Shown here: positions 1 to 62,341 of the stretch, piece by piece
How positions within the stretch are numbered: position 1 is the stretch's first letter
Layout of the letters: each line of letters opens with the position of its first letter
Source: Elusimicrobia bacterium CG_4_9_14_3_um_filter_62_55
Lineage (GTDB): Bacteria; Elusimicrobiota; Elusimicrobia; UBA1565
Length of the DNA: 62,341 nt
NCBI GenBank assembly: GCA_002790095.1
Contig: PFUL01000195.1
Location: forward strand, 1-62,341
Direction: 5' to 3'
Notes under the pieces: model-generated
Seen by the model: the letters and a program-made list of their open reading frames with translations, nothing else
Database searches by the model: none
What the model was told of the DNA's origin: nothing
Made by a program: the position numbers and the translations under genes

Positions 1-1
1 C

Positions 2-3000
2 GGTTCCAAGCGCCGCCTCGCTGCCCTCGACGGCAACGAGGCGGTCGCACGCGTGGCCTATCCGCTCAGCGAGGTCGTCGCGATCTATCCGATTACCCCG
101 TCTTCAGGCATGGGCGAACTAGCCGACGCCTGGGCCGCCGCTCATAAGCCGAATTTATGGGAGAACATCCCGCGCATCGTGGAGATGCAGAGCGAGGGCG
201 GCGCCGCGGGCGCCATCCACGGTTCCGCGACAATAGGCGCCCTGACCACGACCTTCACGGCGTCCCAGGGCTTGCTGCTGATGATCCCGAATCTGTACAA
301 GGCGGCCGGGGAGCTTTCCCCGCTGGTCCTGCATGTAGCCGCCCGGTCGATCGCGGCTCAGGCGCTCTCCATTTTCGGCGATCACTCCGACGTCATGGCC
401 GCGCGTCAAACCGGCTGCGCTCTCTTGGCTTCCAACACCGTTCAAGAGGCGCACGATCTTGCGCTCGTCGCGCACGCCGCCTCTTTGGAGACGCGGCTTC
501 CGTTTCTCCATTTCTTCGACGGATTCCGGACCTCTCACGAGATTCAGCGCATCGAACTCCTCGAGGACGCGGATCTTCGCGCCTTGATCGACGCCGACGC
601 CGTGCGCGCGCACCGCCTGCGCGGCCTGGACCCCGAGCGCCCGATGATGCGGGGCACCGCGCAAAACCCCGACGTTTTCTTCCAGGCGCGTGAATCGGTC
701 AACCGTTTTTACCGAGAGGCGCCCGGCATCGTGCAGCGCGCCATGGACAAATTGGGCCGACGCACAGGCCGCCGCTACCGGATTTTCGAGTACGCGGGCG
801 CGCCGGACGCCGAACGGGTGCTGATTATGATGGGCTCCGGGTGCGGGGCCGCGGAAGAAACCGTCGACGCGCTCAACGCGAAAGGGGCGAAGGTCGGACT
901 GTTGAAGGTCCGGCTTTACCGGCCGTTCGGAGTCGAGGCCTTCCTCTCGGCCCTTCCGAAAACCGTTCGTAAAATCGCGGTGCTGGACCGCACGAAGGAG
1001 CCCGGCGCCCCCGGGGAACCGTTGTATTTGGACGCGGTGGCGGCGCTGGCCTCGGACAAATCACGCTCGGCGACCGTGATCGGGGGCCGATATGGACTGT
1101 CCTCCAAGGAATTCACACCCGGAATGGCGGCCGCGGTGTTCGCGGAACTTGATAGCTCGGCGCCCAAGAACGGGTTCACCATCGGAATCCGCGATGACCT
1201 AAGCGGGACTTCTCTGGATTGGGATCCCGAGTTTTCGACCGAGGATCCCCGCACGACGCGCGCGCTGTTCTTCGGTTTGGGTTCGGACGGCACGGTCAGC
1301 GCGAATAAGAATTCGATTAAAATCATCGCCGAGGAGACGGGCCTGCACGCGCAGGGCTATTTCGTCTACGACTCGAAGAAATCGGGTTCGCGCACCGTTT
1401 CTCATCTGCGGTTCGGACCGAAGCCGATCCTCGGTTCCTACCTGATCAACAAGGCGGACTTCCTCGCCTGCCACCAGGAATCCTTCCTGGACGGTACCGA
1501 CCTTCTGGAGCACGCCGCTCCCGGGGGGACCTTCCTGCTCAATACGACGGCGTCGCCGGCGGAGGCTTTCTCTCGATTGCCGCGAGAGAGTCAAAAGCGG
1601 ATGCGGGCGTTGAAGCTGAAGTTTTACGTCGTCGACGCCTACCGGGTCGCGCAAAAGGTCGGACTCGGCCGACGCATCAACACGGTGATGCAGGCGTGCT
1701 TCTTCCACCTGACCGGACTGGTTCCGGATTGGCAGGAGCGGGTGAAGTCCGCGATTGAAAAAACCTACTCGCGGGCGGGACGTGAAGTCCTGGAGCGAAA
1801 CTTCCAGGCGGTGGACGGGGCCGTTGCGCATCTGGCGAAGGCACGTGTTTCCAAGACGGATTTCTCGAACCAGACCCTCCGGCCGCCGGTTCCGAAGGAG
1901 GCGCCGGAATTCGTGCGCGCGGTGACCGGTCCGATTTTGGCGGGCCGCGGAGACTCGCTGCCGGTCAGCGCTCTGCCCTGCGACGGGACCTATCCGACGG
2001 CGACTTCCCGTTGGGAAAAACGCGGGATCGCCGTCGAGATTCCGGTTTGGGATGAGCGGTGGTGCATCCAATGCAACAAGTGCTCGATCGTTTGTCCCCA
2101 CGCGGCCATTCGAACGAAGGCGTATCCTTCTCCGGCGCTTCAGGGCGCCCCCAAAGGATTTAAGAGCCTCGACTGGCGGGGCCGGGATTTTCCGGATGGG
2201 ACGAAATACACCGTCCAAGTAGCCCCCGAGGACTGCACCGGCTGCGGCCTCTGCGTCGAAGTCTGTCCGGCGAAAAACAAAGAAGAGTCGAAGTTCAAGG
2301 CGATCAACATGGCGGACTATTCCGAGCACCGCGACCGGGAGCGCAAGGGGTGGGCGTTTTTCAACGCCCTTGCGGATCCGCAGCCCGGTTCGGTGGACGT
2401 GAGGAGCGTGAAGGGGTCCCAGTTGAAGCGTCCGCTGTTCGAGTTCTCCGGCGCCTGCGCCGGATGCGGGGAAACACCGTACTTGAAGCTGTTGACGCAG
2501 TTGTTCGGCGACCGGATGGCCGTCGCGAACGCGACGGGCTGTTCATCGATTTACGGAGGGAATCTTCCGACAACGCCGTGGGCTCAGGGCCCCGACGGCC
2601 GGGGACCGGCGTGGTCGAATTCGCTATTCGAGGACAACGCCGAGTTCGGATTGGGGTTCCGGGAGGCCTACGACGCCAAGCGGGATTACGCCGTGCGGCT
2701 GCTCGCCAAGAGCGGCCAGAAATTAGGAGTTCCCGACGCGCTGCTCCAGGACCTGCTCGACTGCGACCAGAACGGCGACGCCGAGATCGCAGCGCAGCGC
2801 TCGCGCGTCGAGTCGCTGCGCAAGGCGCTCAAGAAAAGCGATGCGCGCTCCGCTCGCGAGCTGGAGGCGCTCGCGGACGCGTTGATCCGCAAAAGCGTTT
2901 GGATCGTCGGCGGCGACGGATGGGCCTACGATATCGGGTATGGCGGCCTCGACCACGTTTTGGCCTCCGGGAAGAACGTCAACGTGATCGTGCTCGATAC

Positions 3001-3535
3001 CGAAGTGTATTCGAACACGGGCGGGCAGGCTTCCAAGGCGACCCCGCGCGGCGCCGTGGCGAAGTTCGCGGCTTCAGGCAAGCAGACCGCGCGAAAGGAT
3101 CTCGCCGCGCTGGCCATGAGCTACGGCAGCGTCTACGTCGCGCGCATCGCGATGGGGGCTGACGACACGCAGACGGTCAAGGCGCTCGTGGAAGCCGAGT
3201 CCTATCCCGGACCTTCCTTGATCATCGCCTACAGCCAATGCATCGCCCACGGCATCGATATGCGCCAGGGGATGCGGCAGCAAAAGCTCGCGGTGGATAC
3301 CGGCTACTGGCCGCTTCTGCGCTACGATCCGCGCCGGGAGGCCGAAGGGTTGGCCCCGCTTCAGCTCGATTCCAAGCGGAAAACCGAGCGACTGGAGGAC
3401 TACATTTACAACGAAACGCGCTACCGCATGCTGACGGTTTCGAGCCCGAAGGAGGCCAAGGTCCTGCTCAAATTGGCGAAGGAAGACGTCGAGCGTCGTT
3501 GGCGGGGACTCACGGGAGGCGGTCATGGATCTTAA
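2..3535 (+). CDS. nifJ: pyruvate:ferredoxin (flavodoxin) oxidoreductase, 5' end outside window
   Basis: Homodimeric-type PFOR, which oxidises pyruvate to acetyl-CoA and CO2 and passes electrons to ferredoxin or flavodoxin in the cytoplasm. The reading frame is open from base 2. It reads GNEAVARVAYPLSEVVAIYP, the usual family N-terminus, so the GTG at 53 is not the start and only a short N-terminal piece is missing. In order one sees the pyrimidine-binding PITPSS segment near the start, a central domain, a 2x[4Fe-4S] ferredoxin domain (CIQCNKC near visible residue 687, CTGCGLC near 745), and the TPP-binding beta domain with CAGCGETPY and GDGWAYDIG near 971 plus VYSNTGGQASKATPRGA. All cluster cysteines are intact. 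The last bases overlap the next gene by 11 nt, so the two are co-translated. Confidence 0.97.
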   Translation, partial: GSKRRLAALDGNEAVARVAYPLSEVVAIYPITPSSGMGELADAWAAAHKPNLWENIPRIVEMQSEGGAAGAIHGSATIGALTTTFTASQGLLLMIPNLYKAAGELSPLVLHVAARSIAAQALSIFGDHSDVMAARQTGCALLASNTVQEAHDLALVAHAASLETRLPFLHFFDGFRTSHEIQRIELLEDADLRALIDADAVRAHRLRGLDPERPMMRGTAQNPDVFFQARESVNRFYREAPGIVQRAMDKLGRRTGRRYRIFEYAGAPDAERVLIMMGSGCGAAEETVDALNAKGAKVGLLKVRLYRPFGVEAFLSALPKTVRKIAVLDRTKEPGAPGEPLYLDAVAALASDKSRSATVIGGRYGLSSKEFTPGMAAAVFAELDSSAPKNGFTIGIRDDLSGTSLDWDPEFSTEDPRTTRALFFGLGSDGTVSANKNSIKIIAEETGLHAQGYFVYDSKKSGSRTVSHLRFGPKPILGSYLINKADFLACHQESFLDGTDLLEHAAPGGTFLLNTTASPAEAFSRLPRESQKRMRALKLKFYVVDAYRVAQKVGLGRRINTVMQACFFHLTGLVPDWQERVKSAIEKTYSRAGREVLERNFQAVDGAVAHLAKARVSKTDFSNQTLRPPVPKEAPEFVRAVTGPILAGRGDSLPVSALPCDGTYPTATSRWEKRGIAVEIPVWDERWCIQCNKCSIVCPHAAIRTKAYPSPALQGAPKGFKSLDWRGRDFPDGTKYTVQVAPEDCTGCGLCVEVCPAKNKEESKFKAINMADYSEHRDRERKGWAFFNALADPQPGSVDVRSVKGSQLKRPLFEFSGACAGCGETPYLKLLTQLFGDRMAVANATGCSSIYGGNLPTTPWAQGPDGRGPAWSNSLFEDNAEFGLGFREAYDAKRDYAVRLLAKSGQKLGVPDALLQDLLDCDQNGDAEIAAQRSRVESLRKALKKSDARSARELEALADALIRKSVWIVGGDGWAYDIGYGGLDHVLASGKNVNVIVLDTEVYSNTGGQASKATPRGAVAKFAASGKQTARKDLAALAMSYGSVYVARIAMGADDTQTVKALVEAESYPGPSLIIAYSQCIAHGIDMRQGMRQQKLAVDTGYWPLLRYDPRREAEGLAPLQLDSKRKTERLEDYIYNETRYRMLTVSSPKEAKVLLKLAKEDVERRWRGLTGGGHGS

Positions 3536-4520
3536 AACGCGGTACCTCGGATTGAATCTGAAGAATCCCGTCGTACCGTCGGCGAGTCCGATGACCGAGG
3601 AACTCGACGGACTCAAGCGCCTCGAGGACGCCGGGGCGGCGGCCGTCGTGCTCCCATCCCTGTTTGAGGAGCAGATCGAGTCGGAGGCGCGGTCGCTGCA
3701 TCATTACCTGGAAAGCGGTTCTGAAAGCTCCCCGGAAGCGATGACCTATTTGCCGGACATCGAATTCCATGCCGGCCCCGACGACTATTTGGAAAAAGTG
3801 CGCAGGGCGAAAGATGCGCTCTCGATTCCCGTGATCGCCAGCCTAAACGGGTCGACTCCGGGAGGGTGGACCGATTACGCCTCAAAAATCGAACAGGCCG
3901 GTGCGGACGCCCTGGAACTTAACCTGTACCGAATCTGCGGCGACGCGAGAGTGTCGGGCGGGGCGGTCGAAGCCGACGCGGTCGCCGCTGCGGCCCAGGT
4001 GCGCGGCGGGATCAAGATTCCTCTCGCCGTGAAGATAGCCCCCTACTACAGTTCTGTCGGGCATATCGCGGCGCAATTTGTAGAGGCCGGCGCGAACGGA
4101 TTAGTGTTGTTCAATCGTTTTTACCAGGCCGATATCGACTTGGAAACCCTGGAGGTACGGCCGAACTTGGTCCTGAGCACGGCTCAGGCGATTCGTCTGC
4201 CGTTGACCTGGATCGCGCTGCTTCATAAGCGTGTGAACGTCAGTCTGGCCGCGAGCAGCGGCATCCGGGATCATCACGACGTGCTGAAGGTCGTGATGGC
4301 GGGGGCCGACGTCGCGATGATGGCGGCGGAACTGCTCCGCAGAGGACCCGGGCACATCGCGACGGTACTCGCGGGACTGACCGCATGGATGGAAAAGCGG
4401 GAGTACGCGTCCATTCGTCAGATGCACGGAAGCATGAGCCAGATCTCGAGTCCCGATCCGACCGCGTTCGAACGCGCTCAGTACATAAAAACCGTAACCG
4501 GATACCATGTCCAGCCATGA
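3525..4520 (+). CDS. dihydroorotate dehydrogenase-like flavoprotein
   Basis: A 331-residue TIM-barrel FMN protein of the dihydroorotate dehydrogenase-like family. It begins MDLKTRYLGLNLKNPVV and contains NGSTPGGW, ADALELNLY and LAASSGIRDHHDVLK, the last matching the C-terminal phosphate/FMN-binding strand. Members of this variant family are often found next to NifJ, as here (11-nt overlap), which suggests a redox role linked to PFOR rather than pyrimidine synthesis. No pyr genes are nearby. Its actual substrate is not known from the sequence. The stop codon overlaps the ResB start (ATGA). Confidence 0.85.
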   Translation: MDLKTRYLGLNLKNPVVPSASPMTEELDGLKRLEDAGAAAVVLPSLFEEQIESEARSLHHYLESGSESSPEAMTYLPDIEFHAGPDDYLEKVRRAKDALSIPVIASLNGSTPGGWTDYASKIEQAGADALELNLYRICGDARVSGGAVEADAVAAAAQVRGGIKIPLAVKIAPYYSSVGHIAAQFVEAGANGLVLFNRFYQADIDLETLEVRPNLVLSTAQAIRLPLTWIALLHKRVNVSLAASSGIRDHHDVLKVVMAGADVAMMAAELLRRGPGHIATVLAGLTAWMEKREYASIRQMHGSMSQISSPDPTAFERAQYIKTVTGYHVQP

Positions 4521-5749
4521 AAACAAAATCCAAGAAGGCCTCTTCCCAAACCCCGGGCGCGGACGCCGCGGCGCATGTCCCCGGTATTTTCGACAAGAAG
4601 AATCCCGCTCTCGGGTTTCTTTCTTCGTTGGAGGTCGCGATCGCGGCTCTGCTGTTTTTGATCGTGCTCGTGGTGATGTGCACGCTCGAACAGGTGAAGT
4701 TAGGAACCTGGGCGGCGGTGGATAAATACTTTCGGAGCGCCTTTATTTATTGGGCGCCGGGTTCGGGCCCTCTACGGCTTCCGATCTTCCCCGCGGGCGG
4801 GGCCGTCGGATTGCTGTTGCTGCTCAACGTTCTCGCGTCGATGCTCCTGCGCGTGCGGCGGGATTGGAGCAAGGCCGGGATTTGGCTGATTCATATCGGG
4901 CTTGTCCTGCTGGTGCTCGGCGAATTTACCACCGGCATTTTCGCCGTCGAGACTCAATTGGTCTTCGAGGAGGGGCAGAGCGCTAATTTCGCCTCGAGCC
5001 CGCGCAAGAGCGAACTCGCGATTTTTGACCGCTCGGATTCGGCGCACGAGACGGTCTTCGCCGTGCCGACCGATTCGCTCCGGTCCGGAAAGATGCTGTC
5101 TCATGCTTCATGGCCGTTCCGGCTCCGCATCGCCGATTTCCACGGCAACGCCGACGCGGGTCCCCGGCCGAACGCTCCCAACATGCCGCCTTCCCCCGCG
5201 AATCGCGGAATCGGCGCGTCGATGGTGCTTCGACGCCTTTCGACCGTCTCGCGCGACGACCGCCGCAACCTTCCGGCGGCCTTCATCGAGGTGCTCGAGG
5301 GCGACCGCCCGCTCGGGGTCTGGCTTGTCTGGGCGGGCATCGATGGGATTCAGGAATTCGAGGCGGGAGGGAAACGTTTTGCGCTTCAGATGCGCCCGCT
5401 GCGACGCTACCTCCCGTTCACCCTGACGCTCAAGGATTTCACGCACGATCGCTATCCGGGAACGAACATCCCGAAGAACTTCTCGAGCGCGGTGCGTCTG
5501 CAAAACCCCGCGACGGGAGAGGACCGGGACGCGCTGATCTATATGAATCATCCGCTTCGCTACATGGGAAGGACCTTTTACCAATCGAGTTTCGGAAAAA
5601 ACGATACGCTCTCGGTCCTTCAAGTCGTGGAGAACCCGGGTTGGCTGATGCCTTACATCTCCTTCGTCTTGATGGCCCTCGGACTGTGCGTGCACTTCGG
5701 CCTGATGATTTCCAAATTCAAACCGGCCGGAGGAGGGAAAATTTCATGA
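4517..5749 (+). CDS. resB: cytochrome c biogenesis protein ResB/Ccs1
   Basis: A 410-residue membrane protein of system II cytochrome c maturation, which with CcsA delivers haem to apocytochromes outside the inner membrane. The start at 4517 (ATGA overlap with the upstream stop) is preferred to the in-frame ATG at 4385. From there the protein has a short hydrophilic N-terminus, a first membrane span with LSSLEVAIAALLFLIVLVVM, further spans around residues 90-145, a large exported domain, and a last span near the C-terminus (ending in a segment with ISFVLMALGLCVHFGLMI). The LGFLSSLEVAI opening is typical of ResB. This maturation system is needed for the many CXXCH proteins in the window. Confidence 0.9.
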   Translation: MKTKSKKASSQTPGADAAAHVPGIFDKKNPALGFLSSLEVAIAALLFLIVLVVMCTLEQVKLGTWAAVDKYFRSAFIYWAPGSGPLRLPIFPAGGAVGLLLLLNVLASMLLRVRRDWSKAGIWLIHIGLVLLVLGEFTTGIFAVETQLVFEEGQSANFASSPRKSELAIFDRSDSAHETVFAVPTDSLRSGKMLSHASWPFRLRIADFHGNADAGPRPNAPNMPPSPANRGIGASMVLRRLSTVSRDDRRNLPAAFIEVLEGDRPLGVWLVWAGIDGIQEFEAGGKRFALQMRPLRRYLPFTLTLKDFTHDRYPGTNIPKNFSSAVRLQNPATGEDRDALIYMNHPLRYMGRTFYQSSFGKNDTLSVLQVVENPGWLMPYISFVLMALGLCVHFGLMISKFKPAGGGKIS

Positions 5750-7578
5750 AATCCAAAATTCCTCTCGCCGTCGCCGTTTTGTCCGCGCTGTTTGCGCTTT
5801 CCGGTCTCCGGGTTCCGTCCGATCAGCGCGACGCGACCGCCTTCGGCGCGCTTCCCGTGCTTCACGGCGGACGGGTGAAGCCCCTCGATTCCGTCGCGCG
5901 AAGCACGATCCTCGTCGTTCGCGGCAAGCAGAGCGTTGAGATGACCGGCCGGCGGCTCAGTCCGACCGGGTGGCTGCTGACAACCTCGGCGAACCCGGTG
6001 CTGGCCGATGAGATCGACGCGTTTCGCATCGACGATCCGGATGTGTTGAGTTTAATCGGGAAGCGGAGCGAATCCGGGCGCTATCATTCCTTTGCGTCGA
6101 TCGCGCCGAGTTTTCAGGCGCTGGATGCGCAGTACGCTCGCGCCGAATCCGTGGACCCCCCGCTTCGGACGCGCTTCGAGCGGGCGGTCGTAAATTTATA
6201 CGAACGCCTCGAGTTGTATCACCGGATGAAAAATTCGATCCGTCTGGAGGGATCCGGGATGCACCGGGAAGAATTGACGCAATACCGCGCGACTCTCGAA
6301 GCCGCCGGGCCCCTGCTCGCCGCGCACGGCGCCGGCGGCCCCGACGGCTCGGCCGAGGCGATGCAGCGCGCGATGCAGGCGTTCGCCCGCTACCGGGGCC
6401 TGGCCGAAGTCTCGCTGTATCGGCCGATTCCTCCGGCGGCGGGTGAAAAGCCCGAGCAGTGGCGCAATCCCGGTGAGGCGCTGATGGATGCCCTCGACGG
6501 GAAGCCCGTATCCCCGATGGTCGATCACTACTGGAACGCGATGGACGCCTTCCGCAGCGGGGACGAGGAAGGGTTTCGGCGGGAAACCGCCGCGGCGCAC
6601 GCCCTCGCCCAACGGTTGGCTCCGGGGCCCGCGGCCAACGCGCGTCATGAAGCGCTGTTCAACCGACTCGATCTGTTCACGAAGGGGATGGCGCTTTACG
6701 TCTTCGGATTTCTCGCAGCCGCCTTGTTTTGGCTCAAGGGCGGGGAAACCACGCGCCGGGCGGCGTTCAGCTTCGTCGGGGTCGCGTTTGCCGTGCATAC
6801 CGTCGGCATGATCGCCCGAATGGTTTTGGCCGGACGCCCTCCCGTGACGAATCTCTACTCCTCCGCGGTGTTCGTGGGGTGGGGGGCGGTGCTCATCGGC
6901 CTCACGCTGGAGTATTGGCATGAGAACGGCATCGGGTCGGCCGCTTCGGCGATCGTCGGCTTCGCGACCTTGGTGATCGCGCATCACCTGGCGATGAGCG
7001 GCGACACCATGGAGATGATGCAGGCGGTGCTCGATTCCAACTTCTGGCTGGCGACCCACGTCGTGACGATCACAATCGGCTACAGTTCGGTGTTTCTAGC
7101 CGGCGCGCTGGCGCATGTTTATTTAATCGGCGGGGCTCTGGGCAAGCTGACGGAGAAGACCCGCAAGTCGTTGGTGCAGATGGTCTACGGCGTGATTTGC
7201 TTCGCGCTGCTGTTTAGCTTCGTCGGCACCGTGCTGGGCGGGATTTGGGCCGATCAAAGCTGGGGTCGGTTCTGGGGCTGGGACCCGAAGGAGAACGGCG
7301 CGCTCCTCATCGTCTTGTGGCTCGCCGTCGTGCTGCACGCCCGCTTTGCCGGGCTGATCCGCGAGCGCGGGCTGATGGTTTCGGCGGTGTTCGCCAACGT
7401 GGTGACCGCGATGGCCTGGTTCGGCGTGAACATGCTCGGGGTCGGCCTTCATTCCTACGGGTTTATGGATAAGGCGGCGTTCTGGCTGATCGTGTTTTCC
7501 GCCAGCCAATTCCTCGTGATGGGTCTTGGGCTTTTGGGGAACGGATGGATTTCGCATCCAGAGTCGAGGGCCGCTTGA
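5746..7578 (+). CDS. ccsA: cytochrome c biogenesis protein CcsA/ResC with long N-terminal exported region
   Basis: 610 residues from an ATG at 5746, which overlaps the ResB stop and follows the strong ribosome site AGGAGG at 5731. Residues 1-290 form a signal-anchor plus a largely soluble domain starting FGALPVLHGGRVKPLDSVAR, an extension often seen on CcsA partners. The C-terminal half is the polytopic CcsA haem-handling domain with the WWD signature WGRFWGWDPKENGALLIVLW near residues 505-524 and conserved histidines in HTVGM, ATHVVTI and GLHSYG. It pairs with ResB to form the haem export and ligation machine. Nothing suggests disruption. Confidence 0.93.
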   Translation: MKSKIPLAVAVLSALFALSGLRVPSDQRDATAFGALPVLHGGRVKPLDSVARSTILVVRGKQSVEMTGRRLSPTGWLLTTSANPVLADEIDAFRIDDPDVLSLIGKRSESGRYHSFASIAPSFQALDAQYARAESVDPPLRTRFERAVVNLYERLELYHRMKNSIRLEGSGMHREELTQYRATLEAAGPLLAAHGAGGPDGSAEAMQRAMQAFARYRGLAEVSLYRPIPPAAGEKPEQWRNPGEALMDALDGKPVSPMVDHYWNAMDAFRSGDEEGFRRETAAAHALAQRLAPGPAANARHEALFNRLDLFTKGMALYVFGFLAAALFWLKGGETTRRAAFSFVGVAFAVHTVGMIARMVLAGRPPVTNLYSSAVFVGWGAVLIGLTLEYWHENGIGSAASAIVGFATLVIAHHLAMSGDTMEMMQAVLDSNFWLATHVVTITIGYSSVFLAGALAHVYLIGGALGKLTEKTRKSLVQMVYGVICFALLFSFVGTVLGGIWADQSWGRFWGWDPKENGALLIVLWLAVVLHARFAGLIRERGLMVSAVFANVVTAMAWFGVNMLGVGLHSYGFMDKAAFWLIVFSASQFLVMGLGLLGNGWISHPESRAA

Positions 7579-7771
7579 GAACGGAGAATTTGCGCTTTCA
7601 AGTTCCAATATGAGACCGCCATCTCGCGTTTAAGCGGAAATGAATTTTCAGCCGGAAAACGCACAGCCTTTAAGAGCGGGACGGTTTTTTGTTGTCCTAT
7701 AGGGGAAGAGTTGTTCTTTTTCTCTTCTTTACGCTTCGCGTATGAATCGGATTTGAGGTTGAGCACTGTAA
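7579..7771 (+). other. non-coding stretch with lower GC ending in an abrupt coding start
   Basis: No gene is supported here. The stretch is poorer in GC than its surroundings and contains short T-rich runs (around 7684-7725), but no clear terminator or GG-N10-GC promoter. It ends at an in-frame TAA (7769-7771), immediately followed by codons of an outer-membrane barrel that lacks its N-terminus. This could be a natural deletion scar or an assembly join. Confidence 0.5.
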
Positions 7772-9502
7772 AAATCGGGGACCCGTCCGCAGGCAGCCGC
7801 CTTCGGCTTCAATAACGCGATCGAGCTCGCTGCGCCGGTGGAGGAGGACACGACCTCGGGTACGCTCGGTTTGCAGCTTGTAAAGCGGAATTACCAACTG
7901 CAGTTCGACTATACCTTCGAGGACTTCTCGAACTCCCTCTACGACCTGACCTGGGACAATCCGAAGCGGACGACGCCGCAGTATACGGGTACGCATTACG
8001 TGAACGGCGACGGATCGACGCAGGGGCAGATGGCGATGGCGCCGGACAATAAGGCGCACATGATGAAGGTCGAAGGCGGCGTGAACCTCGGCCGGACGAC
8101 GCGTCTGGGCTTCGAAGGGGGCTATCAGCGCTGGAGTTCGTTCAATCCGATGATGCCCTATACAAACAATCCGTACATCAACGGCTTGGCGGGCGCGCCG
8201 GCGGCCGCTCAGGCGAATACGCACGGCCTGACCTTCGACGCATCATCGCTCGACAGCCGGCCGGATCCGAACGTCCAGGGATTGATCGAAGTCTACACGT
8301 ACATGGCCAAACTGACTTCCCGTCCCTTCGACTGGCTGCGGGGTTCCCTTATCCATGAGGCGTACATCATGGAGAACGGCAGCAAGAAATACACGGTCCC
8401 GGGCTGGGCGGTGTTCGATCAGAACTGGCACGCGGAGACCACGCCGATCAACCCGACGCTGGAGCAGTTCCGCGACGACAAGACGAGCGTTAAGACGGAA
8501 TACGACTTCGCCTCTTGGCTGAGCGGCAATACCAGCGTTAGCCGCAAGTACATGAAAAAGACCCGCGCAGTGGACAAGGGTGTCGAGTACGAAGTAAACC
8601 AGGGATTTACGATCAAGCCGGCGAAGAATCTTTGGGTCAATCTCGGCTACCTCGTCAGCGGACGCAGGGCCAACGGCTGGGACTATCAGCATTACCCCAA
8701 AACCGTTTCCGGGGGCGTCGTGTACTTCAACGAATCCCCGGGTCTGATGCGCCCGGACGTCGCGGACCGCAATCGCCAACAGGGCCGGGTCCAGGTCCAG
8801 TGGATGCCCGGGGACGCGACCGTGAACCTGAGCGCGCGAATGACCGACGATAAATACCGCGGCGGCAAGAACCAGGACCTGACGGGCGGACGGCCGGAAA
8901 TCTATCCGGACCTGTTCGGCGTGCTCAGCGACCGGCATCAGTCGGTGGGGTTGGACACGAGCTTCGCGGTGACGAAGAATGTGGACGCGGACTTCTTCTA
9001 TGAGTACGACTTCCACCGTCAGTTCGTGCGTTCCTCCCAGACCGACACCCGCACGAATATCTTCGGCGCGGGGGGTACGGACCGGCTCATGGCTCAGCGC
9101 GTGCAGGACCGCTGGGACGCGCGCTTTACCGAGCATACGAACGTCATCGGGTGCGGCGTGACGCATCGGCCCACGGATAAGATGAAGAACAACATCGGCG
9201 TGGACCTGACCTTCACGCGTTCCAACGGCGATCCGATGACGCTCGGAAGCCGGAACTCGACGATGACGCCGCTCGAGACGAGCCGGCGGGTACGGCAGAC
9301 CCTAAAGGCGGGCAGTCAGTACAAGTTCACCAAGAACCTGACGCTGGCGGCGAACTATGTCTTCGATCGGTACCAGGCGAACGACTTCGCCTACACCGAC
9401 ATCCCGACGGTGATGGGCACCTCTTCGATGTTTCTCGGAGCGGATCCCATCAAGACGTATCTATTCCATAGTCTAGGGATGAGCATGAGTTACAAGTTCT
9501 AA
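7772..9502 (+). pseudogene. MtrB/PioB-like outer-membrane beta-barrel, N-terminus missing
   Basis: The frame is open from 7772 and reads AAAFGFNNAIELAAPVEED before the first possible start, a GTG at 7838. The protein-like sequence therefore begins before any start codon, and no signal peptide or ribosome site is present. What remains (about 575 codons) has alternating-residue beta-strand character, such as LQLVKRNYQLQFDYTFEDF, LGFEGGYQRWSSF, AKNLWVNLGYLVSG and TVNLSARMTDDKYRGG, and ends SMSYKF with the terminal phenylalanine typical of outer-membrane barrels. The pattern resembles the decahaem-associated MtrB/PioB porins that thread cytochromes through the outer membrane; those are nearer 700 residues, so roughly the first 100-150 are lost. 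It could be a deletion pseudogene or an assembly artefact. The downstream cytochrome genes fit an electron-conduit context. Confidence 0.65.
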
Positions 9503-9531
9503 TCGGCTCTCCCAGAGAGGAACAAAAATTG

Positions 9532-9555
9532 GGGGCGGCCCTTCGGGGCCGCCCC
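9532..9555 (+). terminator. intrinsic-type terminator after the barrel gene
   Basis: Perfect 9-bp stem GGGGCGGCC (9532-9540) / GGCCGCCCC (9547-9555) with a 6-nt CTTCGG loop, followed by TATTT. The U-tract is short, so efficiency is uncertain. It separates the barrel gene from the cytochrome operon, which has its own promoter. Confidence 0.7.
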
Positions 9556-9586
9556 TATTTCATGTTCTTTTTCCAGCCCTTTGCTG

Positions 9587-9600
9587 GGCGAAAGTGTTGC
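9587..9600 (+). promoter_or_regulatory. sigma-54-type promoter (-24 GG / -12 GC)
   Basis: GG at 9587-9588 and GC at 9599-9600 are separated by exactly 10 bases (GGCGAAAGTGTTGC, then TA). The predicted transcription start near 9612 is 5 nt before the ATG of the tetraheme cytochrome, so the mRNA would have almost no leader. Confidence 0.7.
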
Positions 9601-9616
9601 TAATTAGATAGTAGAT

Positions 9617-10204
9617 ATGAAGATGGGTATCGCGATGTTTGCGGCGTTTGTGGCCCTCGGTCTTTATTTTTCTCAGGCCGCGAAGCACGAATCCCCCGTG
9701 AAAGAGGCCGAAGCCATCCCGAAGGAGTGGTACGATCCCAAACCCGTGCGGCGCATTCGCGGCAAGTTGGAATTCGAAGGCATGGCCTGCACGACCTGCC
9801 ATTCGGAACCTCTCGAAGGCAACCCCAAGGACAAGGGCCAGTTCCACGAAACGATCAAGTTGGAACACGCGGCGCAGAAGAGAAACCGCTTCTGCTTTAA
9901 CTGCCACAACAACAAGAACTTCGACTCCTTCGCCGGCGCGGGCGGAGAGAGGATCGCGTACAAGGACGTCGCCGAACTCTGCTCCAAGTGCCACGGTCCG
10001 ATCTATCGCGATTGGAAGGCCGGCTCGCATGGACGCCGCAGCGGCTATTGGGATTTAAAGCAAGGCAAGCGCGAGGTGCTACAGTGCATCGCCTGCCACG
10101 ATCCGCATTCCCCGATGTTCAAGCCGATGAAGCCTGCCGGCCCTCCTCGAAGGCTGCACGAAATTCCGCACGAACCCAAAGGGGGGCATCCCGATGAGCA
10201 TTAG
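9617..10204 (+). CDS. tetraheme c-type cytochrome (CbcS-like)
   Basis: 195 residues with an N-terminal membrane anchor or signal (residues 3-20) and four haem motifs: CTTCH, CFNCH, CSKCH and CIACH. The gene overlaps the next one by 11 nt and precedes an FeS protein and an NrfD-type membrane subunit. The trio tetraheme cytochrome/FeS/NrfD is the make-up of the Geobacter Cbc4 (CbcSTU) menaquinol:cytochrome oxidoreductase. Here it would take electrons from quinol through the FeS subunit to periplasmic acceptors, or run in reverse. The outer-membrane barrel just upstream suggests an extracellular electron path, but that barrel gene is broken. Confidence 0.85.
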   Translation: MKMGIAMFAAFVALGLYFSQAAKHESPVKEAEAIPKEWYDPKPVRRIRGKLEFEGMACTTCHSEPLEGNPKDKGQFHETIKLEHAAQKRNRFCFNCHNNKNFDSFAGAGGERIAYKDVAELCSKCHGPIYRDWKAGSHGRRSGYWDLKQGKREVLQCIACHDPHSPMFKPMKPAGPPRRLHEIPHEPKGGHPDEH

Positions 10205-11150
10205 CGACGAATCCCCTCCGGAACGGCCGGAACTTCCCGACAGCCGGACCGTGTCGCGCTCCACGTTTCTGCAGGCCGGACTCGCCGCGCTCGGCGCGGT
10301 CGGGGCCACCGCGGCGGCCTTGGAGCCGCTGAAGAAGGTGGACGATTATCCGAGCTTCGAGGAATTCTTCCAGAAGCACTACAAAGAATTGTCCAAGGAA
10401 GAGATGGCCGCCGTACTTGAGCGCACCCGCGTGCGCGTGAAGAAGAAATTCGGAGTTGACGCGACGGTGGGCGACCCGAAGCCGATCGAAGGCGTGGAGT
10501 TCGCGTATGCGCTGAACATCGGCCGCTGCGTGGGCTGCCGCAAGTGCGTGTACGCGTGCATGAAGGAAAACAACCAGTCGCGCGAGCCGCAGGTGCAGTA
10601 CATCCGCGTGCTGAAGATGAAGAAAGGCTCCATCAACGTCGAGTCTTCGCAACACCTCTACGAGGATGAAACGGTTCCGACGAAGGATCACTACTACATG
10701 CCGGTGCAGTGCCACCAATGCCGAAAGGCGCCGTGCGTGAAGGCCTGCCCGGTGCAGGCGACCTGGCAGGAGCCGGACGGCATCATCGCCATCGATTACG
10801 ACTGGTGCATCGGCTGCCGCTACTGCATGGCCGCGTGCCCGTACGGCGCACGCGTGTTCAATTTCGCGGAACCGAAGATCAAGCCCGAGGAAATCAACAC
10901 GAACATGTCCTACCTCGGCAACCGCCCGAAGAAGAAGGGCGTGGTCGAAAAGTGCCATTTCTGCATGCAGCGCACGCGCAAAGGGCAGTATCCCGCCTGC
11001 GTCGAGGTCTGCCCGACGGGCTCTCGAAAATTCGGGAACATCCTCGACCCGGAAAGCGAGATCTCGAAAATTCTCGAGACGAAGCGGGTGTACATCCTGA
11101 AGGAGGAGGTGGGGACGCTGCCGCGTTTCTACTACTATTTCGATGTTTGA
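10194..11150 (+). CDS. Tat-exported 4x[4Fe-4S] ferredoxin-type subunit (CbcT-like)
   Basis: 318 residues. The N-terminus has a weak twin-arginine-like signal (RTVSRSTFLQAGLAALGAVG), which may instead act as a simple anchor. Four cysteine groups follow: CVGCRKCVYAC, CHQCRKAPCVKACP, CIGCRYCMAACP, and CHFC plus CVEVCP, the DmsB/HybA/NrfC arrangement for four cubane clusters. It would wire the NrfD-type quinone site to the tetraheme cytochrome. It overlaps the cytochrome gene upstream by 11 nt and the membrane subunit downstream by 8 nt. Confidence 0.88.
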   Translation: MSISDESPPERPELPDSRTVSRSTFLQAGLAALGAVGATAAALEPLKKVDDYPSFEEFFQKHYKELSKEEMAAVLERTRVRVKKKFGVDATVGDPKPIEGVEFAYALNIGRCVGCRKCVYACMKENNQSREPQVQYIRVLKMKKGSINVESSQHLYEDETVPTKDHYYMPVQCHQCRKAPCVKACPVQATWQEPDGIIAIDYDWCIGCRYCMAACPYGARVFNFAEPKIKPEEINTNMSYLGNRPKKKGVVEKCHFCMQRTRKGQYPACVEVCPTGSRKFGNILDPESEISKILETKRVYILKEEVGTLPRFYYYFDV

Positions 11151-12411
11151 GGAACTCCGCGACTACTCCGTCTTCGTGCTGCGCGCCCTGCGCGAGACGT
11201 TGCTGGGCGACTGGCGCTACTTCGCGTGGATGACCGCGTTGGCTGTCGTCTCGCTTCTGGGCCTCAACGCGTACGCGAAGCAGTTGGCGTACGGGCTCGT
11301 GACCACGGGGATGAGTTCGGAGGTCTCCTGGGGTCTCTACATCGCCAACTTCACCTTCCTGGTGGGAATGGCCGCGGCGGCGGTGATGCTGGTGATTCCG
11401 GCCTACGTCTACGGGGATCACGACCTGCACGACGTGGTGATTCTGGGCGAGCTGCTTGCGGTCGCGGTGATCGTCATGTGTCTGCTGTTTGTGACCGTGG
11501 ATCTCGGGCGGCCGGACCGCTTCACGCACATCATCCCCGGAATCGGGAAGTTCAACTGGCCGATGTCGATGCTGTCGTGGGACGTGATCGTCCTCAACGG
11601 CTATCTCGCGCTCAACGCGCATATCTGCGGCTACCTGATTTATTGCGAGTACAAAGGGACCAAGCCCACGCGATTGTTCTACATCCCGTTCGTGTTCGTC
11701 GCGATCTTCTGGGCGATCAGCATTCACACGGTCACCGCATTCCTGTACGTGGGGCTCGGCGGGCGGCCGTACTGGAATTCCGCGATCATTGCGCCCCGCT
11801 TTTTGGCCTCGGCGTTCACAGCGGGACCCGGGTTCATCATCATCGCGCTGCAGGTGATCCGCCGTTTTACCGACTACAAGGTGAAGGATGCGGTGCTGTT
11901 AAAGCTGCGCATGATCGTGCAGGTGTCGATGATTATCAACGTCTTTCTCCTGTTCTGCGAGCTCTTCAAGGAGTTCTATACCGACTCGGCCCATGTGGCA
12001 TCGGCGAAATATCTGTTTTTCGGGCTGCATGGCTACAACGGGCTGGTCCCGTGGATCTGGACGGCGATGGCGCTTAACACCGTCGCGCTGGGGCTGCTGA
12101 TGCTGCCCGCGTCCAAAAGCTTGAAGTACCTGGACCTCGCCTGCGCGCTTTCGATCATCGGCATCTGGATCGAGAAGGGGATGGGCCTGATCATCCCTGC
12201 TTTCATCCCGACCCCGGTCGGCGACATCGTCGAATACAATCCGACCCTTAACGAATGGTTGGTCTGCGCCGGGATATGGGCGTTCGGGATGCTGCTCTAC
12301 ACCGTTTTCCTTAAGATTACGATCCCGGTCCTTACCGGGAGGCTGAGGCGCGAAAGCGGCGCTGGCTGGAAATTATCCCCAATACTCGGTTCAAACCCAG
12401 TCGGTGAATAA
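11143..12411 (+). CDS. NrfD/PsrC-type integral membrane quinone subunit (CbcU-like)
   Basis: 422 residues with about ten hydrophobic spans and the family feature SWGLYIANFTFLVGMAAAAV near residue 60. NrfD-type proteins bind quinone and pass electrons to an attached FeS subunit without haem. It is the last gene of the three-gene module and ends 12 bp before a convergent gene. The final 20 residues after TGRLRR are hydrophilic and unusual, perhaps a drifted tail. Confidence 0.88.
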   Translation: MFEELRDYSVFVLRALRETLLGDWRYFAWMTALAVVSLLGLNAYAKQLAYGLVTTGMSSEVSWGLYIANFTFLVGMAAAAVMLVIPAYVYGDHDLHDVVILGELLAVAVIVMCLLFVTVDLGRPDRFTHIIPGIGKFNWPMSMLSWDVIVLNGYLALNAHICGYLIYCEYKGTKPTRLFYIPFVFVAIFWAISIHTVTAFLYVGLGGRPYWNSAIIAPRFLASAFTAGPGFIIIALQVIRRFTDYKVKDAVLLKLRMIVQVSMIINVFLLFCELFKEFYTDSAHVASAKYLFFGLHGYNGLVPWIWTAMALNTVALGLLMLPASKSLKYLDLACALSIIGIWIEKGMGLIIPAFIPTPVGDIVEYNPTLNEWLVCAGIWAFGMLLYTVFLKITIPVLTGRLRRESGAGWKLSPILGSNPVGE

Positions 12412-12423
12412 CTTCTTCCAAGC

Positions 12424-12618
12424 TCAAAGAACGCCGTGTCTCTTCAGATCTCGAAAAACATCGAAAACATAAAGAGAAGCGGCTAAGCCGTAGGAAGGGA
12501 TTCCGATCCCGCCGAAGAACCCTAGCGTCAGAGCGGTCGTTTTGAACAGTGCCGCCAGTCCCAGAATCGTCGCAAACAGCACCAATGCCAGCGAAAGTCG
12601 ACACAGCGGGGGAATCAT
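12424..12618 (-). CDS. small membrane protein after a NapC-like cytochrome
   Basis: 64 residues from the ATG at 12618, which follows GGAGGAAAG and overlaps the cytochrome stop (ATGA). Two hydrophobic spans are visible: LALVLFATILGLAALF, and a glycine-rich one beginning LTLGFFGGIGIPSYGL. I do not recognise the family. Tight coupling to the tetraheme cytochrome suggests a membrane partner or assembly factor. Longer versions reading upstream have no basis. Confidence 0.65.
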   Translation of the reverse strand: MIPPLCRLSLALVLFATILGLAALFKTTALTLGFFGGIGIPSYGLAASLYVFDVFRDLKRHGVL

Positions 12619-13106
12619 GTCTTTCCTCCAGGATGAGCCGGTCCGTGGCACTCGAGACATGAAAGCGTTCCCGCTTTGAGATCGGCCTTAATCTCGGCAT
12701 GCGCCGGTTGGATTTCAAACTGGGTTCCGCCTTCATGGCAGTGCAGGCAATTCTTGGAGCGGAAGGGTTTGTACAACGTCGGGCGTTCGTATTTCCTTTG
12801 GATGTAGAAGGCGAACGCGTGCCGCACGCTGCGGACCTTTGCGTCAACCTCCCCGAACCAGCCGTAGTCGATGTGGCAGCTGTAGCACTGCTGGTGAGGA
12901 ATCCATTTATTGGAAACGTGTTTGGAAGCGAGAAAATCGCTGTCGGGGTTCTTCGCATCCGCGACGAACGGCGTCATGACATGGCAGGACGCGCAGAACT
13001 CCATGCGTTTCGTCCTCTGGGTCCCGACTTCGAGCGTCGCGGTCGCGAAGGCGAGTGGGAAAAGAATGATCGCGAAAAAGAGCGTGAGCTTGGCGCGGGA
13101 ACTCAT
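12615..13106 (-). CDS. NapC/NirT/NrfH-like tetraheme cytochrome
   Basis: 163 residues with a single N-terminal membrane span (residues 6-23) and four CXXCH motifs: CASCH in the context MEFCASCHVM, CYSCH, CLHCH and CLECH. MEFCxxCH with a nearby methionine is the hallmark of the NapC/NrfH quinol dehydrogenase family, where the methionine can serve as a haem ligand. It is expected to take electrons from menaquinol to a periplasmic reductase. ATG 13106 is chosen because the preceding TTG has no support. A weak sigma-54-like motif lies upstream. Confidence 0.88.
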   Translation of the reverse strand: MSSRAKLTLFFAIILFPLAFATATLEVGTQRTKRMEFCASCHVMTPFVADAKNPDSDFLASKHVSNKWIPHQQCYSCHIDYGWFGEVDAKVRSVRHAFAFYIQRKYERPTLYKPFRSKNCLHCHEGGTQFEIQPAHAEIKADLKAGTLSCLECHGPAHPGGKT

Positions 13107-13121
13107 CAATCCCGCATCCTA

Positions 13122-13135
13122 GCACTATTGTTGCT
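13122..13135 (-). promoter_or_regulatory. weak sigma-54-like promoter for the NapC-like cytochrome
   Basis: On the minus strand AG-N10-GC (AGCAACAATAGTGC, then TA) has one change from GG at -24. The predicted start near 13110 would lie 4 nt before the ATG at 13106, as at the better copies. The element sits in a TAGCA...TGCTA inverted repeat, and the plus strand also reads AGCACTATTGTTGC, so orientation is ambiguous. Confidence 0.35.
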
Positions 13136-13163
13136 AAAGGAGAAACACTATTTCCGAATCGGT

Positions 13164-13628
13164 TTACTGCGCGCCCCGTTCATAGAGCCCGAGCATTTGA
13201 AAGCGCGTGGCATCCAGGCGTTCGGAGGTCGCCCGAACCAAACGGACTAGAACCTGATAGCCTAGTTCGTGATCCTCCTGCAGTAGGTTCCGTACGGCGT
13301 CGGCTTCGAAGACGACCAGTTCCGTGGGCCGAAGGGCGCGGGCGTCGAAACGCCAGAGATAGGGCTCGAACAACCAGGAGCAGCCGAGCAATTTCCCCGC
13401 TTCCAGCGTTTGTATCGGGGCGACCCGGGCCCCCGGTTGTTCGCTCTCGAGCATCACGCTCCCGGAATGCACGAGATAAAAACGGTCGGCGGGCTGCTTT
13501 TCTCGAAAAATATAATTGTCGGCATAAACTCGGGTCGGCCGGCAAAGGCGCGAGAGTTTCGTGAGGTGATCGGGGTGAAGGTCCGTCGAAAACGGGTGCG
13601 ATTTTAGAAGGCTCAGCATGGAATCCAT
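13164..13628 (-). CDS. cyclic-nucleotide-binding-domain protein without HTH
   Basis: 154 residues with the Crp/Fnr-type cupin fold: YIFREKQPADRFYLVHSGSVMLE near residues 38-60, GKLLGCSWLF, and a long C-terminal helix ending RFQMLGLYERG. There is no DNA-binding domain; the protein stops where the dimer helix of Crp would end. ATG 13628 is chosen over the TTG at 13646 because the sigma-54-type promoter at 13643-13656 predicts transcription from about 13631. It sits directly downstream of an NtrC-type activator gene, so a sensory or modulating role is plausible. The ligand is unknown. Confidence 0.8.
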   Translation of the reverse strand: MDSMLSLLKSHPFSTDLHPDHLTKLSRLCRPTRVYADNYIFREKQPADRFYLVHSGSVMLESEQPGARVAPIQTLEAGKLLGCSWLFEPYLWRFDARALRPTELVVFEADAVRNLLQEDHELGYQVLVRLVRATSERLDATRFQMLGLYERGAQ

Positions 13629-13642
13629 ACTCAGCCTGTTAA

Positions 13643-13656
13643 GCAACGGAAATGCC
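13643..13656 (-). promoter_or_regulatory. sigma-54-type promoter for the cNMP-binding-fold gene
   Basis: Minus strand GGCATTTCCGTTGC followed by TTA: GG and GC are 10 bases apart. The predicted start near 13631 is 3 nt ahead of ATG 13628. It fixes the start codon of the gene downstream. Confidence 0.68.
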
Positions 13657-13662
13657 GCGTGA

Positions 13663-15054
13663 TTACTTCCTTTTAAGTTTTTTCTTTTTTTCCGTCGCCT
13701 CTGATTTCGGGGCGCCGTATTCCTTCAGTTTTCTCCACAGCGTATTGCGTCCAATCCCGAGGGCCTTCGCCGTTTCCACCTGATTTTCGCCGCAGGCCGC
13801 GAAGACGCCGAGGATATGTTCGCGTTCGACCGAGTCGAGCGGGCGGATCGTCGGTCCGGCCCCGCCTGCGGTTCTGACTTCCGGCGGCAAATCATCGAGG
13901 CCGATTTCTTCGTTCGGGGCCAGGATCACGGCGCGTTCGATCGCGTGCTCGAGTTCGCGAACGTTGCCGTGCCAGCGATACGCCTTCAGCGCCTCGGCCG
14001 CTTGAGTCGAATACCGGCAGGCTTTCGACTTGTGCTTGCCGTGGGCGAGCTTCAAGAAGCGTTCGGCAAGAGGGAGGATGTCGTCGGGGCGATCGCGCAG
14101 CGGTGGAATTTCAATCGGAAAGACGTTGAGGCGATAGTAGAGATCTTCGCGGAAGCCGCCGATCTGCATTTCGGCGCGAAGGTCCTTGTTGGTCGCTGCG
14201 ACGACGCGGGCGTTGATCTTTATGTTCCGGTTCTCTCCGACTCGGCGGACTTCCCCTTCCTGCAGCGCCCGCAGCAGCTTGACCTGAAGGGGAGGGGACA
14301 TTTCTCCGATTTCGTCGAGGAAAATCGTGCCGTCGCGCGCTTCTTCGAAAAGCCCGCGCTTTTGGGTTACGGCTCCGGTGAACGCGCCGCGCGCGTGCCC
14401 GAAGAGTTCGCTTTCCAGCAGTCCTTCGGGAAGGGCGCCGCAATTCACCGCGACGAACGGATGGTCGCGGCGCGAGCTCGCCTCGTGGATGGCGCGGGCG
14501 ATCAATTCCTTGCCGGTGCCGGACTCGCCCTGAATCAACACCGACGCGTCGGTTCCGCCGACTTTCCGAACGAGATCCAGAATGTTGTGAAAGGCGGAAC
14601 TGGCGTAGACGATGTTGTCGAGGCTGAACTTCCCGCGAACCTGGGCCCGAAGCTGCTCGACTTCCCGCAGCAGGCGCTGACGCTCCAGGGCCTTTTCGAT
14701 GCTGATCTGGAGGGCCTCGGGTTCGATGGGTTTGGTCAGATAATCGAAGGCGCCTCCCTTCATCGCGCGGACCGCGGAATCGATGGAGCCGTGACCGGTG
14801 ATGACGATCACCTGGGCCTCGGGAGAGCGGCGGCGGGCCTCCGCGAGAACTTTAAACCCGTCGACGGGCTTCATTTTAATGTCGGTGAGTACCAAGTCGA
14901 ACGGTCCCTTCGTGAGAGCCGCGCAGGCCTTCTCACCGTCGGGGACCGCCGTGACCTCCAGGCCCAGTCGCTTAAGTTCCAACGAGGTGACGGTGCGTTG
15001 GGAGAGATCGTCCTCCGCGTAGAGGACGGTCGCTTTGAAGGTTGTTTCGGTCAT
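13663..15054 (-). CDS. NtrC-family sigma-54 activator (REC-AAA+-Fis)
   Basis: 463 residues. Receiver domain 1-120 with acidic pocket EDD at 14-16, phosphoacceptor D58 and K108. AAA+ domain with Walker A GESGTGKE at 176-183, the sigma-54-contacting GAFTGA loop at 223-228 and a [11 protein letters not shown] Walker B. C-terminal Fis-type helix-turn-helix ([17 protein letters not shown]) and a lysine-rich tail. GAFTGA is intact, so it should activate sigma-54 holoenzyme when phosphorylated by the adjacent kinase, whose gene overlaps by 4 nt. It is the obvious activator for the GG-N10-GC promoters in the window. Confidence 0.95.
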
Positions 15055-16685
15055 ACGGCCTCCGAGTTGCGAAGCGGGATCTGGATGGAAAACAAGGCGC
15101 CGCCGGACGCAGCGGATTCGACGCCGATGCGGCCTCCGTGGGCGGAGACGACGCGTTCGGCAACCGGCAGTCCCAAGCCGGTGCCTCGTTCCTTCGTCGT
15201 GTGAAAGGGTTCAAAAACGGCCTCGCGGTGCCCGTCCGGGATCCCGGGTCCGTTGTCTTCGATCTCGACTAAGAGATGCCCGTCGCGGGCGCGGGTTCGT
15301 ACGGTCAGGATTCCTTTGCCGTCCATGGCCTGGAGGGCGTTGATTACGATGTTCCAGAAAACCTGCCGCAATTGGTCCCCATCGGCCAAAACGAGCGGAA
15401 GGGCCTCATCGAGTTTGACGCGAAATTCCACGCCGGCTGCCAATGAGTCGTCCGCCGCGGTCAATTTTATGATCTCGGAAAGGACGGCGTTGATGTCGGC
15501 GTCGGCCAAGTGCAATTCTCGCGGGCGCGCGTACTGGAGAAACTGGGAGAGCGTGTCGCCGAGACGCTTGCTTTCCTTCCCGATGACTTCGGTGAGCGTG
15601 TCGTGGTCTTCATCGGAAAGATCATGGCGGTTGAGACTGCGCGCCGCCGTGACGATCGAACCGAGCGGGTTTCGAATTTCATGCGCCATTACAGCCGCCA
15701 TCGATCCGACGGCGGCGAGGGATTCGCTTTTAGCGAGGCGGCGCTGGAGTTCTTCCTGTTCGGAAAGATCCACCGCGCTCGAGACGAAGCCGACGATGCG
15801 GCCGCGATCGTCCAGCACCGAGGTGATGGAAAGCAACATCGGAACCTCTTCCCCCGCTTTCGTGCGGTTGATGACGCGTCCGCGCCAGAACCCTTTCGAC
15901 GGGTCGAGGATGTCGCCCCACAGCCGTTTGTACATCGTTGGAGACGAGTGGGGCGAGCGGACGACGCGAGGCGTGTTCCCGATCACCTCGTCCCGGCGGA
16001 ATCCGAAGCGCTTGAGGAAGGCCTCGTTGACTTCCTGGATGAATCCGTCCCGATTCGTGTAAAACATGGAGTCGTTCGAGTTCTGAAACGCCTGGTAAAA
16101 CGCGAGCGCACGACGTTCCAGGAGATGCTGGGCTGTCAAATCCCGGCCGATCAGCAGCATGATGTCCTCGTCCGGCCCCGAGGACATCGGCGTGGCTCGG
16201 ATTTCGACCTCGATGGGTTTTTGGTCCCGTCCGAGGAGCATCGTGACCCGGGTCGCGCGGCCGTGGTGCCGGGCGGAGCGGAAAAGGCGTTCGAGCGCGC
16301 CTTCCTCTTCGCGGGAGGCGAGCAAAGACGCGAAGGCGCAATCCCTCAATTCGTCGCGTCCGCGCCCCAGCAGACGGGCCGCACCCGCATTGACATCAAG
16401 CACCTTCCCCGTACGGCAGTCGTGAATCAAAATCATGTCCGAGGCGGTGTCGTAGAGGCGGCGATACAAGGCGGCCTCATCGGCCAATCCGGCCTCGGCG
16501 CCGATGGTGAGGGCTTTGCGCGCGGAGGCCGATCCAACCAGCAGCGCCATTCCCAACGCGCCGATCCAAGGGAGATTCGATGCAGCCCCACCGGGGATTT
16601 CATGAAGCAGGAGGGCAAAAATGATCAAGCCGCCTCCGGTCCACGCGCTCCAACGCAATTTTGATTTCAGCGAATCTGCCCGCAT
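15051..16685 (-). CDS. PAS-domain sensor histidine kinase
   Basis: About 544 residues from ATG 16685 (an in-frame ATG at 16724 is possible). Two membrane spans within the first 60 residues are joined by a very short loop, so sensing is probably cytoplasmic. Two PAS domains follow (DTASDMILIHDCRTGKV and NSNDSMFYTNRDGFIQEV), then HisKA with the phospho-accepting MAHEIRNPLGSI, and HATPase_c with NALQAMDGKG, DNGPGIP and GTGLGL. It overlaps the response regulator by 4 nt and is divergent from the RpoN-like gene. The signal is not evident; no haem- or flavin-binding residues stand out. Confidence 0.92.
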   Translation of the reverse strand: MRADSLKSKLRWSAWTGGGLIIFALLLHEIPGGAASNLPWIGALGMALLVGSASARKALTIGAEAGLADEAALYRRLYDTASDMILIHDCRTGKVLDVNAGAARLLGRGRDELRDCAFASLLASREEEGALERLFRSARHHGRATRVTMLLGRDQKPIEVEIRATPMSSGPDEDIMLLIGRDLTAQHLLERRALAFYQAFQNSNDSMFYTNRDGFIQEVNEAFLKRFGFRRDEVIGNTPRVVRSPHSSPTMYKRLWGDILDPSKGFWRGRVINRTKAGEEVPMLLSITSVLDDRGRIVGFVSSAVDLSEQEELQRRLAKSESLAAVGSMAAVMAHEIRNPLGSIVTAARSLNRHDLSDEDHDTLTEVIGKESKRLGDTLSQFLQYARPRELHLADADINAVLSEIIKLTAADDSLAAGVEFRVKLDEALPLVLADGDQLRQVFWNIVINALQAMDGKGILTVRTRARDGHLLVEIEDNGPGIPDGHREAVFEPFHTTKERGTGLGLPVAERVVSAHGGRIGVESAASGGALFSIQIPLRNSEAV

Positions 16686-16754
16686 TCTAAAAAGAATATA
16701 GCAAATTCGCTTTTGGAACAGCATGACCCATTTTGGCGCAGGGTTTGTACGATT

Positions 16755-16768
16755 GGCATAATTGTTGC
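16755..16768 (+). promoter_or_regulatory. sigma-54-type promoter of the RpoN-like gene
   Basis: GGCATAATTGTTGC followed by TA, preceded by T: the closest copy in the window to TGGCAC-N5-TTGCW. The predicted start near 16780 is 5 nt before ATG 16785. It suggests that the sigma-54-like factor is made from a sigma-54 promoter, i.e. positive autoregulation. Confidence 0.75.
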
Positions 16769-16784
16769 TATTAATATTGATGCG

Positions 16785-17897
16785 ATGGAACAAAAAATGC
16801 GGATGGATCAATCGTTGAAGCCCGAGAGCGTGCAGGTGCTCCAGGGGAGACTCGCGGCGGCAAAATGGCTCTCGATGTCCGAACCGGAAGTGGCTCGGGA
16901 AGCGTCGGATATCGAAGGGGACCCTTTGTTTCGCGAGTTAGTCTATGGGGATCAGGGCCGATCCCCGCTGGTCAAGCGCCGACGCTGGCCCGCGGCGGAA
17001 CTTCATCAGGGGTTTTACGAACTGAAAGAAGAACTGGCGGCAGGAGACGGTTCGGGAGACATTCACGATCTGATCGAAAAGCACGAGGACCTGGTCGGCT
17101 GCATCCGAAAGATCGGCCAAGTGAACTTCGAGCGATACTTCCTGGTCGGTGATACCGATGAAAGTTTTGAAAGCGTCTGCGAAATCGTCGGAGTGAAGCA
17201 GGACGTCGGGCGGAAAATTCTGGATCTTGTTCTTGAGATTGGGGCCCGTTCCGAATTCTTCCGTCCGGGACGCGTGCCGGAGACGGCGGGGGTGCGATAC
17301 AGCTGCATCGCCGAGATCGAACGCGATCCTCGGGAGACCGACGGGTTGTTCTTTCGTTTCTTCGCTCCGCATTGGGCCCGGGGGCGCTACGAGATCCAAT
17401 ACGATCGCCTCGAGGATTGGAAAAAGCATCGCGACTTGACCGTGGGTGAGCGCCGAGATCTGAGAAAACTCCTCAAACGCATTGAGATGCTCAACATGCG
17501 CCAGGACACGCTGTTTCAGATTCTCTCCCGGTCCTCGACGGAGCAGAGCGTGTTTCTGCGCAGCCGCCGCCGCGAACGCCTGCGCCCGCTCAGCCTTCGC
17601 GAATTGGCGCGCCGCATCGGCGTCGCGCCCAGCACCGTGAGCCGGGCGATCTCCCGCCGCTCCGTCGTGCTTCCGTGGGGGGAAGAGGTCCCGCTGAAGT
17701 ATCTGCTCACGGGGCAGCGCGAGGTGCTTCTTGAAATCTTGAAGGAGTGGCGCAGAACGGGTATCATGCGCCCCGGAATCACCGACGAGTCCTTGATGGT
17801 CCGTTTGGCGGAAGAGGCGGGTATCACGGTCTCCCGCCGGACGGTCAACGAGTGTCGGCGCAAACTGACTAGCGTCTCAGAGGAGGTCGTGCTATGA
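16785..17897 (+). CDS. divergent RpoN (sigma-54)-like factor
   Basis: 370 residues against about 480 for typical RpoN. The N-terminus (SLKPESVQVLQGRLAAAKWL, then SEPEVAREASDIEGDPLF) follows the region I pattern, but with most of the usual glutamines and leucines replaced. The acidic region II is essentially absent. A reduced core-binding part follows. The C-terminal DNA-binding part is recognisable: LRELARRIGVAPSTVSRAI near residues 268-290 matches the RpoN helix-turn-helix, and SRRTVNECRRKL near 349-360 matches the RpoN box (ARRTVAKYRE). ATG 16785 is chosen from the promoter position; the upstream GTG at 16713 is not supported. Its start overlaps no gene, and its stop overlaps the CBS gene. 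Whether it replaces or supplements a canonical RpoN cannot be told from this window. Confidence 0.8.
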   Translation: MEQKMRMDQSLKPESVQVLQGRLAAAKWLSMSEPEVAREASDIEGDPLFRELVYGDQGRSPLVKRRRWPAAELHQGFYELKEELAAGDGSGDIHDLIEKHEDLVGCIRKIGQVNFERYFLVGDTDESFESVCEIVGVKQDVGRKILDLVLEIGARSEFFRPGRVPETAGVRYSCIAEIERDPRETDGLFFRFFAPHWARGRYEIQYDRLEDWKKHRDLTVGERRDLRKLLKRIEMLNMRQDTLFQILSRSSTEQSVFLRSRRRERLRPLSLRELARRIGVAPSTVSRAISRRSVVLPWGEEVPLKYLLTGQREVLLEILKEWRRTGIMRPGITDESLMVRLAEEAGITVSRRTVNECRRKLTSVSEEVVL

Positions 17898-18364
17898 CCT
17901 GGAAATCCAAGAAGGCGAAGGACGTGATGCACAAGCGGGTCGTCGTGGTCCGGCCGGAGATGCTCGTTCAGGAAGTTGCCAAGCTTTTCGACGACAAGGG
18001 GATCAGCGGAGCGCCGGTCGTGGACGTGGAAGGCCATCTCCTGGGCGTCGTTTCCAAGAGCGACTTGGTCCACCATCAGCGCGACGGAGAATCCGACCAT
18101 TTCTCGTTCTACAAGGCCGGCAGCGGAGTCGAGGTGCTTCCTAAAGGCTATCACATGGAACTACCGGACCGGACCCGCGTTCGCGAGATCATGACCCCCG
18201 TGATTATTCAGGCGAAGGAATCCACTCCGGTTCCGCACATCGCCCGAATGATGCGCCGTAAGCACATCCACCGTGTCTTCATCATGGACGGCAAGAAGAT
18301 GAAGGGAGTCGTGACGACGATGGACTTGCTCAAGCTTATTGAAGAGGGTTCCGAGAGGAACTAA
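17894..18364 (+). CDS. tandem CBS-domain protein
   Basis: 156 residues with two CBS motifs: AKDVMHKRVVVV, then GISGAPVVDVEGHLLGVVSKSDLV, and VREIMTPVIIQAKEST, then HIHRVFIMDGKKMKGVVTTMDLL. CBS pairs bind adenosyl nucleotides and report energy state. The start follows AGAGGAGG and overlaps the RpoN-like stop by 4 nt. Its place between a sigma-54-like factor and an acetyl-CoA enzyme suggests a nucleotide-sensing regulator of that operon; the target is not known. Confidence 0.9.
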   Translation: MTWKSKKAKDVMHKRVVVVRPEMLVQEVAKLFDDKGISGAPVVDVEGHLLGVVSKSDLVHHQRDGESDHFSFYKAGSGVEVLPKGYHMELPDRTRVREIMTPVIIQAKESTPVPHIARMMRRKHIHRVFIMDGKKMKGVVTTMDLLKLIEEGSERN

Positions 18365-18365
18365 G

Positions 18366-20270
18366 ATGGCGATCAAGACGGTCTCCGCGGAGAAGGCGCT
18401 CCGGCCGATCCGGAGCGGAATGCGGGTGTTCGTCGGATCCGGCGCGGCGCAGCCCCAGCATCTGGTCGAGGCTCTCAGCGTCCGTGCCGGGACTCTTAGG
18501 GACGTCGAGGTCCTTCACCTCTTGACGCTGGGCGCCGCGCCTTATTCCGCGGGCGCGCGCGAGAGCCGTCTGCGCCACAACGCGCTGTTTATCGGCGCCA
18601 ACGTGCGAAAGGACGTCAAGGCCGGCTTCGCCGACTATACGCCGTGCCGTCTTTGGGATATTCCGAAGTTTTTTAGATCCGGTCGTTTGGGTTTGGACGC
18701 GGCGTTGGTGCAGGTGAGTCCTCCCCGGGCCGGGCGGGTTTCTCTGGGGGTCGCGGTGGACATCGTCAAAACGGCGATCGAAACCGCTTCTTACGTCGTC
18801 GGCCAGATCAATCCGAAGATGCCGTGGACGCACGGCGCCTCCACGGTCCCGCTTTCGGCGTTTCATGCCCTGGTCGAGCGGGAAGAGGATCTTTGCGAAT
18901 TGCCGATTCCGGAACTTACGCCTGACGCGCTTTGGATCGGACGCTACGCGGCCCGCCTGATTCCGGACGGGTCGACCATTCAACTCGGCATCGGCGCGAT
19001 CCCCGATGCGGTTCTCGCAGCTCTGTCGAAGAAGAAGAATCTCGGGATTCATTCCGAGATGATCTCCGACGGAGTGCTCGCGCTGATCGAAAAGGGCGTC
19101 CTCAACGGAAAGAAGAAGACCCTGCATCCCGGAAAAATCGTCACTTCGTTCTGCCTCGGGACCAAAGCCCTCTACGACGCGGTGGACCGTAATCCGATGT
19201 TCGCGTTCCATCCGACCGAGTACACGAACGACCCGGAAGTGATCGCAAAAAACGACCGGATGGTATCGATCAATTCCGCTCTGGCCGTGGATCTGACGGG
19301 CCAGGTCGCCGCCGATTCCCTCGGACATCAGTTTTACAGCGGCGTGGGGGGACAGGTCGACTTTGTGCGCGGGGCGCTTCGCGCGAAGAACGGCCGTTCG
19401 ATCATCGCTTTGCCCTCGACCGCCAAGGGCGGAGAGGTTTCTCGAATCACGCCGGCGCTGATGCCTGGAACGGGGGTCGTCACTCCGCGCTCGGACGTCG
19501 ATTTCGTCGTCACCGAGTACGGCATCGCCAGTCTGCGCTGCAAGACCATACGAGAGCGGGCGATCGCCTTGATTCAAATCGCAGCACCGCGGTTTCGCGA
19601 GGGACTGCGGCGGGCCGCCGAGAACGCGGGGCTGATCGATCAAGGACATATTTTTCCCGCGGGAGGGGACCGCTACGAAGTGGACTACGAGACCCGCCAG
19701 CGCATCGACGGTGTTTCCGTCGCCTTCCGGCCGTTGAAACCCACCGATGAGCGCAAGCTTAAGGAATTGTTCTACAGCCAGTCGCCGGAGACGACCTTGA
19801 TGCGCTTCGGCCTGCCGCTGCGCTCTCTCGAGGAGCACCAATTTCAGAAACTCGTCGCGATCGACTACGAGAACTCTCTGGCCATCGGCGCTTTCGTTAA
19901 AAAAAAGGGCGGCCGTGAGCGTCTGATAGGGGTCGCCCGCTACTTCGCCGAGCCGGGAGAGGAGTTCGCCGAAGCGGCGTTCACCGTGCACGACAACTAT
20001 CAGGGACGCGGCTTCGGACGGTTCATGGTCGAGTTTCTCTCTTGGATCGCCGGCAAGCGGGGGCTCAAGGGTTTCCGGGCGGAAGTGCTGACTGTCAACA
20101 CCGCGATGCAAAAGGTTTTCGACAAGGTGTTCATGAAAACCCGCACGCACGGCGATATGGCCGAGCGCGTGGTCAGGATGGCGTTCGAGGATTTGCGCCG
20201 GAGGGGGAATCCCGCGACGGGGGACGCGCAGGGCGGACGGAGGAGGCATGTCGCGGCCGCGGCGGCATAA
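18366..20270 (+). CDS. acetyl-CoA hydrolase/transferase fused to GNAT acetyltransferase
   Basis: 634 residues from ATG 18366, which follows GAGAGGA, 1 nt after the preceding stop. Residues 1-430 are an acetyl-CoA hydrolase/CoA-transferase (GSGAAQPQHLVEAL, STIQLGIGAIPDAVL, VTEYGIASLRCKT with the catalytic glutamate region, GGQVDFVRGA). Residues 450-634 are a GNAT domain with EAAFTVHDNYQGRGFGRFMV, containing the acetyl-CoA-binding Q-x-x-G-x-G. This fusion occurs in other bacteria. Together they suggest acetate/acetyl-CoA exchange coupled to an acetylation step, in keeping with the PFOR nearby. Confidence 0.9.
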   Translation: MAIKTVSAEKALRPIRSGMRVFVGSGAAQPQHLVEALSVRAGTLRDVEVLHLLTLGAAPYSAGARESRLRHNALFIGANVRKDVKAGFADYTPCRLWDIPKFFRSGRLGLDAALVQVSPPRAGRVSLGVAVDIVKTAIETASYVVGQINPKMPWTHGASTVPLSAFHALVEREEDLCELPIPELTPDALWIGRYAARLIPDGSTIQLGIGAIPDAVLAALSKKKNLGIHSEMISDGVLALIEKGVLNGKKKTLHPGKIVTSFCLGTKALYDAVDRNPMFAFHPTEYTNDPEVIAKNDRMVSINSALAVDLTGQVAADSLGHQFYSGVGGQVDFVRGALRAKNGRSIIALPSTAKGGEVSRITPALMPGTGVVTPRSDVDFVVTEYGIASLRCKTIRERAIALIQIAAPRFREGLRRAAENAGLIDQGHIFPAGGDRYEVDYETRQRIDGVSVAFRPLKPTDERKLKELFYSQSPETTLMRFGLPLRSLEEHQFQKLVAIDYENSLAIGAFVKKKGGRERLIGVARYFAEPGEEFAEAAFTVHDNYQGRGFGRFMVEFLSWIAGKRGLKGFRAEVLTVNTAMQKVFDKVFMKTRTHGDMAERVVRMAFEDLRRRGNPATGDAQGGRRRHVAAAAA

Positions 20271-21036
20271 GCTTATGAGAACGATACTCGATCAAGGACT
20301 GATACCGAAAGAGCACGGCGCGTGGGCGCTTTTGGCCGCGTGCCTCATCGTGGGGACCGCGGCTTCCGGTTCCGAATTCGGCGGAGTCGCCCTGTTGTAC
20401 GCGGCAGGGGTGTTCACTCTGTTTCTCTCCCGTCCGGGTTTCGAACGGACGCTCAAGCGGGGCCTGTCGGCGCACGCGACCGGCTTCGCGTTGGCCTGCT
20501 CCGCGGCCGGTTCGCTGTTTTTCCTTGGCTACGCGGCGATGCTGGGCCGTTGGGAGCTCTTGTGGTGGGTGGTTCCCTTGGTCGTTTGCGCGGCGCTGCG
20601 CGAAGTTCTGGTCCGTTATGTCGGCGCGCGTTCCTTGTCCGCGCATGCCGCTTCGGTGTTGGCGATGGCGCTTCTCATTCCGGCGACGGCTCACGCGTTG
20701 TCGGGACGGCTCGATCCCCGCGCATTGGCCCTGGGCGCCGCCGGGTTCGCGTATTTTTTCGGCCCGGTCTTCATCGTCCGCGCGGTGCTGCAGCGCACCG
20801 AAGCGCTGCATGCGGCGCTCTACTTCGGAGTCTGCGCGCTGGCCGCCGTGGTCGCGAGTGCCGTCGGCCTGATCCCGTGGATCCTGGCCGTTCCGTTCGG
20901 AGCCCGCGCCTGTGAAGCGTGGGGTTGCCCGCCGGCCGTGAAAAACGGCGGTCCGGTGGATCTGAAGGCGGTGGGCTGGTCGGAAGTAGGCTGGACCACG
21001 CTGTTTCTCGCCTGCGTTTTCCTCGCCAACGGCTGA
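20248..21036 (+). CDS. YwiC-like integral membrane protein
   Basis: Up to 262 residues with seven or more hydrophobic spans and the family opening LIPKEHGAWALL. Two starts are possible: ATG 20248, one base after AGGAGG and overlapping the previous stop, or ATG 20275, giving 253 residues starting MRTILDQGL. The second begins closer to the conserved motif. Function of YwiC-like proteins is unknown; in Bacillus the gene lies by nitrate-respiration genes, which agrees with the theme here. The 3' end contains the promoter of the next operon. Confidence 0.8.
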   Translation: MSRPRRHKLMRTILDQGLIPKEHGAWALLAACLIVGTAASGSEFGGVALLYAAGVFTLFLSRPGFERTLKRGLSAHATGFALACSAAGSLFFLGYAAMLGRWELLWWVVPLVVCAALREVLVRYVGARSLSAHAASVLAMALLIPATAHALSGRLDPRALALGAAGFAYFFGPVFIVRAVLQRTEALHAALYFGVCALAAVVASAVGLIPWILAVPFGARACEAWGCPPAVKNGGPVDLKAVGWSEVGWTTLFLACVFLANG

Positions 21037-21044
21037 GGATTTGC
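21031..21044 (+). promoter_or_regulatory. sigma-54-type promoter of the E1/E2 operon
   Basis: GGCTGAGGATTTGC followed by TAAAA: GG-N10-GC, with TTTGC in place of GTTGC. It overlaps the last codons and stop of the YwiC-like gene. The predicted start near 21056 is directly before the GTG at 21057, so the transcript would be leaderless. Confidence 0.6.
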
Positions 21045-21056
21045 TAAAACACATCC

Positions 21057-22988
21057 GTGGATGACCGGTCCGAAGACCGACTGCGCGCGGCGCTGTTGAT
21101 TCGCGCGGTGGAGACGCGCCTGCTCTCGCTATACGCGGAGGGACGCCTCAACGGCACGGTCCATACCTGCATCGGGCAGGAATACTCCGGCATCGCGGTC
21201 GCGGAGCATCTCCGGCCTGAGGATCGGGTTGTTTCCAACCACCGCTGTCACGGTCATTTCATCGCCCGGACCGGCGACGCGGAAGGCCTGATCGCCGAAC
21301 TGATGGGACGCCCGCAAGGCGTCTGCGGGGGACGCGGCGGCAGTCAGCACCTCCATAAAGACGGGTTTTACTCCAACGGCGTCCAAGGCGGGATCGCTCC
21401 GGTCGCGACGGGGATGGCGTATGAACTCTTCCGACGCGGACAGGACGGGATCGTCGTCGTGTTTTTGGGAGACGGCACGTTGGGGGAGGGCGTCGTCTAC
21501 GAGAGCTTCAATTTGGCGTCGAAATGGAGTCTGCCCGTTTTGTTTGTTTTGGAGAACAACCGCGTCGCGCAGAGCACGCCGCAGAGGCAAACTTTGGCCG
21601 GCGGCATAGACGCCCGCGCGGCGGCGTTCGGCATCGCCACAGGTTCCGGCGTGACCTGGAAGCCCGAGGCGTTGATCACCGCCGCCGGAGAAGCTGTTGC
21701 CCGCGTGCGCGCCGGGAAGGGCCCGTTTTTCCTCCGCATCGACACCGACCGATTGAACGCCCATTCGAAAGGCGACGACGACCGTCCCGCCGCCGAAGTG
21801 GCGAAACTGCGCGAACGCGACCCGCTGCACGCGATTCGCGCGGCCGAGCCGGAACTGTACGACCGCCTGGAGGAAGAAGCCCGCCTCCGGGTTGAAAAGG
21901 CGGTGGAAGCCGCCGAAAAGGTCCCCGAAGGCGGTGAGGACTTCGAAGACGCCGACGGCTGGCGCGGGGTGTCCTGGTCTGCGGCCCCCGGCGGCGAAAA
22001 AGCGCGTGCGGTCGTGAGGATCAACCAGGCGCTTGCCGACGCGCTGAAGGCCGACGAGCGCGTGTCTCTGTTCGGCGAGGATTTGGAAGATCCCTACGGC
22101 GGCGCGTTCAAGGCGACGAAGGGGTTGAGTTCGGCGTACCCGGGCCGGGTGCGCAACACGCCGATCAGCGAGGCGGCAATCGTCGGGATGGCCAACGGCG
22201 CCGCGCTGGCCGGCGGAAGGCCCGTGGTCGAATTGATGTTCGGCGACTTTATGGCGCTGGCGGCCGATCAGTGGATCAATCACGCCTCCAAGTTCGGATA
22301 CATGTACGGCGATTCGGTTGCGGCTCCCTTCGTCTTAAGAACCCCGATGGGCGGGCGGCGCGGTTACGGACCTACGCACAGCCAGAGCCTCGAGAAGCAT
22401 TTTCTCGGCCTTCCCGGGACGCGGGTGCTGGCGCTGAACGCCCGGTTCGATCCCCGGGAATTTTACAAACGCGTTTTCGCGTCGCTCGACCGTCCGACCT
22501 TGGTTTTGGAGAACAAACTGCTCTACGGCCGCCCGCTCGACGCGCCGCTCCCGGCGGGATTTTCTCTCGAAATCTCCGACGAGGCGTTCCCGACGATTCG
22601 GCTTTCCCCCGACGCGGGGGCGGATCTCACGCTGTTTTGCTGGGGGGACGCGCTCGATGAGGCCGAACGCGCGGCCGCGCGTCTGTTTGAAGAGGAGGAG
22701 ATTTTCGTCGAGATCATTTGTTCGACGGCCTTGTATCCCTTCAACGCGGCGCCGCTCGCCGAATCGGTCTCGCGCAGCGGTCGTCTCTTGACCTTCGAGG
22801 AAGGGCTCTCGTTCTCTTCTCTGAGCGCCGAGGCCGCGGCCGCGCTCGCGGAGCGCGGCGTTCTAAAACAATTTTCCCGGCTTGCGAGCGCGCGGCGACC
22901 GATCCCCTCTTCGAAGGTGCTTGAGGTGCGCTCGCTGCCCGATGCTGCGGCGATCGTCGCCCGCGCCAAGGAGCTTCTCGATGCCTGA
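21057..22988 (+). CDS. fused 2-oxoacid dehydrogenase E1 (alpha+beta), TPP-dependent
   Basis: 643 residues from a GTG. Residues 1-300 are E1 alpha-like, with the TPP motif GDGTLGEGVVYESFNLASKW and VLFVLENN. Residues 320-643 are E1 beta-like, with VSLFGEDLEDPYGGAFKATK and TPMGGRRGYGPTHSQSLE. Alpha and beta are usually separate genes or fused in a few lineages; acetoin, branched-chain and biosynthetic enzymes belong here. No E3 is present. Linked to a short E2 and a small carrier-like protein, so a role in delivering a two-carbon or branched acyl unit is as likely as catabolism. Confidence 0.88.
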   Translation: MDDRSEDRLRAALLIRAVETRLLSLYAEGRLNGTVHTCIGQEYSGIAVAEHLRPEDRVVSNHRCHGHFIARTGDAEGLIAELMGRPQGVCGGRGGSQHLHKDGFYSNGVQGGIAPVATGMAYELFRRGQDGIVVVFLGDGTLGEGVVYESFNLASKWSLPVLFVLENNRVAQSTPQRQTLAGGIDARAAAFGIATGSGVTWKPEALITAAGEAVARVRAGKGPFFLRIDTDRLNAHSKGDDDRPAAEVAKLRERDPLHAIRAAEPELYDRLEEEARLRVEKAVEAAEKVPEGGEDFEDADGWRGVSWSAAPGGEKARAVVRINQALADALKADERVSLFGEDLEDPYGGAFKATKGLSSAYPGRVRNTPISEAAIVGMANGAALAGGRPVVELMFGDFMALAADQWINHASKFGYMYGDSVAAPFVLRTPMGGRRGYGPTHSQSLEKHFLGLPGTRVLALNARFDPREFYKRVFASLDRPTLVLENKLLYGRPLDAPLPAGFSLEISDEAFPTIRLSPDAGADLTLFCWGDALDEAERAAARLFEEEEIFVEIICSTALYPFNAAPLAESVSRSGRLLTFEEGLSFSSLSAEAAAALAERGVLKQFSRLASARRPIPSSKVLEVRSLPDAAAIVARAKELLDA

Positions 22989-24015
22989 CGCCAAACCGGT
23001 CCGAGTTCCGCAGGAAACGGTCAACGACGAGCGCGTGCGGCTCGTACGCTGGCGCGTCGAGGAGGGCGCCCCGGTGGAGCCGGGGGCGGTGCTCGCGGAG
23101 ATCGAAACGAGCAAATCCGTTTTGGAAGTCACCGCGGGCGAAGGCGGATTTCTGCGCCGCGCCGCGAGCGAGGGAGATTGGGTCCCGGTCGGCGGCGTCT
23201 TTTGCTATTTGACCGTGCATGCCGACGATCCGGTCCCGGCGGCGGAGGCAGGCGCCAAGACCGAAGGGCCGGCGTTCAGCCGCAAGGCGCGAGCGCTGCT
23301 GGAGAAGGAAGGGGTCGATCCCGCCGCGTTTTCGGGAATGGGCATGGTCCGGGAAGAGGATGTGCGCCGGCATCTCGCCTCGGCGTCCGCGAAGGGCGTG
23401 CGCCGCGAACCGCTTTCCGCCCGGAAGCGCTCGGAGAACGCCGCGCTCTCGGGCGGGGGGGCGAACGCGCTTCGCTCTTTGGCGGCGCTGCGGTGTTCGG
23501 AGGAGGCGTACCGCCGGGCGGTTGAAAGAGCCCCCGCCTTCGAGGCGACCCCGTCCGGTTTGATCCTGTTTGAAGCGGCTCGGACCTTGAAGGAGTTTCC
23601 GTTGTTCAACGCCTATTACGCGGACGGCGACGCCGCCTATTACGACGGCGTCAACGTGGGGTTCGTCGTCGACGGCGACCGCGGCCTGCGGGTTCCGGTG
23701 ATTCACGGCGCGGACTCGAAAACCGAGGACGAGACGGCGCGGGAGATTCAGGATCTCCTGCTTGCGTATCACGAGGATGAATTAAACGTCGAACGGCTTT
23801 CCGGAGGAACCTTCACGATCACCGACCTTTCCGGAGAGGGAGTGACGCGCTTCGATCCGCTGATCAACGCGGCGCAATCGGCGATTCTCGGAGTCGCCGC
23901 GCCGGAAGGGGGCTCGTTTGAACTCTGCCTGGCGTTCGATCACCGGCTGCACGAAGGCCGATCCGCGGCGGCGTTTCTCCATGTGCTGAAGAGCCGAATC
24001 ACGGCCCGGGCATGA
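22981..24015 (+). CDS. short E2-like acyltransferase with lipoyl domain
   Basis: 344 residues; the start overlaps the E1 stop by 8 nt. A lipoyl domain spans residues 1-80 with the lipoyl-lysine motif ETSKSVLEV. A peripheral-subunit-binding segment follows (FSRKARALLEKEGVDPAAF) and then a catalytic domain of about 200 residues. The active-site motif reads FDHRLHEG where E2 enzymes have HRxxDG, so the catalytic histidine is present but aspartate has become glutamate. The length is below the usual 400 or more. The acceptor could be a carrier protein rather than CoA. Confidence 0.82.
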   Translation: MPDAKPVRVPQETVNDERVRLVRWRVEEGAPVEPGAVLAEIETSKSVLEVTAGEGGFLRRAASEGDWVPVGGVFCYLTVHADDPVPAAEAGAKTEGPAFSRKARALLEKEGVDPAAFSGMGMVREEDVRRHLASASAKGVRREPLSARKRSENAALSGGGANALRSLAALRCSEEAYRRAVERAPAFEATPSGLILFEAARTLKEFPLFNAYYADGDAAYYDGVNVGFVVDGDRGLRVPVIHGADSKTEDETAREIQDLLLAYHEDELNVERLSGGTFTITDLSGEGVTRFDPLINAAQSAILGVAAPEGGSFELCLAFDHRLHEGRSAAAFLHVLKSRITARA

Positions 24016-24233
24016 AATCCCTTAAGGAAATCGTCGCGGGTCTCGCCTCCGTGCCGGTCGAGGAGATCGACGCCTTTTTCGCGCTCGACCGCCCGGGCTT
24101 GGACTCGTCTTTGAAGCGCGCGGTGCTCATCGCGTCGATTCGCAAGAACCTCGGCAAGCATTGCATGGAAGCCGGCCGCGCGAAGACCTTCAGCGAGCTC
24201 GAAGACGCCGTCGCGAAAGCCCCGCCCGCTTGA
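24012..24233 (+). CDS. small acyl-carrier-like protein
   Basis: 73 residues, ATGA-coupled to the E2 gene. The pattern PVEEIDAFFALDRPGLDSS followed by the helix LKRAVLIASIRKNLG and a final ELEDAV aligns with carrier proteins (DPEEI...GLDSL...ELVMALEEEFG). The serine after aspartate would carry phosphopantetheine, with DSS instead of DSL. The family assignment rests on this pattern only. Its place after E1 and E2 recalls the NapB/NapD and QncN/QncL systems, where pyruvate-dehydrogenase-like proteins load a two-carbon unit onto a carrier protein. Confidence 0.55.
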   Translation: MKSLKEIVAGLASVPVEEIDAFFALDRPGLDSSLKRAVLIASIRKNLGKHCMEAGRAKTFSELEDAVAKAPPA

Positions 24234-24242
24234 CGAGGGTCA

Positions 24243-24266
24243 GACCCCGGTAAAGACCCCGGTAAA
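24243..24266. repeat. 12-bp tandem repeat with GGGTCAGACCC motif
   Basis: Two exact copies of GACCCCGGTAAA (24243-24254, 24255-24266) directly follow GAGGGTCA, forming a GGGTC/GACCC inverted repeat. It lies in the short convergent gap between the carrier-like gene and a minus-strand gene. Similar GGGGTCTGACCCCGGTAA strings recur between genes in many bacterial genomes; no function is established here. Confidence 0.5.
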
Positions 24267-24268
24267 AC

Positions 24269-25303
24269 TTATGGCGCGGTCGCGTAATCGCCTTGGAGCA
24301 GGCAGAAGTAGGAGGAGGAATCCTCATTCCAGCCTTTCGGCGGCAGCCAGAGATTCTTCCGGGGACGCGTCGTGAGCTCGATCATCCCCATTTTGCCCAG
24401 GTGGCGGCCGATTCCGGGCGTGAAGTGCGGAAAGGAGACCAGCGGCGGCGTCGTCGCGGCGCGGGCGATCAGCGCCTCGAACGCTTCGGGGTGTTCCGGA
24501 TCGGTCCAAAGATCCGCGCACTCGAAGGTTTCCACGCCGCGGCGATAACGCGGCTTTAAGATCAGATAGCCTCTTAATTTTCCGGAGTCGCGGCATTCGA
24601 ACAGCCGCTTTTTGACGACCGGGTCGGCCAACGCGGACCAGCGCACGGAGGCCGCGTCGCGCAGATTGGTCGCGTCGAAAAAAGAGTGCGTTTTCTCCCA
24701 AAGGGCGTCGTAATCCGAGTCCGCGATTTCGGAAACTTCGTCGACGCGCAGACCCTTCGGGACCGCGAGTTTCGCGCGCAGGCGCTGCAGTCCGCCGAAG
24801 ACCGAGCCCAGGATCGTCCCGCCGAGCGATCCGAGGGCGGTCTTGGCGATCACGGCCGCGTCTGAGGCGAAGAGTTCCTCCTTGGAGCCGCCCCACGGAA
24901 GGTTCTGAAATTCGAGCGCGCGCAGCACTTCGGCGACGTGATCGGTCGGCGTCGTGTCGAACACGGGTCCGTCTCCGGCGTCGTCAAGCAGGTCGAGCAG
25001 CATCGCGAGGCTGTCGTTTCGAAACGCCGCGTCCACCATCCAGGTCGTGATGGAGCGGGCCGTGCGGGGCTTCCCGCCGATGAGAATCCGCGAGGGGACG
25101 GTCCCTAAAAATCCGACGATGCGCCCCTTGACCTCGAGCGTCCAACCGCGAACCCTCGAAGGCTCGTACGCGGGATTGTCGTCCCACCAAAGGCGAAAGC
25201 GGCTTTTCCAGTATTCGGGATCGCTCTGGATGCCCTCGAAACCGGCGAGGTAGGCCGCCAGCGCGTCCTGGCGTTCTTCGGGTAGAATTCGGAGTTCAGC
25301 CAC
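24269..25303 (-). CDS. GNAT/FemAB-like acyltransferase-type protein
   Basis: 344 residues with the look of a double GNAT-fold protein: MAELRILPEERQDALAAYLA, WWDDNPAYEPSRVRGWTLEV then KGRIVGFLGTVPSRILIGGK (a GNAT strand pattern), and DAAFRNDSLAMLLDLL where the acyl-CoA site would be. No catalytic residue can be named with confidence. Its 5' end overlaps the polysaccharide deacetylase gene by 8 nt, so a role in modifying a surface sugar or peptide is likely. Confidence 0.65.
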   Translation of the reverse strand: MAELRILPEERQDALAAYLAGFEGIQSDPEYWKSRFRLWWDDNPAYEPSRVRGWTLEVKGRIVGFLGTVPSRILIGGKPRTARSITTWMVDAAFRNDSLAMLLDLLDDAGDGPVFDTTPTDHVAEVLRALEFQNLPWGGSKEELFASDAAVIAKTALGSLGGTILGSVFGGLQRLRAKLAVPKGLRVDEVSEIADSDYDALWEKTHSFFDATNLRDAASVRWSALADPVVKKRLFECRDSGKLRGYLILKPRYRRGVETFECADLWTDPEHPEAFEALIARAATTPPLVSFPHFTPGIGRHLGKMGMIELTTRPRKNLWLPPKGWNEDSSSYFCLLQGDYATAP

Positions 25304-26303
25304 GGCGCATCAGGTACTGGCGCAGGCCGCCGACGGTGGCGGCGACGAGCGCGGGGGTATCGTCCTCGTGCAAAGCGAGGCGTTCGATGCGGTACGGGGA
25401 AACGCCGTCCGGTGGGTTTAAGCGCAGGCTCCCTTCGACGGCGGCCGCGTAGCCGGCGCGTTCGACCATCGCCGCCAGGCGAGGTCCGCCCTCGCCGTTC
25501 GGATAGGAGAATAAGTCGGGTTGCTTTCCGCAGAGCAGGGCGACCTTCGCGCGCGATTCGATGATTTCCCGCTCGGCGAGGGAGTCGTCCAAATACGTCA
25601 GCACGTCGTGGCGGCAGGAATGGGCGCCGATCTCGACCAGGTCTCCGTCGGCGAGTTCCCGCAATTGCGCCGGGGTCATCGGCGAGAAGAGAGGGGGGGC
25701 TTCAAGTCCTTCGGCATCGAGCCGTTCGAGTGCCTCGGCCATCGCGGCGTCGCGCGATTTCCCATCGATTTTTTTCAAGGCGGACTTCACGGACAAATAA
25801 GCGGCGACGCGTTCGGGGACCTTATTCCAGGACCACCGCCCCTCGACGCCGGAGAGTTCCAGCGACGAGCGACGGGTCTGGTGAAAGGCGACCTCGAGTC
25901 GGTCGACCCAGAGGGTTTCGCGGCGTTCGATGAAATTGGTCGCCACGAAGAAGGTCGCGGGCAGAGCGAGTTCCTTCAGCAGCGGGTACGCGAGGGAGTA
26001 GTTGTTTTCGTAGCCGTCGTCGAAGGTCAAAACGACGGATCTCTCCGGTACGGGTTCGCCGCCTCTGAGAGAGGCGGCGTATCGTGAGAGGGAGAGGACC
26101 CGGCGGTTCTCCTTCAGCCAGCGCAATTGCTTGGAGAGCGCGTCGAGGCGGATGTGATTGCGCTCGCAGTTCAGCACGCCTTCCCAGGCGCGGTCGGAAA
26201 CCCCATGATACATCAAAACGGCCGCGTGGCGTCGGTGTCGCCACGCGGCCAATGCGGTCGCGCCGGACCAGGAGAGAGCGGTGTAGACGGCCTGCTTCAG
26301 CAC
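25296..26303 (-). CDS. polysaccharide deacetylase (NodB-like)
   Basis: 335 residues from a GTG with GGGGG just upstream. The NodB signature is clear: VLMYHGV near residue 30, and VVLTFDDGYENNYSLAYPLL with the metal-binding Asp-Asp near 95. A later EIGAHSCRHDVL supplies the second His-x3-His pair, and LFSYPNGEG the downstream motif. It probably removes N-acetyl groups from a cell-surface polysaccharide. No signal peptide is obvious beyond a weakly hydrophobic N-terminus. Confidence 0.9.
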   Translation of the reverse strand: MLKQAVYTALSWSGATALAAWRHRRHAAVLMYHGVSDRAWEGVLNCERNHIRLDALSKQLRWLKENRRVLSLSRYAASLRGGEPVPERSVVLTFDDGYENNYSLAYPLLKELALPATFFVATNFIERRETLWVDRLEVAFHQTRRSSLELSGVEGRWSWNKVPERVAAYLSVKSALKKIDGKSRDAAMAEALERLDAEGLEAPPLFSPMTPAQLRELADGDLVEIGAHSCRHDVLTYLDDSLAEREIIESRAKVALLCGKQPDLFSYPNGEGGPRLAAMVERAGYAAAVEGSLRLNPPDGVSPYRIERLALHEDDTPALVAATVGGLRQYLMRRG

Positions 26304-26332
26304 CCCCTGATTTTAGCGCTCTTTGGGCTTCT

Positions 26333-27583
26333 TTAGAAGTTCAAGACCGCCTGGGCGAACATCCAATCCATGTCCCGACCCTTGCCCGGAAGGACATTCT
26401 TCGCGTACGCGCCTCGGAAGAAACGCGAATACCCGTACCAAAGACCGAGGGCCCCGCGGACCTTCGTCTTAAAGTGGAGGTCGAGTTCGGTCCCCACATT
26501 CGCTCCGGATGCGGCGTTGGGGTCTCGCCCCACGACGGCGCCGCCGGCGTTGATCCAGCCGTCCGAACGCGACGCGAGCCGGAAGTGATGCAGCGCGATT
26601 TGTCCCCACGTGGATTTGCAGGGCCGGGCGGCCAACGCGAGCTTGAACGCGTGCGTGTTGGACCATTGCTGCAAATCTGCGAAGCCGTGATAGAAATGCC
26701 CGAACGGAAACAACGGCTGAAATCGCTGATCCCGCTTGTCGTTCGGGTGCCGGTCCCCCGAGGCGTAGGCGTATTCGCCCGAAATCTGAGGCTTGTACTC
26801 CCTCTCGAAGGTGTAGGCGGCGTCCGCGGCGAAGGCCCAGGCTTGGATGTCCGAGCCGCCCTGACGCCCGCTTTGCCAAACGAGTTCCCCCGCGTAAAGC
26901 AGATTCCCCTTGTTGCGCGCGCCGCGCAAGCCGAGCGTGTGGCGGTTGGTGTCGGCGTTGCCCGCGGTTTTGGAGGAAAGTTCCAGGGCGTAGGCGTCGA
27001 AGACGTGATTTTCGACGCCGGAGTAGGTGTTGTAGAGTCCCACGAAGGTCGTGTCGTCGTTGAGCGCCTGCCCCGCGACCTCGACGATTTTCGTCGCGAA
27101 GAGGTCGGATTGCCAGTCGTCGCGCTTGTATTGGAGGCGAACCCCGTCCCAGGAGCGGCCTATGTTCGACCAGTCCAGGGAACTGATCAGCCGTCCGCCC
27201 CCGTAGTCCATCGCAAAGCGCCCGGCTCTCAGGTGCAGGGGGAGGGCGTATAGGTCGTTCACGTCGATGTAGCCTTGATGCAAATAGGTCGTTGGGGTCG
27301 CCGGAAGCGCGCCGGGTGCGGTCTGACCGGCCGTCCTGGAATCCTGGAACTGGATGAAGCCGACCAGGCCTTCTCCCGGCTTCGCGCTTATGTTCAGTCG
27401 AGTGCGAATCAAGGTGACGTCTCCGAGGCTGTACGCGCCGTAGCCGGCCGTCGGGTTGCCGTGTTCGCTGCGTACCCGAATCTGCCCTCCGAATTGAAGC
27501 GTCTCGAGCGGACCCGCGGCCGCGGGCGAGGGTTGGAATAAAAGCGGGAGAGTCAGCAGGACTGCGATGAGGAGTCGATTCAC
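26333..27583 (-). CDS. alginate-export-type outer-membrane porin
   Basis: 416 residues from GTG 27583, with AAGGAG 8 nt upstream. A cleavable signal peptide spans residues 1-23 (LLIAVLLTLPLLF then AAAGPLE). Beta-strand repeats include LQFGGQIRVRSE, RLNISAKPGEGLVGFIQFQD and GRFAMDYGGGRL, and the chain ends AVLNF with a terminal phenylalanine. The pattern fits the alginate_exp family of anion-type porins. It follows the Rrf2 regulator by 13 nt on the same strand, so it is probably in that operon. The solute is unknown; nitrate/nitrite passage is a guess from context. Confidence 0.82.
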   Translation of the reverse strand: MNRLLIAVLLTLPLLFQPSPAAAGPLETLQFGGQIRVRSEHGNPTAGYGAYSLGDVTLIRTRLNISAKPGEGLVGFIQFQDSRTAGQTAPGALPATPTTYLHQGYIDVNDLYALPLHLRAGRFAMDYGGGRLISSLDWSNIGRSWDGVRLQYKRDDWQSDLFATKIVEVAGQALNDDTTFVGLYNTYSGVENHVFDAYALELSSKTAGNADTNRHTLGLRGARNKGNLLYAGELVWQSGRQGGSDIQAWAFAADAAYTFEREYKPQISGEYAYASGDRHPNDKRDQRFQPLFPFGHFYHGFADLQQWSNTHAFKLALAARPCKSTWGQIALHHFRLASRSDGWINAGGAVVGRDPNAASGANVGTELDLHFKTKVRGALGLWYGYSRFFRGAYAKNVLPGKGRDMDWMFAQAVLNF

Positions 27584-27596
27584 GAGGGGTTTCTCC

Positions 27597-28055
27597 TTAT
27601 GCCTTAGCGGTCTTGGCGTGCTTGGCGTCCATTGCGTTCGCGAAGGCCGCGATCGTGATCGTCGAGAGCGCTTCGAGCAGGCCGCGCTCGGCTTGGACGA
27701 CGCGATCGTGCAGCGGACACGGAGCGTCCGAGGAGCAGGCCGCGACGTCGACGAGGCAGGTCCGCGGACCGTCGTCGACGGGTTCCACGAGTTCGATGAT
27801 CTTGGAGACCATCGTAAAGCGCGGGTCCACCGCCAGTCTCACGCCGCCGTGACGCCCGCGACGGCTCTCGACCACGCCGGCATGGGTTAGTTTTTGGAAC
27901 AGTTTCGCCAGATAACCCGAAGGAATTTTCGTTTTCATCGAAATCACGTCGGTCATCAAAAACCCCTCTTCCCGTCGGGAAGCGAGATACGCCAGCGCGT
28001 TCATCGCGTAGCGGGCCGATTTCGAGAGTCCGATCAACGGAATTTCCGGAGTCAT
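27597..28055 (-). CDS. Rrf2-family FeS transcription regulator
   Basis: 152 residues with the Rrf2 winged helix (LSKSARYAMNALAYLA, KTKIPSGYLAKLFQKLTHAG, RGRHGGVRLA) and three cysteines in C-x6-C-x5-C (CLVDVAAC, then SSDAPC). In NsrR and IscR a triad at this place binds an FeS cluster that senses nitric oxide or FeS status. With nitrogen-oxide enzymes nearby an NsrR-like role is attractive but not proven. It has its own sigma-54-type promoter and probably drives or regulates the porin that follows. Confidence 0.88.
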   Translation of the reverse strand: MTPEIPLIGLSKSARYAMNALAYLASRREEGFLMTDVISMKTKIPSGYLAKLFQKLTHAGVVESRRGRHGGVRLAVDPRFTMVSKIIELVEPVDDGPRTCLVDVAACSSDAPCPLHDRVVQAERGLLEALSTITIAAFANAMDAKHAKTAKA

Positions 28056-28070
28056 GTGTCCTCTTTAAAA

Positions 28071-28084
28071 GCAACGGAAGCGCC
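28071..28084 (-). promoter_or_regulatory. sigma-54-type promoter of the Rrf2-porin operon
   Basis: Minus strand GGCGCTTCCGTTGC followed by TTTT, preceded by T. GG and GC are 10 bases apart. The predicted start near 28059 is 4 nt before ATG 28055, which would leave the AGAGGA upstream of the start mostly untranscribed. Confidence 0.7.
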
Positions 28085-28113
28085 ACGCCTCGTGCAACGG
28101 AGGGGGCGGTGGG

Positions 28114-29493
28114 CTAAATGGGTTCGAAGCGGGCCGTAAAATGTCTCAGCCATGGCTCCTGGGAAACGATCTTGTACCCGCGCAGCTCTTTTGCGCGGGA
28201 CGCGACGTCCGCGATCACTTCCGCGGTGTAGTCGATGTGGCTTTGGGTATACGTGCGCCGTGGAATCGCGAGCCGGACCAGTTCCATCGTCGACGGTGTT
28301 TCGGTTCCGTCCTTGAGGCGTTTTCCGAACATCACCGATCCGATCTCCACGCCGCGCACGCCCCCGGCCCGGTAGAGTTCGATCGCCAAGGACTGCGCCG
28401 GGTATTGATCCGCCGGGATGTGGGGCAAAAAGGATTTCGCGTCGATGTACACCGCGTGGCCGCCGGCGGGCCGGACGATGGGAACGCCGGCCGCGAGGAT
28501 CTTTTCGGCTAAGTAGGCGGTCGAGCGGATGCGGTAGCGCAAATAGGATTCCTCGAGAACTTCCTCGAGTCCGGTGGCGACAGCTTCCAAGTCATACCCG
28601 GCCATCCCTCCGTACGTTGAAAACCCCTCGGTCAAAATAAGCAAGTTGCGGCAGCGCCTCGCCAATTCAGAATCCTTCATCGCAAGGAAGCCGCCGATGT
28701 TCGCCATGGCGTCCTTCTTCGCGGACATCGTGCAGCCGTCGACGAGGCGGAACATCTCGCGGGCGATTTCCCGCGGACTGCGTCCGTTTTGTCCTTCTTC
28801 GCGCGTCTTGATGAAGTAGGCGTTCTCGGCGAAGCGGCACGCGTCGAGAAACAGCGGCACGCGGTGCTTGTCGCAAACCGCGCGGACCTTGCGCAGGTTG
28901 TCCAAGGAAACGGGCTGCCCGCCGCCGGAGTTGTTGGTCACGGTGACCATGACCAAAGGGACTCTCTCGCGGCCGTGTTCGGTCAGGTACCGGTCCAACG
29001 CGTCGACGTCCATGTTCCCCTTGAACGGGTGCTCCGAGGAGGGATCCCTTCCTTCCGGGATCACGAGGTCCACGGCCTCGGCGCCGGAAAATTCGACGTT
29101 CGCACGAGTCGTGTCGAAATGCGTGTTGTTGAGAATCGCCTTTCCGGGGCCTCCGATCGATGAAAATAAAATCCACTCAGCCGCTCGACCTTGATGGGTG
29201 GGGATGACCTCGCTCATCCCGGTGAGATCGGTGACCACTTCAAGGAATCTATAAAAGGAACGGCTGCCCGCGTAGCTCTCGTCGCCCATCATAATCCCGG
29301 CCCATTGGCGGTTGGACATCGCCCCGGTCCCGGAGTCGGTCAAGAGGTCGATGATCACGTCGTCGGCGTGGAGTCCGAAGAGGTTGAAGCCGGCTTCCTT
29401 CAGGGCGGCCTCCCTTCGCTCAGGGTCGGGGAAGTTCAGGGATTGGGTGCTGTGGATGCGAAACGGCTCGATAATCGTTTTAAATTTGGGCAC
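28114..29493 (-). CDS. tnaA: tryptophanase
   Basis: 459 residues from a GTG. PLP enzyme of the tryptophanase/tyrosine phenol-lyase family, with the Schiff-base lysine in TMSAKKDAMANIGGFL. Two positions separate the two enzymes. The C-terminus is LRHFTARF, with the histidine of tryptophanase (His463 in E. coli) rather than phenylalanine. The GVRGVEIGS segment has isoleucine where tyrosine phenol-lyase has arginine. It should cleave L-tryptophan to indole, pyruvate and ammonia, feeding PFOR. No tnaC-like leader or tnaB permease is seen; it has its own sigma-54-type promoter. Confidence 0.88.
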   Translation of the reverse strand: MPKFKTIIEPFRIHSTQSLNFPDPERREAALKEAGFNLFGLHADDVIIDLLTDSGTGAMSNRQWAGIMMGDESYAGSRSFYRFLEVVTDLTGMSEVIPTHQGRAAEWILFSSIGGPGKAILNNTHFDTTRANVEFSGAEAVDLVIPEGRDPSSEHPFKGNMDVDALDRYLTEHGRERVPLVMVTVTNNSGGGQPVSLDNLRKVRAVCDKHRVPLFLDACRFAENAYFIKTREEGQNGRSPREIAREMFRLVDGCTMSAKKDAMANIGGFLAMKDSELARRCRNLLILTEGFSTYGGMAGYDLEAVATGLEEVLEESYLRYRIRSTAYLAEKILAAGVPIVRPAGGHAVYIDAKSFLPHIPADQYPAQSLAIELYRAGGVRGVEIGSVMFGKRLKDGTETPSTMELVRLAIPRRTYTQSHIDYTAEVIADVASRAKELRGYKIVSQEPWLRHFTARFEPI

Positions 29494-29505
29494 GATTATC
29501 TTAGG

Positions 29506-29519
29506 GCAACGAAATTTCC
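29506..29519 (-). promoter_or_regulatory. sigma-54-type promoter of tnaA
   Basis: Minus strand GGAAATTTCGTTGC followed by CCTAAG. The predicted start near 29494 is the base before the GTG at 29493, so the mRNA would be leaderless. Its -24 GG is only two bases from that of the divergent promoter at 29522. Confidence 0.68.
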
Positions 29520-29521
29520 AT

Positions 29522-29535
29522 GGCCAGGCTGTTGC
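29522..29535 (+). promoter_or_regulatory. sigma-54-type promoter of the tatA-mobA-moaA-napA operon
   Basis: GGCCAGGCTGTTGC followed by TTTAAA; GG-N10-GC. The predicted start near 29547 leaves a 17-nt leader that contains GCGGAGG, a good ribosome site for tatA at 29564. Back to back with the tnaA promoter around a shared CCATGG centre. Confidence 0.7.
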
Positions 29536-29563
29536 TTTAAAACGGATGCGGAGGTCTTAATTT

Positions 29564-29725
29564 ATGCTGCCAAATCTTGGTACGGGAGAATTGTTGATCT
29601 TACTGGCGCTCGGACTGCTCGTTTTCGGGGCTAAAAAGGTTCCTGAAATCGCGCGTTCGATCGGGAAGTCCGTCAATTCTTTCAAGGCGGGAATGCGAGA
29701 AGAGGCGGACCCCGAAAACCGATGA
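29564..29725 (+). CDS. tatA: Tat translocase subunit TatA
   Basis: 53 residues: an N-terminal membrane helix (GTGELLILLALGLLVFGAKK), the conserved FG hinge, and an amphipathic helix VPEIARSIGKSVNSFKAGMR. Short but complete for the TatA/E family; the usual long acidic tail is reduced to EEADPENR. TatA forms the export channel for folded proteins, needed for the Tat-signal molybdoenzymes and FeS proteins in this window. Preceded by GCGGAGG; its stop overlaps the mobA start (ATGA). Confidence 0.93.
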   Translation: MLPNLGTGELLILLALGLLVFGAKKVPEIARSIGKSVNSFKAGMREEADPENR

Positions 29726-30321
29726 CCGATTGTGTGACCGGGGCCGTGTTGGCGGGGGGACGCAGTTCCCGTTTCGGATCCGATAAGACGCGGGCTCCTT
29801 GGCATGGGGGGACCTTGACCGGTTCCGTCGTCGCGAGTCTGAGTTCCCTATTGCCCGGCGTGCTCGTAATCGGCAAGGACCCGTCCGTTTGCGCGGGGCT
29901 GGAATCCCCTGCCCGGTTCGTGCGGGACGAGTCGAATGATTTCCATCCGATTGTGGGCATCCTCGCTGCGCTGAAGGCCGCGGAAACCGATCGCGTGTTC
30001 GTGAGCGCCTGCGACATGCCGCTGTTGTCCCCTGAAATCGTCCGTGCCCTCTGCGAGGCGTCCCCGGGCTACGCCGCGGCGACGCCCGTTTGGGACGGAA
30101 GGTCCCAGCCGCTTTGCGCGGTCTACTCGAAGGAATGCGCGGGGGTTTTGCGCCTGCTGCTCGCGGAAGGGCGTCCGGTGCGCGAATTATTCGACGTCGT
30201 CAAGACTCGATTTCTGAGCGTCGGGGAGATCCTCGCCGCTGATCCTTCGGGGAACTCTTTCCGGGACATCGACACCCCGGAGGATTATGCCTCCGCCAAG
30301 AGCGTTTCGCGCGATGCGTGA
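29722..30321 (+). CDS. mobA: molybdenum cofactor guanylyltransferase MobA
   Basis: 199 residues with the nucleotidyltransferase signature LAGGRSSRFGSDK near residue 10, and SACDMPLLSPEIV and CAVYSKEC further on. It attaches GMP to molybdopterin to make the guanine-dinucleotide cofactor (bis-MGD) used by NapA- and NxrA-type enzymes. Overlaps tatA upstream and moaA downstream by 4 and 8 nt, a strictly coupled operon. Confidence 0.93.
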   Translation: MTDCVTGAVLAGGRSSRFGSDKTRAPWHGGTLTGSVVASLSSLLPGVLVIGKDPSVCAGLESPARFVRDESNDFHPIVGILAALKAAETDRVFVSACDMPLLSPEIVRALCEASPGYAAATPVWDGRSQPLCAVYSKECAGVLRLLLAEGRPVRELFDVVKTRFLSVGEILAADPSGNSFRDIDTPEDYASAKSVSRDA

Positions 30322-31291
30322 CTCCTTCGGCCGCACGATCGACTATTTGCGGCTTTCCGTGACGGACCGGTGCAATCTCCGCTGCCGCTATTGCCTCCCC
30401 GCCGACTTCAACGCCTTCTCTCCTAGAAATCGCATTCTTTCCGACGACGAGACGGTGCGCCTGGTCGAGGGGTTCGCCGCTGTCGGTTTCACGACTGTGC
30501 GGGTCACCGGCGGCGAGCCGTTGGTTCGCCCGGGGATCGAAGCGCTGATCGGCAGGCTCGCCGCGATTGACGGGATCGACGAGGTGGCGTTGAGTACGAA
30601 CGGGATTCTGCTGGCCAAGAAGGCGAAGACGCTGAAATCCGCCGGGTTGTCGCGCGTCAACGTCAGTCTCGATTCGCTGCGGCCCGAGCGGTTTGCGGCG
30701 GTGACGCGCTCGGGCAAGCTTTCCGACGCGTGGGCGGGGATCGAGGCGGCGCTTGACGCCGATTTGGGTCCCGTGAAAATTAATGTGGTCGTCGCGCGCG
30801 GACTTAACGACGATGAAGTCGAGGAGTTCGCCGCGCTGACGGTGGCGCGGCCCCTTCATGTCCGGTTCATCGAATTGATGCCGATGGGTGAAACCGGGTT
30901 TTTTTCCAAGGAACGCTGGGTCCCGATGCCGGAGATCGAGCGCCGCGCCGGCCCGTTGGAACCGGTGACCGGGTCCGCGCGGCCCGCGGGACGGGGTCCG
31001 GCGAGGGTGTCCCGGCGCCCGGGCGCCCGAGGAACTCTGGGATTTATCAGCGCGTTGAGCTGCAGTTTTTGTTCCGATTGCAATCGAGTCCGGCTCAGCG
31101 CGACCGGAAAATTGGTCGCCTGTCTGGACGGGGAAGACGGAACGGATTTACGCGCGATGGCGGACGCGGAAGCGGGCACTCTTGAGGACGCGATTCGAGC
31201 CGCCGTGGGACGCAAACCGGAAAGCCATCGGATGCTCGAGCGGGTCTCGCAAGGGGCTTCACCGAGGATGATGTGCCAAATCGGCGGATGA
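30314..31291 (+). CDS. moaA: GTP 3',8-cyclase MoaA
   Basis: 325 residues. Radical-SAM enzyme of the first step of molybdopterin synthesis. The N-terminal cluster CNLRCRYC is followed by the GGEPL motif; the C-terminal cluster is CSFCSDC, then RLSATGKLVACL; and the protein ends CQIGG, with the conserved C-terminal double glycine. ATG 30314 is preferred to the ATG at 30287 because MRDSFGRTIDYLRLSVTDRC matches the family N-terminus. Other moa genes must lie elsewhere. Confidence 0.93.
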   Translation: MRDSFGRTIDYLRLSVTDRCNLRCRYCLPADFNAFSPRNRILSDDETVRLVEGFAAVGFTTVRVTGGEPLVRPGIEALIGRLAAIDGIDEVALSTNGILLAKKAKTLKSAGLSRVNVSLDSLRPERFAAVTRSGKLSDAWAGIEAALDADLGPVKINVVVARGLNDDEVEEFAALTVARPLHVRFIELMPMGETGFFSKERWVPMPEIERRAGPLEPVTGSARPAGRGPARVSRRPGARGTLGFISALSCSFCSDCNRVRLSATGKLVACLDGEDGTDLRAMADAEAGTLEDAIRAAVGRKPESHRMLERVSQGASPRMMCQIGG

Positions 31292-31302
31292 GAGAGGAGC
31301 GC

Positions 31303-34068
31303 ATGGAAGCCAACAACGAAGAAGGAAGGATTTCCCGTAAAAAATTTCTAAAGGCCTCTGGGGCTGCGGCCGCCGCGGCCGGCGTTCTTTCCCATGAGTT
31401 TATGACGGCCGACGCGGCGCGCGAGGGGCTCGCGAAGCCCGGGGTCCGCCGGGAACTGCAGTCGCAATGCCCCTATTGCGGCGTCGGCTGCGGGACCTTG
31501 ATTCAGGTCGAGGACGACAAGATCGTCGGCATGGTCCCGGACAAGGATCATCCGACCAATAAGGGAATCCAATGCATCAAGGGTCTGAACGCGAACGAAC
31601 CGATTTATAAGGACCGTATCGAGTACTGCCTCGTGCGAAAGGACATGAGCGATCCCTTGACCGGACATGTGTCCGAAACCAAGGGGCGCTTCGACGAGTC
31701 GGTATTCCGCCGCGCGAGCTATGAAGAGGCCGAGCACATCGTGGCCGAGAAGATCGTTGCAATCATCAAAGCGAAGGGTGGAAACGCGGTCGGATTGAGC
31801 GGTTCCGGCCAACTGACGATGGAGGCCCAATGGATTGAAAACATGCTGATGAAAGGGGTGCTGACCTCGAATTCGATCGAGGCCAACGCCCGAATGTGCA
31901 TGACCTCGGCGGTGACCGGCTATTTCAAAACCTACGGCTCCGACACCCCGCCGACTTCCTACGACGACATCGAGCAGGCCGACTTCATCTCATTCTGGGG
32001 GCACAACGCGCGGGAAGCCCATCCGGTCCTATTCTGGCGGGTCGCCGATCACAAGCGCCGCACCGACATCGCGTCGCTGGTATCCGACCCCCGGCGCACG
32101 GGCACCGTTTCGGCGCTTGAAGACATCAACCCGCGCAATTCCTTCCACTTCCAGACGCTCAACGGGGACATTTCGTATTTGAACGCGATCGCCTACGTGA
32201 TCCTGACGAAGTACCCGAAAGCGGTCATGCCGGAGGCGTGGCTCGACAAGTACACCGAACACTGGCGTGAATACGTCGCCGGAATCAAGGCGCGCTATTC
32301 GCCGGCGCAGGTGGTTAAGAATCTCCAAAAAATCGATAGAGGCCGAGTCACGGTCGAACAGATCGAAAACATCGCCAAATTGTGGGCGGAAGCCTCGATC
32401 AAGGGGCGAGAGCGGGGCCGCGGCGGCGTGCTGACTTTCTGGGGCATCGGCTACAACCAGATGCTGCACGGGCAGCACAACACGGTGTCGATCGTGAACC
32501 TGCACTTGCTGACCGGCAACGTCGGACGCCCGGGCTGCGGCAGCCATTCCCAAACCGGACAACCCAACGCCATGAGCGAGCGCCTGATGGGCGGTCTGAC
32601 CGGACGGCTTCCGTTCAACAAGCCGCTGTCCAACGACGCATGGCGCGCTTGGATGAACAAGAGCTGGCGCCTGCCTCCCGGCCGTTTAGACATCACCAAC
32701 AAGTACAAGAACCCGATGGCGATCGGGATGATGGAGCGTGCGCTGAAGGGGGATCTCGACGCGATGTTCTTTATGTACACAACGCATATCCACATGCCCG
32801 ATCTTAATACGCTGGTGCGCCCGGCGATCACGAAGACTTTCACCGTCGTGCAGGACATCTACCGGCACGCGCCGAACCTGCTCTACGCCGACGTGGTGTT
32901 CCCGGCGATCACCTGGGGCGAGTGGACCGGCGGGGTCTACATCCAAAGCGAACGGCGGCTTTACGTCAACGACGGGGTGATGGTGGGGCGCAACGAGAAG
33001 GGGGAACCCCTGACCGAAGCCCTTCCGGACATGGACCTCGCCATCGACAAAGCCAAGTCCATCGCGACGAAGCTGGGTCTCAACGCCGACGAGATTTTCC
33101 CGTATAAGAAATCACTGAGCAACCGATATGGACAGAAGTTCTACGACCCGGAGGATGTTTTCCGGGACATCCTTCGAGCCTCCAAGGGTTCCGACGCGGA
33201 TCTTTCGGGGATGCTCGAGGTCGAGAAGATCGACGGGATCAGCCCCTACGAACAACTGCGGCGCCTGCGCGGGATCCAATGGCCGGCTCCGACCTACGAA
33301 ATCGCCAAATACGGGGGCACCCCGCGCCGCTACATGATGCAGGAGAACTGGCCGGGGAAGCCCTACGGCTTCTTCGCCCAGAAAGGAGGCAAGGCGCATT
33401 TCAGTCTCTGCGAGCAGAACTACGACACGCTCGAAGAGACGACTCAAAAGCTGATGGCGTACGGGAAGGGAGTCGGGGACGTCTTTAAATCGGGAGCGTC
33501 GAACCTGGAAGTGCTTCGGGCGGCCGAGAAGCAGGAATTCATGATCGACAACATCGCCTTGCTCGAACACGCCCGCGACAACGCTCTGGTTCCGGAAATG
33601 CCGGACCTCGACTTCTACGACGACAAAACAAAATCCCTGTCCGACGCGAAAGCCGAGAATAAGTATCCCTTCTGGTTGGGCCTGGGCATCGTGTATGAAC
33701 ATTTCCATTCGGCGAAAACGATCCAGGGCGCCACGACGAAGAAGCTCGTCCCCGAGCAGTACGTCGAGGTCAACGAGGAAGACGCCGAGCGTTATGGGCT
33801 CGAGGACGGCGAGCATGTTCGGTTGGTGACCCGGCGCGGCAGCTATGAGGCGAAGGTCTCGGTCGGAGTGGAATCGGAGATCAAGCCGGCGCGATCCGAG
33901 GTCTTCCCGGGCTACCTCTTTAGCCCGTGGAACCTTTCCATCGCCGACGGCGCGGACCCGAAGGAAAACCGGTGGCTGGTCAACGCGGTCTCCCATCGTG
34001 CATGGGATCCGGTTTCCGGGCAGGCCGACTATAAAAAATTGGCGGTGCGGATCGAAAAGATCGCGTAA
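31303..34068 (+). CDS. NapA/Nas-like molybdopterin oxidoreductase
   Basis: 921 residues from ATG 31303, preceded by GAGAGGAG. Tat signal with ISRKKFLKASGAAAAAAG. N-terminal [4Fe-4S] site CPYCGVGC plus a downstream CIKG. The active-site region NARMCMTSAVTGYFKTYG, with SYDDIEQAD and GHNAREAHPVL after it, matches NapA/NasA, so the molybdenum ligand should be cysteine. A C-terminal molydopterin-binding domain contains DGEHVRLVTRRG. NapA-type enzymes reduce nitrate in the periplasm, but this branch could be a different oxidoreductase. No NapB is adjacent; the ferredoxin CPYCGVGCG form is shared with formate dehydrogenases, so the substrate is not secure. Operon partner of tatA/mobA/moaA. Confidence 0.8.
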   Translation: MEANNEEGRISRKKFLKASGAAAAAAGVLSHEFMTADAAREGLAKPGVRRELQSQCPYCGVGCGTLIQVEDDKIVGMVPDKDHPTNKGIQCIKGLNANEPIYKDRIEYCLVRKDMSDPLTGHVSETKGRFDESVFRRASYEEAEHIVAEKIVAIIKAKGGNAVGLSGSGQLTMEAQWIENMLMKGVLTSNSIEANARMCMTSAVTGYFKTYGSDTPPTSYDDIEQADFISFWGHNAREAHPVLFWRVADHKRRTDIASLVSDPRRTGTVSALEDINPRNSFHFQTLNGDISYLNAIAYVILTKYPKAVMPEAWLDKYTEHWREYVAGIKARYSPAQVVKNLQKIDRGRVTVEQIENIAKLWAEASIKGRERGRGGVLTFWGIGYNQMLHGQHNTVSIVNLHLLTGNVGRPGCGSHSQTGQPNAMSERLMGGLTGRLPFNKPLSNDAWRAWMNKSWRLPPGRLDITNKYKNPMAIGMMERALKGDLDAMFFMYTTHIHMPDLNTLVRPAITKTFTVVQDIYRHAPNLLYADVVFPAITWGEWTGGVYIQSERRLYVNDGVMVGRNEKGEPLTEALPDMDLAIDKAKSIATKLGLNADEIFPYKKSLSNRYGQKFYDPEDVFRDILRASKGSDADLSGMLEVEKIDGISPYEQLRRLRGIQWPAPTYEIAKYGGTPRRYMMQENWPGKPYGFFAQKGGKAHFSLCEQNYDTLEETTQKLMAYGKGVGDVFKSGASNLEVLRAAEKQEFMIDNIALLEHARDNALVPEMPDLDFYDDKTKSLSDAKAENKYPFWLGLGIVYEHFHSAKTIQGATTKKLVPEQYVEVNEEDAERYGLEDGEHVRLVTRRGSYEAKVSVGVESEIKPARSEVFPGYLFSPWNLSIADGADPKENRWLVNAVSHRAWDPVSGQADYKKLAVRIEKIA

Positions 34069-34170
34069 AGCGTTCGGTGTCGGATCGCTTGATTGCGCAT
34101 CCGTTCCAAAACGGGTCGCTTCGTTTGGCGTATCGTTCGACGCCTCCGGTGGAACCGTAATTTTGACGCT
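34069..34170 (+). other. intergenic stretch upstream of nxrA promoter
   Basis: No gene or terminator recognised. It precedes the promoter at 34171 by up to 100 bases, the usual place for activator sites of NtrC-type proteins. I see no clear inverted repeat that recurs upstream of the other promoters. Confidence 0.4.
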
Positions 34171-34184
34171 GGCGCGAGTGTTGC
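34171..34184 (+). promoter_or_regulatory. sigma-54-type promoter of the nxr operon
   Basis: GGCGCGAGTGTTGC followed by GTTAAT, preceded by CT. GG-N10-GC. The predicted start near 34196 gives a 73-nt leader ending in GGGAGG before ATG 34269, the only long leader among the eleven good copies. Confidence 0.7.
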
Positions 34185-34268
34185 GTTAATTGGGTATCGA
34201 CCAAAATCGGACTCTCGTGTCCGAATTCGACGCGTCGACCGTGAATTCGTTCGACCGAGGGAGGCTTC

Positions 34269-37200
34269 ATGGGCGGCTCAAAAAAAATTTCCAGGAAACG
34301 ATTTCTGGCGGGGTCCGGAGCGACGGCCGCCATTCTTCTAAAGGCGGCGGACCCGCTGTTCGCGCTGCTGCGTCCTATCGAATCGACCGATAATCCTTTG
34401 GATCACTACCCGGATAGGGATTGGGAGCGCGTCTACCTGGACCAGTATAGGTACGACCGCTCGTTCACCTACGTCTGTTCCCCCAATGACACGCATGCCT
34501 GCCGCGTCCGGGCCATTGTGCGCAACGGCATCGTAATCCGAACGGAGCAGAACTACGACATCGGGCGCTATGCGGACCTCGACGGGAATCAGGCCACCAA
34601 CAACTGGAACCCTCGGATGTGCTCAAAGGGGTTCACGATCCAGCGGCGCATCTACGGCCCCCACCGACTGCGCTACCCCTTGATTCGGGCCGGGTGGAAG
34701 CGCTGGGCGGACGATGGTTTCCCTTATCTCAATGAGGCGAACCGGCGCAAGTACAAGTTCGACAGCAGGGGCACCGACAAACTGATTCCGCTGCGCTGGG
34801 AATTGATCTACGACTACGCGGCGCGCGGAATGATCGCGATCGCAAAGACTTATTCGGGAGAGCTCGGCCGCCGAAGGCTTCTGGATGAAGGCTACGAGCC
34901 CGAGGTCGTGGACCAAGTGCAGGGTGCGGGAACGCGCACGATGAAATTTCGCGGAGGAATGGGACTGTTGGGGGTGATCGGCAAGTTCGGCATGTACCGC
35001 TTCAGCAACATGCTCGCTCTGCTTGACGCACACGTTCGCGGCGTGGGGGAGAAGGAGGCCCAGGGGGGCCGCGATTGGGACAACTATACCGAGCACGGCG
35101 ATCAAGCCCCGGGCCACCCGTACGTGCATGGGCTGCAGGCTTCCGATACCGACCTCTGCGATCTGCGCGCGACCAAGCTCATGATCCAAATCGGCAAGAA
35201 TCTCGTCGAAAACAAAATGCCGGATTCCCATTGGTTCATCGAGACCATGGAGCGCGGCGGCAAGATCGTGGCGGTCACGCCGGAGTACAGCCCTCCGGCG
35301 ACGAAGGCCGACTACTGGATCGGGGTCCGTCCCAGCACCGACGCCGCGTTGCTGCTCGGCGTTTCGAAGCTCCTGATCGACCGCAAGCAGTACGATGCAA
35401 AGTTCGTTAAGCAGTTCACGGACATGCCCCTTTTAGTGCGCGCTGACACACTCAAGCGCCTGAAGGCGTCCGAGTTTTTCAAGGATTATGCGCCCGCCGA
35501 CCTAAGCGGCGGCCCGAGCATGCGGATGCAGGGGCTTACAGGGGAGCAGCGGCGGGAGATCGATGACTTCGTCGTTTACGACCTCAAATCGAAGGCGTTC
35601 AAGCCTCTGACCCGCGACCAGGTTGGGGGAACGCTCGAGCGCGCGGGGTTGGACCCGGCGCTGGACGGGCGATGGACGATCACGCTCGCCGACGGCAAGT
35701 CGGTAGAGGTCCTGACTCTTTTCGAGATGTACAAAACGCATCTCGCTGACTACGACCTAGACACGGTGCACGAGATCACGCACGCCCCGAAAGAGCTTAT
35801 CGAGCGGCTCGCCGACGACCTCGCGACGATCAAGCCGGCCGCGATCCACATCGGGGAGGGAATCAATCATTGGTTCCACGCGACGCAGGTCAACCGGGCT
35901 ACCTATTTGCCGCTGATGCTGACCGGGAACATCGGAAAGCCGGGGGCCGGGTCGTTTACCTGGGCAGGGAACTATAAGGCGGCCAACTTCCAAGCCGGCG
36001 AGGGCGCGGGCGCAGGACTCGCGGCTTACCTTTACGAGGACCCGTTCCGACCGGATACCAACGAGGGGACCGACGGGAAAAACGTCCCGGTGGCTTTCCG
36101 GTCCAGCGGGGAATCGGCCGCCTATTGGCCGCATGAAGACCGCCCGCTCGTGCTCAAGACGCCGAAGACGGGCCGCAAGATGTTCACGGGCAAGACGCAC
36201 ATGCCCGCTCCGACCAAGATGGTTTGGACGACGAATGTCAACCACGTGAACAACGCTAAGTGGGCGTACCAGTTGATCAAGCATGCCCTTCCGAAAACCG
36301 ACATGGTGATGACGACCGACATCGAACTCAACGGTTCGGTCGAGTACGCCGACATCGCGCTCCCCGCGAATTCGTGGCTCGAATTCGAAGATTATGAGGT
36401 CACCGGGTCCTGCTCTAATCCGTTCCTGCAGGTATGGAAAGGCGGCATCCAGTCGCTCTATCACACCAAGGACGACGCGATGATCCTCGCCGAGATGGCC
36501 GCCAAGATGGGAGAGATCCTCGAAGACGAGCGCTTCTCGCAGCATTGGAAATTCATTCTGGAGAAGAAGTCCAAGGTCTACATCCAGCGCCTGCTCGACG
36601 CCTCGACAACGCTGAGGGGATACAAGCTCGACGACATCCTCGCCGGCAAGTACGGCGAGCCGGGCGCCTGCCTGTTTATGTTCCGGACCTATCCCCGGAT
36701 TCCGTTCTACGAGCAGGTTCACGAGGACGTGCCGTTCTTTACCGACACGGGCCGCCTCAACGCCTATTGCGACATCCCGGAGGCCGTCGAATACGGGGAG
36801 AATTTCATCGTCCACCGGGAGGGTCCGGAGGCGACGCCTTACCTGCCTAACGCGATCGTGAGCGCGAACCCGTATGTTCGCCCTGAGTCCTACGGAATTC
36901 CGGAAAGCGATGAAGACCCCGACGCGCGTCAAGTACGAAACATCAAGAAGCCCTGGCGAGAGATTAAAGCGACCGTGAACCCGCTTTGGAAGAAGGGCTT
37001 CCAATTCTACTGTCTGACGCCGAAAACGCGTCATACCGTGCACTCGCAGTGGGCCGTGACGGACTGGCATTTCCTATGGGCATCCAATTTCGGGGATCCG
37101 TGGCGGACGGAGAAGCGCAGCCCGGGAGTCGGCGACCATCAGCTCCACATCAACCCGCAGGCCGCCAAGGACCTCGGCATCGATGACGGGGACTACGTCT

Positions 37201-37721
37201 ACGTGGACGCCAACCCGGCGGACAGGCCGTACATGCACATGAAGCCCGACGACCCGTTCGCCAAAGTCGCGAGACTTATGCTCCGGGCGAAATTCAATCC
37301 GGCCTACCCGTACAGCGTCATCATGATGAAGCACGGAACCTGGATCGCCACCGAGAAAACCGTGCGGGGACACGAGACGCGTCCCGATGGACAGGCAATG
37401 TCGGAGACCGGGTATCAGGCGAATTTCCGCTACGGGTCGCAGCAGTCGCTGACCCGCGAGTGGCAGATGCCGATGCACCAGACCGACACCTTGTTCCACA
37501 AGGCGAAAGGGGCTCAAAAGTTCATCCGCGGCGGCGAGACGGACAATCACATGATCAATACGGTTCCCAAGGAGACGCTCGTGCGCGTTACTCTGGCGGA
37601 GAAGGGCGGTCTCGGGGGAAAGGGAAAGTGGCATCACGCCGACTCCGGCCGCTCGCCGGACGCCGAGGACGCCTTCATGCGGCGCTATCTAGACGGCGAC
37701 TCGGTCGCGGTGAAGGGCTGA
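34269..37721 (+). CDS. nxrA: nitrite oxidoreductase/nitrate reductase alpha subunit (periplasmic NxrA type)
   Basis: 1150 residues. Tat signal (KKISRKRFLAGSG), so it acts outside the cytoplasm. RDWERVYLDQYRYDRSFTYV, CSPNDTHACRVRA and RMCSKG mark the modified FeS0 site of the NarG/NxrA group (His/Asp-rich spacing before the cysteines). GDQAPGHPYVHG carries the aspartate that ligates molybdenum. ENKMPDSHWFIETMERGGKI and APEYSPP-like segments resemble the NxrA of Nitrospira, Nitrospina and anammox bacteria more than cytoplasmic NarG. It interconverts nitrite and nitrate; direction cannot be read from sequence. Operon with NxrB, a chaperone and an NxrC-like subunit. Confidence 0.9.
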   Translation: MGGSKKISRKRFLAGSGATAAILLKAADPLFALLRPIESTDNPLDHYPDRDWERVYLDQYRYDRSFTYVCSPNDTHACRVRAIVRNGIVIRTEQNYDIGRYADLDGNQATNNWNPRMCSKGFTIQRRIYGPHRLRYPLIRAGWKRWADDGFPYLNEANRRKYKFDSRGTDKLIPLRWELIYDYAARGMIAIAKTYSGELGRRRLLDEGYEPEVVDQVQGAGTRTMKFRGGMGLLGVIGKFGMYRFSNMLALLDAHVRGVGEKEAQGGRDWDNYTEHGDQAPGHPYVHGLQASDTDLCDLRATKLMIQIGKNLVENKMPDSHWFIETMERGGKIVAVTPEYSPPATKADYWIGVRPSTDAALLLGVSKLLIDRKQYDAKFVKQFTDMPLLVRADTLKRLKASEFFKDYAPADLSGGPSMRMQGLTGEQRREIDDFVVYDLKSKAFKPLTRDQVGGTLERAGLDPALDGRWTITLADGKSVEVLTLFEMYKTHLADYDLDTVHEITHAPKELIERLADDLATIKPAAIHIGEGINHWFHATQVNRATYLPLMLTGNIGKPGAGSFTWAGNYKAANFQAGEGAGAGLAAYLYEDPFRPDTNEGTDGKNVPVAFRSSGESAAYWPHEDRPLVLKTPKTGRKMFTGKTHMPAPTKMVWTTNVNHVNNAKWAYQLIKHALPKTDMVMTTDIELNGSVEYADIALPANSWLEFEDYEVTGSCSNPFLQVWKGGIQSLYHTKDDAMILAEMAAKMGEILEDERFSQHWKFILEKKSKVYIQRLLDASTTLRGYKLDDILAGKYGEPGACLFMFRTYPRIPFYEQVHEDVPFFTDTGRLNAYCDIPEAVEYGENFIVHREGPEATPYLPNAIVSANPYVRPESYGIPESDEDPDARQVRNIKKPWREIKATVNPLWKKGFQFYCLTPKTRHTVHSQWAVTDWHFLWASNFGDPWRTEKRSPGVGDHQLHINPQAAKDLGIDDGDYVYVDANPADRPYMHMKPDDPFAKVARLMLRAKFNPAYPYSVIMMKHGTWIATEKTVRGHETRPDGQAMSETGYQANFRYGSQQSLTREWQMPMHQTDTLFHKAKGAQKFIRGGETDNHMINTVPKETLVRVTLAEKGGLGGKGKWHHADSGRSPDAEDAFMRRYLDGDSVAVKG

Positions 37722-37722
37722 C

Positions 37723-38001
37723 ATGGCGGAGAAGCCTTTCGAGGAAGAGGATCCGTTCAGCCTGAACGGGATGATCCTGCAGTTGCCCCGCGAGGAGGCG
37801 AAGCGTGCGGAGGCGGAGATGGCCGCATGCTTCATCGAGGAATACGCGCTTCTCGGCTATGACGAGGAGGCGATTTACCGGTTGTTCCAGGACCCGTTTT
37901 ATCGGGGAACCCACGCCGTGCTGGAGACTCGCGGAGAGGCGTTCGTGCGCGGATTGATCCGGGACATCTGCGGCGGCAAGGAGATGCCTGCTCATGGCTA
38001 A
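37723..38001 (+). CDS. small helical protein between nxrA and nxrB
   Basis: 92 residues, acidic and predicted mainly helical: EEEDPFSLNGMILQL, CFIEEYALLGYDEEAIYRLF, DPFYRGTHAVLETRGEAFV. No signal peptide, cysteine cluster or known motif. It starts 2 nt after nxrA and overlaps nxrB by 8 nt, so it is translated with them. I do not recognise its family; a maturation or regulatory role for the enzyme is an inference from place alone. Confidence 0.75.
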   Translation: MAEKPFEEEDPFSLNGMILQLPREEAKRAEAEMAACFIEEYALLGYDEEAIYRLFQDPFYRGTHAVLETRGEAFVRGLIRDICGGKEMPAHG

Positions 38002-39220
38002 GGTGAAAAATTGGCAATTAGGTCGCGAGATGCACTATCCCTACGAGGAGTCGCATCCCGAGTGGCAGTTCGCCGCCGTGTTCAACATCAACCGCTGCAT
38101 CGCCTGCCAGACTTGCACGATGGCCTGCAAATCCACCTGGACCTTTTCGAAGGGCCAGGAGCATATGTGGTGGAACAACGTCGAGACGAAGCCCTACGGC
38201 GGCTATCCGCAGGGCTGGGACGTCAAGACGCTTAAGCTGCTCGACAAGGCGGACCCGGGCGGCATGCAGTGGAAGGATGGACGCTACACGGGCAAGACCC
38301 TCTTCGAGGCGGCGGCGGGCCGCGAGAAAGTCCTGGGCTATCTTCCCACGGATGAGGAATGGCGGTATCCGAACCTGGGAGAGGACGTTTCGACGCGCTA
38401 TGAGGGCGGGGGCTTGGGGATATCCAAAGAGGGAGCCTCGCTGCCGGAGCACAAGTCCTGGTTCTTCTACCTGCAGAGACTCTGCAACCATTGCAGCTAC
38501 CCGGCCTGTTTGGCGGCGTGTCCGCGCAAGGCGATATACAAGCGCAAGGAAGACGGCATTGTGCTGGTCGATCAGGAACGCTGCCGCGGCTACCGCAAGT
38601 GCATGGAGGCCTGTCCGTACAAGAAGACGATGCACAACACGGAGACCCGCGTCACGGAGAAGTGCATCGGCTGTTATCCGCGCATCGAGGGGCGAGAGCC
38701 GTTGACGGGCGGGGTCCCCACCGAAACGCGCTGCATGACCGCCTGCGTGGGGCAAATCCGACTCCAGGGCCTGGTCCCGATCGACCCCAAAACGGGCGAT
38801 TGGCGCGAGCAGCGGGATAATCCGCTCTATTACCTTGTGCGCGTGGCGAAGGTCGCCCTACCGCTCTATCCCCAGTTCGGTACCGAGCCCAACATCTACT
38901 ACATCCCTCCGCGCTGGGTGCCGCGTCCCTATCTTCGGCAGATGTTCGGCCCGGGAGTCGACGCGGCGATCGAGGCGTATTCGAACCCATCGAGGGAACT
39001 GCTTGCGGTCATGAACCTGTTCCGCAAGGAACGCAAGATCGTCTTCCGCTATGCGATCGAGGAGGGCCCGAAGGTTTATGAGCGGACGATCCGGGGGCGC
39101 AAGTTCACGATGTACGACGATACCGTCGTCGGCTACGGCCGCGACGGGCAAGAGATCGTTCGCGTAAAAATCGAGGAGCCGATGCATGTCCGATCACGGG
39201 AGCGCAGCAATGCAGTCTGA
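37994..39220 (+). CDS. nxrB: NxrB/NarH-type iron-sulfur subunit
   Basis: 408 residues. FeS electron-transfer subunit with four cysteine groups: CIACQTCTMACK, CNHCSYPACLAACP, CRGYRKCMEACP (third cluster, with Tyr-Arg in place of one cysteine, as in the NarH/NxrB [3Fe-4S] site), and CIGCYPR plus CMTAC. AVFNINRCIACQTCT and WWNNVETKPYGGYPQGWD are typical NxrB. No signal peptide is expected; it is exported folded with the Tat-signal NxrA. Overlaps neighbours on both sides. Confidence 0.93.
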   Translation: MAKVKNWQLGREMHYPYEESHPEWQFAAVFNINRCIACQTCTMACKSTWTFSKGQEHMWWNNVETKPYGGYPQGWDVKTLKLLDKADPGGMQWKDGRYTGKTLFEAAAGREKVLGYLPTDEEWRYPNLGEDVSTRYEGGGLGISKEGASLPEHKSWFFYLQRLCNHCSYPACLAACPRKAIYKRKEDGIVLVDQERCRGYRKCMEACPYKKTMHNTETRVTEKCIGCYPRIEGREPLTGGVPTETRCMTACVGQIRLQGLVPIDPKTGDWREQRDNPLYYLVRVAKVALPLYPQFGTEPNIYYIPPRWVPRPYLRQMFGPGVDAAIEAYSNPSRELLAVMNLFRKERKIVFRYAIEEGPKVYERTIRGRKFTMYDDTVVGYGRDGQEIVRVKIEEPMHVRSRERSNAV

Positions 39221-39911
39221 AGAGGTGAACGGTTTAGCCTTGCGGGCGGAGTTGTATGGGCTTTTCTCGGCGGCTTTCCGCGACCCCGATCCGATTTATC
39301 CGGACGCGGAGCGCTTCAAAGCCTTGTGGTCCCTATTTCCGGTTCCCGGGGACTTCCCTCCGTTCAAGAAGATCGCACCGGAGGACTCCGAAACCGAGTT
39401 TCGTCGGCTGTTCGGGTTTAACCTCTCGCCGGATTGTCCGCCCTACGAGACCCACTACGAGGCCGCTGGAATTTTTAGGAAAACCCAGACCCTGGCCGAT
39501 CTCGCGGGATTTTATCGCGCGTTCGGGGTGGACCTGGCTCCGGGAGATCGCCGCAGCGATCATTTGCCCGTCGAATTGGAATTCCTCAGCCTTCTCCTTC
39601 ACAAGCAAGCTCGGGCCGCCGCCCGCGGCGACGACGCGAAGGCGGTTATCGCAAGGCATGCGCGCGTCAAGTTCCTGGGGGAGCATCTAACCGTTTGGAT
39701 GCCGTCGTTCGCCAGCGCAGTGATCGGGAAGGGGACGCAGGGGTGTTATGAACTCCTGGTCCGCCGCCTGGCCGCGTTCATCGCTTTTGATGCGTTGTCC
39801 TTGGGCATTGATTTGAAGGTCTCCACGACGACGCCCGGTGACGCGGGCATCGATGAGGGTATCGACGAGGGGTGCGCTTCCTGCGCGGGGGGGGAGAATG
39901 CGTGTGCTTAG
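39186..39911 (+). CDS. NarJ/TorD-family molybdoenzyme chaperone
   Basis: 241 residues, all-helical. The motif SPDCPPYETHYEAAGIFR near residues 80-97 is the TorD/NarJ peptide-binding signature. Such chaperones hold the apo-catalytic subunit until bis-MGD is inserted and export is permitted. Overlaps nxrB by 35 nt and the NxrC-like gene by 14 nt. The C-terminal tail (DEGIDEGCASCAGGENACA) has extra cysteines of unknown use. Confidence 0.88.
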   Translation: MSDHGSAAMQSEEVNGLALRAELYGLFSAAFRDPDPIYPDAERFKALWSLFPVPGDFPPFKKIAPEDSETEFRRLFGFNLSPDCPPYETHYEAAGIFRKTQTLADLAGFYRAFGVDLAPGDRRSDHLPVELEFLSLLLHKQARAAARGDDAKAVIARHARVKFLGEHLTVWMPSFASAVIGKGTQGCYELLVRRLAAFIAFDALSLGIDLKVSTTTPGDAGIDEGIDEGCASCAGGENACA

Positions 39912-41046
39912 TTGGATTGTGTTCGTGTGGATGGCGGCGAGCGCGCCTGGGTTCGGAAAGGATTTGGAACTCGCCGTAAAGACGGCGAAGACGGCACCGA
40001 TCTTGAATCCTCTCGATGCGGCGTGGAATGCCGCGCCGGGCGTTGTTGTTCCGATGATGCCCCAGACGATCGCGCCTCCCGGCGGCGGGGGCAAGGCTCT
40101 ATCCGCGCGCGTGAAGGCCATCCAGACCGAGCACGAGATCTTATTCCGGGTTGATTGGCAGGACGCAAGCGTCGACGATTATCCGTCGAAGGCCGAGAAT
40201 TTCACGGACGCTGTGGCACTGGAGTTTCCGGCAGTCCTGTCGGACTGGCCGTCACCGTTTATGGGAGACGCCGAAACCCCCGTCGTGATATGGCGTTGGT
40301 CGGCGAGCGCCCAGAAGGACCTCGACGCGGGGTATCAGTCGAACTCGAGCAAGCGTCCCCGGATGGCGGCGGACATGTACGCCTACGCCGGCGACGCGAC
40401 CTTTCGCGCTGCGGAGAAGGCGGGAAACATTATCGCGAATCGCCGACGCATCAGTCCGGTGGAAAATCTGGCGGCGAAGGGTTTCGGCACCTTGACCGTG
40501 ATGCATGATCAACCCGTTCAGGGGAAGGGAGTGCGCCATAAGGATCGCTGGTACGTCGTGTTCCGGAGGTCGGTGACGGGTACTCCCGCCTTTTTGTCCG
40601 GAAACCGGATTCCGATCGCGCTCGCCGTTTGGGACGGCGGAAGTCGGGAGCGTAACGGAATAAAGTCCGTTTCCAGTTGGCATTCGCTGGCCTTAGCCGA
40701 CGCGGGGCCGCGACCCGCCGAGGACGCGGTCGCGTCCGGGAGGCGGCACTATCTGCGCTACGGCTGCGGCACCTGTCACGGCCCCGAGGGCCGGGGCGGG
40801 GTCGCGAATCCGAACGCTCAGACGAACCCGATTCCGGCCTTGGAGCGCGTAAAGGAAGGCTTTACAAAGGATGAGATCGCGAAGGTCATCCAGGACGGGC
40901 GCGAACCCGCGCGCAAGGACCCGAACGGTCCGCCGCCGCCGTACAAGATGAACGCCTGGAAATCCATCATGGACGCATCGGAATCCGATGCGCTTATCGA
41001 GTATTTGTTCAGCCTGATGAAGGAAGACGCCGGTTCGGAATGGTGA
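39898..41046 (+). CDS. NxrC-like haem subunit with C-terminal cytochrome c domain
   Basis: 382 residues from ATG 39898, which follows GGGGAGA; the in-frame ATG at 39838 lies inside the chaperone gene and is rejected. A signal peptide spans residues 1-20. An ethylbenzene-dehydrogenase-gamma/NxrC-like beta domain follows (HEILFRVDWQDASVDDYP, then DAVALEFPAV), which in relatives binds haem b through methionine and lysine. A mono-haem cytochrome c domain with CGTCHGPEGRGG lies near residue 290. This gives an exit route from NxrAB to periplasmic cytochromes. Ends the operon. Confidence 0.86.
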   Translation: MRVLSWIVFVWMAASAPGFGKDLELAVKTAKTAPILNPLDAAWNAAPGVVVPMMPQTIAPPGGGGKALSARVKAIQTEHEILFRVDWQDASVDDYPSKAENFTDAVALEFPAVLSDWPSPFMGDAETPVVIWRWSASAQKDLDAGYQSNSSKRPRMAADMYAYAGDATFRAAEKAGNIIANRRRISPVENLAAKGFGTLTVMHDQPVQGKGVRHKDRWYVVFRRSVTGTPAFLSGNRIPIALAVWDGGSRERNGIKSVSSWHSLALADAGPRPAEDAVASGRRHYLRYGCGTCHGPEGRGGVANPNAQTNPIPALERVKEGFTKDEIAKVIQDGREPARKDPNGPPPPYKMNAWKSIMDASESDALIEYLFSLMKEDAGSEW

Positions 41047-41091
41047 GCTTCGCTAACTGAGCGGGGTGGAAGGATTGAAGTCTTACCGGAT

Positions 41092-41105
41092 GGAATTTAT
41101 GTTGC
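41092..41105 (+). promoter_or_regulatory. sigma-54-type promoter of the napGH-act supercluster
   Basis: GGAATTTATGTTGC followed by TATA, preceded by T. The predicted start near 41117 is directly before ATG 41118, so the first gene would be leaderless. All genes from 41118 to 60445 run in this direction with overlaps or short gaps, so much of the cluster may depend on it. Confidence 0.7.
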
Positions 41106-41117
41106 TATATAGATTAC

Positions 41118-41753
41118 ATGCCGGTGTCACGTCGAGATTTCCTTAAAAACACTGCGTTTGTCTGTGTCGCTCTCGGTACAGGGATTGGCTTGGCGCGTCC
41201 GGTTGATGCCGGCACGGACCCGATGCGCCCTCCAGGGGCGCTTCCGGAAGAGGAATTCCTTTCGGTGTGCATCCGATGCCGCCGCTGCGGCGACGCGTGT
41301 CCGAATCAATGCATCGCGCCCTACACGCCCGAAGCGGGGCGGCGCTTCTCGATGAAGCCGGGAAGCGCCGAGGAAGGGACGCCGGTGATTTTTCCCCGCC
41401 AGCAGGCGTGCAACCTGTGCCAGAAAACGCCCGGCGATGCGCTCGCGTGCACGGATGCCTGTCCGACGGGAGCCCTACGATTGGTGAAAAAGACGGCTGC
41501 GGAGATTCGGGAGAAGGTCCGGATGGGCGTCGCGGAAGTGGATACGAATCTCTGCTGGTCTTACAACGGCAGTTCCTGCGGGGTTTGCGTGAAGGCCTGC
41601 CCGTTCGAAGGCAGCGCGCTGCGGGCGGGGCAATTGGAAACCCCTTTGCTCGATCCGGAATTCTGCGTGGGCTGCGGATTATGCGAACGCGCCTGCATCC
41701 GCTATCCGCAGGCGATCACGATCCGGCCGGTCGCGCGAGGAGCTGCCGCGTGA
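41118..41753 (+). CDS. NapG-like Tat-exported ferredoxin
   Basis: 211 residues with a Tat signal (VSRRDFLKNTAF) and four [4Fe-4S] cysteine groups: CIRCRRCGDACP, CNLC plus CTDACP, CGVCVKACP, and CVGCGLCERAC. This is the NapG layout; in Nap systems NapG and NapH pass electrons from menaquinol to periplasmic acceptors. Overlaps the NapH-like gene by 4 nt. No own RBS is needed if the transcript is leaderless. Confidence 0.9.
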   Translation: MPVSRRDFLKNTAFVCVALGTGIGLARPVDAGTDPMRPPGALPEEEFLSVCIRCRRCGDACPNQCIAPYTPEAGRRFSMKPGSAEEGTPVIFPRQQACNLCQKTPGDALACTDACPTGALRLVKKTAAEIREKVRMGVAEVDTNLCWSYNGSSCGVCVKACPFEGSALRAGQLETPLLDPEFCVGCGLCERACIRYPQAITIRPVARGAAA

Positions 41754-43351
41754 AGACGGCGACGCGCTTACCGTGGTGGAAGCGGATCGCCGTGTACAGG
41801 CGTGCCGTGCAGCTTCTTGTTTTCGCGGGCCTCCTCGCGCTTCCGATCACCGCCCGATACGCGCATTACCTCTCCGCCCGGAGTCTGGATAAAACCATCG
41901 ACTCCTGGCGCGGGACGCTTCCGGGCGCGTTGATGGGGCTCTCCGACAAGGCCTTGCGGCTCGGGATCCCCGACGGAGAAGGCGGCGTTGCGACCCGCCG
42001 CCCGCGGAAAAAGCTGCTGGCGCGGGCGCGGGCGTTTTACGGCTCGGCTTGGTCGGCCCGGTTGTTCGGGGTCTCAATGACGGACCTGCTGGCGGGGGTG
42101 GAAAGCGCGGCCGCGTCCCGGACGATGCGTCTCGTTCTCGTGACCGGATTGGCGATCCCGCTGATCGCGACGGCGTTGTTGGGACGGGTTTTTTGCGGAT
42201 GGATTTGCCCGATGGGTATTTTGTCGGCGCTCGCGCGCAAAACGCGCGAGCTGTTGGTTTTCTTAGAGTTGAAGCCGTTCGATCTGAAAGTCGATCCGCG
42301 GGCGAAGTATTTCGTTTTGGCAGCGGGAGCCTTGGTCGTCCTCGCGACCGGACTCCCGCTTCTGCACCATATCTATCCGCCCGCGCTTTTCGGGAGGGAG
42401 GCGCACGCCTGGGTCGCCGCCGTGTTCGATCGAGCCGAATCGGGGCGCACGGGTTTCTTTTGGGTCGGGCTGAGCTCCGCCTCGCTCTTTCTGCTGGCGC
42501 TGTTCTTGCTGGAAACGGCGGCCGCGCCGGGCTTGTGGTGCCGCTCGCTGTGTCCAGGAGGAGCTCTTTATTCGTTGGTCGGCCGATTCCGCCTGCTGCG
42601 CGTCAAGCGGAAGGCCGCGGGGTGCGTCGATTGTTCGATCTGCGACGAACTCTGTCCGATGGGACTCTTCCCGATGACCGACCGTATCGGGATGGAATGC
42701 GACAACTGCGGAATCTGCGTCGACGCCTGCCCCACGCATGCCCTCTCTTACATTCTCAAGCCGCCGGAAAAACGACGCGCAGGGAAGCTCGCCTCCGCCG
42801 TGCTGAGCTTGCTTTTCCTCGGCGCGTCGACCGTTGAGGCGCATCACATCATGGGAATCCCGCACTATTCCTACGATGAGAGCTACCCGCAGGCCCCGGT
42901 CCTCAAGCTCGTCGAGACCGTCGGCCCTTGGGAATTCCAGTTGACGGGCTATCCGGGCAACCCCACTCCCGGAGTGCGCACCGAGCTTCACGCCTACGCC
43001 GTCGCCACCGCGACGAAGAAGGCGTTTGAGGGGGACATAGAACTGGAAGTGTTCGAGGTCCTCGCGTTCGGCGCTAAGAAGAGCATCTACGGCCCGGACT
43101 CGGGACGCCGGGATAAATCGCTTCATAAATATTTCCCGACCTACGCGACCGAGGGGAACTACGAGCTCGTTTTGTCCTTCATGGACGAGGGCATCGTCTC
43201 GACGCTGCGCTTCCCGATGGTCGTCGGGGAGCCCGGTTCCCCCTGGACTGCGGTGGGACTGTTCGCGGCGTGTCTCGCTTCGTTTCTGGTCTTGATTCGC
43301 GCGGTCCGGATCAAGCGCCGCCGGGCGCTGGGCGCGGAGGCCGCGGCGTGA
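41750..43351 (+). CDS. NapH-like membrane ferredoxin with exported C-terminal domain
   Basis: 533 residues from GTG 41750 (4-nt overlap). Membrane spans occur near residues 16-34, 125-145, 185-205 and 240-262. NapH/NosR-type CxxxCP loops (GRVFCGWICPMGIL and WCRSLCPGGALYS) and two ferredoxin clusters (CSICDELCP, CDNCGICVDACP) follow. After residue 345 there is an added region with a span (LASAVLSLLFLGAS) and a beta-rich domain beginning HHIMGIPHYSYDE, then a final membrane span. That addition is not part of NapH; it looks like a FixH/YtkA-like exported domain, perhaps for a metal or haem partner. Confidence 0.85.
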   Translation: MKTATRLPWWKRIAVYRRAVQLLVFAGLLALPITARYAHYLSARSLDKTIDSWRGTLPGALMGLSDKALRLGIPDGEGGVATRRPRKKLLARARAFYGSAWSARLFGVSMTDLLAGVESAAASRTMRLVLVTGLAIPLIATALLGRVFCGWICPMGILSALARKTRELLVFLELKPFDLKVDPRAKYFVLAAGALVVLATGLPLLHHIYPPALFGREAHAWVAAVFDRAESGRTGFFWVGLSSASLFLLALFLLETAAAPGLWCRSLCPGGALYSLVGRFRLLRVKRKAAGCVDCSICDELCPMGLFPMTDRIGMECDNCGICVDACPTHALSYILKPPEKRRAGKLASAVLSLLFLGASTVEAHHIMGIPHYSYDESYPQAPVLKLVETVGPWEFQLTGYPGNPTPGVRTELHAYAVATATKKAFEGDIELEVFEVLAFGAKKSIYGPDSGRRDKSLHKYFPTYATEGNYELVLSFMDEGIVSTLRFPMVVGEPGSPWTAVGLFAACLASFLVLIRAVRIKRRRALGAEAAA

Positions 43352-45138
43352 AAATGAACGCGCCTTCACCGAGAACCGGGCGCATCGCCGCGGTGACGCT
43401 CCCGTGGGTCTTGCTTTTGGGGTCGGCGCTCTGGGTTGCGTCCGACCGGATCGCCGCCCCGCGGGCGGCGTCCGGCGTCGCGGCGGCCGTTGATCCCGTT
43501 TGCGGCATGTCGGTCGCGGCCCGGACGGCGCATACTCACGCGTTCGAAGGACGCACCTGGTATTTCTGCAGCCGGGCGTGCCGGGATTCGTTCGCCGAGA
43601 ATCCCGCCGGATACGCTTTGGCCCCCGCAACCGGAGATTCTCATACGATGCGCGGCATCCCCGTTGGGATGTATCAAGCGGGGGTCGCGATTGTGCTGCT
43701 CCTGTCCTTCGGTTTCTTTGAACTCATCCCGACGAAGCCGCGGGGAAGCGGCGGCTCCGAGGGAGGTCGATGGGATTTGACCGCGCTTCCGGGTGTGCGG
43801 GCTTTTCTGAAGCGTCCGCTGTTCATCGCCTGGATTCGCGCGATCACCGCGGCCGGATTCCTGTTCGTGATCGCCGCGGGTCTGTTCGGAACTCAGAATC
43901 CCGCGGCGAACATCGCTCCGCTTTTGACCTGGACCGTTTGGTGGGCGGGTCTCGTCGTCGTGGTGCTCTTTTTCGGAAAGGCGTGGTGCACCCTTTGTCC
44001 GTGGGACGCGATCGCCGGCTGGGTCGAAACTCTCTCCGGGGGCGGCCTCGGACTGCGCTGGCCCTCGGCGCTGCGCAATATCTGGTTCGCGGTGGCGCTC
44101 TTTATAGCGCTGACCTGGGTCGAACTCGGCATGGGGATCACGGTGATCCCCCGGGCGACGGCGTGGGTCGCGCTGGGGATGCTCGCGCTCGCCATCGGGT
44201 CGGCGCTCTTGTTCGAGCGCAAGGCCTTTTGCCGATACGGATGTTTGGTCGGCCGCGTCTCGGGGTTGTACGCGATGTTCGGGGCCCTCGAGGTGCGCGC
44301 GGCCGACCGTTCGATATGCGCGTCGTGCCGGACGATGGAATGCTACCGGGGCGGTGATAAAGGTGATCCGTGTCCGACGCATCAATTCCTGCGCGTGATG
44401 GATCAAAACACCTATTGCACGATGTGCGCCGAATGCTTCAAAACGTGCCCGCATGACAACGCGGCGCTGCGGCTGCGTCCTTGGGGCGCGGACTTGAGTG
44501 TGAGCGGGAAGCCGCGTGCCGATGAGGCGTTTCTCGCGTTGGCGTTGCTGTCGATGACGGGCTTTCACGGATTGACGATGACGCCGCATTGGGGGGAATT
44601 GACCGCCTGGCTGGAGACGGCGGCGGGTTCCTCTTATTCGATCTCGTTTAGCCTGCTGATGGGGGCGATGTTGGGGCTCCCGATTTTCGCGTACGCGCTC
44701 TTGGTTCGCGCGAGTTCCGCGCTGGCGCCCGAGGCCGGCTATCGCCGTCTCTTCCTCGCCTACGCCTACGCGATGCTTCCGATCGCGCTCTTTTATCACC
44801 TCGCGCACAACGCGGAGCACTTGTTGATGGAGGGGCCGAAACTCTTCGCTTTGATCAGCGACCCGCTCGGACGGGGATGGGACCTGTTCGGCACCGCGTC
44901 GACGGTGTTCTCCCCCTGGGTGACGCTGGAACGGCTTTGGGGGCTTCAGGTCCTCTTCGTGATCGTCGGTCATGTGTACGGGCTTTGGGTTTCTGCGGCG
45001 ACTACGAGACGGTTGATTCCAGACCGCAAGCGGGGATTGATCGCCCAACTTCCGATGCTGGCGGGAATGGTCGGTTTCAGCGTCTTTAGTTTGTGGCTGC
45101 TGATGCAACCGATGGAAATGCGCGTTTCGGCAATGTGA
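43348..45138 (+). CDS. YHS-domain fused to NosR/NapH-like membrane ferredoxin
   Basis: 596 residues from GTG 43348 (ATG 43354 also possible). N-terminal membrane anchor, then an exported YHS metal-binding domain with DPVCGM near residue 49 and WYFCSRACRDSF. A NapH/NosR-type membrane core with WCTLCPWDAIAGW and FCRYGCLVGRVSG follows, and ferredoxin-like clusters CASC, CTMCAECFKTCP. The C-terminal third has several further spans with histidines (LFYHLAHNAEHLLM). A YHS-polyferredoxin fusion is uncommon; it suggests copper or iron handling or haem-free electron transfer across the membrane. Confidence 0.82.
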   Translation: MKMNAPSPRTGRIAAVTLPWVLLLGSALWVASDRIAAPRAASGVAAAVDPVCGMSVAARTAHTHAFEGRTWYFCSRACRDSFAENPAGYALAPATGDSHTMRGIPVGMYQAGVAIVLLLSFGFFELIPTKPRGSGGSEGGRWDLTALPGVRAFLKRPLFIAWIRAITAAGFLFVIAAGLFGTQNPAANIAPLLTWTVWWAGLVVVVLFFGKAWCTLCPWDAIAGWVETLSGGGLGLRWPSALRNIWFAVALFIALTWVELGMGITVIPRATAWVALGMLALAIGSALLFERKAFCRYGCLVGRVSGLYAMFGALEVRAADRSICASCRTMECYRGGDKGDPCPTHQFLRVMDQNTYCTMCAECFKTCPHDNAALRLRPWGADLSVSGKPRADEAFLALALLSMTGFHGLTMTPHWGELTAWLETAAGSSYSISFSLLMGAMLGLPIFAYALLVRASSALAPEAGYRRLFLAYAYAMLPIALFYHLAHNAEHLLMEGPKLFALISDPLGRGWDLFGTASTVFSPWVTLERLWGLQVLFVIVGHVYGLWVSAATTRRLIPDRKRGLIAQLPMLAGMVGFSVFSLWLLMQPMEMRVSAM

Positions 45139-45755
45139 TGAATTTCGAGAAGGCTTGTTCCCGCCGCAATTTCTTTTCGACCCTCGCCCGACAGGCGGGG
45201 GAATTCGCCGTGGGGTTGGTGGACGGTGCCGCCCAGGCGTCCCGGGCCTTTCAGGCCGAGGCGGCCCCTGTCCCCGCAGCCCCGCCTGTCGCTTGGGTGC
45301 GCCCTCCCGGTGCGCTGCCGGAGGCCGACTTCCTGAGCGCATGCACGCGTTGCGACGATTGCATAAAAGCTTGCCCTCATTTGGTGATCCGCAAAGCGGG
45401 CATCGAGGTGGGAAAAGATGTTGCAACTACTCCGATCATCGTCCCCGGAGACAATTCTTGCCGATTTTGCGACGGATTCCCTTGCATCCAGGCCTGCGCG
45501 AGCGGAGCCTTACGGCTTCCGAATTCGGACATAAAGATCCGAATTGGAACAGCCGTCGTCCGGGAACCCGCCTGCTATTCGGTTCAGAAGCAGCCTTGCG
45601 ATTACTGCCAGACCTATTGTCCGGAAACGGAAAAGGCGATCCGGGTTTCCGGTCCCGGATCGGCCCCCGCGGTAAACGCCCAACTGTGCACCGGTTGCGG
45701 GCAATGTGCCGAGATTTGTCCGACCGGCTGCATCACGGTGGTTCGGCTTTCATGA
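45138..45755 (+). CDS. NapF/NapG-like four-cluster ferredoxin
   Basis: 205 residues, ATG 45138 overlapping the previous stop by 1 nt. A twin-arginine-like start (CSRRNFFSTLARQ) is followed by a spacer and clusters CTRCDDCIKACP, CRFCDGFPCIQAC, CDYCQTYCP and CTGCGQCAEICP. Paralogue of the protein at 41118 (both carry PPGALPE then a first CxxC group). It probably serves the YHS-NapH-like membrane protein as its exported or cytoplasmic electron partner. Confidence 0.87.
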   Translation: MNFEKACSRRNFFSTLARQAGEFAVGLVDGAAQASRAFQAEAAPVPAAPPVAWVRPPGALPEADFLSACTRCDDCIKACPHLVIRKAGIEVGKDVATTPIIVPGDNSCRFCDGFPCIQACASGALRLPNSDIKIRIGTAVVREPACYSVQKQPCDYCQTYCPETEKAIRVSGPGSAPAVNAQLCTGCGQCAEICPTGCITVVRLS

Positions 45756-46834
45756 AACTGGGCCTCCTGATTCTCGTGTTCGCCTCCGGCCCGCTCCGCG
45801 CAGAAGAGGACGGGGGGGATTTTCAGCGCTACGCCGCGATGTTTCAGCAGAAGTGCGCGAAATGCCATACGGTCGGACTCGGCGACCGCGTGGGTCCGGA
45901 TCTCAAAGGCGTTTCGAAGCGGCGTGAGCGGAAATGGATTTTGGATTTTATCCGCAAGCCCGGCGATTTCCTCGACTCCGACAAGACGGCGATGGAGCTT
46001 CTGAAGAAATTCAACAAGGTCCGGATGGACGAATTGAACCTGAACGAAGCGGACGCCGCCGGACTGTTGGACTACATAGACGCGGCCTCCGAGGGACCCG
46101 TCGGCCCCCAGGATTTGGAACTCCCCGAGCCGGACCCCTATGCAAGGCTGTCGATGCCGGACGAACATCGCGGAATACTCATCGGGTTCGCCGCGACCGC
46201 GGCGGGCCTATTGGCTCTCGCCGCCGTGTTGTTTCAATTCGGGTTCGTCCGAATCGCCGCGATCGCCGCGATTCTTTCTTTGGCTTCCGGGTACTGGGCG
46301 AACGGAGGACGCCGCGATCACCGCGTCTTCAGCCGTCAACAGGGCTACGCACCGGAGCAGCCCCTCGCGTTTTCGCATGCCAAGCACGCCGGGACGCTGC
46401 AAATCGCCTGCCTCTATTGCCATTACGCCGCCGAAAGGAGCGACGCGGCGGGCGTCCCTCCGCTCAAGGTCTGCATGAACTGCCACAAAGACGTGAAGCG
46501 GCCCAAAGAGGACCCGAACGGAGTGGGCGAGCGGGAGATCAAGAAGATCGTCGACGCCTGGGAGCGGCGCGCCGACCCTGCGGAGAAGGGAATCCAATGG
46601 GTGCGCGTCCACGATCTTCCGGATTACGCATTCTTCAGTCATCGAGTTCACGTTGGAAACAACGTCAAGTGCCAGGAATGCCACGGACCCGTGCAGACAA
46701 TGGAGCGGATGCGCCAAGCCGCGCCGCTGACGATGGGGTGGTGCGTCGAATGCCACCGCCGGCCGCCGTCTGAAGCTCCCGCCCATTGGAAGCGTGCGGG
46801 CGCCACTCTCGACTGCGCGGTGTGCCACCGCTAA
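45752..46834 (+). CDS. actA: alternative complex III ActA, fused to an N-terminal mono-haem cytochrome c
   Basis: 360 residues; ATGA overlap with the upstream gene. A signal peptide of about 17 residues, then a class I cytochrome c with CAKCH near residue 34 and GDRVGPDLKGVSKRR. Two membrane spans lie near 135-175, and then the ActA pentahaem domain: YAPEQPLAFSHAKHAG, CLYCH, CMNCH, CQECH, CVECH, CAVCH. Standard ActA has a membrane span and five haems; here there are six CXXCH in total. It would accept electrons from ActB/ActE side carriers and the extra haem may serve as an exit port. Confidence 0.88.
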   Translation: MKLGLLILVFASGPLRAEEDGGDFQRYAAMFQQKCAKCHTVGLGDRVGPDLKGVSKRRERKWILDFIRKPGDFLDSDKTAMELLKKFNKVRMDELNLNEADAAGLLDYIDAASEGPVGPQDLELPEPDPYARLSMPDEHRGILIGFAATAAGLLALAAVLFQFGFVRIAAIAAILSLASGYWANGGRRDHRVFSRQQGYAPEQPLAFSHAKHAGTLQIACLYCHYAAERSDAAGVPPLKVCMNCHKDVKRPKEDPNGVGEREIKKIVDAWERRADPAEKGIQWVRVHDLPDYAFFSHRVHVGNNVKCQECHGPVQTMERMRQAAPLTMGWCVECHRRPPSEAPAHWKRAGATLDCAVCHR

Positions 46835-46838
46835 TCCC

Positions 46839-49706
46839 ATGAATTCAGAGCGAGACGACATTGAAGCGCAAGACCGCCGGGACCTGGTGAGACGCGGTTC
46901 TTTCCTGAAGGGGATGGCGGCGAGCTTCGCGGCGCTTTCAGGCGGGGGATGCGTCTTTCGCCCTCCCGAGGGGAAGGTCGTTCCGCTTATGGAACAGCCC
47001 GCGGGCGTGTTCCCCGGCGAAACCCTGTGGTACGCGACCACTTGCGGGGCCTGCACGGCGTCTTGTGGGGCTCTCGTGAAGGTCCGCGACGGCCGTCCCA
47101 TTAAGCTCGAAGGAAACCCCGAGCATCCGTTGTCGCGGGGCGGGTTGTGCGCGAGGGGTCAGGCCTCGGTGCTGGACCTGTACGACTCGCACCGTCTGAG
47201 ATTCCCGCTGCTCGACGGAAAGGAAGCATCCTGGGCCGCGTTGGACGCGTTCGTCTCGGAGCGGTTGAACGGAGTCGCCGTCCTTTCCGAGACGATCGTC
47301 TCTCCCACGCTTCGCTTTGCGGTGGAGCGCTTCCTTAAAAAGTTTCCCGGCTCGCGGCTGGTGGAGTACGATTCCTTGTCCGCCTCGGCGATTCTGGACG
47401 CGCACGCCCGCACGCACGGCGTTCGGACGCTGCCGGCGTATCATCTCGGGAAGGCGCGGGTCATCGTTTCGTTCGACGCCGACTTCCTCGGATCCTGGAT
47501 TTCTCCGGTCGAGTTCACGAAGGATTGGTCGCCGAACCGCCAGCCTGAGCGGGAATGGGACACCATGTCGTGGCACGCGCAGTTCGAATCGCGCCTGTCG
47601 GTGACGGGTGCGAACGCCGATCTCCGCGTCCCGCTGCGGCCCTCGGAACAGTACGAGACGCTGCGACAGATCGGACTGGCCGTCGCCTCTCTAGTATTCT
47701 GGAAGGGCCCGAAACCGCCCGCCGGGGAACCGTCCTCTTTGAACGCCGCCGCCGTCTCGGATACCGCGGGCCAATTAGCCCGGGCGGCCGGACGCAGTCT
47801 CGTGCTCAGCGGTTCCCCGGACGCCGCCACCCAATGCCTGGTCAACTGGATCAACGCGATGCTCGGCAATTACGGGGAAACGCTCGTACTGGACCCCGCC
47901 GGGCTGCAAAAACGGGGAAGTGAGACTGAATTCGACCGCCTCCTTGGCGATCTTGAGAAGGGAGCGGTGAAGGGCGTTGTGGTTTTGTCGGGCAACCCGG
48001 TTTATGATCACCCGAAAGGCGCGGAGCTCGCGAAGTTCCTCGACTCGGCGAAACTTTCGCTCTCGCTTTCGGGCCGGCCGGATGAAACGGCGGTTCGCTG
48101 CCGCGCGGTCGCGCCGGATCATCACCCGCTGGAATCCTGGTCGGACGCGGAAGCCGTGTCCGGAGTGCTGTCGCTCTCTCAGCCGGCGATCGCGCCGTTG
48201 TACTCCACCCGCGCCGCGATAGAATCGCTTTCCTTGTGGGCGGGTGAACCGATGTCCGCTCTCGACGCGCTGAGAGGGCGTTGGAAGAAATCAGTGCTTC
48301 CGGGCGCGGATTTCGAACGGCGCTGGCACGAGGCGCTGCGCAAAGGCGTAGTGCTCTCAGACGTGAAGAACCCGAAGAACCTCCGGTTCGACGGCCGAGT
48401 TCTCGAGCGTCTTTCCCCGAACCCCCTTCGCTCGGCGGAAGGCGGGTTCGAGTTGAGTGCATACGCAAGCCCCGTTCTCGGGGACGGACGGCAGGCGAAC
48501 AACCCGTGGCTGCAGGAAACCCCCGATCCGATTTCTAAGACCGCCTGGGGGAACTACGCCTCGTTTTCCCCGGAGGACGCCGCTAAATTGGGAATCGTCG
48601 AAGGGCGGGTCGTCCGTTTGAGCGCAGGGGCAGCATCCATCGAGCTTCCGGCGCAGATTCAGAAGGGGCACGCGCGCGGCGTCGTTTCCGCCGCCTTGGG
48701 GTACGGACGAACCCACGCCGGACCGGTCGCCGCCAATTTTCCGGTTCAAAAGATGCTTCCGGTCGAACGCGAAGAGCTTTCGGGAGCCGACCTCTTCCCG
48801 CTGACGGCGTATTCCTCGGTGCGCGTCGAATCAACGGGGCGGATGTCGGCGCCGGCGAAGACTCAAACCTACGACGAGATGAGCGATCCGATCACGGGCC
48901 GGCGGCGTCCTATGGTTCAGGAAACCACGCTCCAGGATTACTTTAAAGACGCGACGAGCGGGCGGGGCAAGGCGATGGAAGTCGGCCCGAGTCTCTGGCC
49001 CGCGCACGACTATCCGGGACCGAAGTGGGCGATGGCGATCGATTTGAACGTCTGCACCGGGTGTTCCTCATGCGTCGTGGCGTGCGGTTTGGAAAACAAC
49101 GTCCCCGTCGTGGGTAAGGCGGAAGTGCGCAAGAGCCGCGATATGCATTGGATGCGCATCGACCGCTACTACAATGAAAACGGCGAGACGGCTTTTCAGC
49201 CGATGCTTTGTCAGCACTGCGACAACGCCCCCTGCGAAACGGTCTGCCCCGTCCTTGCGACGCTGCATTCCTCCGAAGGGATGAACATGCAGGTGTACAA
49301 CCGGTGCGTGGGGACGCGGTATTGCGCGAACAACTGTCCTTACAAGGTCCGCCGCTTCAATTGGTTCGACTACGCCCACGAAGATCTGACGCAGAATCTC
49401 GCGCTGAATCCGGACATCACCGTCCGCACGCGGGGCGTGATGGAGAAATGTTCGTTTTGCGTGCAGCGGGTCCAATCGGCGAAGGCCGACGCCCGCGCGG
49501 AGAACAGGGCGGTGACCGACGGGGAGGTGAGACCCGCCTGCGCCCAAAGCTGTCCGGCGGACGCCATCGTGTTCGGTGATCTCAACGACCCGAAAAGCGC
49601 CGTCGCTAAAAAGCTCGGCGATCCCAGAAGCTACGCGGTTTTGTCCGAACTCGGGGTGGGACCGTCGGTATTTTACATGACAAAAGTGAGAAACAAGAAG
49701 GTATGA
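46839..49706 (+). CDS. actB: alternative complex III ActB (MopB-like plus FeS domain)
   Basis: 955 residues from ATG 46839. N-terminal Tat-like anchor ([20 protein letters not shown]). A molybdopterin-oxidoreductase-like domain keeps [11 protein letters not shown] and GLCARG cysteines but is degenerate in the middle, as in ActB, which carries no molybdenum. From residue 730 a ferredoxin domain has [37 protein letters not shown] and CSFC plus CAQSCP. It moves electrons from the NrfD-type ActC to the haem subunits. Four bases overlap with actC. Confidence 0.93.
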
Positions 49707-51076
49707 GCGCTCGGGTATCGCCGCTTCGGGAGCCGTGGGTCGACGGAGGAAAAACTCTGGCGCGGATCACCGAGGACGTCTGCGCTCCGCTCGAACGCGG
49801 TCCCGCTCCGTCATGGTATTGGGGTCTCGGGGCGTCGCTGACGGCCCTGCTGATCGGGAAAATCGTGGTCGTCCACCAGATTTGGACCGGCATCGGAACC
49901 TGGGGGCTTAACAAGACCGTCGGCTGGTCCTGGGACATCACCAATTTCGTGTTCTGGGTCGGCATCGGCCACGCCGGGACGCTGATCTCGGCCATTCTTT
50001 TTCTGTTCCGGCAGAAATGGAGAACCTCGATCAACCGGGCCGCCGAGGCGATGACGATTTTCGCCGTGATGTGCGCCGGGTTGTTCCCCTTGATCCACAT
50101 GGGCCGCCCGTGGCTCGCGTATTGGGTTTTCCCGTACCCGAACGAGCTGGGGCCGTTGTGGGTGAACTTCCGCTCGCCGCTGCTTTGGGACGTGTTCGCG
50201 ATCAGCACGTATTTCATCATCTCCGCGACCTTCTGGTACGTCGGGTTGTGGCCGGACCTTGCGACCGTCCGGGACCGCTCCCAGGGGCTGCGAAAGAAGA
50301 TTTTCGGCGTCCTCTCCCTGGGGTGGGACGGATCCCACCGCAGTTGGTCGCGCTACGAAACCATGTATCTCCTCCTCGCCGGCTTGGCGACCCCGCTGGT
50401 TTTTTCGGTTCACACGATCGTCAGCTTCGATTTCGCGACCTCCGTGATTCCCGGCTGGCATACGACGATCTTCCCGCCCTACTTCGTCTGCGGCGCGATC
50501 TTCTCGGGTTTTGCGATGGTGATGACGCTGATGATCATCGCGCGCAAGGTGATGCGATTCGAGGAGTACATCACCCTGCGCCATATCGACGCGATGTGCA
50601 AAATTACTCTGCTCACCTCGATGATCGTGGCGCTGGCTTACGGGACCGAGTTGTTCATGGCCTGGTACAGCGGCAATCCCTACGAACAATTCGCGTTCCT
50701 TAACCGGATTTACGGACCTTACCGGGCCGGGTACGCCTTGATGGTGTTCTGCAACGTGCTGGTTCCGCAGGCGCTCTGGTTTAAGGCCGTCCGGCGCAAT
50801 CCGCTCTGGGTTTTTCCGATCTCCATTTTGATCAACGTCGGGATGTGGTTGGAGCGCTTCGTCATCATCACCGTCTCGCTTCACCGCGATTACCTCCCTT
50901 CGAGTTGGACCATGTACTACCCGACCTACGTCGAGATCGGGACCTTTCTGGGCAGTTTCGGCCTGTTCTTCACCTGTTTTTTCCTCTTCTGCCGTTTTTT
51001 GCCGATGATCGCCTGCAGCGAGGTGAAGGCCATCTCGACCTTCGCCCAGGAAAACCGGGAGACGCCTCGTGGCTGA
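49703..51076 (+). CDS. actC: alternative complex III ActC (NrfD-type quinol subunit)
   Basis: 457 residues, about ten spans. [20 protein letters not shown] and [20 protein letters not shown] are characteristic of ActC/NrfD; histidine and acidic residues here contribute to the quinol site and the proposed proton path. Overlaps actB by 4 nt and actD by 8 nt. Confidence 0.94.
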
Positions 51077-51593
51077 TCGCGATTTTCTCGTGGGCGTTTT
51101 CGTATGCGAACAGGATCTCCTCGCCGCGACGCACGCCGCGCGCGAGGCAGGATTCAAGATCCACGACGCCTATACCCCTTACCCGGTTCACGGAATGGAT
51201 GAGGCGATGGCCCTTCCCAAGACGCTCCTTCCGCGACTGTGCTTCCTATTCGGGGCGGCGGGATTGCTGCTCGCCGTCCTATTCCAGTGCTGGGTCGGCT
51301 TGATCGACTGGCCGATGAATATCGGAGGGAAAAGTTTCGGAGCGCGACCCGCCCTGATCCCGATCGCCTTCGAGTTGACCGTTCTCTTCGCTGGATTGGG
51401 GACGGTTATTTCCTTCCTCGTCCTGCGCCGGCTCTTCCCCGGCCGGGAGCCCGAGTGCGCAGGCCTCGGCGCGAGCGACGCGAGTTTCGTGCTCGCGTTC
51501 GCGACACCGGAAACCGAGCAGTTGAGGGGAACGCTGAATCGCCTGCTGCTGGAGCGCGGGGCGAAATCCGTTCGCGAGGCGTCGTCCCGATGA
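51069..51593 (+). CDS. actD: alternative complex III ActD (DUF3341)
   Basis: 174 residues. [20 protein letters not shown] and [13 protein letters not shown] identify DUF3341/ActD, followed by two membrane spans (near 55-78 and 95-118) and a short cytoplasmic tail. A structural subunit of the complex. It overlaps actC and actE. Confidence 0.93.
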
Positions 51594-53938
51594 TCAAGCG
51601 CGGGACCTCGCTCTGGGCCATCGGGGCCGCCGGAACGATTCTTTTCGCCGGCCTTTACGCGACCCGCCGCGATTTTTCCCGCCGTCAGATTCGGATTTTT
51701 TCAGAGATGGCGGTGAGCCCGGCAGGGAAGGCGCAGGCGAGCACGACTGTCTTCGCCGACGGGCGGATTCAACGCGCGCCGGTTGCAGGAACCGCGGCGC
51801 GCGGGGCCGAGTTCGAAGGCTACGGGTCCGGCGACGCCGAGCGCGCCCGGGCCGCGGTTGAATTGAAGAACCCGGTAAAGGCTGATTTAGCCGCGTTGAC
51901 GCGGGGCAAGGAAGTCTTCTCAAATTTCTGCGCGCATTGCCACGGCCCGAAAGGACGGGGCGACGGAGCGGTCGCCCGGGCCTTCTCCGGATTCGCGATA
52001 TCGGTCACCGGAAAGGCGACCTATGACCTTCCGGACGGAGAGCTCTTTCATATCGCCTCGTTCGGTCGGAATTTGATGCCCGGGCACGCGTCGCAAATCG
52101 GCATCAAGGACCGCTGGAAGGCGGTTCACTACCTGCGCGACCTCCAGGACCGCGAGCGCCGCCGTCTCGGCCCTCTCTGGGCGGTCCCCGAAGATCCGCG
52201 CAGGCGCCACTTGATATCCGTCCCGTATGGGAAGGAACTTTTTGCGCAAAACTGTTCGGCGTGTCACGGCGAAGAGGGGCGTCGTCCGAAACCGGGAATT
52301 CCGACCTTGAATACTCCGGCCGTTCTCGCGATCGCCGATGACGCGTTTTACTGGGATATCATTCGCCACGGCAAGAAGGGAACCCAAATGCCGGCCTGGG
52401 AGAAGATCCTGACTCCGACCCAGGTAAAGAGTCTCGTTCTGTACGTACGCTCGTGGAGCGGAGGAAAGGTGGATCGCTCGGAAGTCCTCTCCGCGGAAGG
52501 AACTGTCCGCAGAGGGCGTGCGATCTTTTACGGCCATTGCGCGGGCTGCCATGGTTCGAAGGGGGAAGGCGGAATAGGGGTTTCCCTCCGTTCCGAAACA
52601 TTCCAGGCGCTGGTTTCCGATGAATTTCTCCGGGACACGATCACCTTCGGGCGCGGTCACACCCCGATGCCCGCGAACTACGACTTGAACTCGAAAGAGG
52701 TGCGGGATGTCATTGCCTACATCCGATCCTTTCGGAAGGTGCGCAGCAGCTGGAAAGAGGTGCAGCCGCTGTTGGCTTCGGCGTCCCAGAAGATCGGCAA
52801 GAGCGTCTATCGATCGAAGTGCGCGGGATGCCACGGCAAGAAAGGGGAGGGCGGGATCGGCTCCCGCTTGAACAGCCAAAGTTTTCTCGCCCGAGTCGAC
52901 GACAAGTTCCTCTACGATTCCCTGTTTCAGGGCCGCCCCGGCACGGCGATGCCGGCCTGGACTCACTTGGAATCCAAGGACGCGGCCGACGTCATCGGGT
53001 ATATCCGCGCGTGGCAGACGGGTCCCGCCATCGCGTTGTCGCAAGCAAAAATCTCCGGCGACGCCGATCACGGCGAGATGCTTTTCACGCGGCATTGCAA
53101 GCGCTGCCACGGCGGGGGCGGGAAGGGGGAATTGGGAGCGCAATTGGCCAATCCCGTGTTCCAAAAATTGGTTCCCGATCAATTCCTCTGGGACACGATC
53201 GCGCACGGCAAGGACGGGACCGATATGAGCGGGTTCCTGAGTTCCGGAAAAGCGAATTTGTCCCCATCGGAGATCAACGATCTCGTCGCCTATCTGCGCC
53301 GCGTCGGCTCGGAAGCCCGGGTGGACCCGCCCAAGCGCGACTACGCCTGGGCGAATAAAGAAGCCGGCCGCGAGATCTTCGAAAAAAAGGCCGGCTGCGC
53401 CTCATGTCACGGCTCCCGCGGCGAGGGCGGCAGCGGACCCGCCCTTGGAAATCCGGCGTTTCTGCGGGTGGCTTCCGACGGCTTCATCGCGGGCATGGTG
53501 ATTCTCGGCCGGACGGGTACCGAGATGCGCTCTTTCTACCGAGGCGGAAACGTCAGCCTCGAGAAGGAAGAGGTGGAGAACGTCGTCGCGTATATCCGGG
53601 ATTTCGCGAAACGGGAAAATCCGCTCCCGCGACGCTGGCCGAGTTCAGCCTCCACGGTCGCGGAAGGATCGTTGCTGTTCGCAAAGAACTGTCAGGGGTG
53701 TCACGGGACCGAGGGGCACGGATCCAAGGGGGACTCTCCGGACGGGTACGCCCCCGCGCTGAACAGTCAGGAGTTCCTGCGTGCGGCAACCGACGACTTC
53801 CTGCTTGCGACGATCGCGATCGGCCGTCCGAACACCCCCATGCGTCCGTTTTCGAAGGGGTCCGGGGGGATCACGGATCTGAGCGCCGAGGACATCCGGA
53901 AGGTCGTAGCGTACATCCGTTCCTGGGAGAAGAAATAG
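51590..53938 (+). CDS. actE: expanded alternative complex III cytochrome subunit ActE with seven mono-haem domains
   Basis: 782 residues from ATG 51590, ATGA-coupled to actD. A membrane anchor lies at residues 8-24. Seven CXXCH motifs follow near residues 113 (CAHCH), 222 (CSACH), 316 (CAGCH), 409 (CAGCH), 502 (CKRCH), 602 (CASCH) and 700 (CQGCH), spaced about 93-109 apart. Each heads a cytochrome c domain with a distal methionine segment such as GTQMPAW, HTPMPAN, GTAMPAW, GTEMRSF or NTPMRPF. Standard ActE is a mono-haem protein of roughly 200 residues. The first domain (GKEVFSNFCAHCHGPKGRGD) looks like true ActE; the rest look like tandem duplications. Confidence 0.92.
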   Translation: MIKRGTSLWAIGAAGTILFAGLYATRRDFSRRQIRIFSEMAVSPAGKAQASTTVFADGRIQRAPVAGTAARGAEFEGYGSGDAERARAAVELKNPVKADLAALTRGKEVFSNFCAHCHGPKGRGDGAVARAFSGFAISVTGKATYDLPDGELFHIASFGRNLMPGHASQIGIKDRWKAVHYLRDLQDRERRRLGPLWAVPEDPRRRHLISVPYGKELFAQNCSACHGEEGRRPKPGIPTLNTPAVLAIADDAFYWDIIRHGKKGTQMPAWEKILTPTQVKSLVLYVRSWSGGKVDRSEVLSAEGTVRRGRAIFYGHCAGCHGSKGEGGIGVSLRSETFQALVSDEFLRDTITFGRGHTPMPANYDLNSKEVRDVIAYIRSFRKVRSSWKEVQPLLASASQKIGKSVYRSKCAGCHGKKGEGGIGSRLNSQSFLARVDDKFLYDSLFQGRPGTAMPAWTHLESKDAADVIGYIRAWQTGPAIALSQAKISGDADHGEMLFTRHCKRCHGGGGKGELGAQLANPVFQKLVPDQFLWDTIAHGKDGTDMSGFLSSGKANLSPSEINDLVAYLRRVGSEARVDPPKRDYAWANKEAGREIFEKKAGCASCHGSRGEGGSGPALGNPAFLRVASDGFIAGMVILGRTGTEMRSFYRGGNVSLEKEEVENVVAYIRDFAKRENPLPRRWPSSASTVAEGSLLFAKNCQGCHGTEGHGSKGDSPDGYAPALNSQEFLRAATDDFLLATIAIGRPNTPMRPFSKGSGGITDLSAEDIRKVVAYIRSWEKK

Positions 53939-53945
53939 CGCGGTG

Positions 53946-55115
53946 ATGAGCGAACGCCAAGGGATTCTAAGCGACGGACAGCGCCAAGCGGGAGCGATTC
54001 TCGCCGGGCTGGGCGGCGCCGCCTTTTTCGCGGCCTACCGGGGGGACACGGGGCGCGCGTGGGCGAATCTTTTGCTCTCGAACGTTTATTGGTCGTGGAT
54101 CTGCGGGGCGGCGCTCGTTTTTACCGCGGTGCAGTTCGTTTCCAAGGCGGGTTGGTCCGCGGGTTTTCGGCGCATCCCGGAGGCGATGGCGGCCGCGCTT
54201 CCCGTGGGTCTGATCCTCTTTGTCCCGCTCTTTTTCGGTCTCCACGATCTCTATCATTGGTCGCACGCCGAGGTCGTCGCGAAGGACGCGATCCTGGCCG
54301 GGAAGTCGTCGTATCTCAACGAGGGGGGATACAGGCTGAGAACCGTCCTCGCGTTTGCGGCCTGGATCGCCTTCGCCTTCGCTCTGCGCCGGCTCTCCAC
54401 CGCGCAGGATGCCGACGGCGACGCCGGGCATACCCGGCGTTCGGTCGGCGTCAGCGCCGCGCTGTTGGTTGTTTTCGCGGCGACCTTCACCTATTCCTCG
54501 GTGGATTGGTTGATGTCTCTGGAACCGCATTGGATGAGCACGATTTATCCGTGGTATTGCTTCAGCGGCGTCTTCGTCGCGGCGATCGCGTGCATCGTTC
54601 TCATTCTTTCCGGGCTTAAAAGGCGCGGGCTGCTGCATGAGATCGGCGGGCCGCATTTCCACGACCTCGGAAAATATCTTTTCGCCTTCAGCGTGTTCTG
54701 GGGGTATCTGTGGTTCTCTCAGTATCTGCTGATTTGGTATTCGAACATCCCCGAGGAGACCGTCCATTACGCCGCCCGTCTCTCCGAGGGTTGGGGACCC
54801 GTGTTCTGGGCGAATCCCGTCGTGAACCTGCTGATCCCCTGTGTGCTGCTCCTGAGCGCGCGCAGCAAGAGACCGGGGAAGAAGATGGTTCTAGCGGCCG
54901 TGGTCATCCTCGGCGGGCGCTATCTCGATTTTTATCAGTTGGTGATGCCGCCTCTCGCGCACGGCACCGGGCCTCATTTCGGCTGGCAGGAAGTTCTGAT
55001 CTTCGCCGGGGTGGGGTCGAGCTTCTTGCTGGCGGCGGACCGGGCGTTTCGCTCGGAGGACGCGATTCCCGGGCGAGACCCTTATTTAGTCGAGAGTTTA
55101 TCGGTGGGACATTGA
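53946..55115 (+). CDS. actF: alternative complex III ActF
   Basis: 389 residues (GTG 53943 just upstream is a less likely start). About ten membrane spans, with HDLYHWSHAEVVAKD and LNEGGYRLRTVLAFAAW, and FTYSSVDWLMSLEPHWMSTIY (the ActC/ActF-like DWxMSLEPHW motif). Membrane subunit paralogous to ActC-side helices; completes actABCDEF. No cytochrome oxidase follows; the next gene overlaps by 4 nt and is a radical-SAM protein. Confidence 0.92.
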   Translation: MSERQGILSDGQRQAGAILAGLGGAAFFAAYRGDTGRAWANLLLSNVYWSWICGAALVFTAVQFVSKAGWSAGFRRIPEAMAAALPVGLILFVPLFFGLHDLYHWSHAEVVAKDAILAGKSSYLNEGGYRLRTVLAFAAWIAFAFALRRLSTAQDADGDAGHTRRSVGVSAALLVVFAATFTYSSVDWLMSLEPHWMSTIYPWYCFSGVFVAAIACIVLILSGLKRRGLLHEIGGPHFHDLGKYLFAFSVFWGYLWFSQYLLIWYSNIPEETVHYAARLSEGWGPVFWANPVVNLLIPCVLLLSARSKRPGKKMVLAAVVILGGRYLDFYQLVMPPLAHGTGPHFGWQEVLIFAGVGSSFLLAADRAFRSEDAIPGRDPYLVESLSVGH

Positions 55116-55948
55116 GATCCGCGAACCTCGGGGTCGAGCTCTTGGATCCGAAGCCCCTGGCGTCGGGCGGACGGCTGCGGCGCGCCCGTCGCCGCAGCGA
55201 GCCCTGGGTCGGCTTCGAATGGCTCGAGGAGCCGGAACGAACCACGATTTCGGTCCAATCCGGGTGCCCGGTCGGCTGCCTGTTTTGCGACGCCGGAACG
55301 CTTCCGTATTCCGGCAATCTCACTTTAGACGAACTGAGGCTGCAGGCCGGGGAGAATCCCAAGGAACTGCGTTTGATCCGGATGGGGGAACCGTCCTTTA
55401 ATCCCGCCGTGCTGGCCCTGCTGGAAGAGTCTCCGGCGAAAAAGGTCCTGCTCTCCACCGTGGCTCCGGATTGTCCGGTCTCCGAGCGATTTCTCGAAGC
55501 GCTTCTGGAGTTGAAGAACCGACGATTCCCCCGAGGGCGCTTCACGCTGCAGTTTTCCTATCCGAGCACGGAACCCGGAGACCGGCGCTCCTTGATTCCG
55601 GTGCGCACCTGGGGCGCGGAGAAAATCGCGATCTTCGGAAAACGGTGGATGCGCCCGCACGACGCCCGCGTCGTGCTCAATGTCCCGCTGGTGAAAAGTT
55701 TTGAGTTCGATCCGCGGCGCGCGGCGGCCGATTTCGATCCCGCGGTTTTCTCGTGGACCTTTACGCCGGTGCACCCGAGCGGCCGAGCCCGTCTCAACGG
55801 CCTAGAGCAATCCTGGCAGCGGCCGCCCGCCGCCGTTGCCCGCCGCATGGAAGATCTTGCCGAATTAGGATTTCACGTGTCGGCGCTCCCGTCCGAGGAC
55901 GCCGACATCGCCGCACGCGCGGCCTGCGGGCAATTGGAGAGCGCATGA
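55112..55948 (+). CDS. RlmN-like radical-SAM protein (short paralogue)
   Basis: 278 residues from a TTG at 55112 overlapping the actF stop. Radical-SAM cluster CPVGCLFC, then DAGTLPYSGNL, RMGEPSFNP, LSTVAP and LQFSYPSTEPGDR resemble RlmN. CGQL near the C-terminus matches the RlmN cysteine Cys355 motif. The position of the second catalytic cysteine (E. coli Cys118, seven residues before the first cluster cysteine) is threonine. So it should not act as a normal rRNA methylase. It is a paralogue of the N-terminal part of the protein at 58799. Substrate unknown. Confidence 0.78.
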   Translation: MRSANLGVELLDPKPLASGGRLRRARRRSEPWVGFEWLEEPERTTISVQSGCPVGCLFCDAGTLPYSGNLTLDELRLQAGENPKELRLIRMGEPSFNPAVLALLEESPAKKVLLSTVAPDCPVSERFLEALLELKNRRFPRGRFTLQFSYPSTEPGDRRSLIPVRTWGAEKIAIFGKRWMRPHDARVVLNVPLVKSFEFDPRRAAADFDPAVFSWTFTPVHPSGRARLNGLEQSWQRPPAAVARRMEDLAELGFHVSALPSEDADIAARAACGQLESA

Positions 55949-56014
55949 CTTCGGTCATGTGCCGACCGAACCCGGGTCCTAGGGCGTCTCTGCCGTTTTC
56001 CTTATACTGTCGCG

Positions 56015-57955
56015 ATGGCTAAAGTTCTGTTTACGACGGTTTGTCGTCCGATCGGACCTTCGCAAGGCGACGCTCCCAGCGTCGGCTACGAACTGCTCTT
56101 CGGCCAGGTGACGCGCGCGCAAGGGGTATTCAGTCCGCGCGCCACCCATATTCAATTCGGGTTGGAATACATCGCCAACAACATCGACGCCCCCGCGACC
56201 GTGCTGCAATACCCTTCGGCGCGGGAATTGATCCGCGAGTTGAAGAAGGGCTATGACTTTATCGCGGTCGCCTTCATTATGGCGACCTTTCATCACATGG
56301 AAAAGGTGGTGCAGCTCGCCCGCCGCTACGCGCCGCACGCCAAGATCGTTTTGGGCGGCTACGGCACGATTCTCTCCGACGAAGAATTGAAGCCGTACGG
56401 GGACCACATCTGCCGCGGAGAAGGCGTCGCCTTCATGCGGGATCTGCTCGGAGAGCCCCCGCGGGCCATGCCCTACGAGCATCCGATCGTTGTCAGCACC
56501 TTGAAATTGTTTTCGCTTCCCGTTTCCAAAACGGGGATGGTGTTCGCGGGTTTGGGCTGCGCGAACGGCTGCGACTTCTGCTGCACCTCGCATTTTTTCA
56601 AGCGCCGCCACATCCGGCTGCTCGATAGCGGCAAGGACATCTTCGACGTCCTCTGCCGCTATCAGGACGAGCACGGCGTCTCCCAATTTACGATCCTCGA
56701 CGAGGATTTTCTTCTCAACAAGCGCCGGGCGAATGAATTCCGCGAGGCCGTGAAGAAAAGCCGCCGCACCTTCGGCATCTTTTGCTTCGCCAGCATCCGG
56801 GCTTTGGATCAGTATACGCCCGAGACCTTGCTCGAGATGGGCATCGACGGACTTTGGATCGGCTATGAGGGAACCCGGTCGGGCTACGCCAAGCAGAAGG
56901 GCCGCCAGCCGGACGAGCTGTTTCCGGATCTACGCCGGCACGGCATCATGGTGCTCGCCTCTATGATCGTGGGCTTCGATTATCAGACACCCGAAATCGT
57001 CCGTGAGGAGTTGGCGGGACTGCTTCGTTTGAAGCCGACCCTCTCGCAATTCCTGATTTACGGACCGACTCCGGGAACGCCGTTCTACGACCGGATCCAG
57101 AAGGAAGGGCGCCTGCGTCCGGAGATGCAGGCGAACCGCCGGGCGTATTACAAAAACTGCACGGGATTCAAGGCCATGGTCTCGCATCCGCTCATGTCGG
57201 GCGAGCGGATCGAGGCGCTGCAGCGGGAATGCTTCGAAGAAGATTATCGGCGCTTGGGGCCGTCCTCGTTTAGAACGATTCGCGTGTGGGCGGAGGGACT
57301 GCGGAACCTGCGGCGTTGCTCCAATCCTTCCCTCCGGCGCAAAGCCGCGCGCTTTCGCGTCGACCTTCGCCGGGCCTACCCGCTGTTTTTGGCGGCGCGC
57401 CTTTTCGCTCCGAACAAGCGGATCCGCCGCTGGCTGGGAGCGCTCGAAAGGCGGGCCCACGCGGAGTGCGGCGCGCCGAACGCCTGGGAAAGCCTGTTGT
57501 CTGCGGCCGCGGTCGGCGCGGCCGCGTGGACGCGATGTACGCTTCTCTTCGACGCCTTCCAGCACCCGCGGCTCGGGCTGCGGCGATTTCGTTGGGAGTC
57601 GGCGGCGGACGAATCCTTCAATCTCTCGGCGCAAACCGGACGGCTCAAGGTTCGACTTGAACGCCATTGGGCGGAAGGCGTCGCCCGCATCAAATTGCGG
57701 GGGGTGTTGGACGCCCAGAGCGCCGAGTCCCTCTCGCGTCGCTTGGCCGCTTCGTTGGCCGCGGGACGCGAGCGCATCGAGATGGATATCGCGCGTCTCA
57801 AGCGATTCGACACGCAGGGAATCGCGATTCTCGCGAAGTCGCTGAGAAACCGCGGCGGCATTCGTTTGACCTTGCCCGCGCGCTTGCGCGGCACCGACGG
57901 AGACCTCGTGCGGCTCGCGCGGATTCTAGAGGGACCGCGTCTCTCGGGAGTCTGA
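56015..57955 (+). CDS. B12-binding-type radical-SAM protein with C-terminal STAS-like domain
   Basis: 646 residues. Residues 1-150 form a cobalamin-binding-like Rossmann domain (DFIAVAFIMATFHHMEKVV, KIVLGGYGTILSDEEL). A radical-SAM domain follows with CANGCDFC near residue 187 (C-x3-C-x2-C) and GLWIGYEGTRSGY. From about 551 to 645 there is a region GVARIKLRGVLDAQSAESLS, then MDIARLKRFDTQGIAIL, which matches the STAS (anti-sigma-antagonist) fold, including its conserved D-T/S position. I know of no named family with this fusion. The DxHCH-type lone histidine that binds cobalt is not clear, so B12 binding is uncertain. Confidence 0.8.
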   Translation: MAKVLFTTVCRPIGPSQGDAPSVGYELLFGQVTRAQGVFSPRATHIQFGLEYIANNIDAPATVLQYPSARELIRELKKGYDFIAVAFIMATFHHMEKVVQLARRYAPHAKIVLGGYGTILSDEELKPYGDHICRGEGVAFMRDLLGEPPRAMPYEHPIVVSTLKLFSLPVSKTGMVFAGLGCANGCDFCCTSHFFKRRHIRLLDSGKDIFDVLCRYQDEHGVSQFTILDEDFLLNKRRANEFREAVKKSRRTFGIFCFASIRALDQYTPETLLEMGIDGLWIGYEGTRSGYAKQKGRQPDELFPDLRRHGIMVLASMIVGFDYQTPEIVREELAGLLRLKPTLSQFLIYGPTPGTPFYDRIQKEGRLRPEMQANRRAYYKNCTGFKAMVSHPLMSGERIEALQRECFEEDYRRLGPSSFRTIRVWAEGLRNLRRCSNPSLRRKAARFRVDLRRAYPLFLAARLFAPNKRIRRWLGALERRAHAECGAPNAWESLLSAAAVGAAAWTRCTLLFDAFQHPRLGLRRFRWESAADESFNLSAQTGRLKVRLERHWAEGVARIKLRGVLDAQSAESLSRRLAASLAAGRERIEMDIARLKRFDTQGIAILAKSLRNRGGIRLTLPARLRGTDGDLVRLARILEGPRLSGV

Positions 57956-57956
57956 T

Positions 57957-58802
57957 CTGCCGGAGCTCTGGGACGCGATCGTCATCGGCGGCGGTCCCGC
58001 CGGACTTACCGCCGGGGGCGTCCTCTCGCGCGCTGGGCGCCGGTGCCTGCTCTTGGAGCGCGAGGGTCTCGGCGGAAAGGCGCGGCATCTTGAACGTATT
58101 GAGAATCTCCCCGGATTTCCCATAGGAATCTCCGGGCGCGCGCTGATGAATCGCTACCGGCGCTGCGCGGCCGCGTGGGGGCTCGTCGTTCGCCGCGCTG
58201 AGGCGACCCGGCTGGGGCGGCTTCCCAAGGGATTCTCGGTGACGACGCCGTCGGGCACGCTGTGGGGGCGAAGCGTCCTGCTCTGCACGGGAACGAGGTT
58301 CAAGCGCTGGTCGAATTTGGACGGCGGAGAAATTCCGGTGTTCGCTTCCGCATTCTCGCAGGCGCGCTCGTTCGAGGGAAGAAAGGTCGCCGTGGTGGGC
58401 GGCGGAGAATCCGCGATGCATCAATCGCTGCGGCTCGCCGGTCACGCCAAAACGGTCTATCTCATTCATCGCGGGCGAGCTCTGCGCGGGATCGAACTTC
58501 TGCGCCGCCGGCTCGCGCAGAGACCGAACGTGCGAGTCTTCCCTGAGAGTGAACTGTTCCCGGGGACCCGCGGCACGGTTCGCGTTCGCGGCCGTGCTCA
58601 GGATCGGAGTCTCGCCGTCTCGGCCGTCTTCGCGCTGATTGGACAGGAACCCGAACTCTCTTTGCTGCGCGAGGGCCGCGCGCCCAGCGGCGTTTTTATC
58701 GCCGGAGACGCCCGCCCCGGGACGCGGCGGCAGATCGCCGCCGCGACGGGAGACGCGATGCGGGCCGCGATGGAATGCGAAGAGTTTTTAAGCGGACGAT
58801 GA
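57957..58802 (+). CDS. thioredoxin-reductase-like FAD/NAD(P) protein without CxxC
   Basis: 281 residues reading LPELWDAIVIGGGPAGLTAG from 57957. No ATG, GTG or TTG lies between the in-frame stop at 57927 and the FAD motif, so the apparent start is CTG at 57957 (or the ATG at 58053, which would delete the GGGPAG motif). Further on are GKARHLERIENLPGFP and the NAD(P) motif VAVVGGGESAMHQSL. The CxxC that thioredoxin reductases have near residue 135 is absent (FASAFSQA instead). It overlaps the next gene by 4 nt. It probably supplies electrons to the radical-SAM enzymes, like a flavodoxin or ferredoxin reductase. Confidence 0.72.
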   Translation: MPELWDAIVIGGGPAGLTAGGVLSRAGRRCLLLEREGLGGKARHLERIENLPGFPIGISGRALMNRYRRCAAAWGLVVRRAEATRLGRLPKGFSVTTPSGTLWGRSVLLCTGTRFKRWSNLDGGEIPVFASAFSQARSFEGRKVAVVGGGESAMHQSLRLAGHAKTVYLIHRGRALRGIELLRRRLAQRPNVRVFPESELFPGTRGTVRVRGRAQDRSLAVSAVFALIGQEPELSLLREGRAPSGVFIAGDARPGTRRQIAAATGDAMRAAMECEEFLSGR

Positions 58803-60445
58803 TTATCGAAACCGTTCGCGACATCGGGGAACTCGGGAGGCTCTATCTGGGACGATTCGGTTCGGATCCGCGAAAACGGGTTGAGTTCGTCGATACGATC
58901 GAGCCCGGAATTCCGCGCGAAGAAAAATGGGTCTTGATGGTGTCCACGCAATTCGGCTGCCCCATCGGGTGCTCGTTTTGCGACGCGGGCGCGGTCGGAT
59001 TCTCGGGAAACCTCTCGGCCGAACAGATCCTCGCCCAGATCGACTCGGTGCTGCGCTCGCGTCCCGAACTCGACGCCGGGACGCATCCCAAGCTGAAGAT
59101 CCATTTCGCCCGGATGGGGGAGCCCGCGCTCAACCCCGAGGTGTTGACGGCGATGGAGCGTCTCGGGGAGCGTCTGCCCTCGGGCGGTTTGATGCCGAGT
59201 CTTTCCACGGTCGCCCCGCGTTCCCGGAAAGTGCGCGAGTTCTTCGATGGCCTCCTGCGCGTGAAGGAGCGGCGTTTCCGCGGAGGGCGGCTGCAGCTTC
59301 AATTCTCCCTGCATGGGACGACCCCTGAAGAGCGGGACCGCATCGTGCCGGTTCCCAAGTGGACGCTTGCCGAGATCGCGGCGTACGGAAAACGCTTCGT
59401 CCGGCCCGGGGACCGCAGGATCACGTTGAATTTCGCGCTCGCTCCGGTGGCGCGGCTCGACGACCGGACCGTGGCCGATCATTTTTCTCCCGAGCGCTTC
59501 CTCATCAAGATCACCCCGGTCAATGCCACCGAAAGGGCGCGGGAGACCGGCGCGGCGAACCCGTGGTTCGAGGCTCCCGACTCTCTACGCAGCGACGCTT
59601 CGCGGCTGGAGGCGCGGGGCTTTCGCGTGATCCTAAGCCCGAGTCAGCCCGAGGAAGTAGAAGCGGGAACCTCTTGCGGGCAGCTTTGGTCTTCCATGAT
59701 GCTTCGACGCGCGCGCCGGCCGGCGTCCGACCCGGCGGAGGCGCGGATGCGCGACGCCGTGCGCTTTGAGCGCAGGGTGTTCGCGCTGAACCCGGCCAAG
59801 GCCGGACTTCTCATCGTCGACATGCAAAATCACTTCCTCGACCGCGAGGGTCCTTCGTACGTCCCCGGCGCCGAGTCGGCTCTCGAAAACGCGCTGCGGC
59901 TCGCCGCCGCATTTCGCGCCGCGGGCAAGGAGCCGTTTTTTACGAGGCATTCCTACTTCGAGCCGGAGCGGGACGGGGGACGGATGCTCGAATGGTGGCG
60001 CTCGGTCTGCTTGGAGACCGGCAAAGGGGCCCGGCATCCCGCCGCCTTCAGGGCTCGCGCAGGACGGTGCTTTCGCAAGACCCGCTACAACGCGTTCACC
60101 AATCCTCGTTTGGAGCCTGCGCTGCGCGCGGCCGGCGTCGAGGATTTGGTTTTAGCCGGCATCGCGACGAATCTCTGCGTGGAATCCACCGCGCGGGCCG
60201 CGTTCGATCTGGGGTTTCGCGTATTCACGGCCGTCGACGCGACGGCGGCGCGCAGCGAAGAACTGCACCGCGGGTCGCTGCGCGCGATGGCCGACGGCTT
60301 CGCGTGTCTGCGCACAACGGGCGAGATTGAGGGGGAGCTTGGAGCTATTCCTTCCCGCCAAGCAGCCGCCTGCCATGAACGACCGCCGCGATCCAGACCC
60401 CCTTTTCTTCCGTCCGGTAGAGAACCCGGTAGCTCCCCACAATGA
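58799..60445 (+). CDS. RlmN-like radical-SAM protein fused to an isochorismatase-type cysteine hydrolase
   Basis: 548 residues. Residues 1-310: cluster CPIGCSFC, DAGAVGFSGNLS, RMGEPALNP, LSTVAPRSRK and CGQL. As in its paralogue at 55112, the residue at the Cys118 position (Met here) is not cysteine, while the Cys355 motif is kept. Residues 335-530: hydrolase with the triad aspartate in VDMQ (about 339), lysine in KTRYNAF (about 426) and cysteine in TNLCVE (about 459). The last 35 codons lie antisense to the RelE-type gene and are probably a run-on. The fusion suggests one pathway in which a radical reaction and an amide or nicotinamide hydrolysis are coupled. Confidence 0.8.
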   Translation: MIIETVRDIGELGRLYLGRFGSDPRKRVEFVDTIEPGIPREEKWVLMVSTQFGCPIGCSFCDAGAVGFSGNLSAEQILAQIDSVLRSRPELDAGTHPKLKIHFARMGEPALNPEVLTAMERLGERLPSGGLMPSLSTVAPRSRKVREFFDGLLRVKERRFRGGRLQLQFSLHGTTPEERDRIVPVPKWTLAEIAAYGKRFVRPGDRRITLNFALAPVARLDDRTVADHFSPERFLIKITPVNATERARETGAANPWFEAPDSLRSDASRLEARGFRVILSPSQPEEVEAGTSCGQLWSSMMLRRARRPASDPAEARMRDAVRFERRVFALNPAKAGLLIVDMQNHFLDREGPSYVPGAESALENALRLAAAFRAAGKEPFFTRHSYFEPERDGGRMLEWWRSVCLETGKGARHPAAFRARAGRCFRKTRYNAFTNPRLEPALRAAGVEDLVLAGIATNLCVESTARAAFDLGFRVFTAVDATAARSEELHRGSLRAMADGFACLRTTGEIEGELGAIPSRQAAACHERPPRSRPPFLPSGREPGSSPQ

Positions 60446-60635
60446 CTTCTCGGTAGCCCAGGTGGGGGAACTCTGGGACGATGCGGCCGCTTCCCGGATA
60501 TTCTGCAAGGCGTTCGGCGATTGCCAGGATGCGCTCGACAAGCGCTTCCGCTGCTCTAGGCGAGTCCCGGCTGATAAAACCGCTTATCTCGCGAAGATCG
60601 TCACGAGCGCGGTTGGTCCATCTTACTTCCGCCAT
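60345..60635 (-). CDS. RelE/ParE-family toxin
   Basis: 96 residues with the RelE/ParE fold pattern: VRWTNRARDDLREISGFIS, GRIVPEFPHLGYREVIVGSYRVLYR and VVHGRRLL near the C-terminus. It overlaps the upstream antitoxin gene by 13 nt and the 3' end of the convergent hydrolase gene. Type II toxins of this family act on ribosomes or DNA gyrase. Complete by length. Confidence 0.88.
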   Translation of the reverse strand: MAEVRWTNRARDDLREISGFISRDSPRAAEALVERILAIAERLAEYPGSGRIVPEFPHLGYREVIVGSYRVLYRTEEKGVWIAAVVHGRRLLGGKE

Positions 60636-60808
60636 TCGGCCGCTTGCTTTCGTATTTCAGCGGCCGTAAGCGTCCGGCCGGCGGCGACATCGGCCTCGGA
60701 GGAGGCTAGTTTTTCGCGCAGGTACAGGCGATAGATTAATTCCTCTACATCTATGTCGTCCGGCAATTCACGCACCAGATCGAGCATTTCCTTCTTGGGG
60801 ATCGTCAT
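60623..60808 (-). CDS. type II antitoxin partner of the RelE/ParE toxin
   Basis: 61 residues: MTIPKKEMLDLVRELPDDID, then VEELIYRLYLREKL and an acidic DVAAGRTLTAAEIRK. This is the usual form of small antitoxins that pair with ParE/RelE toxins. A GGAGTAA lies before the start. Such antitoxins autoregulate their own promoter. Confidence 0.83.
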   Translation of the reverse strand: MTIPKKEMLDLVRELPDDIDVEELIYRLYLREKLASSEADVAAGRTLTAAEIRKQAAEWRK

Positions 60809-60829
60809 TTCTTACTCCATACCGACTCT

Positions 60830-61090
60830 CTAAAGTTTAACGGGCCGATCGGGCGGCGTCAATATACGAACGGACGTCGCCGAGTGGGTTGCAAAGGCTA
60901 GCGGATCGCCCGCCATCTCATTTTCCGCATTTCGTCTCGAGCTTCCCCGACTAAGAACCTTCTCCCCCACGGTGATGGCCAGGCTCTTTACCATATCATC
61001 AAGTTTTATTTCGGCGGATCTGTTGGAGGCTTTGCCCGCACACTCATACAGTGTTTTCTCATCGCGGGAATTTACCAGCTTAAGCGTCAT
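60830..61090 (-). CDS. small unknown protein, possibly truncated
   Basis: 86 residues. The first half (MTLKLVNSRDEKTLYECAGK, then SAEIKLDDMVKSLAITVGEK) looks like ordinary protein; the second half has poor composition and may be frame drift. No family recognised. It begins about 8 nt after a large palindrome that contains a -35/-10-like pair, so it could be a self-regulated accessory gene or a remnant. Low support. Confidence 0.4.
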   Translation of the reverse strand: MTLKLVNSRDEKTLYECAGKASNRSAEIKLDDMVKSLAITVGEKVLSRGSSRRNAENEMAGDPLAFATHSATSVRILTPPDRPVKL

Positions 61091-61098
61091 CGCGCGCG

Positions 61099-61136
61099 GT
61101 TTACAAATTAGTAGGCAAACCTACTAATTTGTAAAC
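61099..61136. repeat. perfect 17-bp inverted repeat with 4-nt loop (operator/promoter palindrome)
   Basis: GTTTACAAATTAGTAGG (61099-61115), loop CAAA, CCTACTAATTTGTAAAC (61120-61136); all 17 base pairs match. It is AT-rich in a GC-rich window. On the minus strand it holds TTTACA and ACTAAT about 17 bases apart, a fair vegetative promoter, and by symmetry so does the plus strand. There is no T-run, so it is more likely an operator than a terminator. Confidence 0.8.
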
Positions 61137-61151
61137 GGCGCATCCGGGACG

Positions 61152-62177
61152 CTAAAACACCGGAACGATCGTCTCCAGATCTTCCTCCGCGACCTCGAAA
61201 CCCGTTAGCCCGACTTCCGGCATAGCGGGGAATTCGATCCCGTACGCCTCGACGGTCTTCTTTACCTTGAGCATCGCGTTGCGCCAGGCATCTTCACGGG
61301 CCTTCAATGAAATGATGCCGAGCCCGCCGGATTGAGCGGCGTCCTGCAGCGTATTGTGATACTCCAGGAAGGTATCCGGCAGTTCCCAGAACTTTCCGGG
61401 AAACGGCTTGAACAGAATCAACGAGAGAAAAATAAACCCCGCCCTAAGCTGTTTGGTGATGAAGTCCTTTTGCTCCTGCGGCAGGTTGGGGAAGGTGCGC
61501 TTGGTCAGATACAAGGCCATGCGCGCGTGCCGGCTTTCGTCGCGACTGACAAGCTTAAAGACCTCCCGGTATACCGGAATCGACGCGGCTTTCCCCATTT
61601 CAGAGAACAAGGTCGTCGCCGCCACCTCGCCCATTAGAAAGGAAGTGAACATCACCGCAAACGGATACTTGTCGAAGGCCTTCACATAGCCTTCCCAGTA
61701 GCGCGCGCCGTTGTGGTACGCCCACTGGATGTTGTTGTAGGCGCCCTTTTCGAGCGCCGTTTTTGGAGTCCACTCGAGCGGACCGAACGGGTTTCCCGGA
61801 AGGCAGATCATTGTCGACTTCCGGCAGATCTCCTCGTGGTTCAATTCGTCACGCAAAATCGTCGAGAAGCATTTGCGCACGCCGTCTTCTTCTTTGTTCT
61901 TGAACATCTCAATGAGCGCGTGCGCGAAGACCGGAGGGGCCGCGGCGTCGAAGATGCAGAGAATCGAAAACCAATACCCGATCGCGAGGCGCTCCTCGGC
62001 GGATAGTTTCGCGTCGCGCAACGTGTCCCAGGGGAGCGTTTCCGGGTCCCAGAGTTGAGCCTTTGCGAGTGCGAAGAGGTCATAGGTGATTTTCGGGCTT
62101 TCGGGCCATGAAATCGGGAAAACGTTGAGGGGGTCTATTTTGGGGGGAAAAGAGAATTTCAAGGAATTTTCGTTCAT
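61152..62177 (-). CDS. ferritin-like diiron protein (R2/R2lox/AurF type)
   Basis: 341 residues from ATG 62177, with GGAGG upstream. LFALAKAQLWDPETLPWDTL resembles R2-type ribonucleotide reductase N-termini. Two iron-site pairs are visible: DELNHEE (ExxH near 120) and SRDESRHARMA (ExxH near 225). A further glutamate lies in LMGEVAA. The overall pattern fits a diiron oxidase/oxygenase of the R2-like or AurF-like class rather than true R2, which would need a large subunit; none is here. The substrate is unknown. It is transcribed from a sigma-54-type promoter, like the respiratory genes. Confidence 0.72.
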   Translation of the reverse strand: MNENSLKFSFPPKIDPLNVFPISWPESPKITYDLFALAKAQLWDPETLPWDTLRDAKLSAEERLAIGYWFSILCIFDAAAPPVFAHALIEMFKNKEEDGVRKCFSTILRDELNHEEICRKSTMICLPGNPFGPLEWTPKTALEKGAYNNIQWAYHNGARYWEGYVKAFDKYPFAVMFTSFLMGEVAATTLFSEMGKAASIPVYREVFKLVSRDESRHARMALYLTKRTFPNLPQEQKDFITKQLRAGFIFLSLILFKPFPGKFWELPDTFLEYHNTLQDAAQSGGLGIISLKAREDAWRNAMLKVKKTVEAYGIEFPAMPEVGLTGFEVAEEDLETIVPVF

Positions 62178-62208
62178 TTTTTGCCTCCGAGAAGCTGCAT
62201 TTTGTTTA

Positions 62209-62222
62209 GCAACACAAAGACC
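62209..62222 (-). promoter_or_regulatory. sigma-54-type promoter of the diiron gene
   Basis: Minus strand GGTCTTTGTGTTGC followed by TAAAC, preceded by T. The predicted start near 62197 leaves a 20-nt leader with a GGAGG ribosome site before ATG 62177. Divergent from the copy at 62224. Confidence 0.68.
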
Positions 62223-62223
62223 A

Positions 62224-62237
62224 GGCCATACTGTTGC
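62224..62237 (+). promoter_or_regulatory. divergent sigma-54-type promoter
   Basis: GGCCATACTGTTGC followed by TATG. The predicted start near 62249 is 2 nt before an ATG at 62251, the same leaderless geometry as elsewhere. The gene it should drive is cut almost at once by intron-like sequence. Confidence 0.62.
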
Positions 62238-62255
62238 TATGACTTTTGTCATGTC

Positions 62256-62341
62256 GTGCCCTGAAAGCTGTGCCTGGCCAGCGGGTGAAAGTCCCGCCGG
62301 GGTAAGTGCCGAGACGCCCCGTAGCAGACCCGAGTAGGGAT
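62256..62341 (+). mobile_element. 5' end of a probable group II intron, continuing beyond the window
   Basis: Starts GTGCCCTGAAAGC, like the GTGYG 5' end of group II introns, and contains CCAGCGGGTGAAAGTCCCGC (62277-62296), a stem-loop typical of intron domain I in bacteria that carry a reverse transcriptase (LtrA-type). A second hairpin GGGG...CCCC (62297-62320) follows. The reverse transcriptase and 3' end lie outside, so this is partial. It would interrupt a gene at its fifth base after ATG 62251. Confidence 0.62.

What the first reader, a model, noticed from the sequence alone, without database searches (positions are those of the whole stretch)
9587..62237. A conserved GG-N10-GC promoter drives most transcription units: a sigma-54-like regulon
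Eleven good copies (9587, 13643, 16755, 21031, 28071, 29506, 29522, 34171, 41092, 62209, 62224) and one weak copy (13122) lie directly upstream of first genes. Spacing between GG and GC is exactly 10 in all. Ten of the eleven share GTTGC, in nearly all cases YGTTGC, on the -12 side, which is more than the sigma-54 consensus asks for. The genes behind them cover respiration, molybdenum cofactor supply, Tat, FeS regulation and amino-acid breakdown. This looks like one regulon covering tens of kilobases.
Basis: partly seen in the sequence, partly recalled or inferred. Interest (0 to 1): 0.88.

Follow-up and report, generated by a model that had tools for sequence, protein, structure and literature searches.

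The report
Sigma-54 promoters abutting start codons
An uncultured bacterium, probably an Elusimicrobia relative, appears to run its breathing and amino-acid-breakdown genes from sigma-54 promoters, many placed so close to the gene that the message should start almost at the start codon; this is predicted from sequence and has not been measured.

Summary
The motif is real: 11 of 11 sites read GG-N10-GC, 10 of 11 GTTGC. Strict GGN6YGTTGCW: 11 in the window, 1.75 expected; 79 in the genome, 32 of them within 120 nt upstream of a start, permuted motifs 20 of 684. The window encodes a likely reader: a divergent sigma-54 (RpoN-A, 16785-17897) behind such a site, beside an NtrC-type activator and PAS kinase. 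The sigma-54 reading is supported.

New: many -12 elements lie 12-20 nt before a start codon, predicting leaders of 0-8 nt: 18 of 79 own sites (permuted 11 of 684), 8 of 20 in relative G002 (5 of 432), 0 of 7 in a genome without rpoN, 0 of 17 in one with only RpoN-B. Shine-Dalgarno-like sequence: 6 of 30 near sites, 19 of 27 farther ones. Back-to-back pairs recur.

Against: an RpoN-A-only sample showed 0 of 11; genome counts do not track rpoN; no enhancer site found. Transcript ends are inferred. Site 13122 is rejected; 'most transcription units' is about 10 of 19 (hand count).

The parts
16785..17897 (+). rpoN-A: divergent sigma-54 (370 aa), C-terminal DNA-binding part and SRRTVN RpoN-box-like end; orthologs suggest the start may be 16797 or 16803
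13663..15054 (-). NtrC-type enhancer-binding protein: receiver, Sigma54_activat with GAFTGA, HTH_8
15051..16724 (-). PAS-HisKA-HATPase histidine kinase, likely partner of the activator (adjacent, overlapping genes)
9587..9601 (+). sigma-54 promoter of the multihaem cytochrome / Fe-S / NrfD operon 9617-12411; C of GC 17 nt before ATG 9617
13642..13656 (-). sigma-54 promoter of cNMP-binding protein 13164-13628; C 15 nt before ATG
16755..16769 (+). sigma-54 promoter of rpoN-A itself; C 17 nt before ATG 16785 (29 or 35 nt if a later ATG is used)
21031..21045 (+). sigma-54-like site (TTTGC) before 2-oxoacid dehydrogenase operon 21057-24233; C 13 nt before GTG (by coordinates), overlapping the end of the preceding gene
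28070..28084 (-). sigma-54 promoter of the rrf2 operon 28055-24269; C 16 nt before ATG; 4 of 11 fetched orthologs have the motif at 18 nt
29506..29519 (-). sigma-54 promoter of the beta-eliminating lyase 28114-29493; C 13 nt before GTG; left half of a back-to-back pair
29522..29536 (+). sigma-54 promoter of tatA 29564-29725 (29 nt, Shine-Dalgarno-like sequence present); right half of the back-to-back pair, 2 bp between the GG elements
34171..34184 (+). sigma-54-like site 85 nt (by coordinates) before the molybdopterin oxidoreductase gene 34269
41092..41106 (+). sigma-54 promoter of the Tat-signal Fe-S operon beginning at 41118 (MPVSRRDFL); C 13 nt before ATG
62208..62222 (-). sigma-54 promoter of the rubrerythrin-domain gene 61152-62177 (32 nt, Shine-Dalgarno-like sequence present); left half of a back-to-back pair
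62224..62238 (+). right half of the second back-to-back pair (1 bp between GG elements); only a 28-codon frame follows before the window ends

Best explanation
The GG-N10-GC sites are -24/-12 promoters read by the window's own divergent sigma-54 (RpoN-A), opened by an NtrC-type activator, most likely the neighbouring one, when its PAS kinase signals. They control respiration, cytochrome and molybdenum enzyme supply and amino-acid breakdown, and rpoN-A itself. Unlike textbook sigma-54 promoters, a large part of them are leaderless or nearly so: the -12 element sits 12-20 nt (mostly 13-17) before the start codon, so that RNA begun at the canonical +1 has a leader of about 0-8 nt and is translated without a Shine-Dalgarno sequence. 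Other members have ordinary leaders with Shine-Dalgarno sequences. Shown: motif, its position, its coupling to start codons, the genes. Inferred: which sigma factor and which activator, the transcript starts, and the activation step.
For: Motif upstream of starts: 32 of 79 own hits vs 20 of 684 permuted; G002 15 of 20 vs 15 of 432. Start codon 12-20 nt after the C: own 18 of 79 vs 11 of 684; G002 8 of 20 vs 5 of 432; eight other genomes near rpoN 6 of 18 vs 2 of 157; eight rpoN-A-only genomes near rpoN 4 of 17 vs 2 of 111. YGTTGCW without GG at spacing 10: near starts 2 of 98 own, 0 of 29 in G002; other spacings: 8 of 100 own, but all 8 also have GG at spacing 10. Of 57 sites with a start at 12-60 nt, 30 lie at 12-20, 11 of them at exactly 14. 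In the window, GG-Nx-TTGC near called starts: 6 at spacing 10, 0-1 at every other spacing from 6 to 16. SD-like sequence 6 of 30 vs 19 of 27 (p 1.7e-4). No near-start or paired sites in the genome without a sigma-54 match (G014) or with only RpoN-B (G010). Rrf2 orthologs in G024, G025, G032, G055 (one genus) keep GG and YGTTGC at 18 nt while the bases between vary. The lineage has a general leaderless habit: TANNNT at -12 before start codons, 22 vs mean 3.3 own, 31 vs 3.0 in G002, 16 vs 2.8 in G014. Homolog of the window activator in the fetched rpoN-A stretch of 16 of 18 genomes. GAFTGA in all five strong activators.
Against: No transcript end is measured. In rpoN-A-only genome G027 a 366 kb sample had 0 of 11 hits near starts, 0 of 11 within 120 nt upstream, and no pairs. 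The 4 near sites of the rpoN-A-only group all come from G018 and G023, one genus, and look like two orthologous pairs. Counts of GGCN5YGTTGCW per genome do not track rpoN content: own genome 30 vs 33 for the reversed control, and G047, with no sigma-54 match, 26 vs 10. G052, no sigma-54 match, has the motif 46 nt before its rrf2; four of 11 fetched rrf2 orthologs show no motif. B-only G010 also has an activator homolog (48%) in the stretch holding its rpoN-B. Pfam lists no other sigma-54 domain in RpoN-A up to E 10, and the fold could not be predicted (mean pLDDT 39). My gene caller gives a small bonus to Shine-Dalgarno starts, which favours the SD contrast. The rpoN-A start itself is ambiguous.
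Confidence: 0.72

Rival explanations
1. Ordinary sigma-54 regulon with ordinary leaders: the near-start sites are artefacts of wrong start codons, true starts being further downstream.
For: Start calls are from a home-made caller; several sites have alternative downstream starts; three rpoN-A orthologs of the same family start 25-28 nt from the motif; some sites at 12-20 nt rest on alternative, not called, starts.
Against: Permuted motifs scored with the same start sets give 11 of 684 vs 18 of 79; in G002 5 of 20 hold for called starts alone vs 2 of 432; the 41118 frame begins with a Tat signal MPVSRRDFL 13 nt after the motif; four Rrf2 orthologs keep 18 nt; SD-like sequence is mostly missing at these starts.
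Confidence: 0.15
2. The motif is read by the second sigma-54 (RpoN-B, C188) or by both paralogs alike.
For: Own genome and G002 hold both genes; both have the DNA-binding domain and an RpoN-box-like end.
Against: B-only G010: 0 of 17 hits near or within 120 nt upstream of starts, no pairs; A-only genomes G018 and G023 show near-start sites and G018, G020, G023, G046 show pairs; rpoN-A's own promoter carries the motif in 23 of 30 loci. The A-only G027 sample was also empty, so this is not decisive.
Confidence: 0.2
3. The sites are binding sites of a regulator (for example the cNMP-binding or Rrf2 protein of the window), not promoters.
For: Regulators of this sort are encoded in the window.
Against: Fixed spacing of 10, orientation towards the gene, sigma-54 and activator in the same locus, and no tie to starts in the sampled genome without sigma-54.
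Confidence: 0.05
4. Chance enrichment of a GTTGC-containing pattern in AT-richer spacers between genes.
For: Whole-genome counts are not above the reversed-pattern control.
Against: Permutations of the same bases lie inside genes in 584 of 684 and upstream in only 20 of 684, against 35 and 32 of 79 for the motif.
Confidence: 0.02

Closest known systems
Sigma-54 (RpoN) regulons with NtrC-type activators
   Same: GG-N10-GC promoters, sigma-54 gene, AAA+ activator with GAFTGA next to it; C. difficile SigL likewise controls amino-acid breakdown (PMC7438776, passages); C. jejuni sigma-54 sites lie 8-13 nt before the mapped start (PMC3847290, passages)
   Different: sigma-54 is short and divergent; -12 element extended to YGTTGC; many promoters abut start codons; back-to-back pairs
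Leaderless genes with the -10 element adjacent to the reading frame (Deinococcus-Thermus, PMC12340547, start of abstract and passages)
   Same: promoter core placed so that the transcript begins at the start codon; TANNNT at -12 is seen here too
   Different: here the same layout is also used by sigma-54 promoters; the only sigma54 match in that paper's text is in its reference list
Species with several rpoN genes (Bradyrhizobium, Rhodobacter; PMC3162934, passages)
   Same: two sigma-54 paralogs in one genome
   Different: paralogs here are about 31% identical; how alike the known pairs are was not checked

Membership tests
Sigma-54 (RpoN) protein family | sigma-54 DNA-binding domain (PF04552) over the curated cut-off | tested here: met
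   56.7 bits, cut-off 22.8
Sigma-54 (RpoN) protein family | C-terminal homology with solved sigma-54 including the RpoN-box end | tested here: met
   profile of 18 homologs matches Aquifex RpoN 5ui5, positions 161-347, E 1.1e-17, ending SRRTVN vs ARRTVAKYR
Sigma-54 (RpoN) protein family | recognisable activator-interacting and core-binding domains | tested here: inconclusive
   neither listed by Pfam up to E 10 for six proteins; N-terminal part alignable among orthologs but too divergent to assign; fold prediction failed
Sigma-54 promoter | GG and GC 10 bases apart upstream of genes | tested here: met
Sigma-54 promoter | transcript starts about 12 nt after GC | not testable with these tools
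   only indirect: called starts peak at 13-19 nt; nearer than 12 nt only -15 and -3 in own DNA and 11 in relatives
Sigma-54 promoter | activation by an AAA+ activator with GAFTGA | tested here: inconclusive
   gene present with GAFTGA; activation not tested; no shared enhancer site found
Leaderless gene | leader under about 8-10 nt and no Shine-Dalgarno sequence | tested here: inconclusive
   predicted leader 0-8 nt; SD-like in 6 of 30; no transcript data

The most novel reading that the evidence does not exclude
A sigma-54 system shared by much of an order in which the activator-gated promoter is fused to the start codon, giving leaderless messages, and in which divergent operons use back-to-back -24 elements 1-29 bp apart, so close, at least in the tightest pairs, that only one holoenzyme can sit at a time, making a direction switch for respiration and amino-acid breakdown.
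Probability: 0.3. Interest if true: 0.75.

Novelty: new variant of a known kind. Interest (0 to 1): 0.6.

Why it matters
Sigma-54 promoters are normally thought of with leaders and Shine-Dalgarno sequences (recalled). If they can abut the start codon, an ATP-gated, tightly closed promoter is joined directly to leaderless translation, removing any control through the leader. It gives a lineage without genetics a readable regulon map, makes start-site prediction testable base by base, and offers a sequence-based way to annotate starts and regulons in this group. The back-to-back pairs ask whether two sigma-54 holoenzymes exclude each other.

Tried and rejected
Tried without result: counts of GGCN5YGTTGCW across 57 genomes do not separate genomes by rpoN content. 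Fold prediction of RpoN-A from one sequence was useless (mean pLDDT 39), so no fold search was made. A search for palindromic enhancer sites in the 230 nt upstream of 66 promoters gave only weak GC-rich dyads. Rfam at gathering scores gave no match in the window. The G027 (rpoN-A only) sample showed no near-start sites, no upstream sites and no pairs. The single genome-contig scan returned two loci.

Rejected: site 13122 as a promoter (no gene behind it); the chance explanation for own genome and G002; RpoN-B as sole reader. The spacing controls first looked bad at N11 (5 of 16) and N13 (3 of 30); all 8 are the same sites with a second GG.

Literature: searches 'sigma-54'+'leaderless' (8 papers), 'leaderless mRNA'+'RpoN', 'sigma54'+'leaderless', 'Elusimicrobi'+'rpoN', 'Elusimicrobi'+'sigma54', 'Elusimicrobi'+'leaderless', 'divergent promoters'+'sigma54'+'back-to-back', 'sigma54'+'bidirectional promoter', 'Elusimicrobi'+'anaerobic respiration'+'groundwater' (22 of which 10 listed). 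From the listings and the passages seen in ten papers I saw no leaderless class of sigma-54 promoters and no back-to-back class. No paper was read whole and no supplementary table was read, so single cases may exist there (for example among the 112 sigma-54 starts of PMC3616915).
Full report
Setting. The window is contig C155 of a 4.31 Mb, 202-contig genome. The closest named relative of its sigma-54 protein found is on an 'Elusimicrobia bacterium' contig (58% identity), so I take it for an Elusimicrobia-lineage genome; this rests on that one protein, not on rRNA. A more distant match (36%) lies on a contig labelled Deltaproteobacteria.

Checking the observation. All eleven sites read GG-N10-GC and 10 of 11 read GTTGC. 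Strict GGN6YGTTGCW has 11 matches in the window against a shuffle mean of 1.75, and 79 in the genome. I fetched DNA around all 68 matches outside the window and 20 further contigs that hold no strict match as background, and called genes with my own codon-usage script. Of 79 hits, 35 are inside genes and 32 within 120 nt upstream of a start on the same strand; permutations of GTTGC within the pattern give 584 and 20 of 684. The raw genome count is not high (79 against 114 for the pattern read backwards): the signal is in position. Three strict window matches are in coding sequence and site 13122 has no gene behind it.

The window encodes a sigma-54 at 16785-17897 with the motif in front of it, divergent from a receiver-AAA+-HTH_8 activator and a PAS kinase. 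The protein is divergent: Pfam sees only the DNA-binding domain of sigma-54; a profile of 18 homologs matches solved Aquifex RpoN over the C-terminal half. A second, about 31% identical sigma-54 lies on C188. Five genes with strong Sigma54_activat matches exist among 9 matches, all five with GAFTGA. A homolog of the window activator lies in the fetched rpoN-A stretch of 16 of 18 genomes (not in G004, nor in G020 where the contig ends). It also lies near the homolog in L042 and, at 48%, in the stretch of G010 that holds rpoN-B. The motif (C/T, G/A allowed before TTGC) stands upstream of rpoN-A in 23 of 30 loci L011-L040, own included, by my count; it is missing in L015, L016, L025, L026, L029, L037 and in L030, whose contig starts inside the gene.

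Regulon. In the window the sites precede a multihaem cytochrome/NrfD operon, a cNMP-binding protein, rpoN-A, a 2-oxoacid dehydrogenase, an rrf2 operon, a beta-eliminating lyase, tatA, a molybdopterin oxidoreductase, a Tat Fe-S operon and a rubrerythrin-domain protein. Outside, one search lists 28 genes near other sites; I scanned 20. Families: hemerythrin (3), molybdopterin oxidoreductase, ResB, cytochrome c, a urate-oxidase N-terminal domain, glutamyl-tRNA reductase, POR, acyl-CoA dehydrogenase, three PLP enzymes; also phosphonate-binding, caspase-like and enolase, which do not fit the theme; four had no family at E 1e-8. A lyase paralog on C69 lies 41 nt behind a site. The set fits respiration, haem supply and amino-acid breakdown.

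Position relative to start codons. With C of GC as -12, the canonical +1 is 12 nt later. Own genome: 18 of 79 hits have an in-frame start codon 12-20 nt after the C, against 11 of 684 permuted (p 4e-12). G002, sampled without regard to the motif except that its two rpoN contigs were chosen: 8 of 20 against 5 of 432 (p 3.5e-9). Eight other genomes near rpoN (G003, G004, G005, G007, G015, G030, G037, G038): 6 of 18 against 2 of 157. Eight genomes with one sigma-54 match, type A, near rpoN: 4 of 17 against 2 of 111 (p 0.003), all four in G018 and G023 of one genus. YGTTGCW lacking GG at spacing 10 is near starts in 2 of 98 (own) and 0 of 29 (G002); other spacings give 8 of 100 own, but all 8 also have GG at spacing 10. 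Among 57 sites with a start 12-60 nt away, 30 are at 12-20, with 11 at 14. Shine-Dalgarno-like sequence is present in 6 of 30 near sites and 19 of 27 others; my caller's small bonus for such sequences favours this contrast. Called starts nearer than 12 nt are rare: -15 and -3 in own DNA, 11 in relatives. Of 11 fetched rrf2 orthologs, four (G024, G025, G032, G055, one genus) keep the motif 18 nt before ATG with different bases between GG and YGTTGC, three have it at 46, 48 and 52 nt or more, and four show none.

Controls by genome. G014, without any sigma-54 match, has 0 of 7 near sites and 1 of 7 upstream; G010, with only RpoN-B, 0 of 17 and 0 of 17. Both still show TANNNT at -12 before starts (16 vs mean 2.8; 19 vs 3.2), so leaderless layout under sigma-70 looks general and the sigma-54 version appears to follow rpoN-A. 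Against this, the A-only G027 sample is empty (0 of 11), and G047 and G052, without sigma-54 matches, have a raised count or one upstream motif; incomplete genomes (90 and 89%) could explain the latter two.

Back-to-back pairs. Using GGN6Y[GA]TTGC, two divergent sites with GG elements 1-29 bp apart: 2 of these pairs in the own DNA, both in the window, 3 in G002, 7 in other relatives (G018, G020, G023, G038, G046), 0 in G014, G010 and G027; 11 permutations together gave 3, 1 and 0 for the first three sets and 0 and 1 for G014 and G010. Face-to-face pairs are not enriched (1 in own DNA, 1 in its permutations). Eleven of 12 lie outside called genes and 8 of 12 have a start within 215 nt on both sides. 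Two holoenzymes probably cannot both fit at the closest pairs (recalled footprint sizes), so exclusion is likely but untested.

Known background. Leaderless layouts with the -10 next to the frame are described for Deinococcus-Thermus (PMC12340547, start of abstract and passages). C. jejuni sigma-54 motifs lie 8-13 nt upstream of mapped starts (PMC3847290, passages). Elusimicrobium minutum is stated to lack sigma-54 (PMC3162934, passages). I found no description of a leaderless sigma-54 class in nine searches (listed under Tried and rejected); supplementary tables were not read.

Noticed in passing
own loci L043-L122 and window; G002, G014, G010, G027 samples: TANNNT peaks at -12 before start codons (22 vs mean 3.3 among 297 own first genes; 31 vs 3.0 in G002; also highest at -12 in G014, G010, G027), the mark of widespread leaderless sigma-70 transcription; in the mixed sample L123-L142 the peak is at -13/-14 (8 and 7 vs 1.3) and the window alone has too few.
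   Followed up: partly
L019, L023, L024, L028, L032, L034, L036, L039, L040 and L035, upstream of rpoN-A: In other families of the order the rpoN-A promoter is followed 12-14 nt after GC by GGAACA-like sequence and then GCCA, an inverted partner of TGGC...TTGC on the other strand; role unknown.
   Followed up: no
L042: An rpoN-A homolog (36%) with a homolog of the window activator (46%) nearby lies on a contig labelled Deltaproteobacteria: transfer or mislabelled genome.
   Followed up: no
window 45138-45752: A gap in my gene calls holds homology to the 41118 Fe-S protein (45294-45722), so a gene is missed by my caller or broken there.
   Followed up: no
L083:3001-3026: Two overlapping sites face to face share GTTGCAAC; likely chance.
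   Followed up: no

What the first reader, a model, noticed from the sequence alone, without database searches (positions are those of the whole stretch)
16785..17897. Shrunken, divergent RpoN homologue in the regulon it may control
The protein has the RpoN helix-turn-helix and an altered RpoN box (SRRTVNECRRK), but lacks region II and has a poor region I. Its own promoter is the best copy of the motif. A modified sigma-54 could explain the extra YG in the -12 side, i.e. a dedicated sigma-54 variant with its own promoter class.
Basis: partly seen in the sequence, partly recalled or inferred. Interest (0 to 1): 0.85.

Follow-up and report, generated by a model that had tools for sequence, protein, structure and literature searches.

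The report
Shrunken sigma-54 with its own promoters
An uncultured Elusimicrobiota bacterium replaces the usual gene-switching protein sigma-54 with two strongly shortened versions; the one here sits beside its own two-component activator genes and has an extended promoter sequence of its own in front of anaerobic-respiration genes, and nearly the whole phylum lacks the standard form.

Summary
The gene at 16785-17897 (370 aa) is a real, strongly shortened sigma-54. Pfam sees only the DNA-binding domain. Its predicted fold matches only sigma-54 structures, and profile alignment shows that region I (the activator-responsive part) and a remnant of one core-binding (CBD) repeat survive. Across 295 Elusimicrobiota genomes, 115 carry a sigma-54 DNA-binding domain but only one has a canonical CBD; presence follows that of the sigma-54 activators (111 genomes have both, 176 neither).

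Paralog A sits in a conserved divergent cassette with an NtrC-type activator (GAFTGA loop intact) and a histidine kinase. It has its own promoter class, TGGCM-N4-YGTTGCW at canonical -24/-12 spacing. A matrix trained only on relatives' rpoN-A promoters finds sites directly upstream of rpoN-A, tatA, tnaA, Rrf2, CRP-like, cytochrome and ferredoxin genes in this window. No such sites lie near paralog B.

Most likely a divergent sigma-54 running an anaerobic/nitrate-respiration regulon. Core binding without a standard CBD, and the cause of the YG, remain inferred.

The parts
16785..17897 (+). rpoN-A: shortened sigma-54, 370 aa
   Evidence: Sigma54_DBD 3e-15; fold matches only sigma-54 with significance; orthologs 57-61% identical
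16785..16949 (+). region I (activator-interacting) homologue, residues 1-55; helices 13-30, 33-45, 47-54
   Evidence: hhalign 20.9 vs max 14.1 in 200 shuffles; model; not seen by Pfam AID
17055..17261 (+). helical remnant of the core-binding domain, residues 91-159; resembles one CBD repeat
   Evidence: hhalign to the second CBD repeat 26.9 vs max 16.7, a match of 22 columns; no PF04963 match
17442..17543 (+). extra-long helix (ELH), residues 220-253
   Evidence: model, 34-residue helix, pLDDT above 90; profile alignment to 5ui5
17595..17651 (+). helix-turn-helix for the -12 element, residues 271-289 (APSTVSRA)
17832..17861 (+). RpoN box SRRTVNECRR, residues 350-359
   Evidence: aligned to canonical ARRTVAKYRE-type box
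16754..16770 (+). -24/-12 promoter of rpoN-A, TGGCATAATTGTTGCTA
   Evidence: 20.1 bits with matrix trained without the window; same element upstream of orthologs
13663..15054 (-). cognate bEBP candidate: receiver + Sigma54_activat + Fis HTH, GAFTGA intact
   Evidence: adjacent to rpoN-A across relatives
15051..16628 (-). histidine kinase (PAS-PAS-HisKA-HATPase), divergent from rpoN-A (start by gene model)
17894..18364 (+). CBS-domain protein, overlapping the rpoN-A stop; linked in relatives
18366..20270 (+). acetyl-CoA hydrolase/transferase with GNAT domain; linked in relatives
9586..9602 (+). promoter-like site (13.4 bits), -12 C 17 nt before the cytochrome c7 gene at 9617
13120..13136 (.). 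palindromic site TAGCACTATTGTTGCTA; minus strand (11.3 bits) faces the NapC/NirT-type cytochrome gene 12615-13106
13641..13657 (-). promoter-like site (12.1 bits) upstream of a cNMP-binding (CRP-like) gene 13164-13628
28069..28085 (-). promoter-like site (13.1 bits) upstream of the Rrf2 regulator 27597-28055
29504..29520 (-). promoter-like site (13.9 bits) upstream of a tryptophanase-like gene 28114-29493
29521..29537 (+). promoter-like site (16.7 bits) upstream of tatA 29564-29725
34170..34185 (+). TGGCGCGAGTGTTGCG, -12 C 85 nt before the nitrate-reductase-like catalytic subunit 34269
41091..41107 (+). promoter-like site (15.8 bits) upstream of a 4Fe-4S protein gene at 41118
62207..62239 (.). 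divergent pair of sites (13.0 bits minus, 17.2 bits plus); the minus one faces a rubrerythrin-like gene 61152-62177

Best explanation
RpoN-A is a working sigma-54 of a reduced architecture typical of Elusimicrobiota. Region I is kept, the long linker and most of the core-binding domain are gone, and the ELH, helix-turn-helix and RpoN box are kept. Inferred mechanism: it joins core RNA polymerase through region I, the ELH and the CBD remnant; it places the enzyme on -24/-12 promoters of the form TGGCM-N4-YGTTGCW; it holds a closed complex until the neighbouring phosphorylated NtrC-type activator, driven by the PAS histidine kinase, remodels region I with its GAFTGA loop. It controls its own gene and an anaerobic or nitrate-respiration regulon (Tat export, cytochromes, iron-sulfur proteins, Rrf2 and CRP-like regulators, tryptophanase). 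Paralog B is a second such sigma with another kinase and probably another promoter class. Shown by computation: homology, retained parts, absence of canonical RpoN, the conserved cassette, the motif and its placement. Inferred: core binding, activator dependence, pairing of sigma and activator, and the cause of the YG.
For: DBD profile 3e-15; family profile against PDB gives sigma-54s at the top (best 1.8e-31), followed only by a few weak HigA matches at E above 0.01. AlphaFold pLDDT 85.6, first 26 Foldseek hits all sigma-54; paralog B gives the same. Region I and a CBD repeat above all 200 shuffled controls. No AID or CBD in the genome; CBD over the cut-off in 1 of 295 genomes, DBD in 115. 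Activators track short RpoN: 111 both, 4 and 4 discordant, 176 neither; at least 60 of 150 short rpoN lie within 6 kb of an activator gene. Five activators in the genome have GAFTGA. Divergent cassette conserved. Promoter in front of orthologs; matrix trained on them finds 11 sites of 12 bits or more in the window against 2.05 in shuffles, 8 of 10 classifiable ones at a sense start, P 2.6e-12. TGGC-N7-TTGC: 16 sense sites, against 0 at N5 and N6 and 1 at N8. YG 33/37 vs 33/172, P 7e-16.
Against: No biochemical evidence of core binding; the CBD match is only 22 columns, and the segment before the ELH gives no significant match. Foldseek TM-scores for the sigma-54 hits are low (0.24-0.37 for the query), which I put down to a different domain arrangement. 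Some orthologs have no recognisable site upstream (L045, L048, L075, L076). Strict genome-wide motif counts are not above the reversed-pattern control (8 against 15), so the regulon outside this contig is small or more degenerate. Genomes are related, so the co-occurrence P value overstates independence. Two gene models (tatA, and the start at 41118) were adjusted by hand before the placement test.
Confidence: 0.8

Rival explanations
1. It is a decayed or repurposed RpoN that only binds -24/-12 DNA, acting as a repressor or decoy, and no longer forms a holoenzyme.
For: The canonical core-binding domain is not recognisable; NCBIfam rpoN_sigma scores 66 bits, far below its 277-bit cut-off.
Against: It and its paralog are the only sigma-54 relatives in a genome with five GAFTGA activators, and activators and short RpoN come and go together across the phylum. 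Region I, useless to a repressor, is retained.
Confidence: 0.08
2. The motif is an operator of another DNA-binding protein (for instance the CRP-like or Rrf2 regulator) and not a sigma-54 promoter.
For: Some sites are palindromic (13120 in the window; 71 and 1230 in L070).
Against: Most sites are not palindromic: in a palindrome the G before TTGC would be matched by a C at the mirror position, which is C in only 3 of 37 (frequencies). The orientation is nearly always TGGC distal and TTGC proximal to the start, and only the exact GG-N10-GC spacing is enriched.
Confidence: 0.07
3. The YG is a local sequence preference of this clade (or of the activator) and paralog A itself has ordinary promoter specificity.
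For: Causality is untested; short RpoN outside clade A can have sites without YG (L023 TGGCAAGATGATTGC).
Against: YG is nearly fixed next to TTGC in sites chosen without regard to it (33/37 against 19% in coding), and none of the B loci shows such sites.
Confidence: 0.25

Closest known systems
Canonical sigma-54 (RpoN), E. coli and Aquifex aeolicus (PDB 5ui5, 8f1k, 7qwp)
   Same: Region I, ELH, helix-turn-helix, RpoN box; GG-N10-GC promoters; partner activators with GAFTGA
   Different: 370 instead of about 440-500 residues; CBD reduced to a remnant, short linker, altered RpoN box (NECRR for AKYRE), extended -12 element YGTTGC, no canonical copy in the cell
Specialised RpoN paralogs of Cereibacter (Rhodobacter) sphaeroides, RpoN1-RpoN3 (PMC11999139)
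   Same: Several sigma-54 in one cell, each with its own activator and gene set; promoter discrimination near the -12 element (position -11)
   Different: The Cereibacter copies are counted as RpoN by a Pfam-based survey (PMC12316311), so they carry recognisable domains; here both paralogs are shrunken and the extra specificity lies just upstream of TTGC
Truncated RpoN of Neisseria (PMC12316311, PMC3162934)
   Same: A reduced RpoN
   Different: Neisseria lost DNA-binding helices, lacks an obvious activator and is called inactive; here DNA-binding parts and activators are kept and the CBD is reduced

Membership tests
sigma-54 (RpoN) | Sigma-54 DNA-binding domain with HTH and RpoN box | tested here: met
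   PF04552 3e-15, above cut-off; 30/30 relatives
sigma-54 (RpoN) | Sigma-54 fold (ELH, HTH, RpoN domain) | tested here: met
   First 26 PDB hits of the model all sigma-54
sigma-54 (RpoN) | Region I / activator-interacting domain | tested here: met
   Not seen by Pfam AID, but profile alignment exceeds 200/200 shuffles and the helical hook is in the model
sigma-54 (RpoN) | Core-binding domain PF04963 | tested here: not met
   No match in this protein or the genome, over the cut-off in only 1 of 295 genomes; only a remnant of one repeat
sigma-54 (RpoN) | NCBIfam rpoN_sigma equivalog cut-off | tested here: not met
   66 bits against 277
sigma-54 (RpoN) | -24/-12 promoters with GG-N10-GC spacing | tested here: met
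sigma-54 (RpoN) | Partner bEBPs with GAFTGA loop | tested here: met
   Five in the genome, one adjacent
sigma-54 (RpoN) | Binds core RNA polymerase; ATP- and activator-dependent initiation | not testable with these tools
   Needs in vitro transcription

The most novel reading that the evidence does not exclude
Elusimicrobiota have a second architectural class of sigma-54 that binds core RNA polymerase without the canonical core-binding domain, duplicated into paralogs wired to their own kinase-activator cassettes, the A paralog reading an extended -12 element (YGTTGC).
Probability: 0.6. Interest if true: 0.85.

Novelty: new variant of a known kind. Interest (0 to 1): 0.74.

Why it matters
Sigma-54 is regarded as one conserved protein with three functional domains, and a 2025 survey identifies it by Pfam matches to all three (PMC12316311), which would miss the proteins described here. 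A phylum running its sigma-54 network without a recognisable core-binding domain gives a natural minimal sigma-54 and makes testable which parts are needed for holoenzyme formation and for holding the closed complex. The paralogs with their own cassettes and promoters give a second natural case, after Cereibacter, for how sigma-54 specificity evolves.

Tried and rejected
Pattern with the wrong spacer (TGGC-N7-GTTGCT) gave 0 genome hits, my error. The strict pattern TGGC-N6-GTTGCT is not enriched genome-wide (8 against 15 in the reversed control), though 3 of 8 fall in this window and one stands about 24 nt before a plausible ATG of the kinase-activator operon on contig C119 (start judged by eye). 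The loose canonical pattern in the window is at chance (30 against 28.3). A promoter class for paralog B was looked for and not found. The full 30-member alignment was too diverse for the search for related loci. The single genome-collection scan used patterns taken from clade A, so it says little about occurrence outside the phylum. Papers: nothing found on a reduced sigma-54 in Elusimicrobiota; most subscription papers are not in the library.

Full report
WHAT IS THERE. The frame 16785-17897 encodes 370 aa. Against Pfam only Sigma54_DBD matches above its cut-off (3e-15, residues 233-362). Of 30 relatives gathered from the phylum, 30/30 have the DBD, and neither AID nor CBD is among the 25 most frequent families at E<=1 (families matched by only one or two members may not be shown). 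NCBIfam rpoN_sigma matches all 30, but the window protein has 66 bits against a cut-off of 277. The relatives align from end to end with one architecture (alignment A1).

IS IT A SIGMA-54. A profile of the family searched against PDB sequences brings up sigma-54 chains first, best 5ui5 (Aquifex RpoN) at 1.8e-31 over profile positions 162-362, followed only by a few HigA antitoxins at E above 0.01. The AlphaFold model (30 sequences, pLDDT 85.6) shows an N-terminal helical hook (13-30, 33-45, 47-54), a low-confidence linker (78-91), a small helical bundle (91-159), strands (173-204), a 34-residue extra-long helix (220-253), the HTH and the RpoN domain. Its first 26 PDB matches are all sigma-54. 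Paralog B, modelled apart, gives the same. To ask which lost-looking parts survive, I aligned sub-profiles with a canonical set (six plasmid-collection rpoN plus L011) against 200 column-shuffled controls: region I 20.9 against at most 14.1; the helical bundle 26.9 (second CBD repeat) against at most 16.7; the segment before the ELH not significant. So region I is diverged but retained, the CBD is reduced to a remnant resembling one repeat, and the linker is short. Domain roles are taken from PMC7057263.

NO CANONICAL COPY. The host genome (4.31 Mb, 95% complete) has two DBD matches, this gene and a 343-aa paralog on contig C188, and no match to CBD or AID. Record titles of close relatives name Elusimicrobia. 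Over 295 genomes of the phylum, 115 have a DBD match (53 with one, 50 with two, 12 with three or four), but only G070 has a CBD over the cut-off, and that genome has a full-length rpoN. Sigma-54 activators follow the short RpoN: 111 genomes both, 4 DBD only, 4 activator only, 176 neither (Fisher 1e-70, overstated because genomes are related). An earlier survey notes that Elusimicrobium minutum lacks sigma-54 (PMC3162934), which fits the small-genome family here that lacks both. At least 60 of 150 listed short rpoN lie within 6 kb of an activator gene (a lower bound because the list was cut).

TWO PARALOGS. In the tree (quick method, SH-aLRT only) the window protein falls in clade A with orthologs from its family (99) and B sequences form another clade (100); the same genomes hold both. 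Clade A has a conserved divergent cassette: activator and kinase on one side, rpoN-A on the other, often followed by the CBS protein, acetyl-CoA hydrolase, MobA, MoaA, tryptophanase and Rrf2 genes. In several f1 genomes paralog B is followed by an overlapping gene of about 645 aa, a histidine kinase in the host genome, and in L055 and L057 it stands next to an activator. The five strong activators of this genome have GAFTGA; those beside rpoN-A in relatives have GAFTGA, GSFTGA or GSYTGA.

THE PROMOTER. Upstream of rpoN-A, orthologs carry TGGC-N7-TTGC in the sense direction: L041, L044, L049, L053, L056, L058, L070 and L077; L045, L048, L075 and L076 do not. A matrix built from these eight, window left out, gives 11 sites of 12 bits or more in the window against 2.05 expected (largest 5 in 20 shuffles). 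Of ten that can be classified, eight are intergenic with the -12 C 13-32 nt before a sense start; 2.2% of positions qualify by chance, P 2.6e-12. They precede a cytochrome c7, a CRP-like gene, rpoN-A, Rrf2, tryptophanase, tatA, a 4Fe-4S protein and a rubrerythrin-like gene. In relatives' A loci the sites precede rpoN-A, CBS, tryptophanase, MobA, pyruvate:ferredoxin oxidoreductase, universal stress and receiver-domain genes. The B loci have none at 14 bits or more. The spacing test over A loci gives 16 sense TGGC-N7-TTGC against 0, 0, 1, 0 at N5, N6, N8, N9.

THE EXTRA YG. To avoid circularity I chose sites on TGGC and TTGC alone (one mismatch allowed outside GG and GC), with no condition on the spacer. 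Upstream sites have Y in 36/37 and G in 33/37 just before TTGC; sites inside genes have 90/172 and 57/172 (YG 33/37 against 33/172, Fisher 7e-16).

HOW IT PROBABLY WORKS. The kinase senses a redox or nitrate-related signal and phosphorylates the activator, which remodels region I of RpoN-A bound with core polymerase at -24/-12; the sigma also raises its own expression. The gene content of the contig (nitrate-reductase-like molybdoenzymes, NrfD, multihaem cytochromes, molybdenum-cofactor genes) points to anaerobic respiration. The signal, the pairing and core binding are inferred. The closest precedent for sigma-activator pairs with differing promoters is Cereibacter sphaeroides, where position -11 matters (PMC11999139).

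NOVELTY. A new variant of a known kind: it works like a sigma-54 and is homologous to it, but fails one defining domain test (CBD). A 2025 survey that identifies RpoN by all three Pfam domains at strict thresholds does not mention Elusimicrobiota and would miss these proteins (PMC12316311).

LIMITS. MAGs, no expression data, only one collection scan with clade-A patterns, so occurrence outside Elusimicrobiota is untested; gene starts are model-based and two were adjusted by hand.

Noticed in passing
window 9586, 13641, 16754, 28069, 29504, 41091: In six sites the -12 C lies only 13-17 nt before the predicted start codon. If transcription starts 12 nt downstream, these mRNAs would be leaderless or nearly so, and for Rrf2 a Shine-Dalgarno-like AGAGGA would lie upstream of +1.
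   Followed up: partly
L011 (G070), canonical rpoN: The only full-length sigma-54 among 295 Elusimicrobiota genomes; the same genome has no activator at E<=1e-25. Possibly transferred or contaminant.
   Followed up: no
L061 3868-4890 and relatives: Paralog B (SVxNR in place of STVSR in the HTH; box SRRSVAQYR) is followed by an overlapping histidine kinase gene (weak 7TM and GAF matches); its promoter class was not found.
   Followed up: partly
own genome, contig C119 (L063 position 11169, minus): TGGCAGAGTTGTTGCT stands about 24 nt before a plausible ATG of a second kinase-activator operon, a possible link between paralog A and another activator.
   Followed up: partly
own genome: The pattern with one extra spacer base (TGGC-N7-GTTGCT) has 0 matches while its reversed control has 30, which might mean avoidance of mis-spaced sites.
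   Followed up: no
window 31303-60445: A long run of molybdoenzyme, NrfD, multihaem cytochrome, iron-sulfur and ethylbenzene-dehydrogenase-like haem genes: a large respiratory cluster, including a protein with up to seven cytochrome c domains at 51590-53938.
   Followed up: partly
L058 8579-9626: This relative's rpoN-A matches in two pieces (8579-8797 and 8838-9626) and two frames of the locus match the family profile: a possible frameshift or assembly error.
   Followed up: no
L070 71-87 and 1230-1246: In this relative the sites are nearly perfect palindromes (TGGCAATTTTGTTGCCA), unlike in the others.
   Followed up: no
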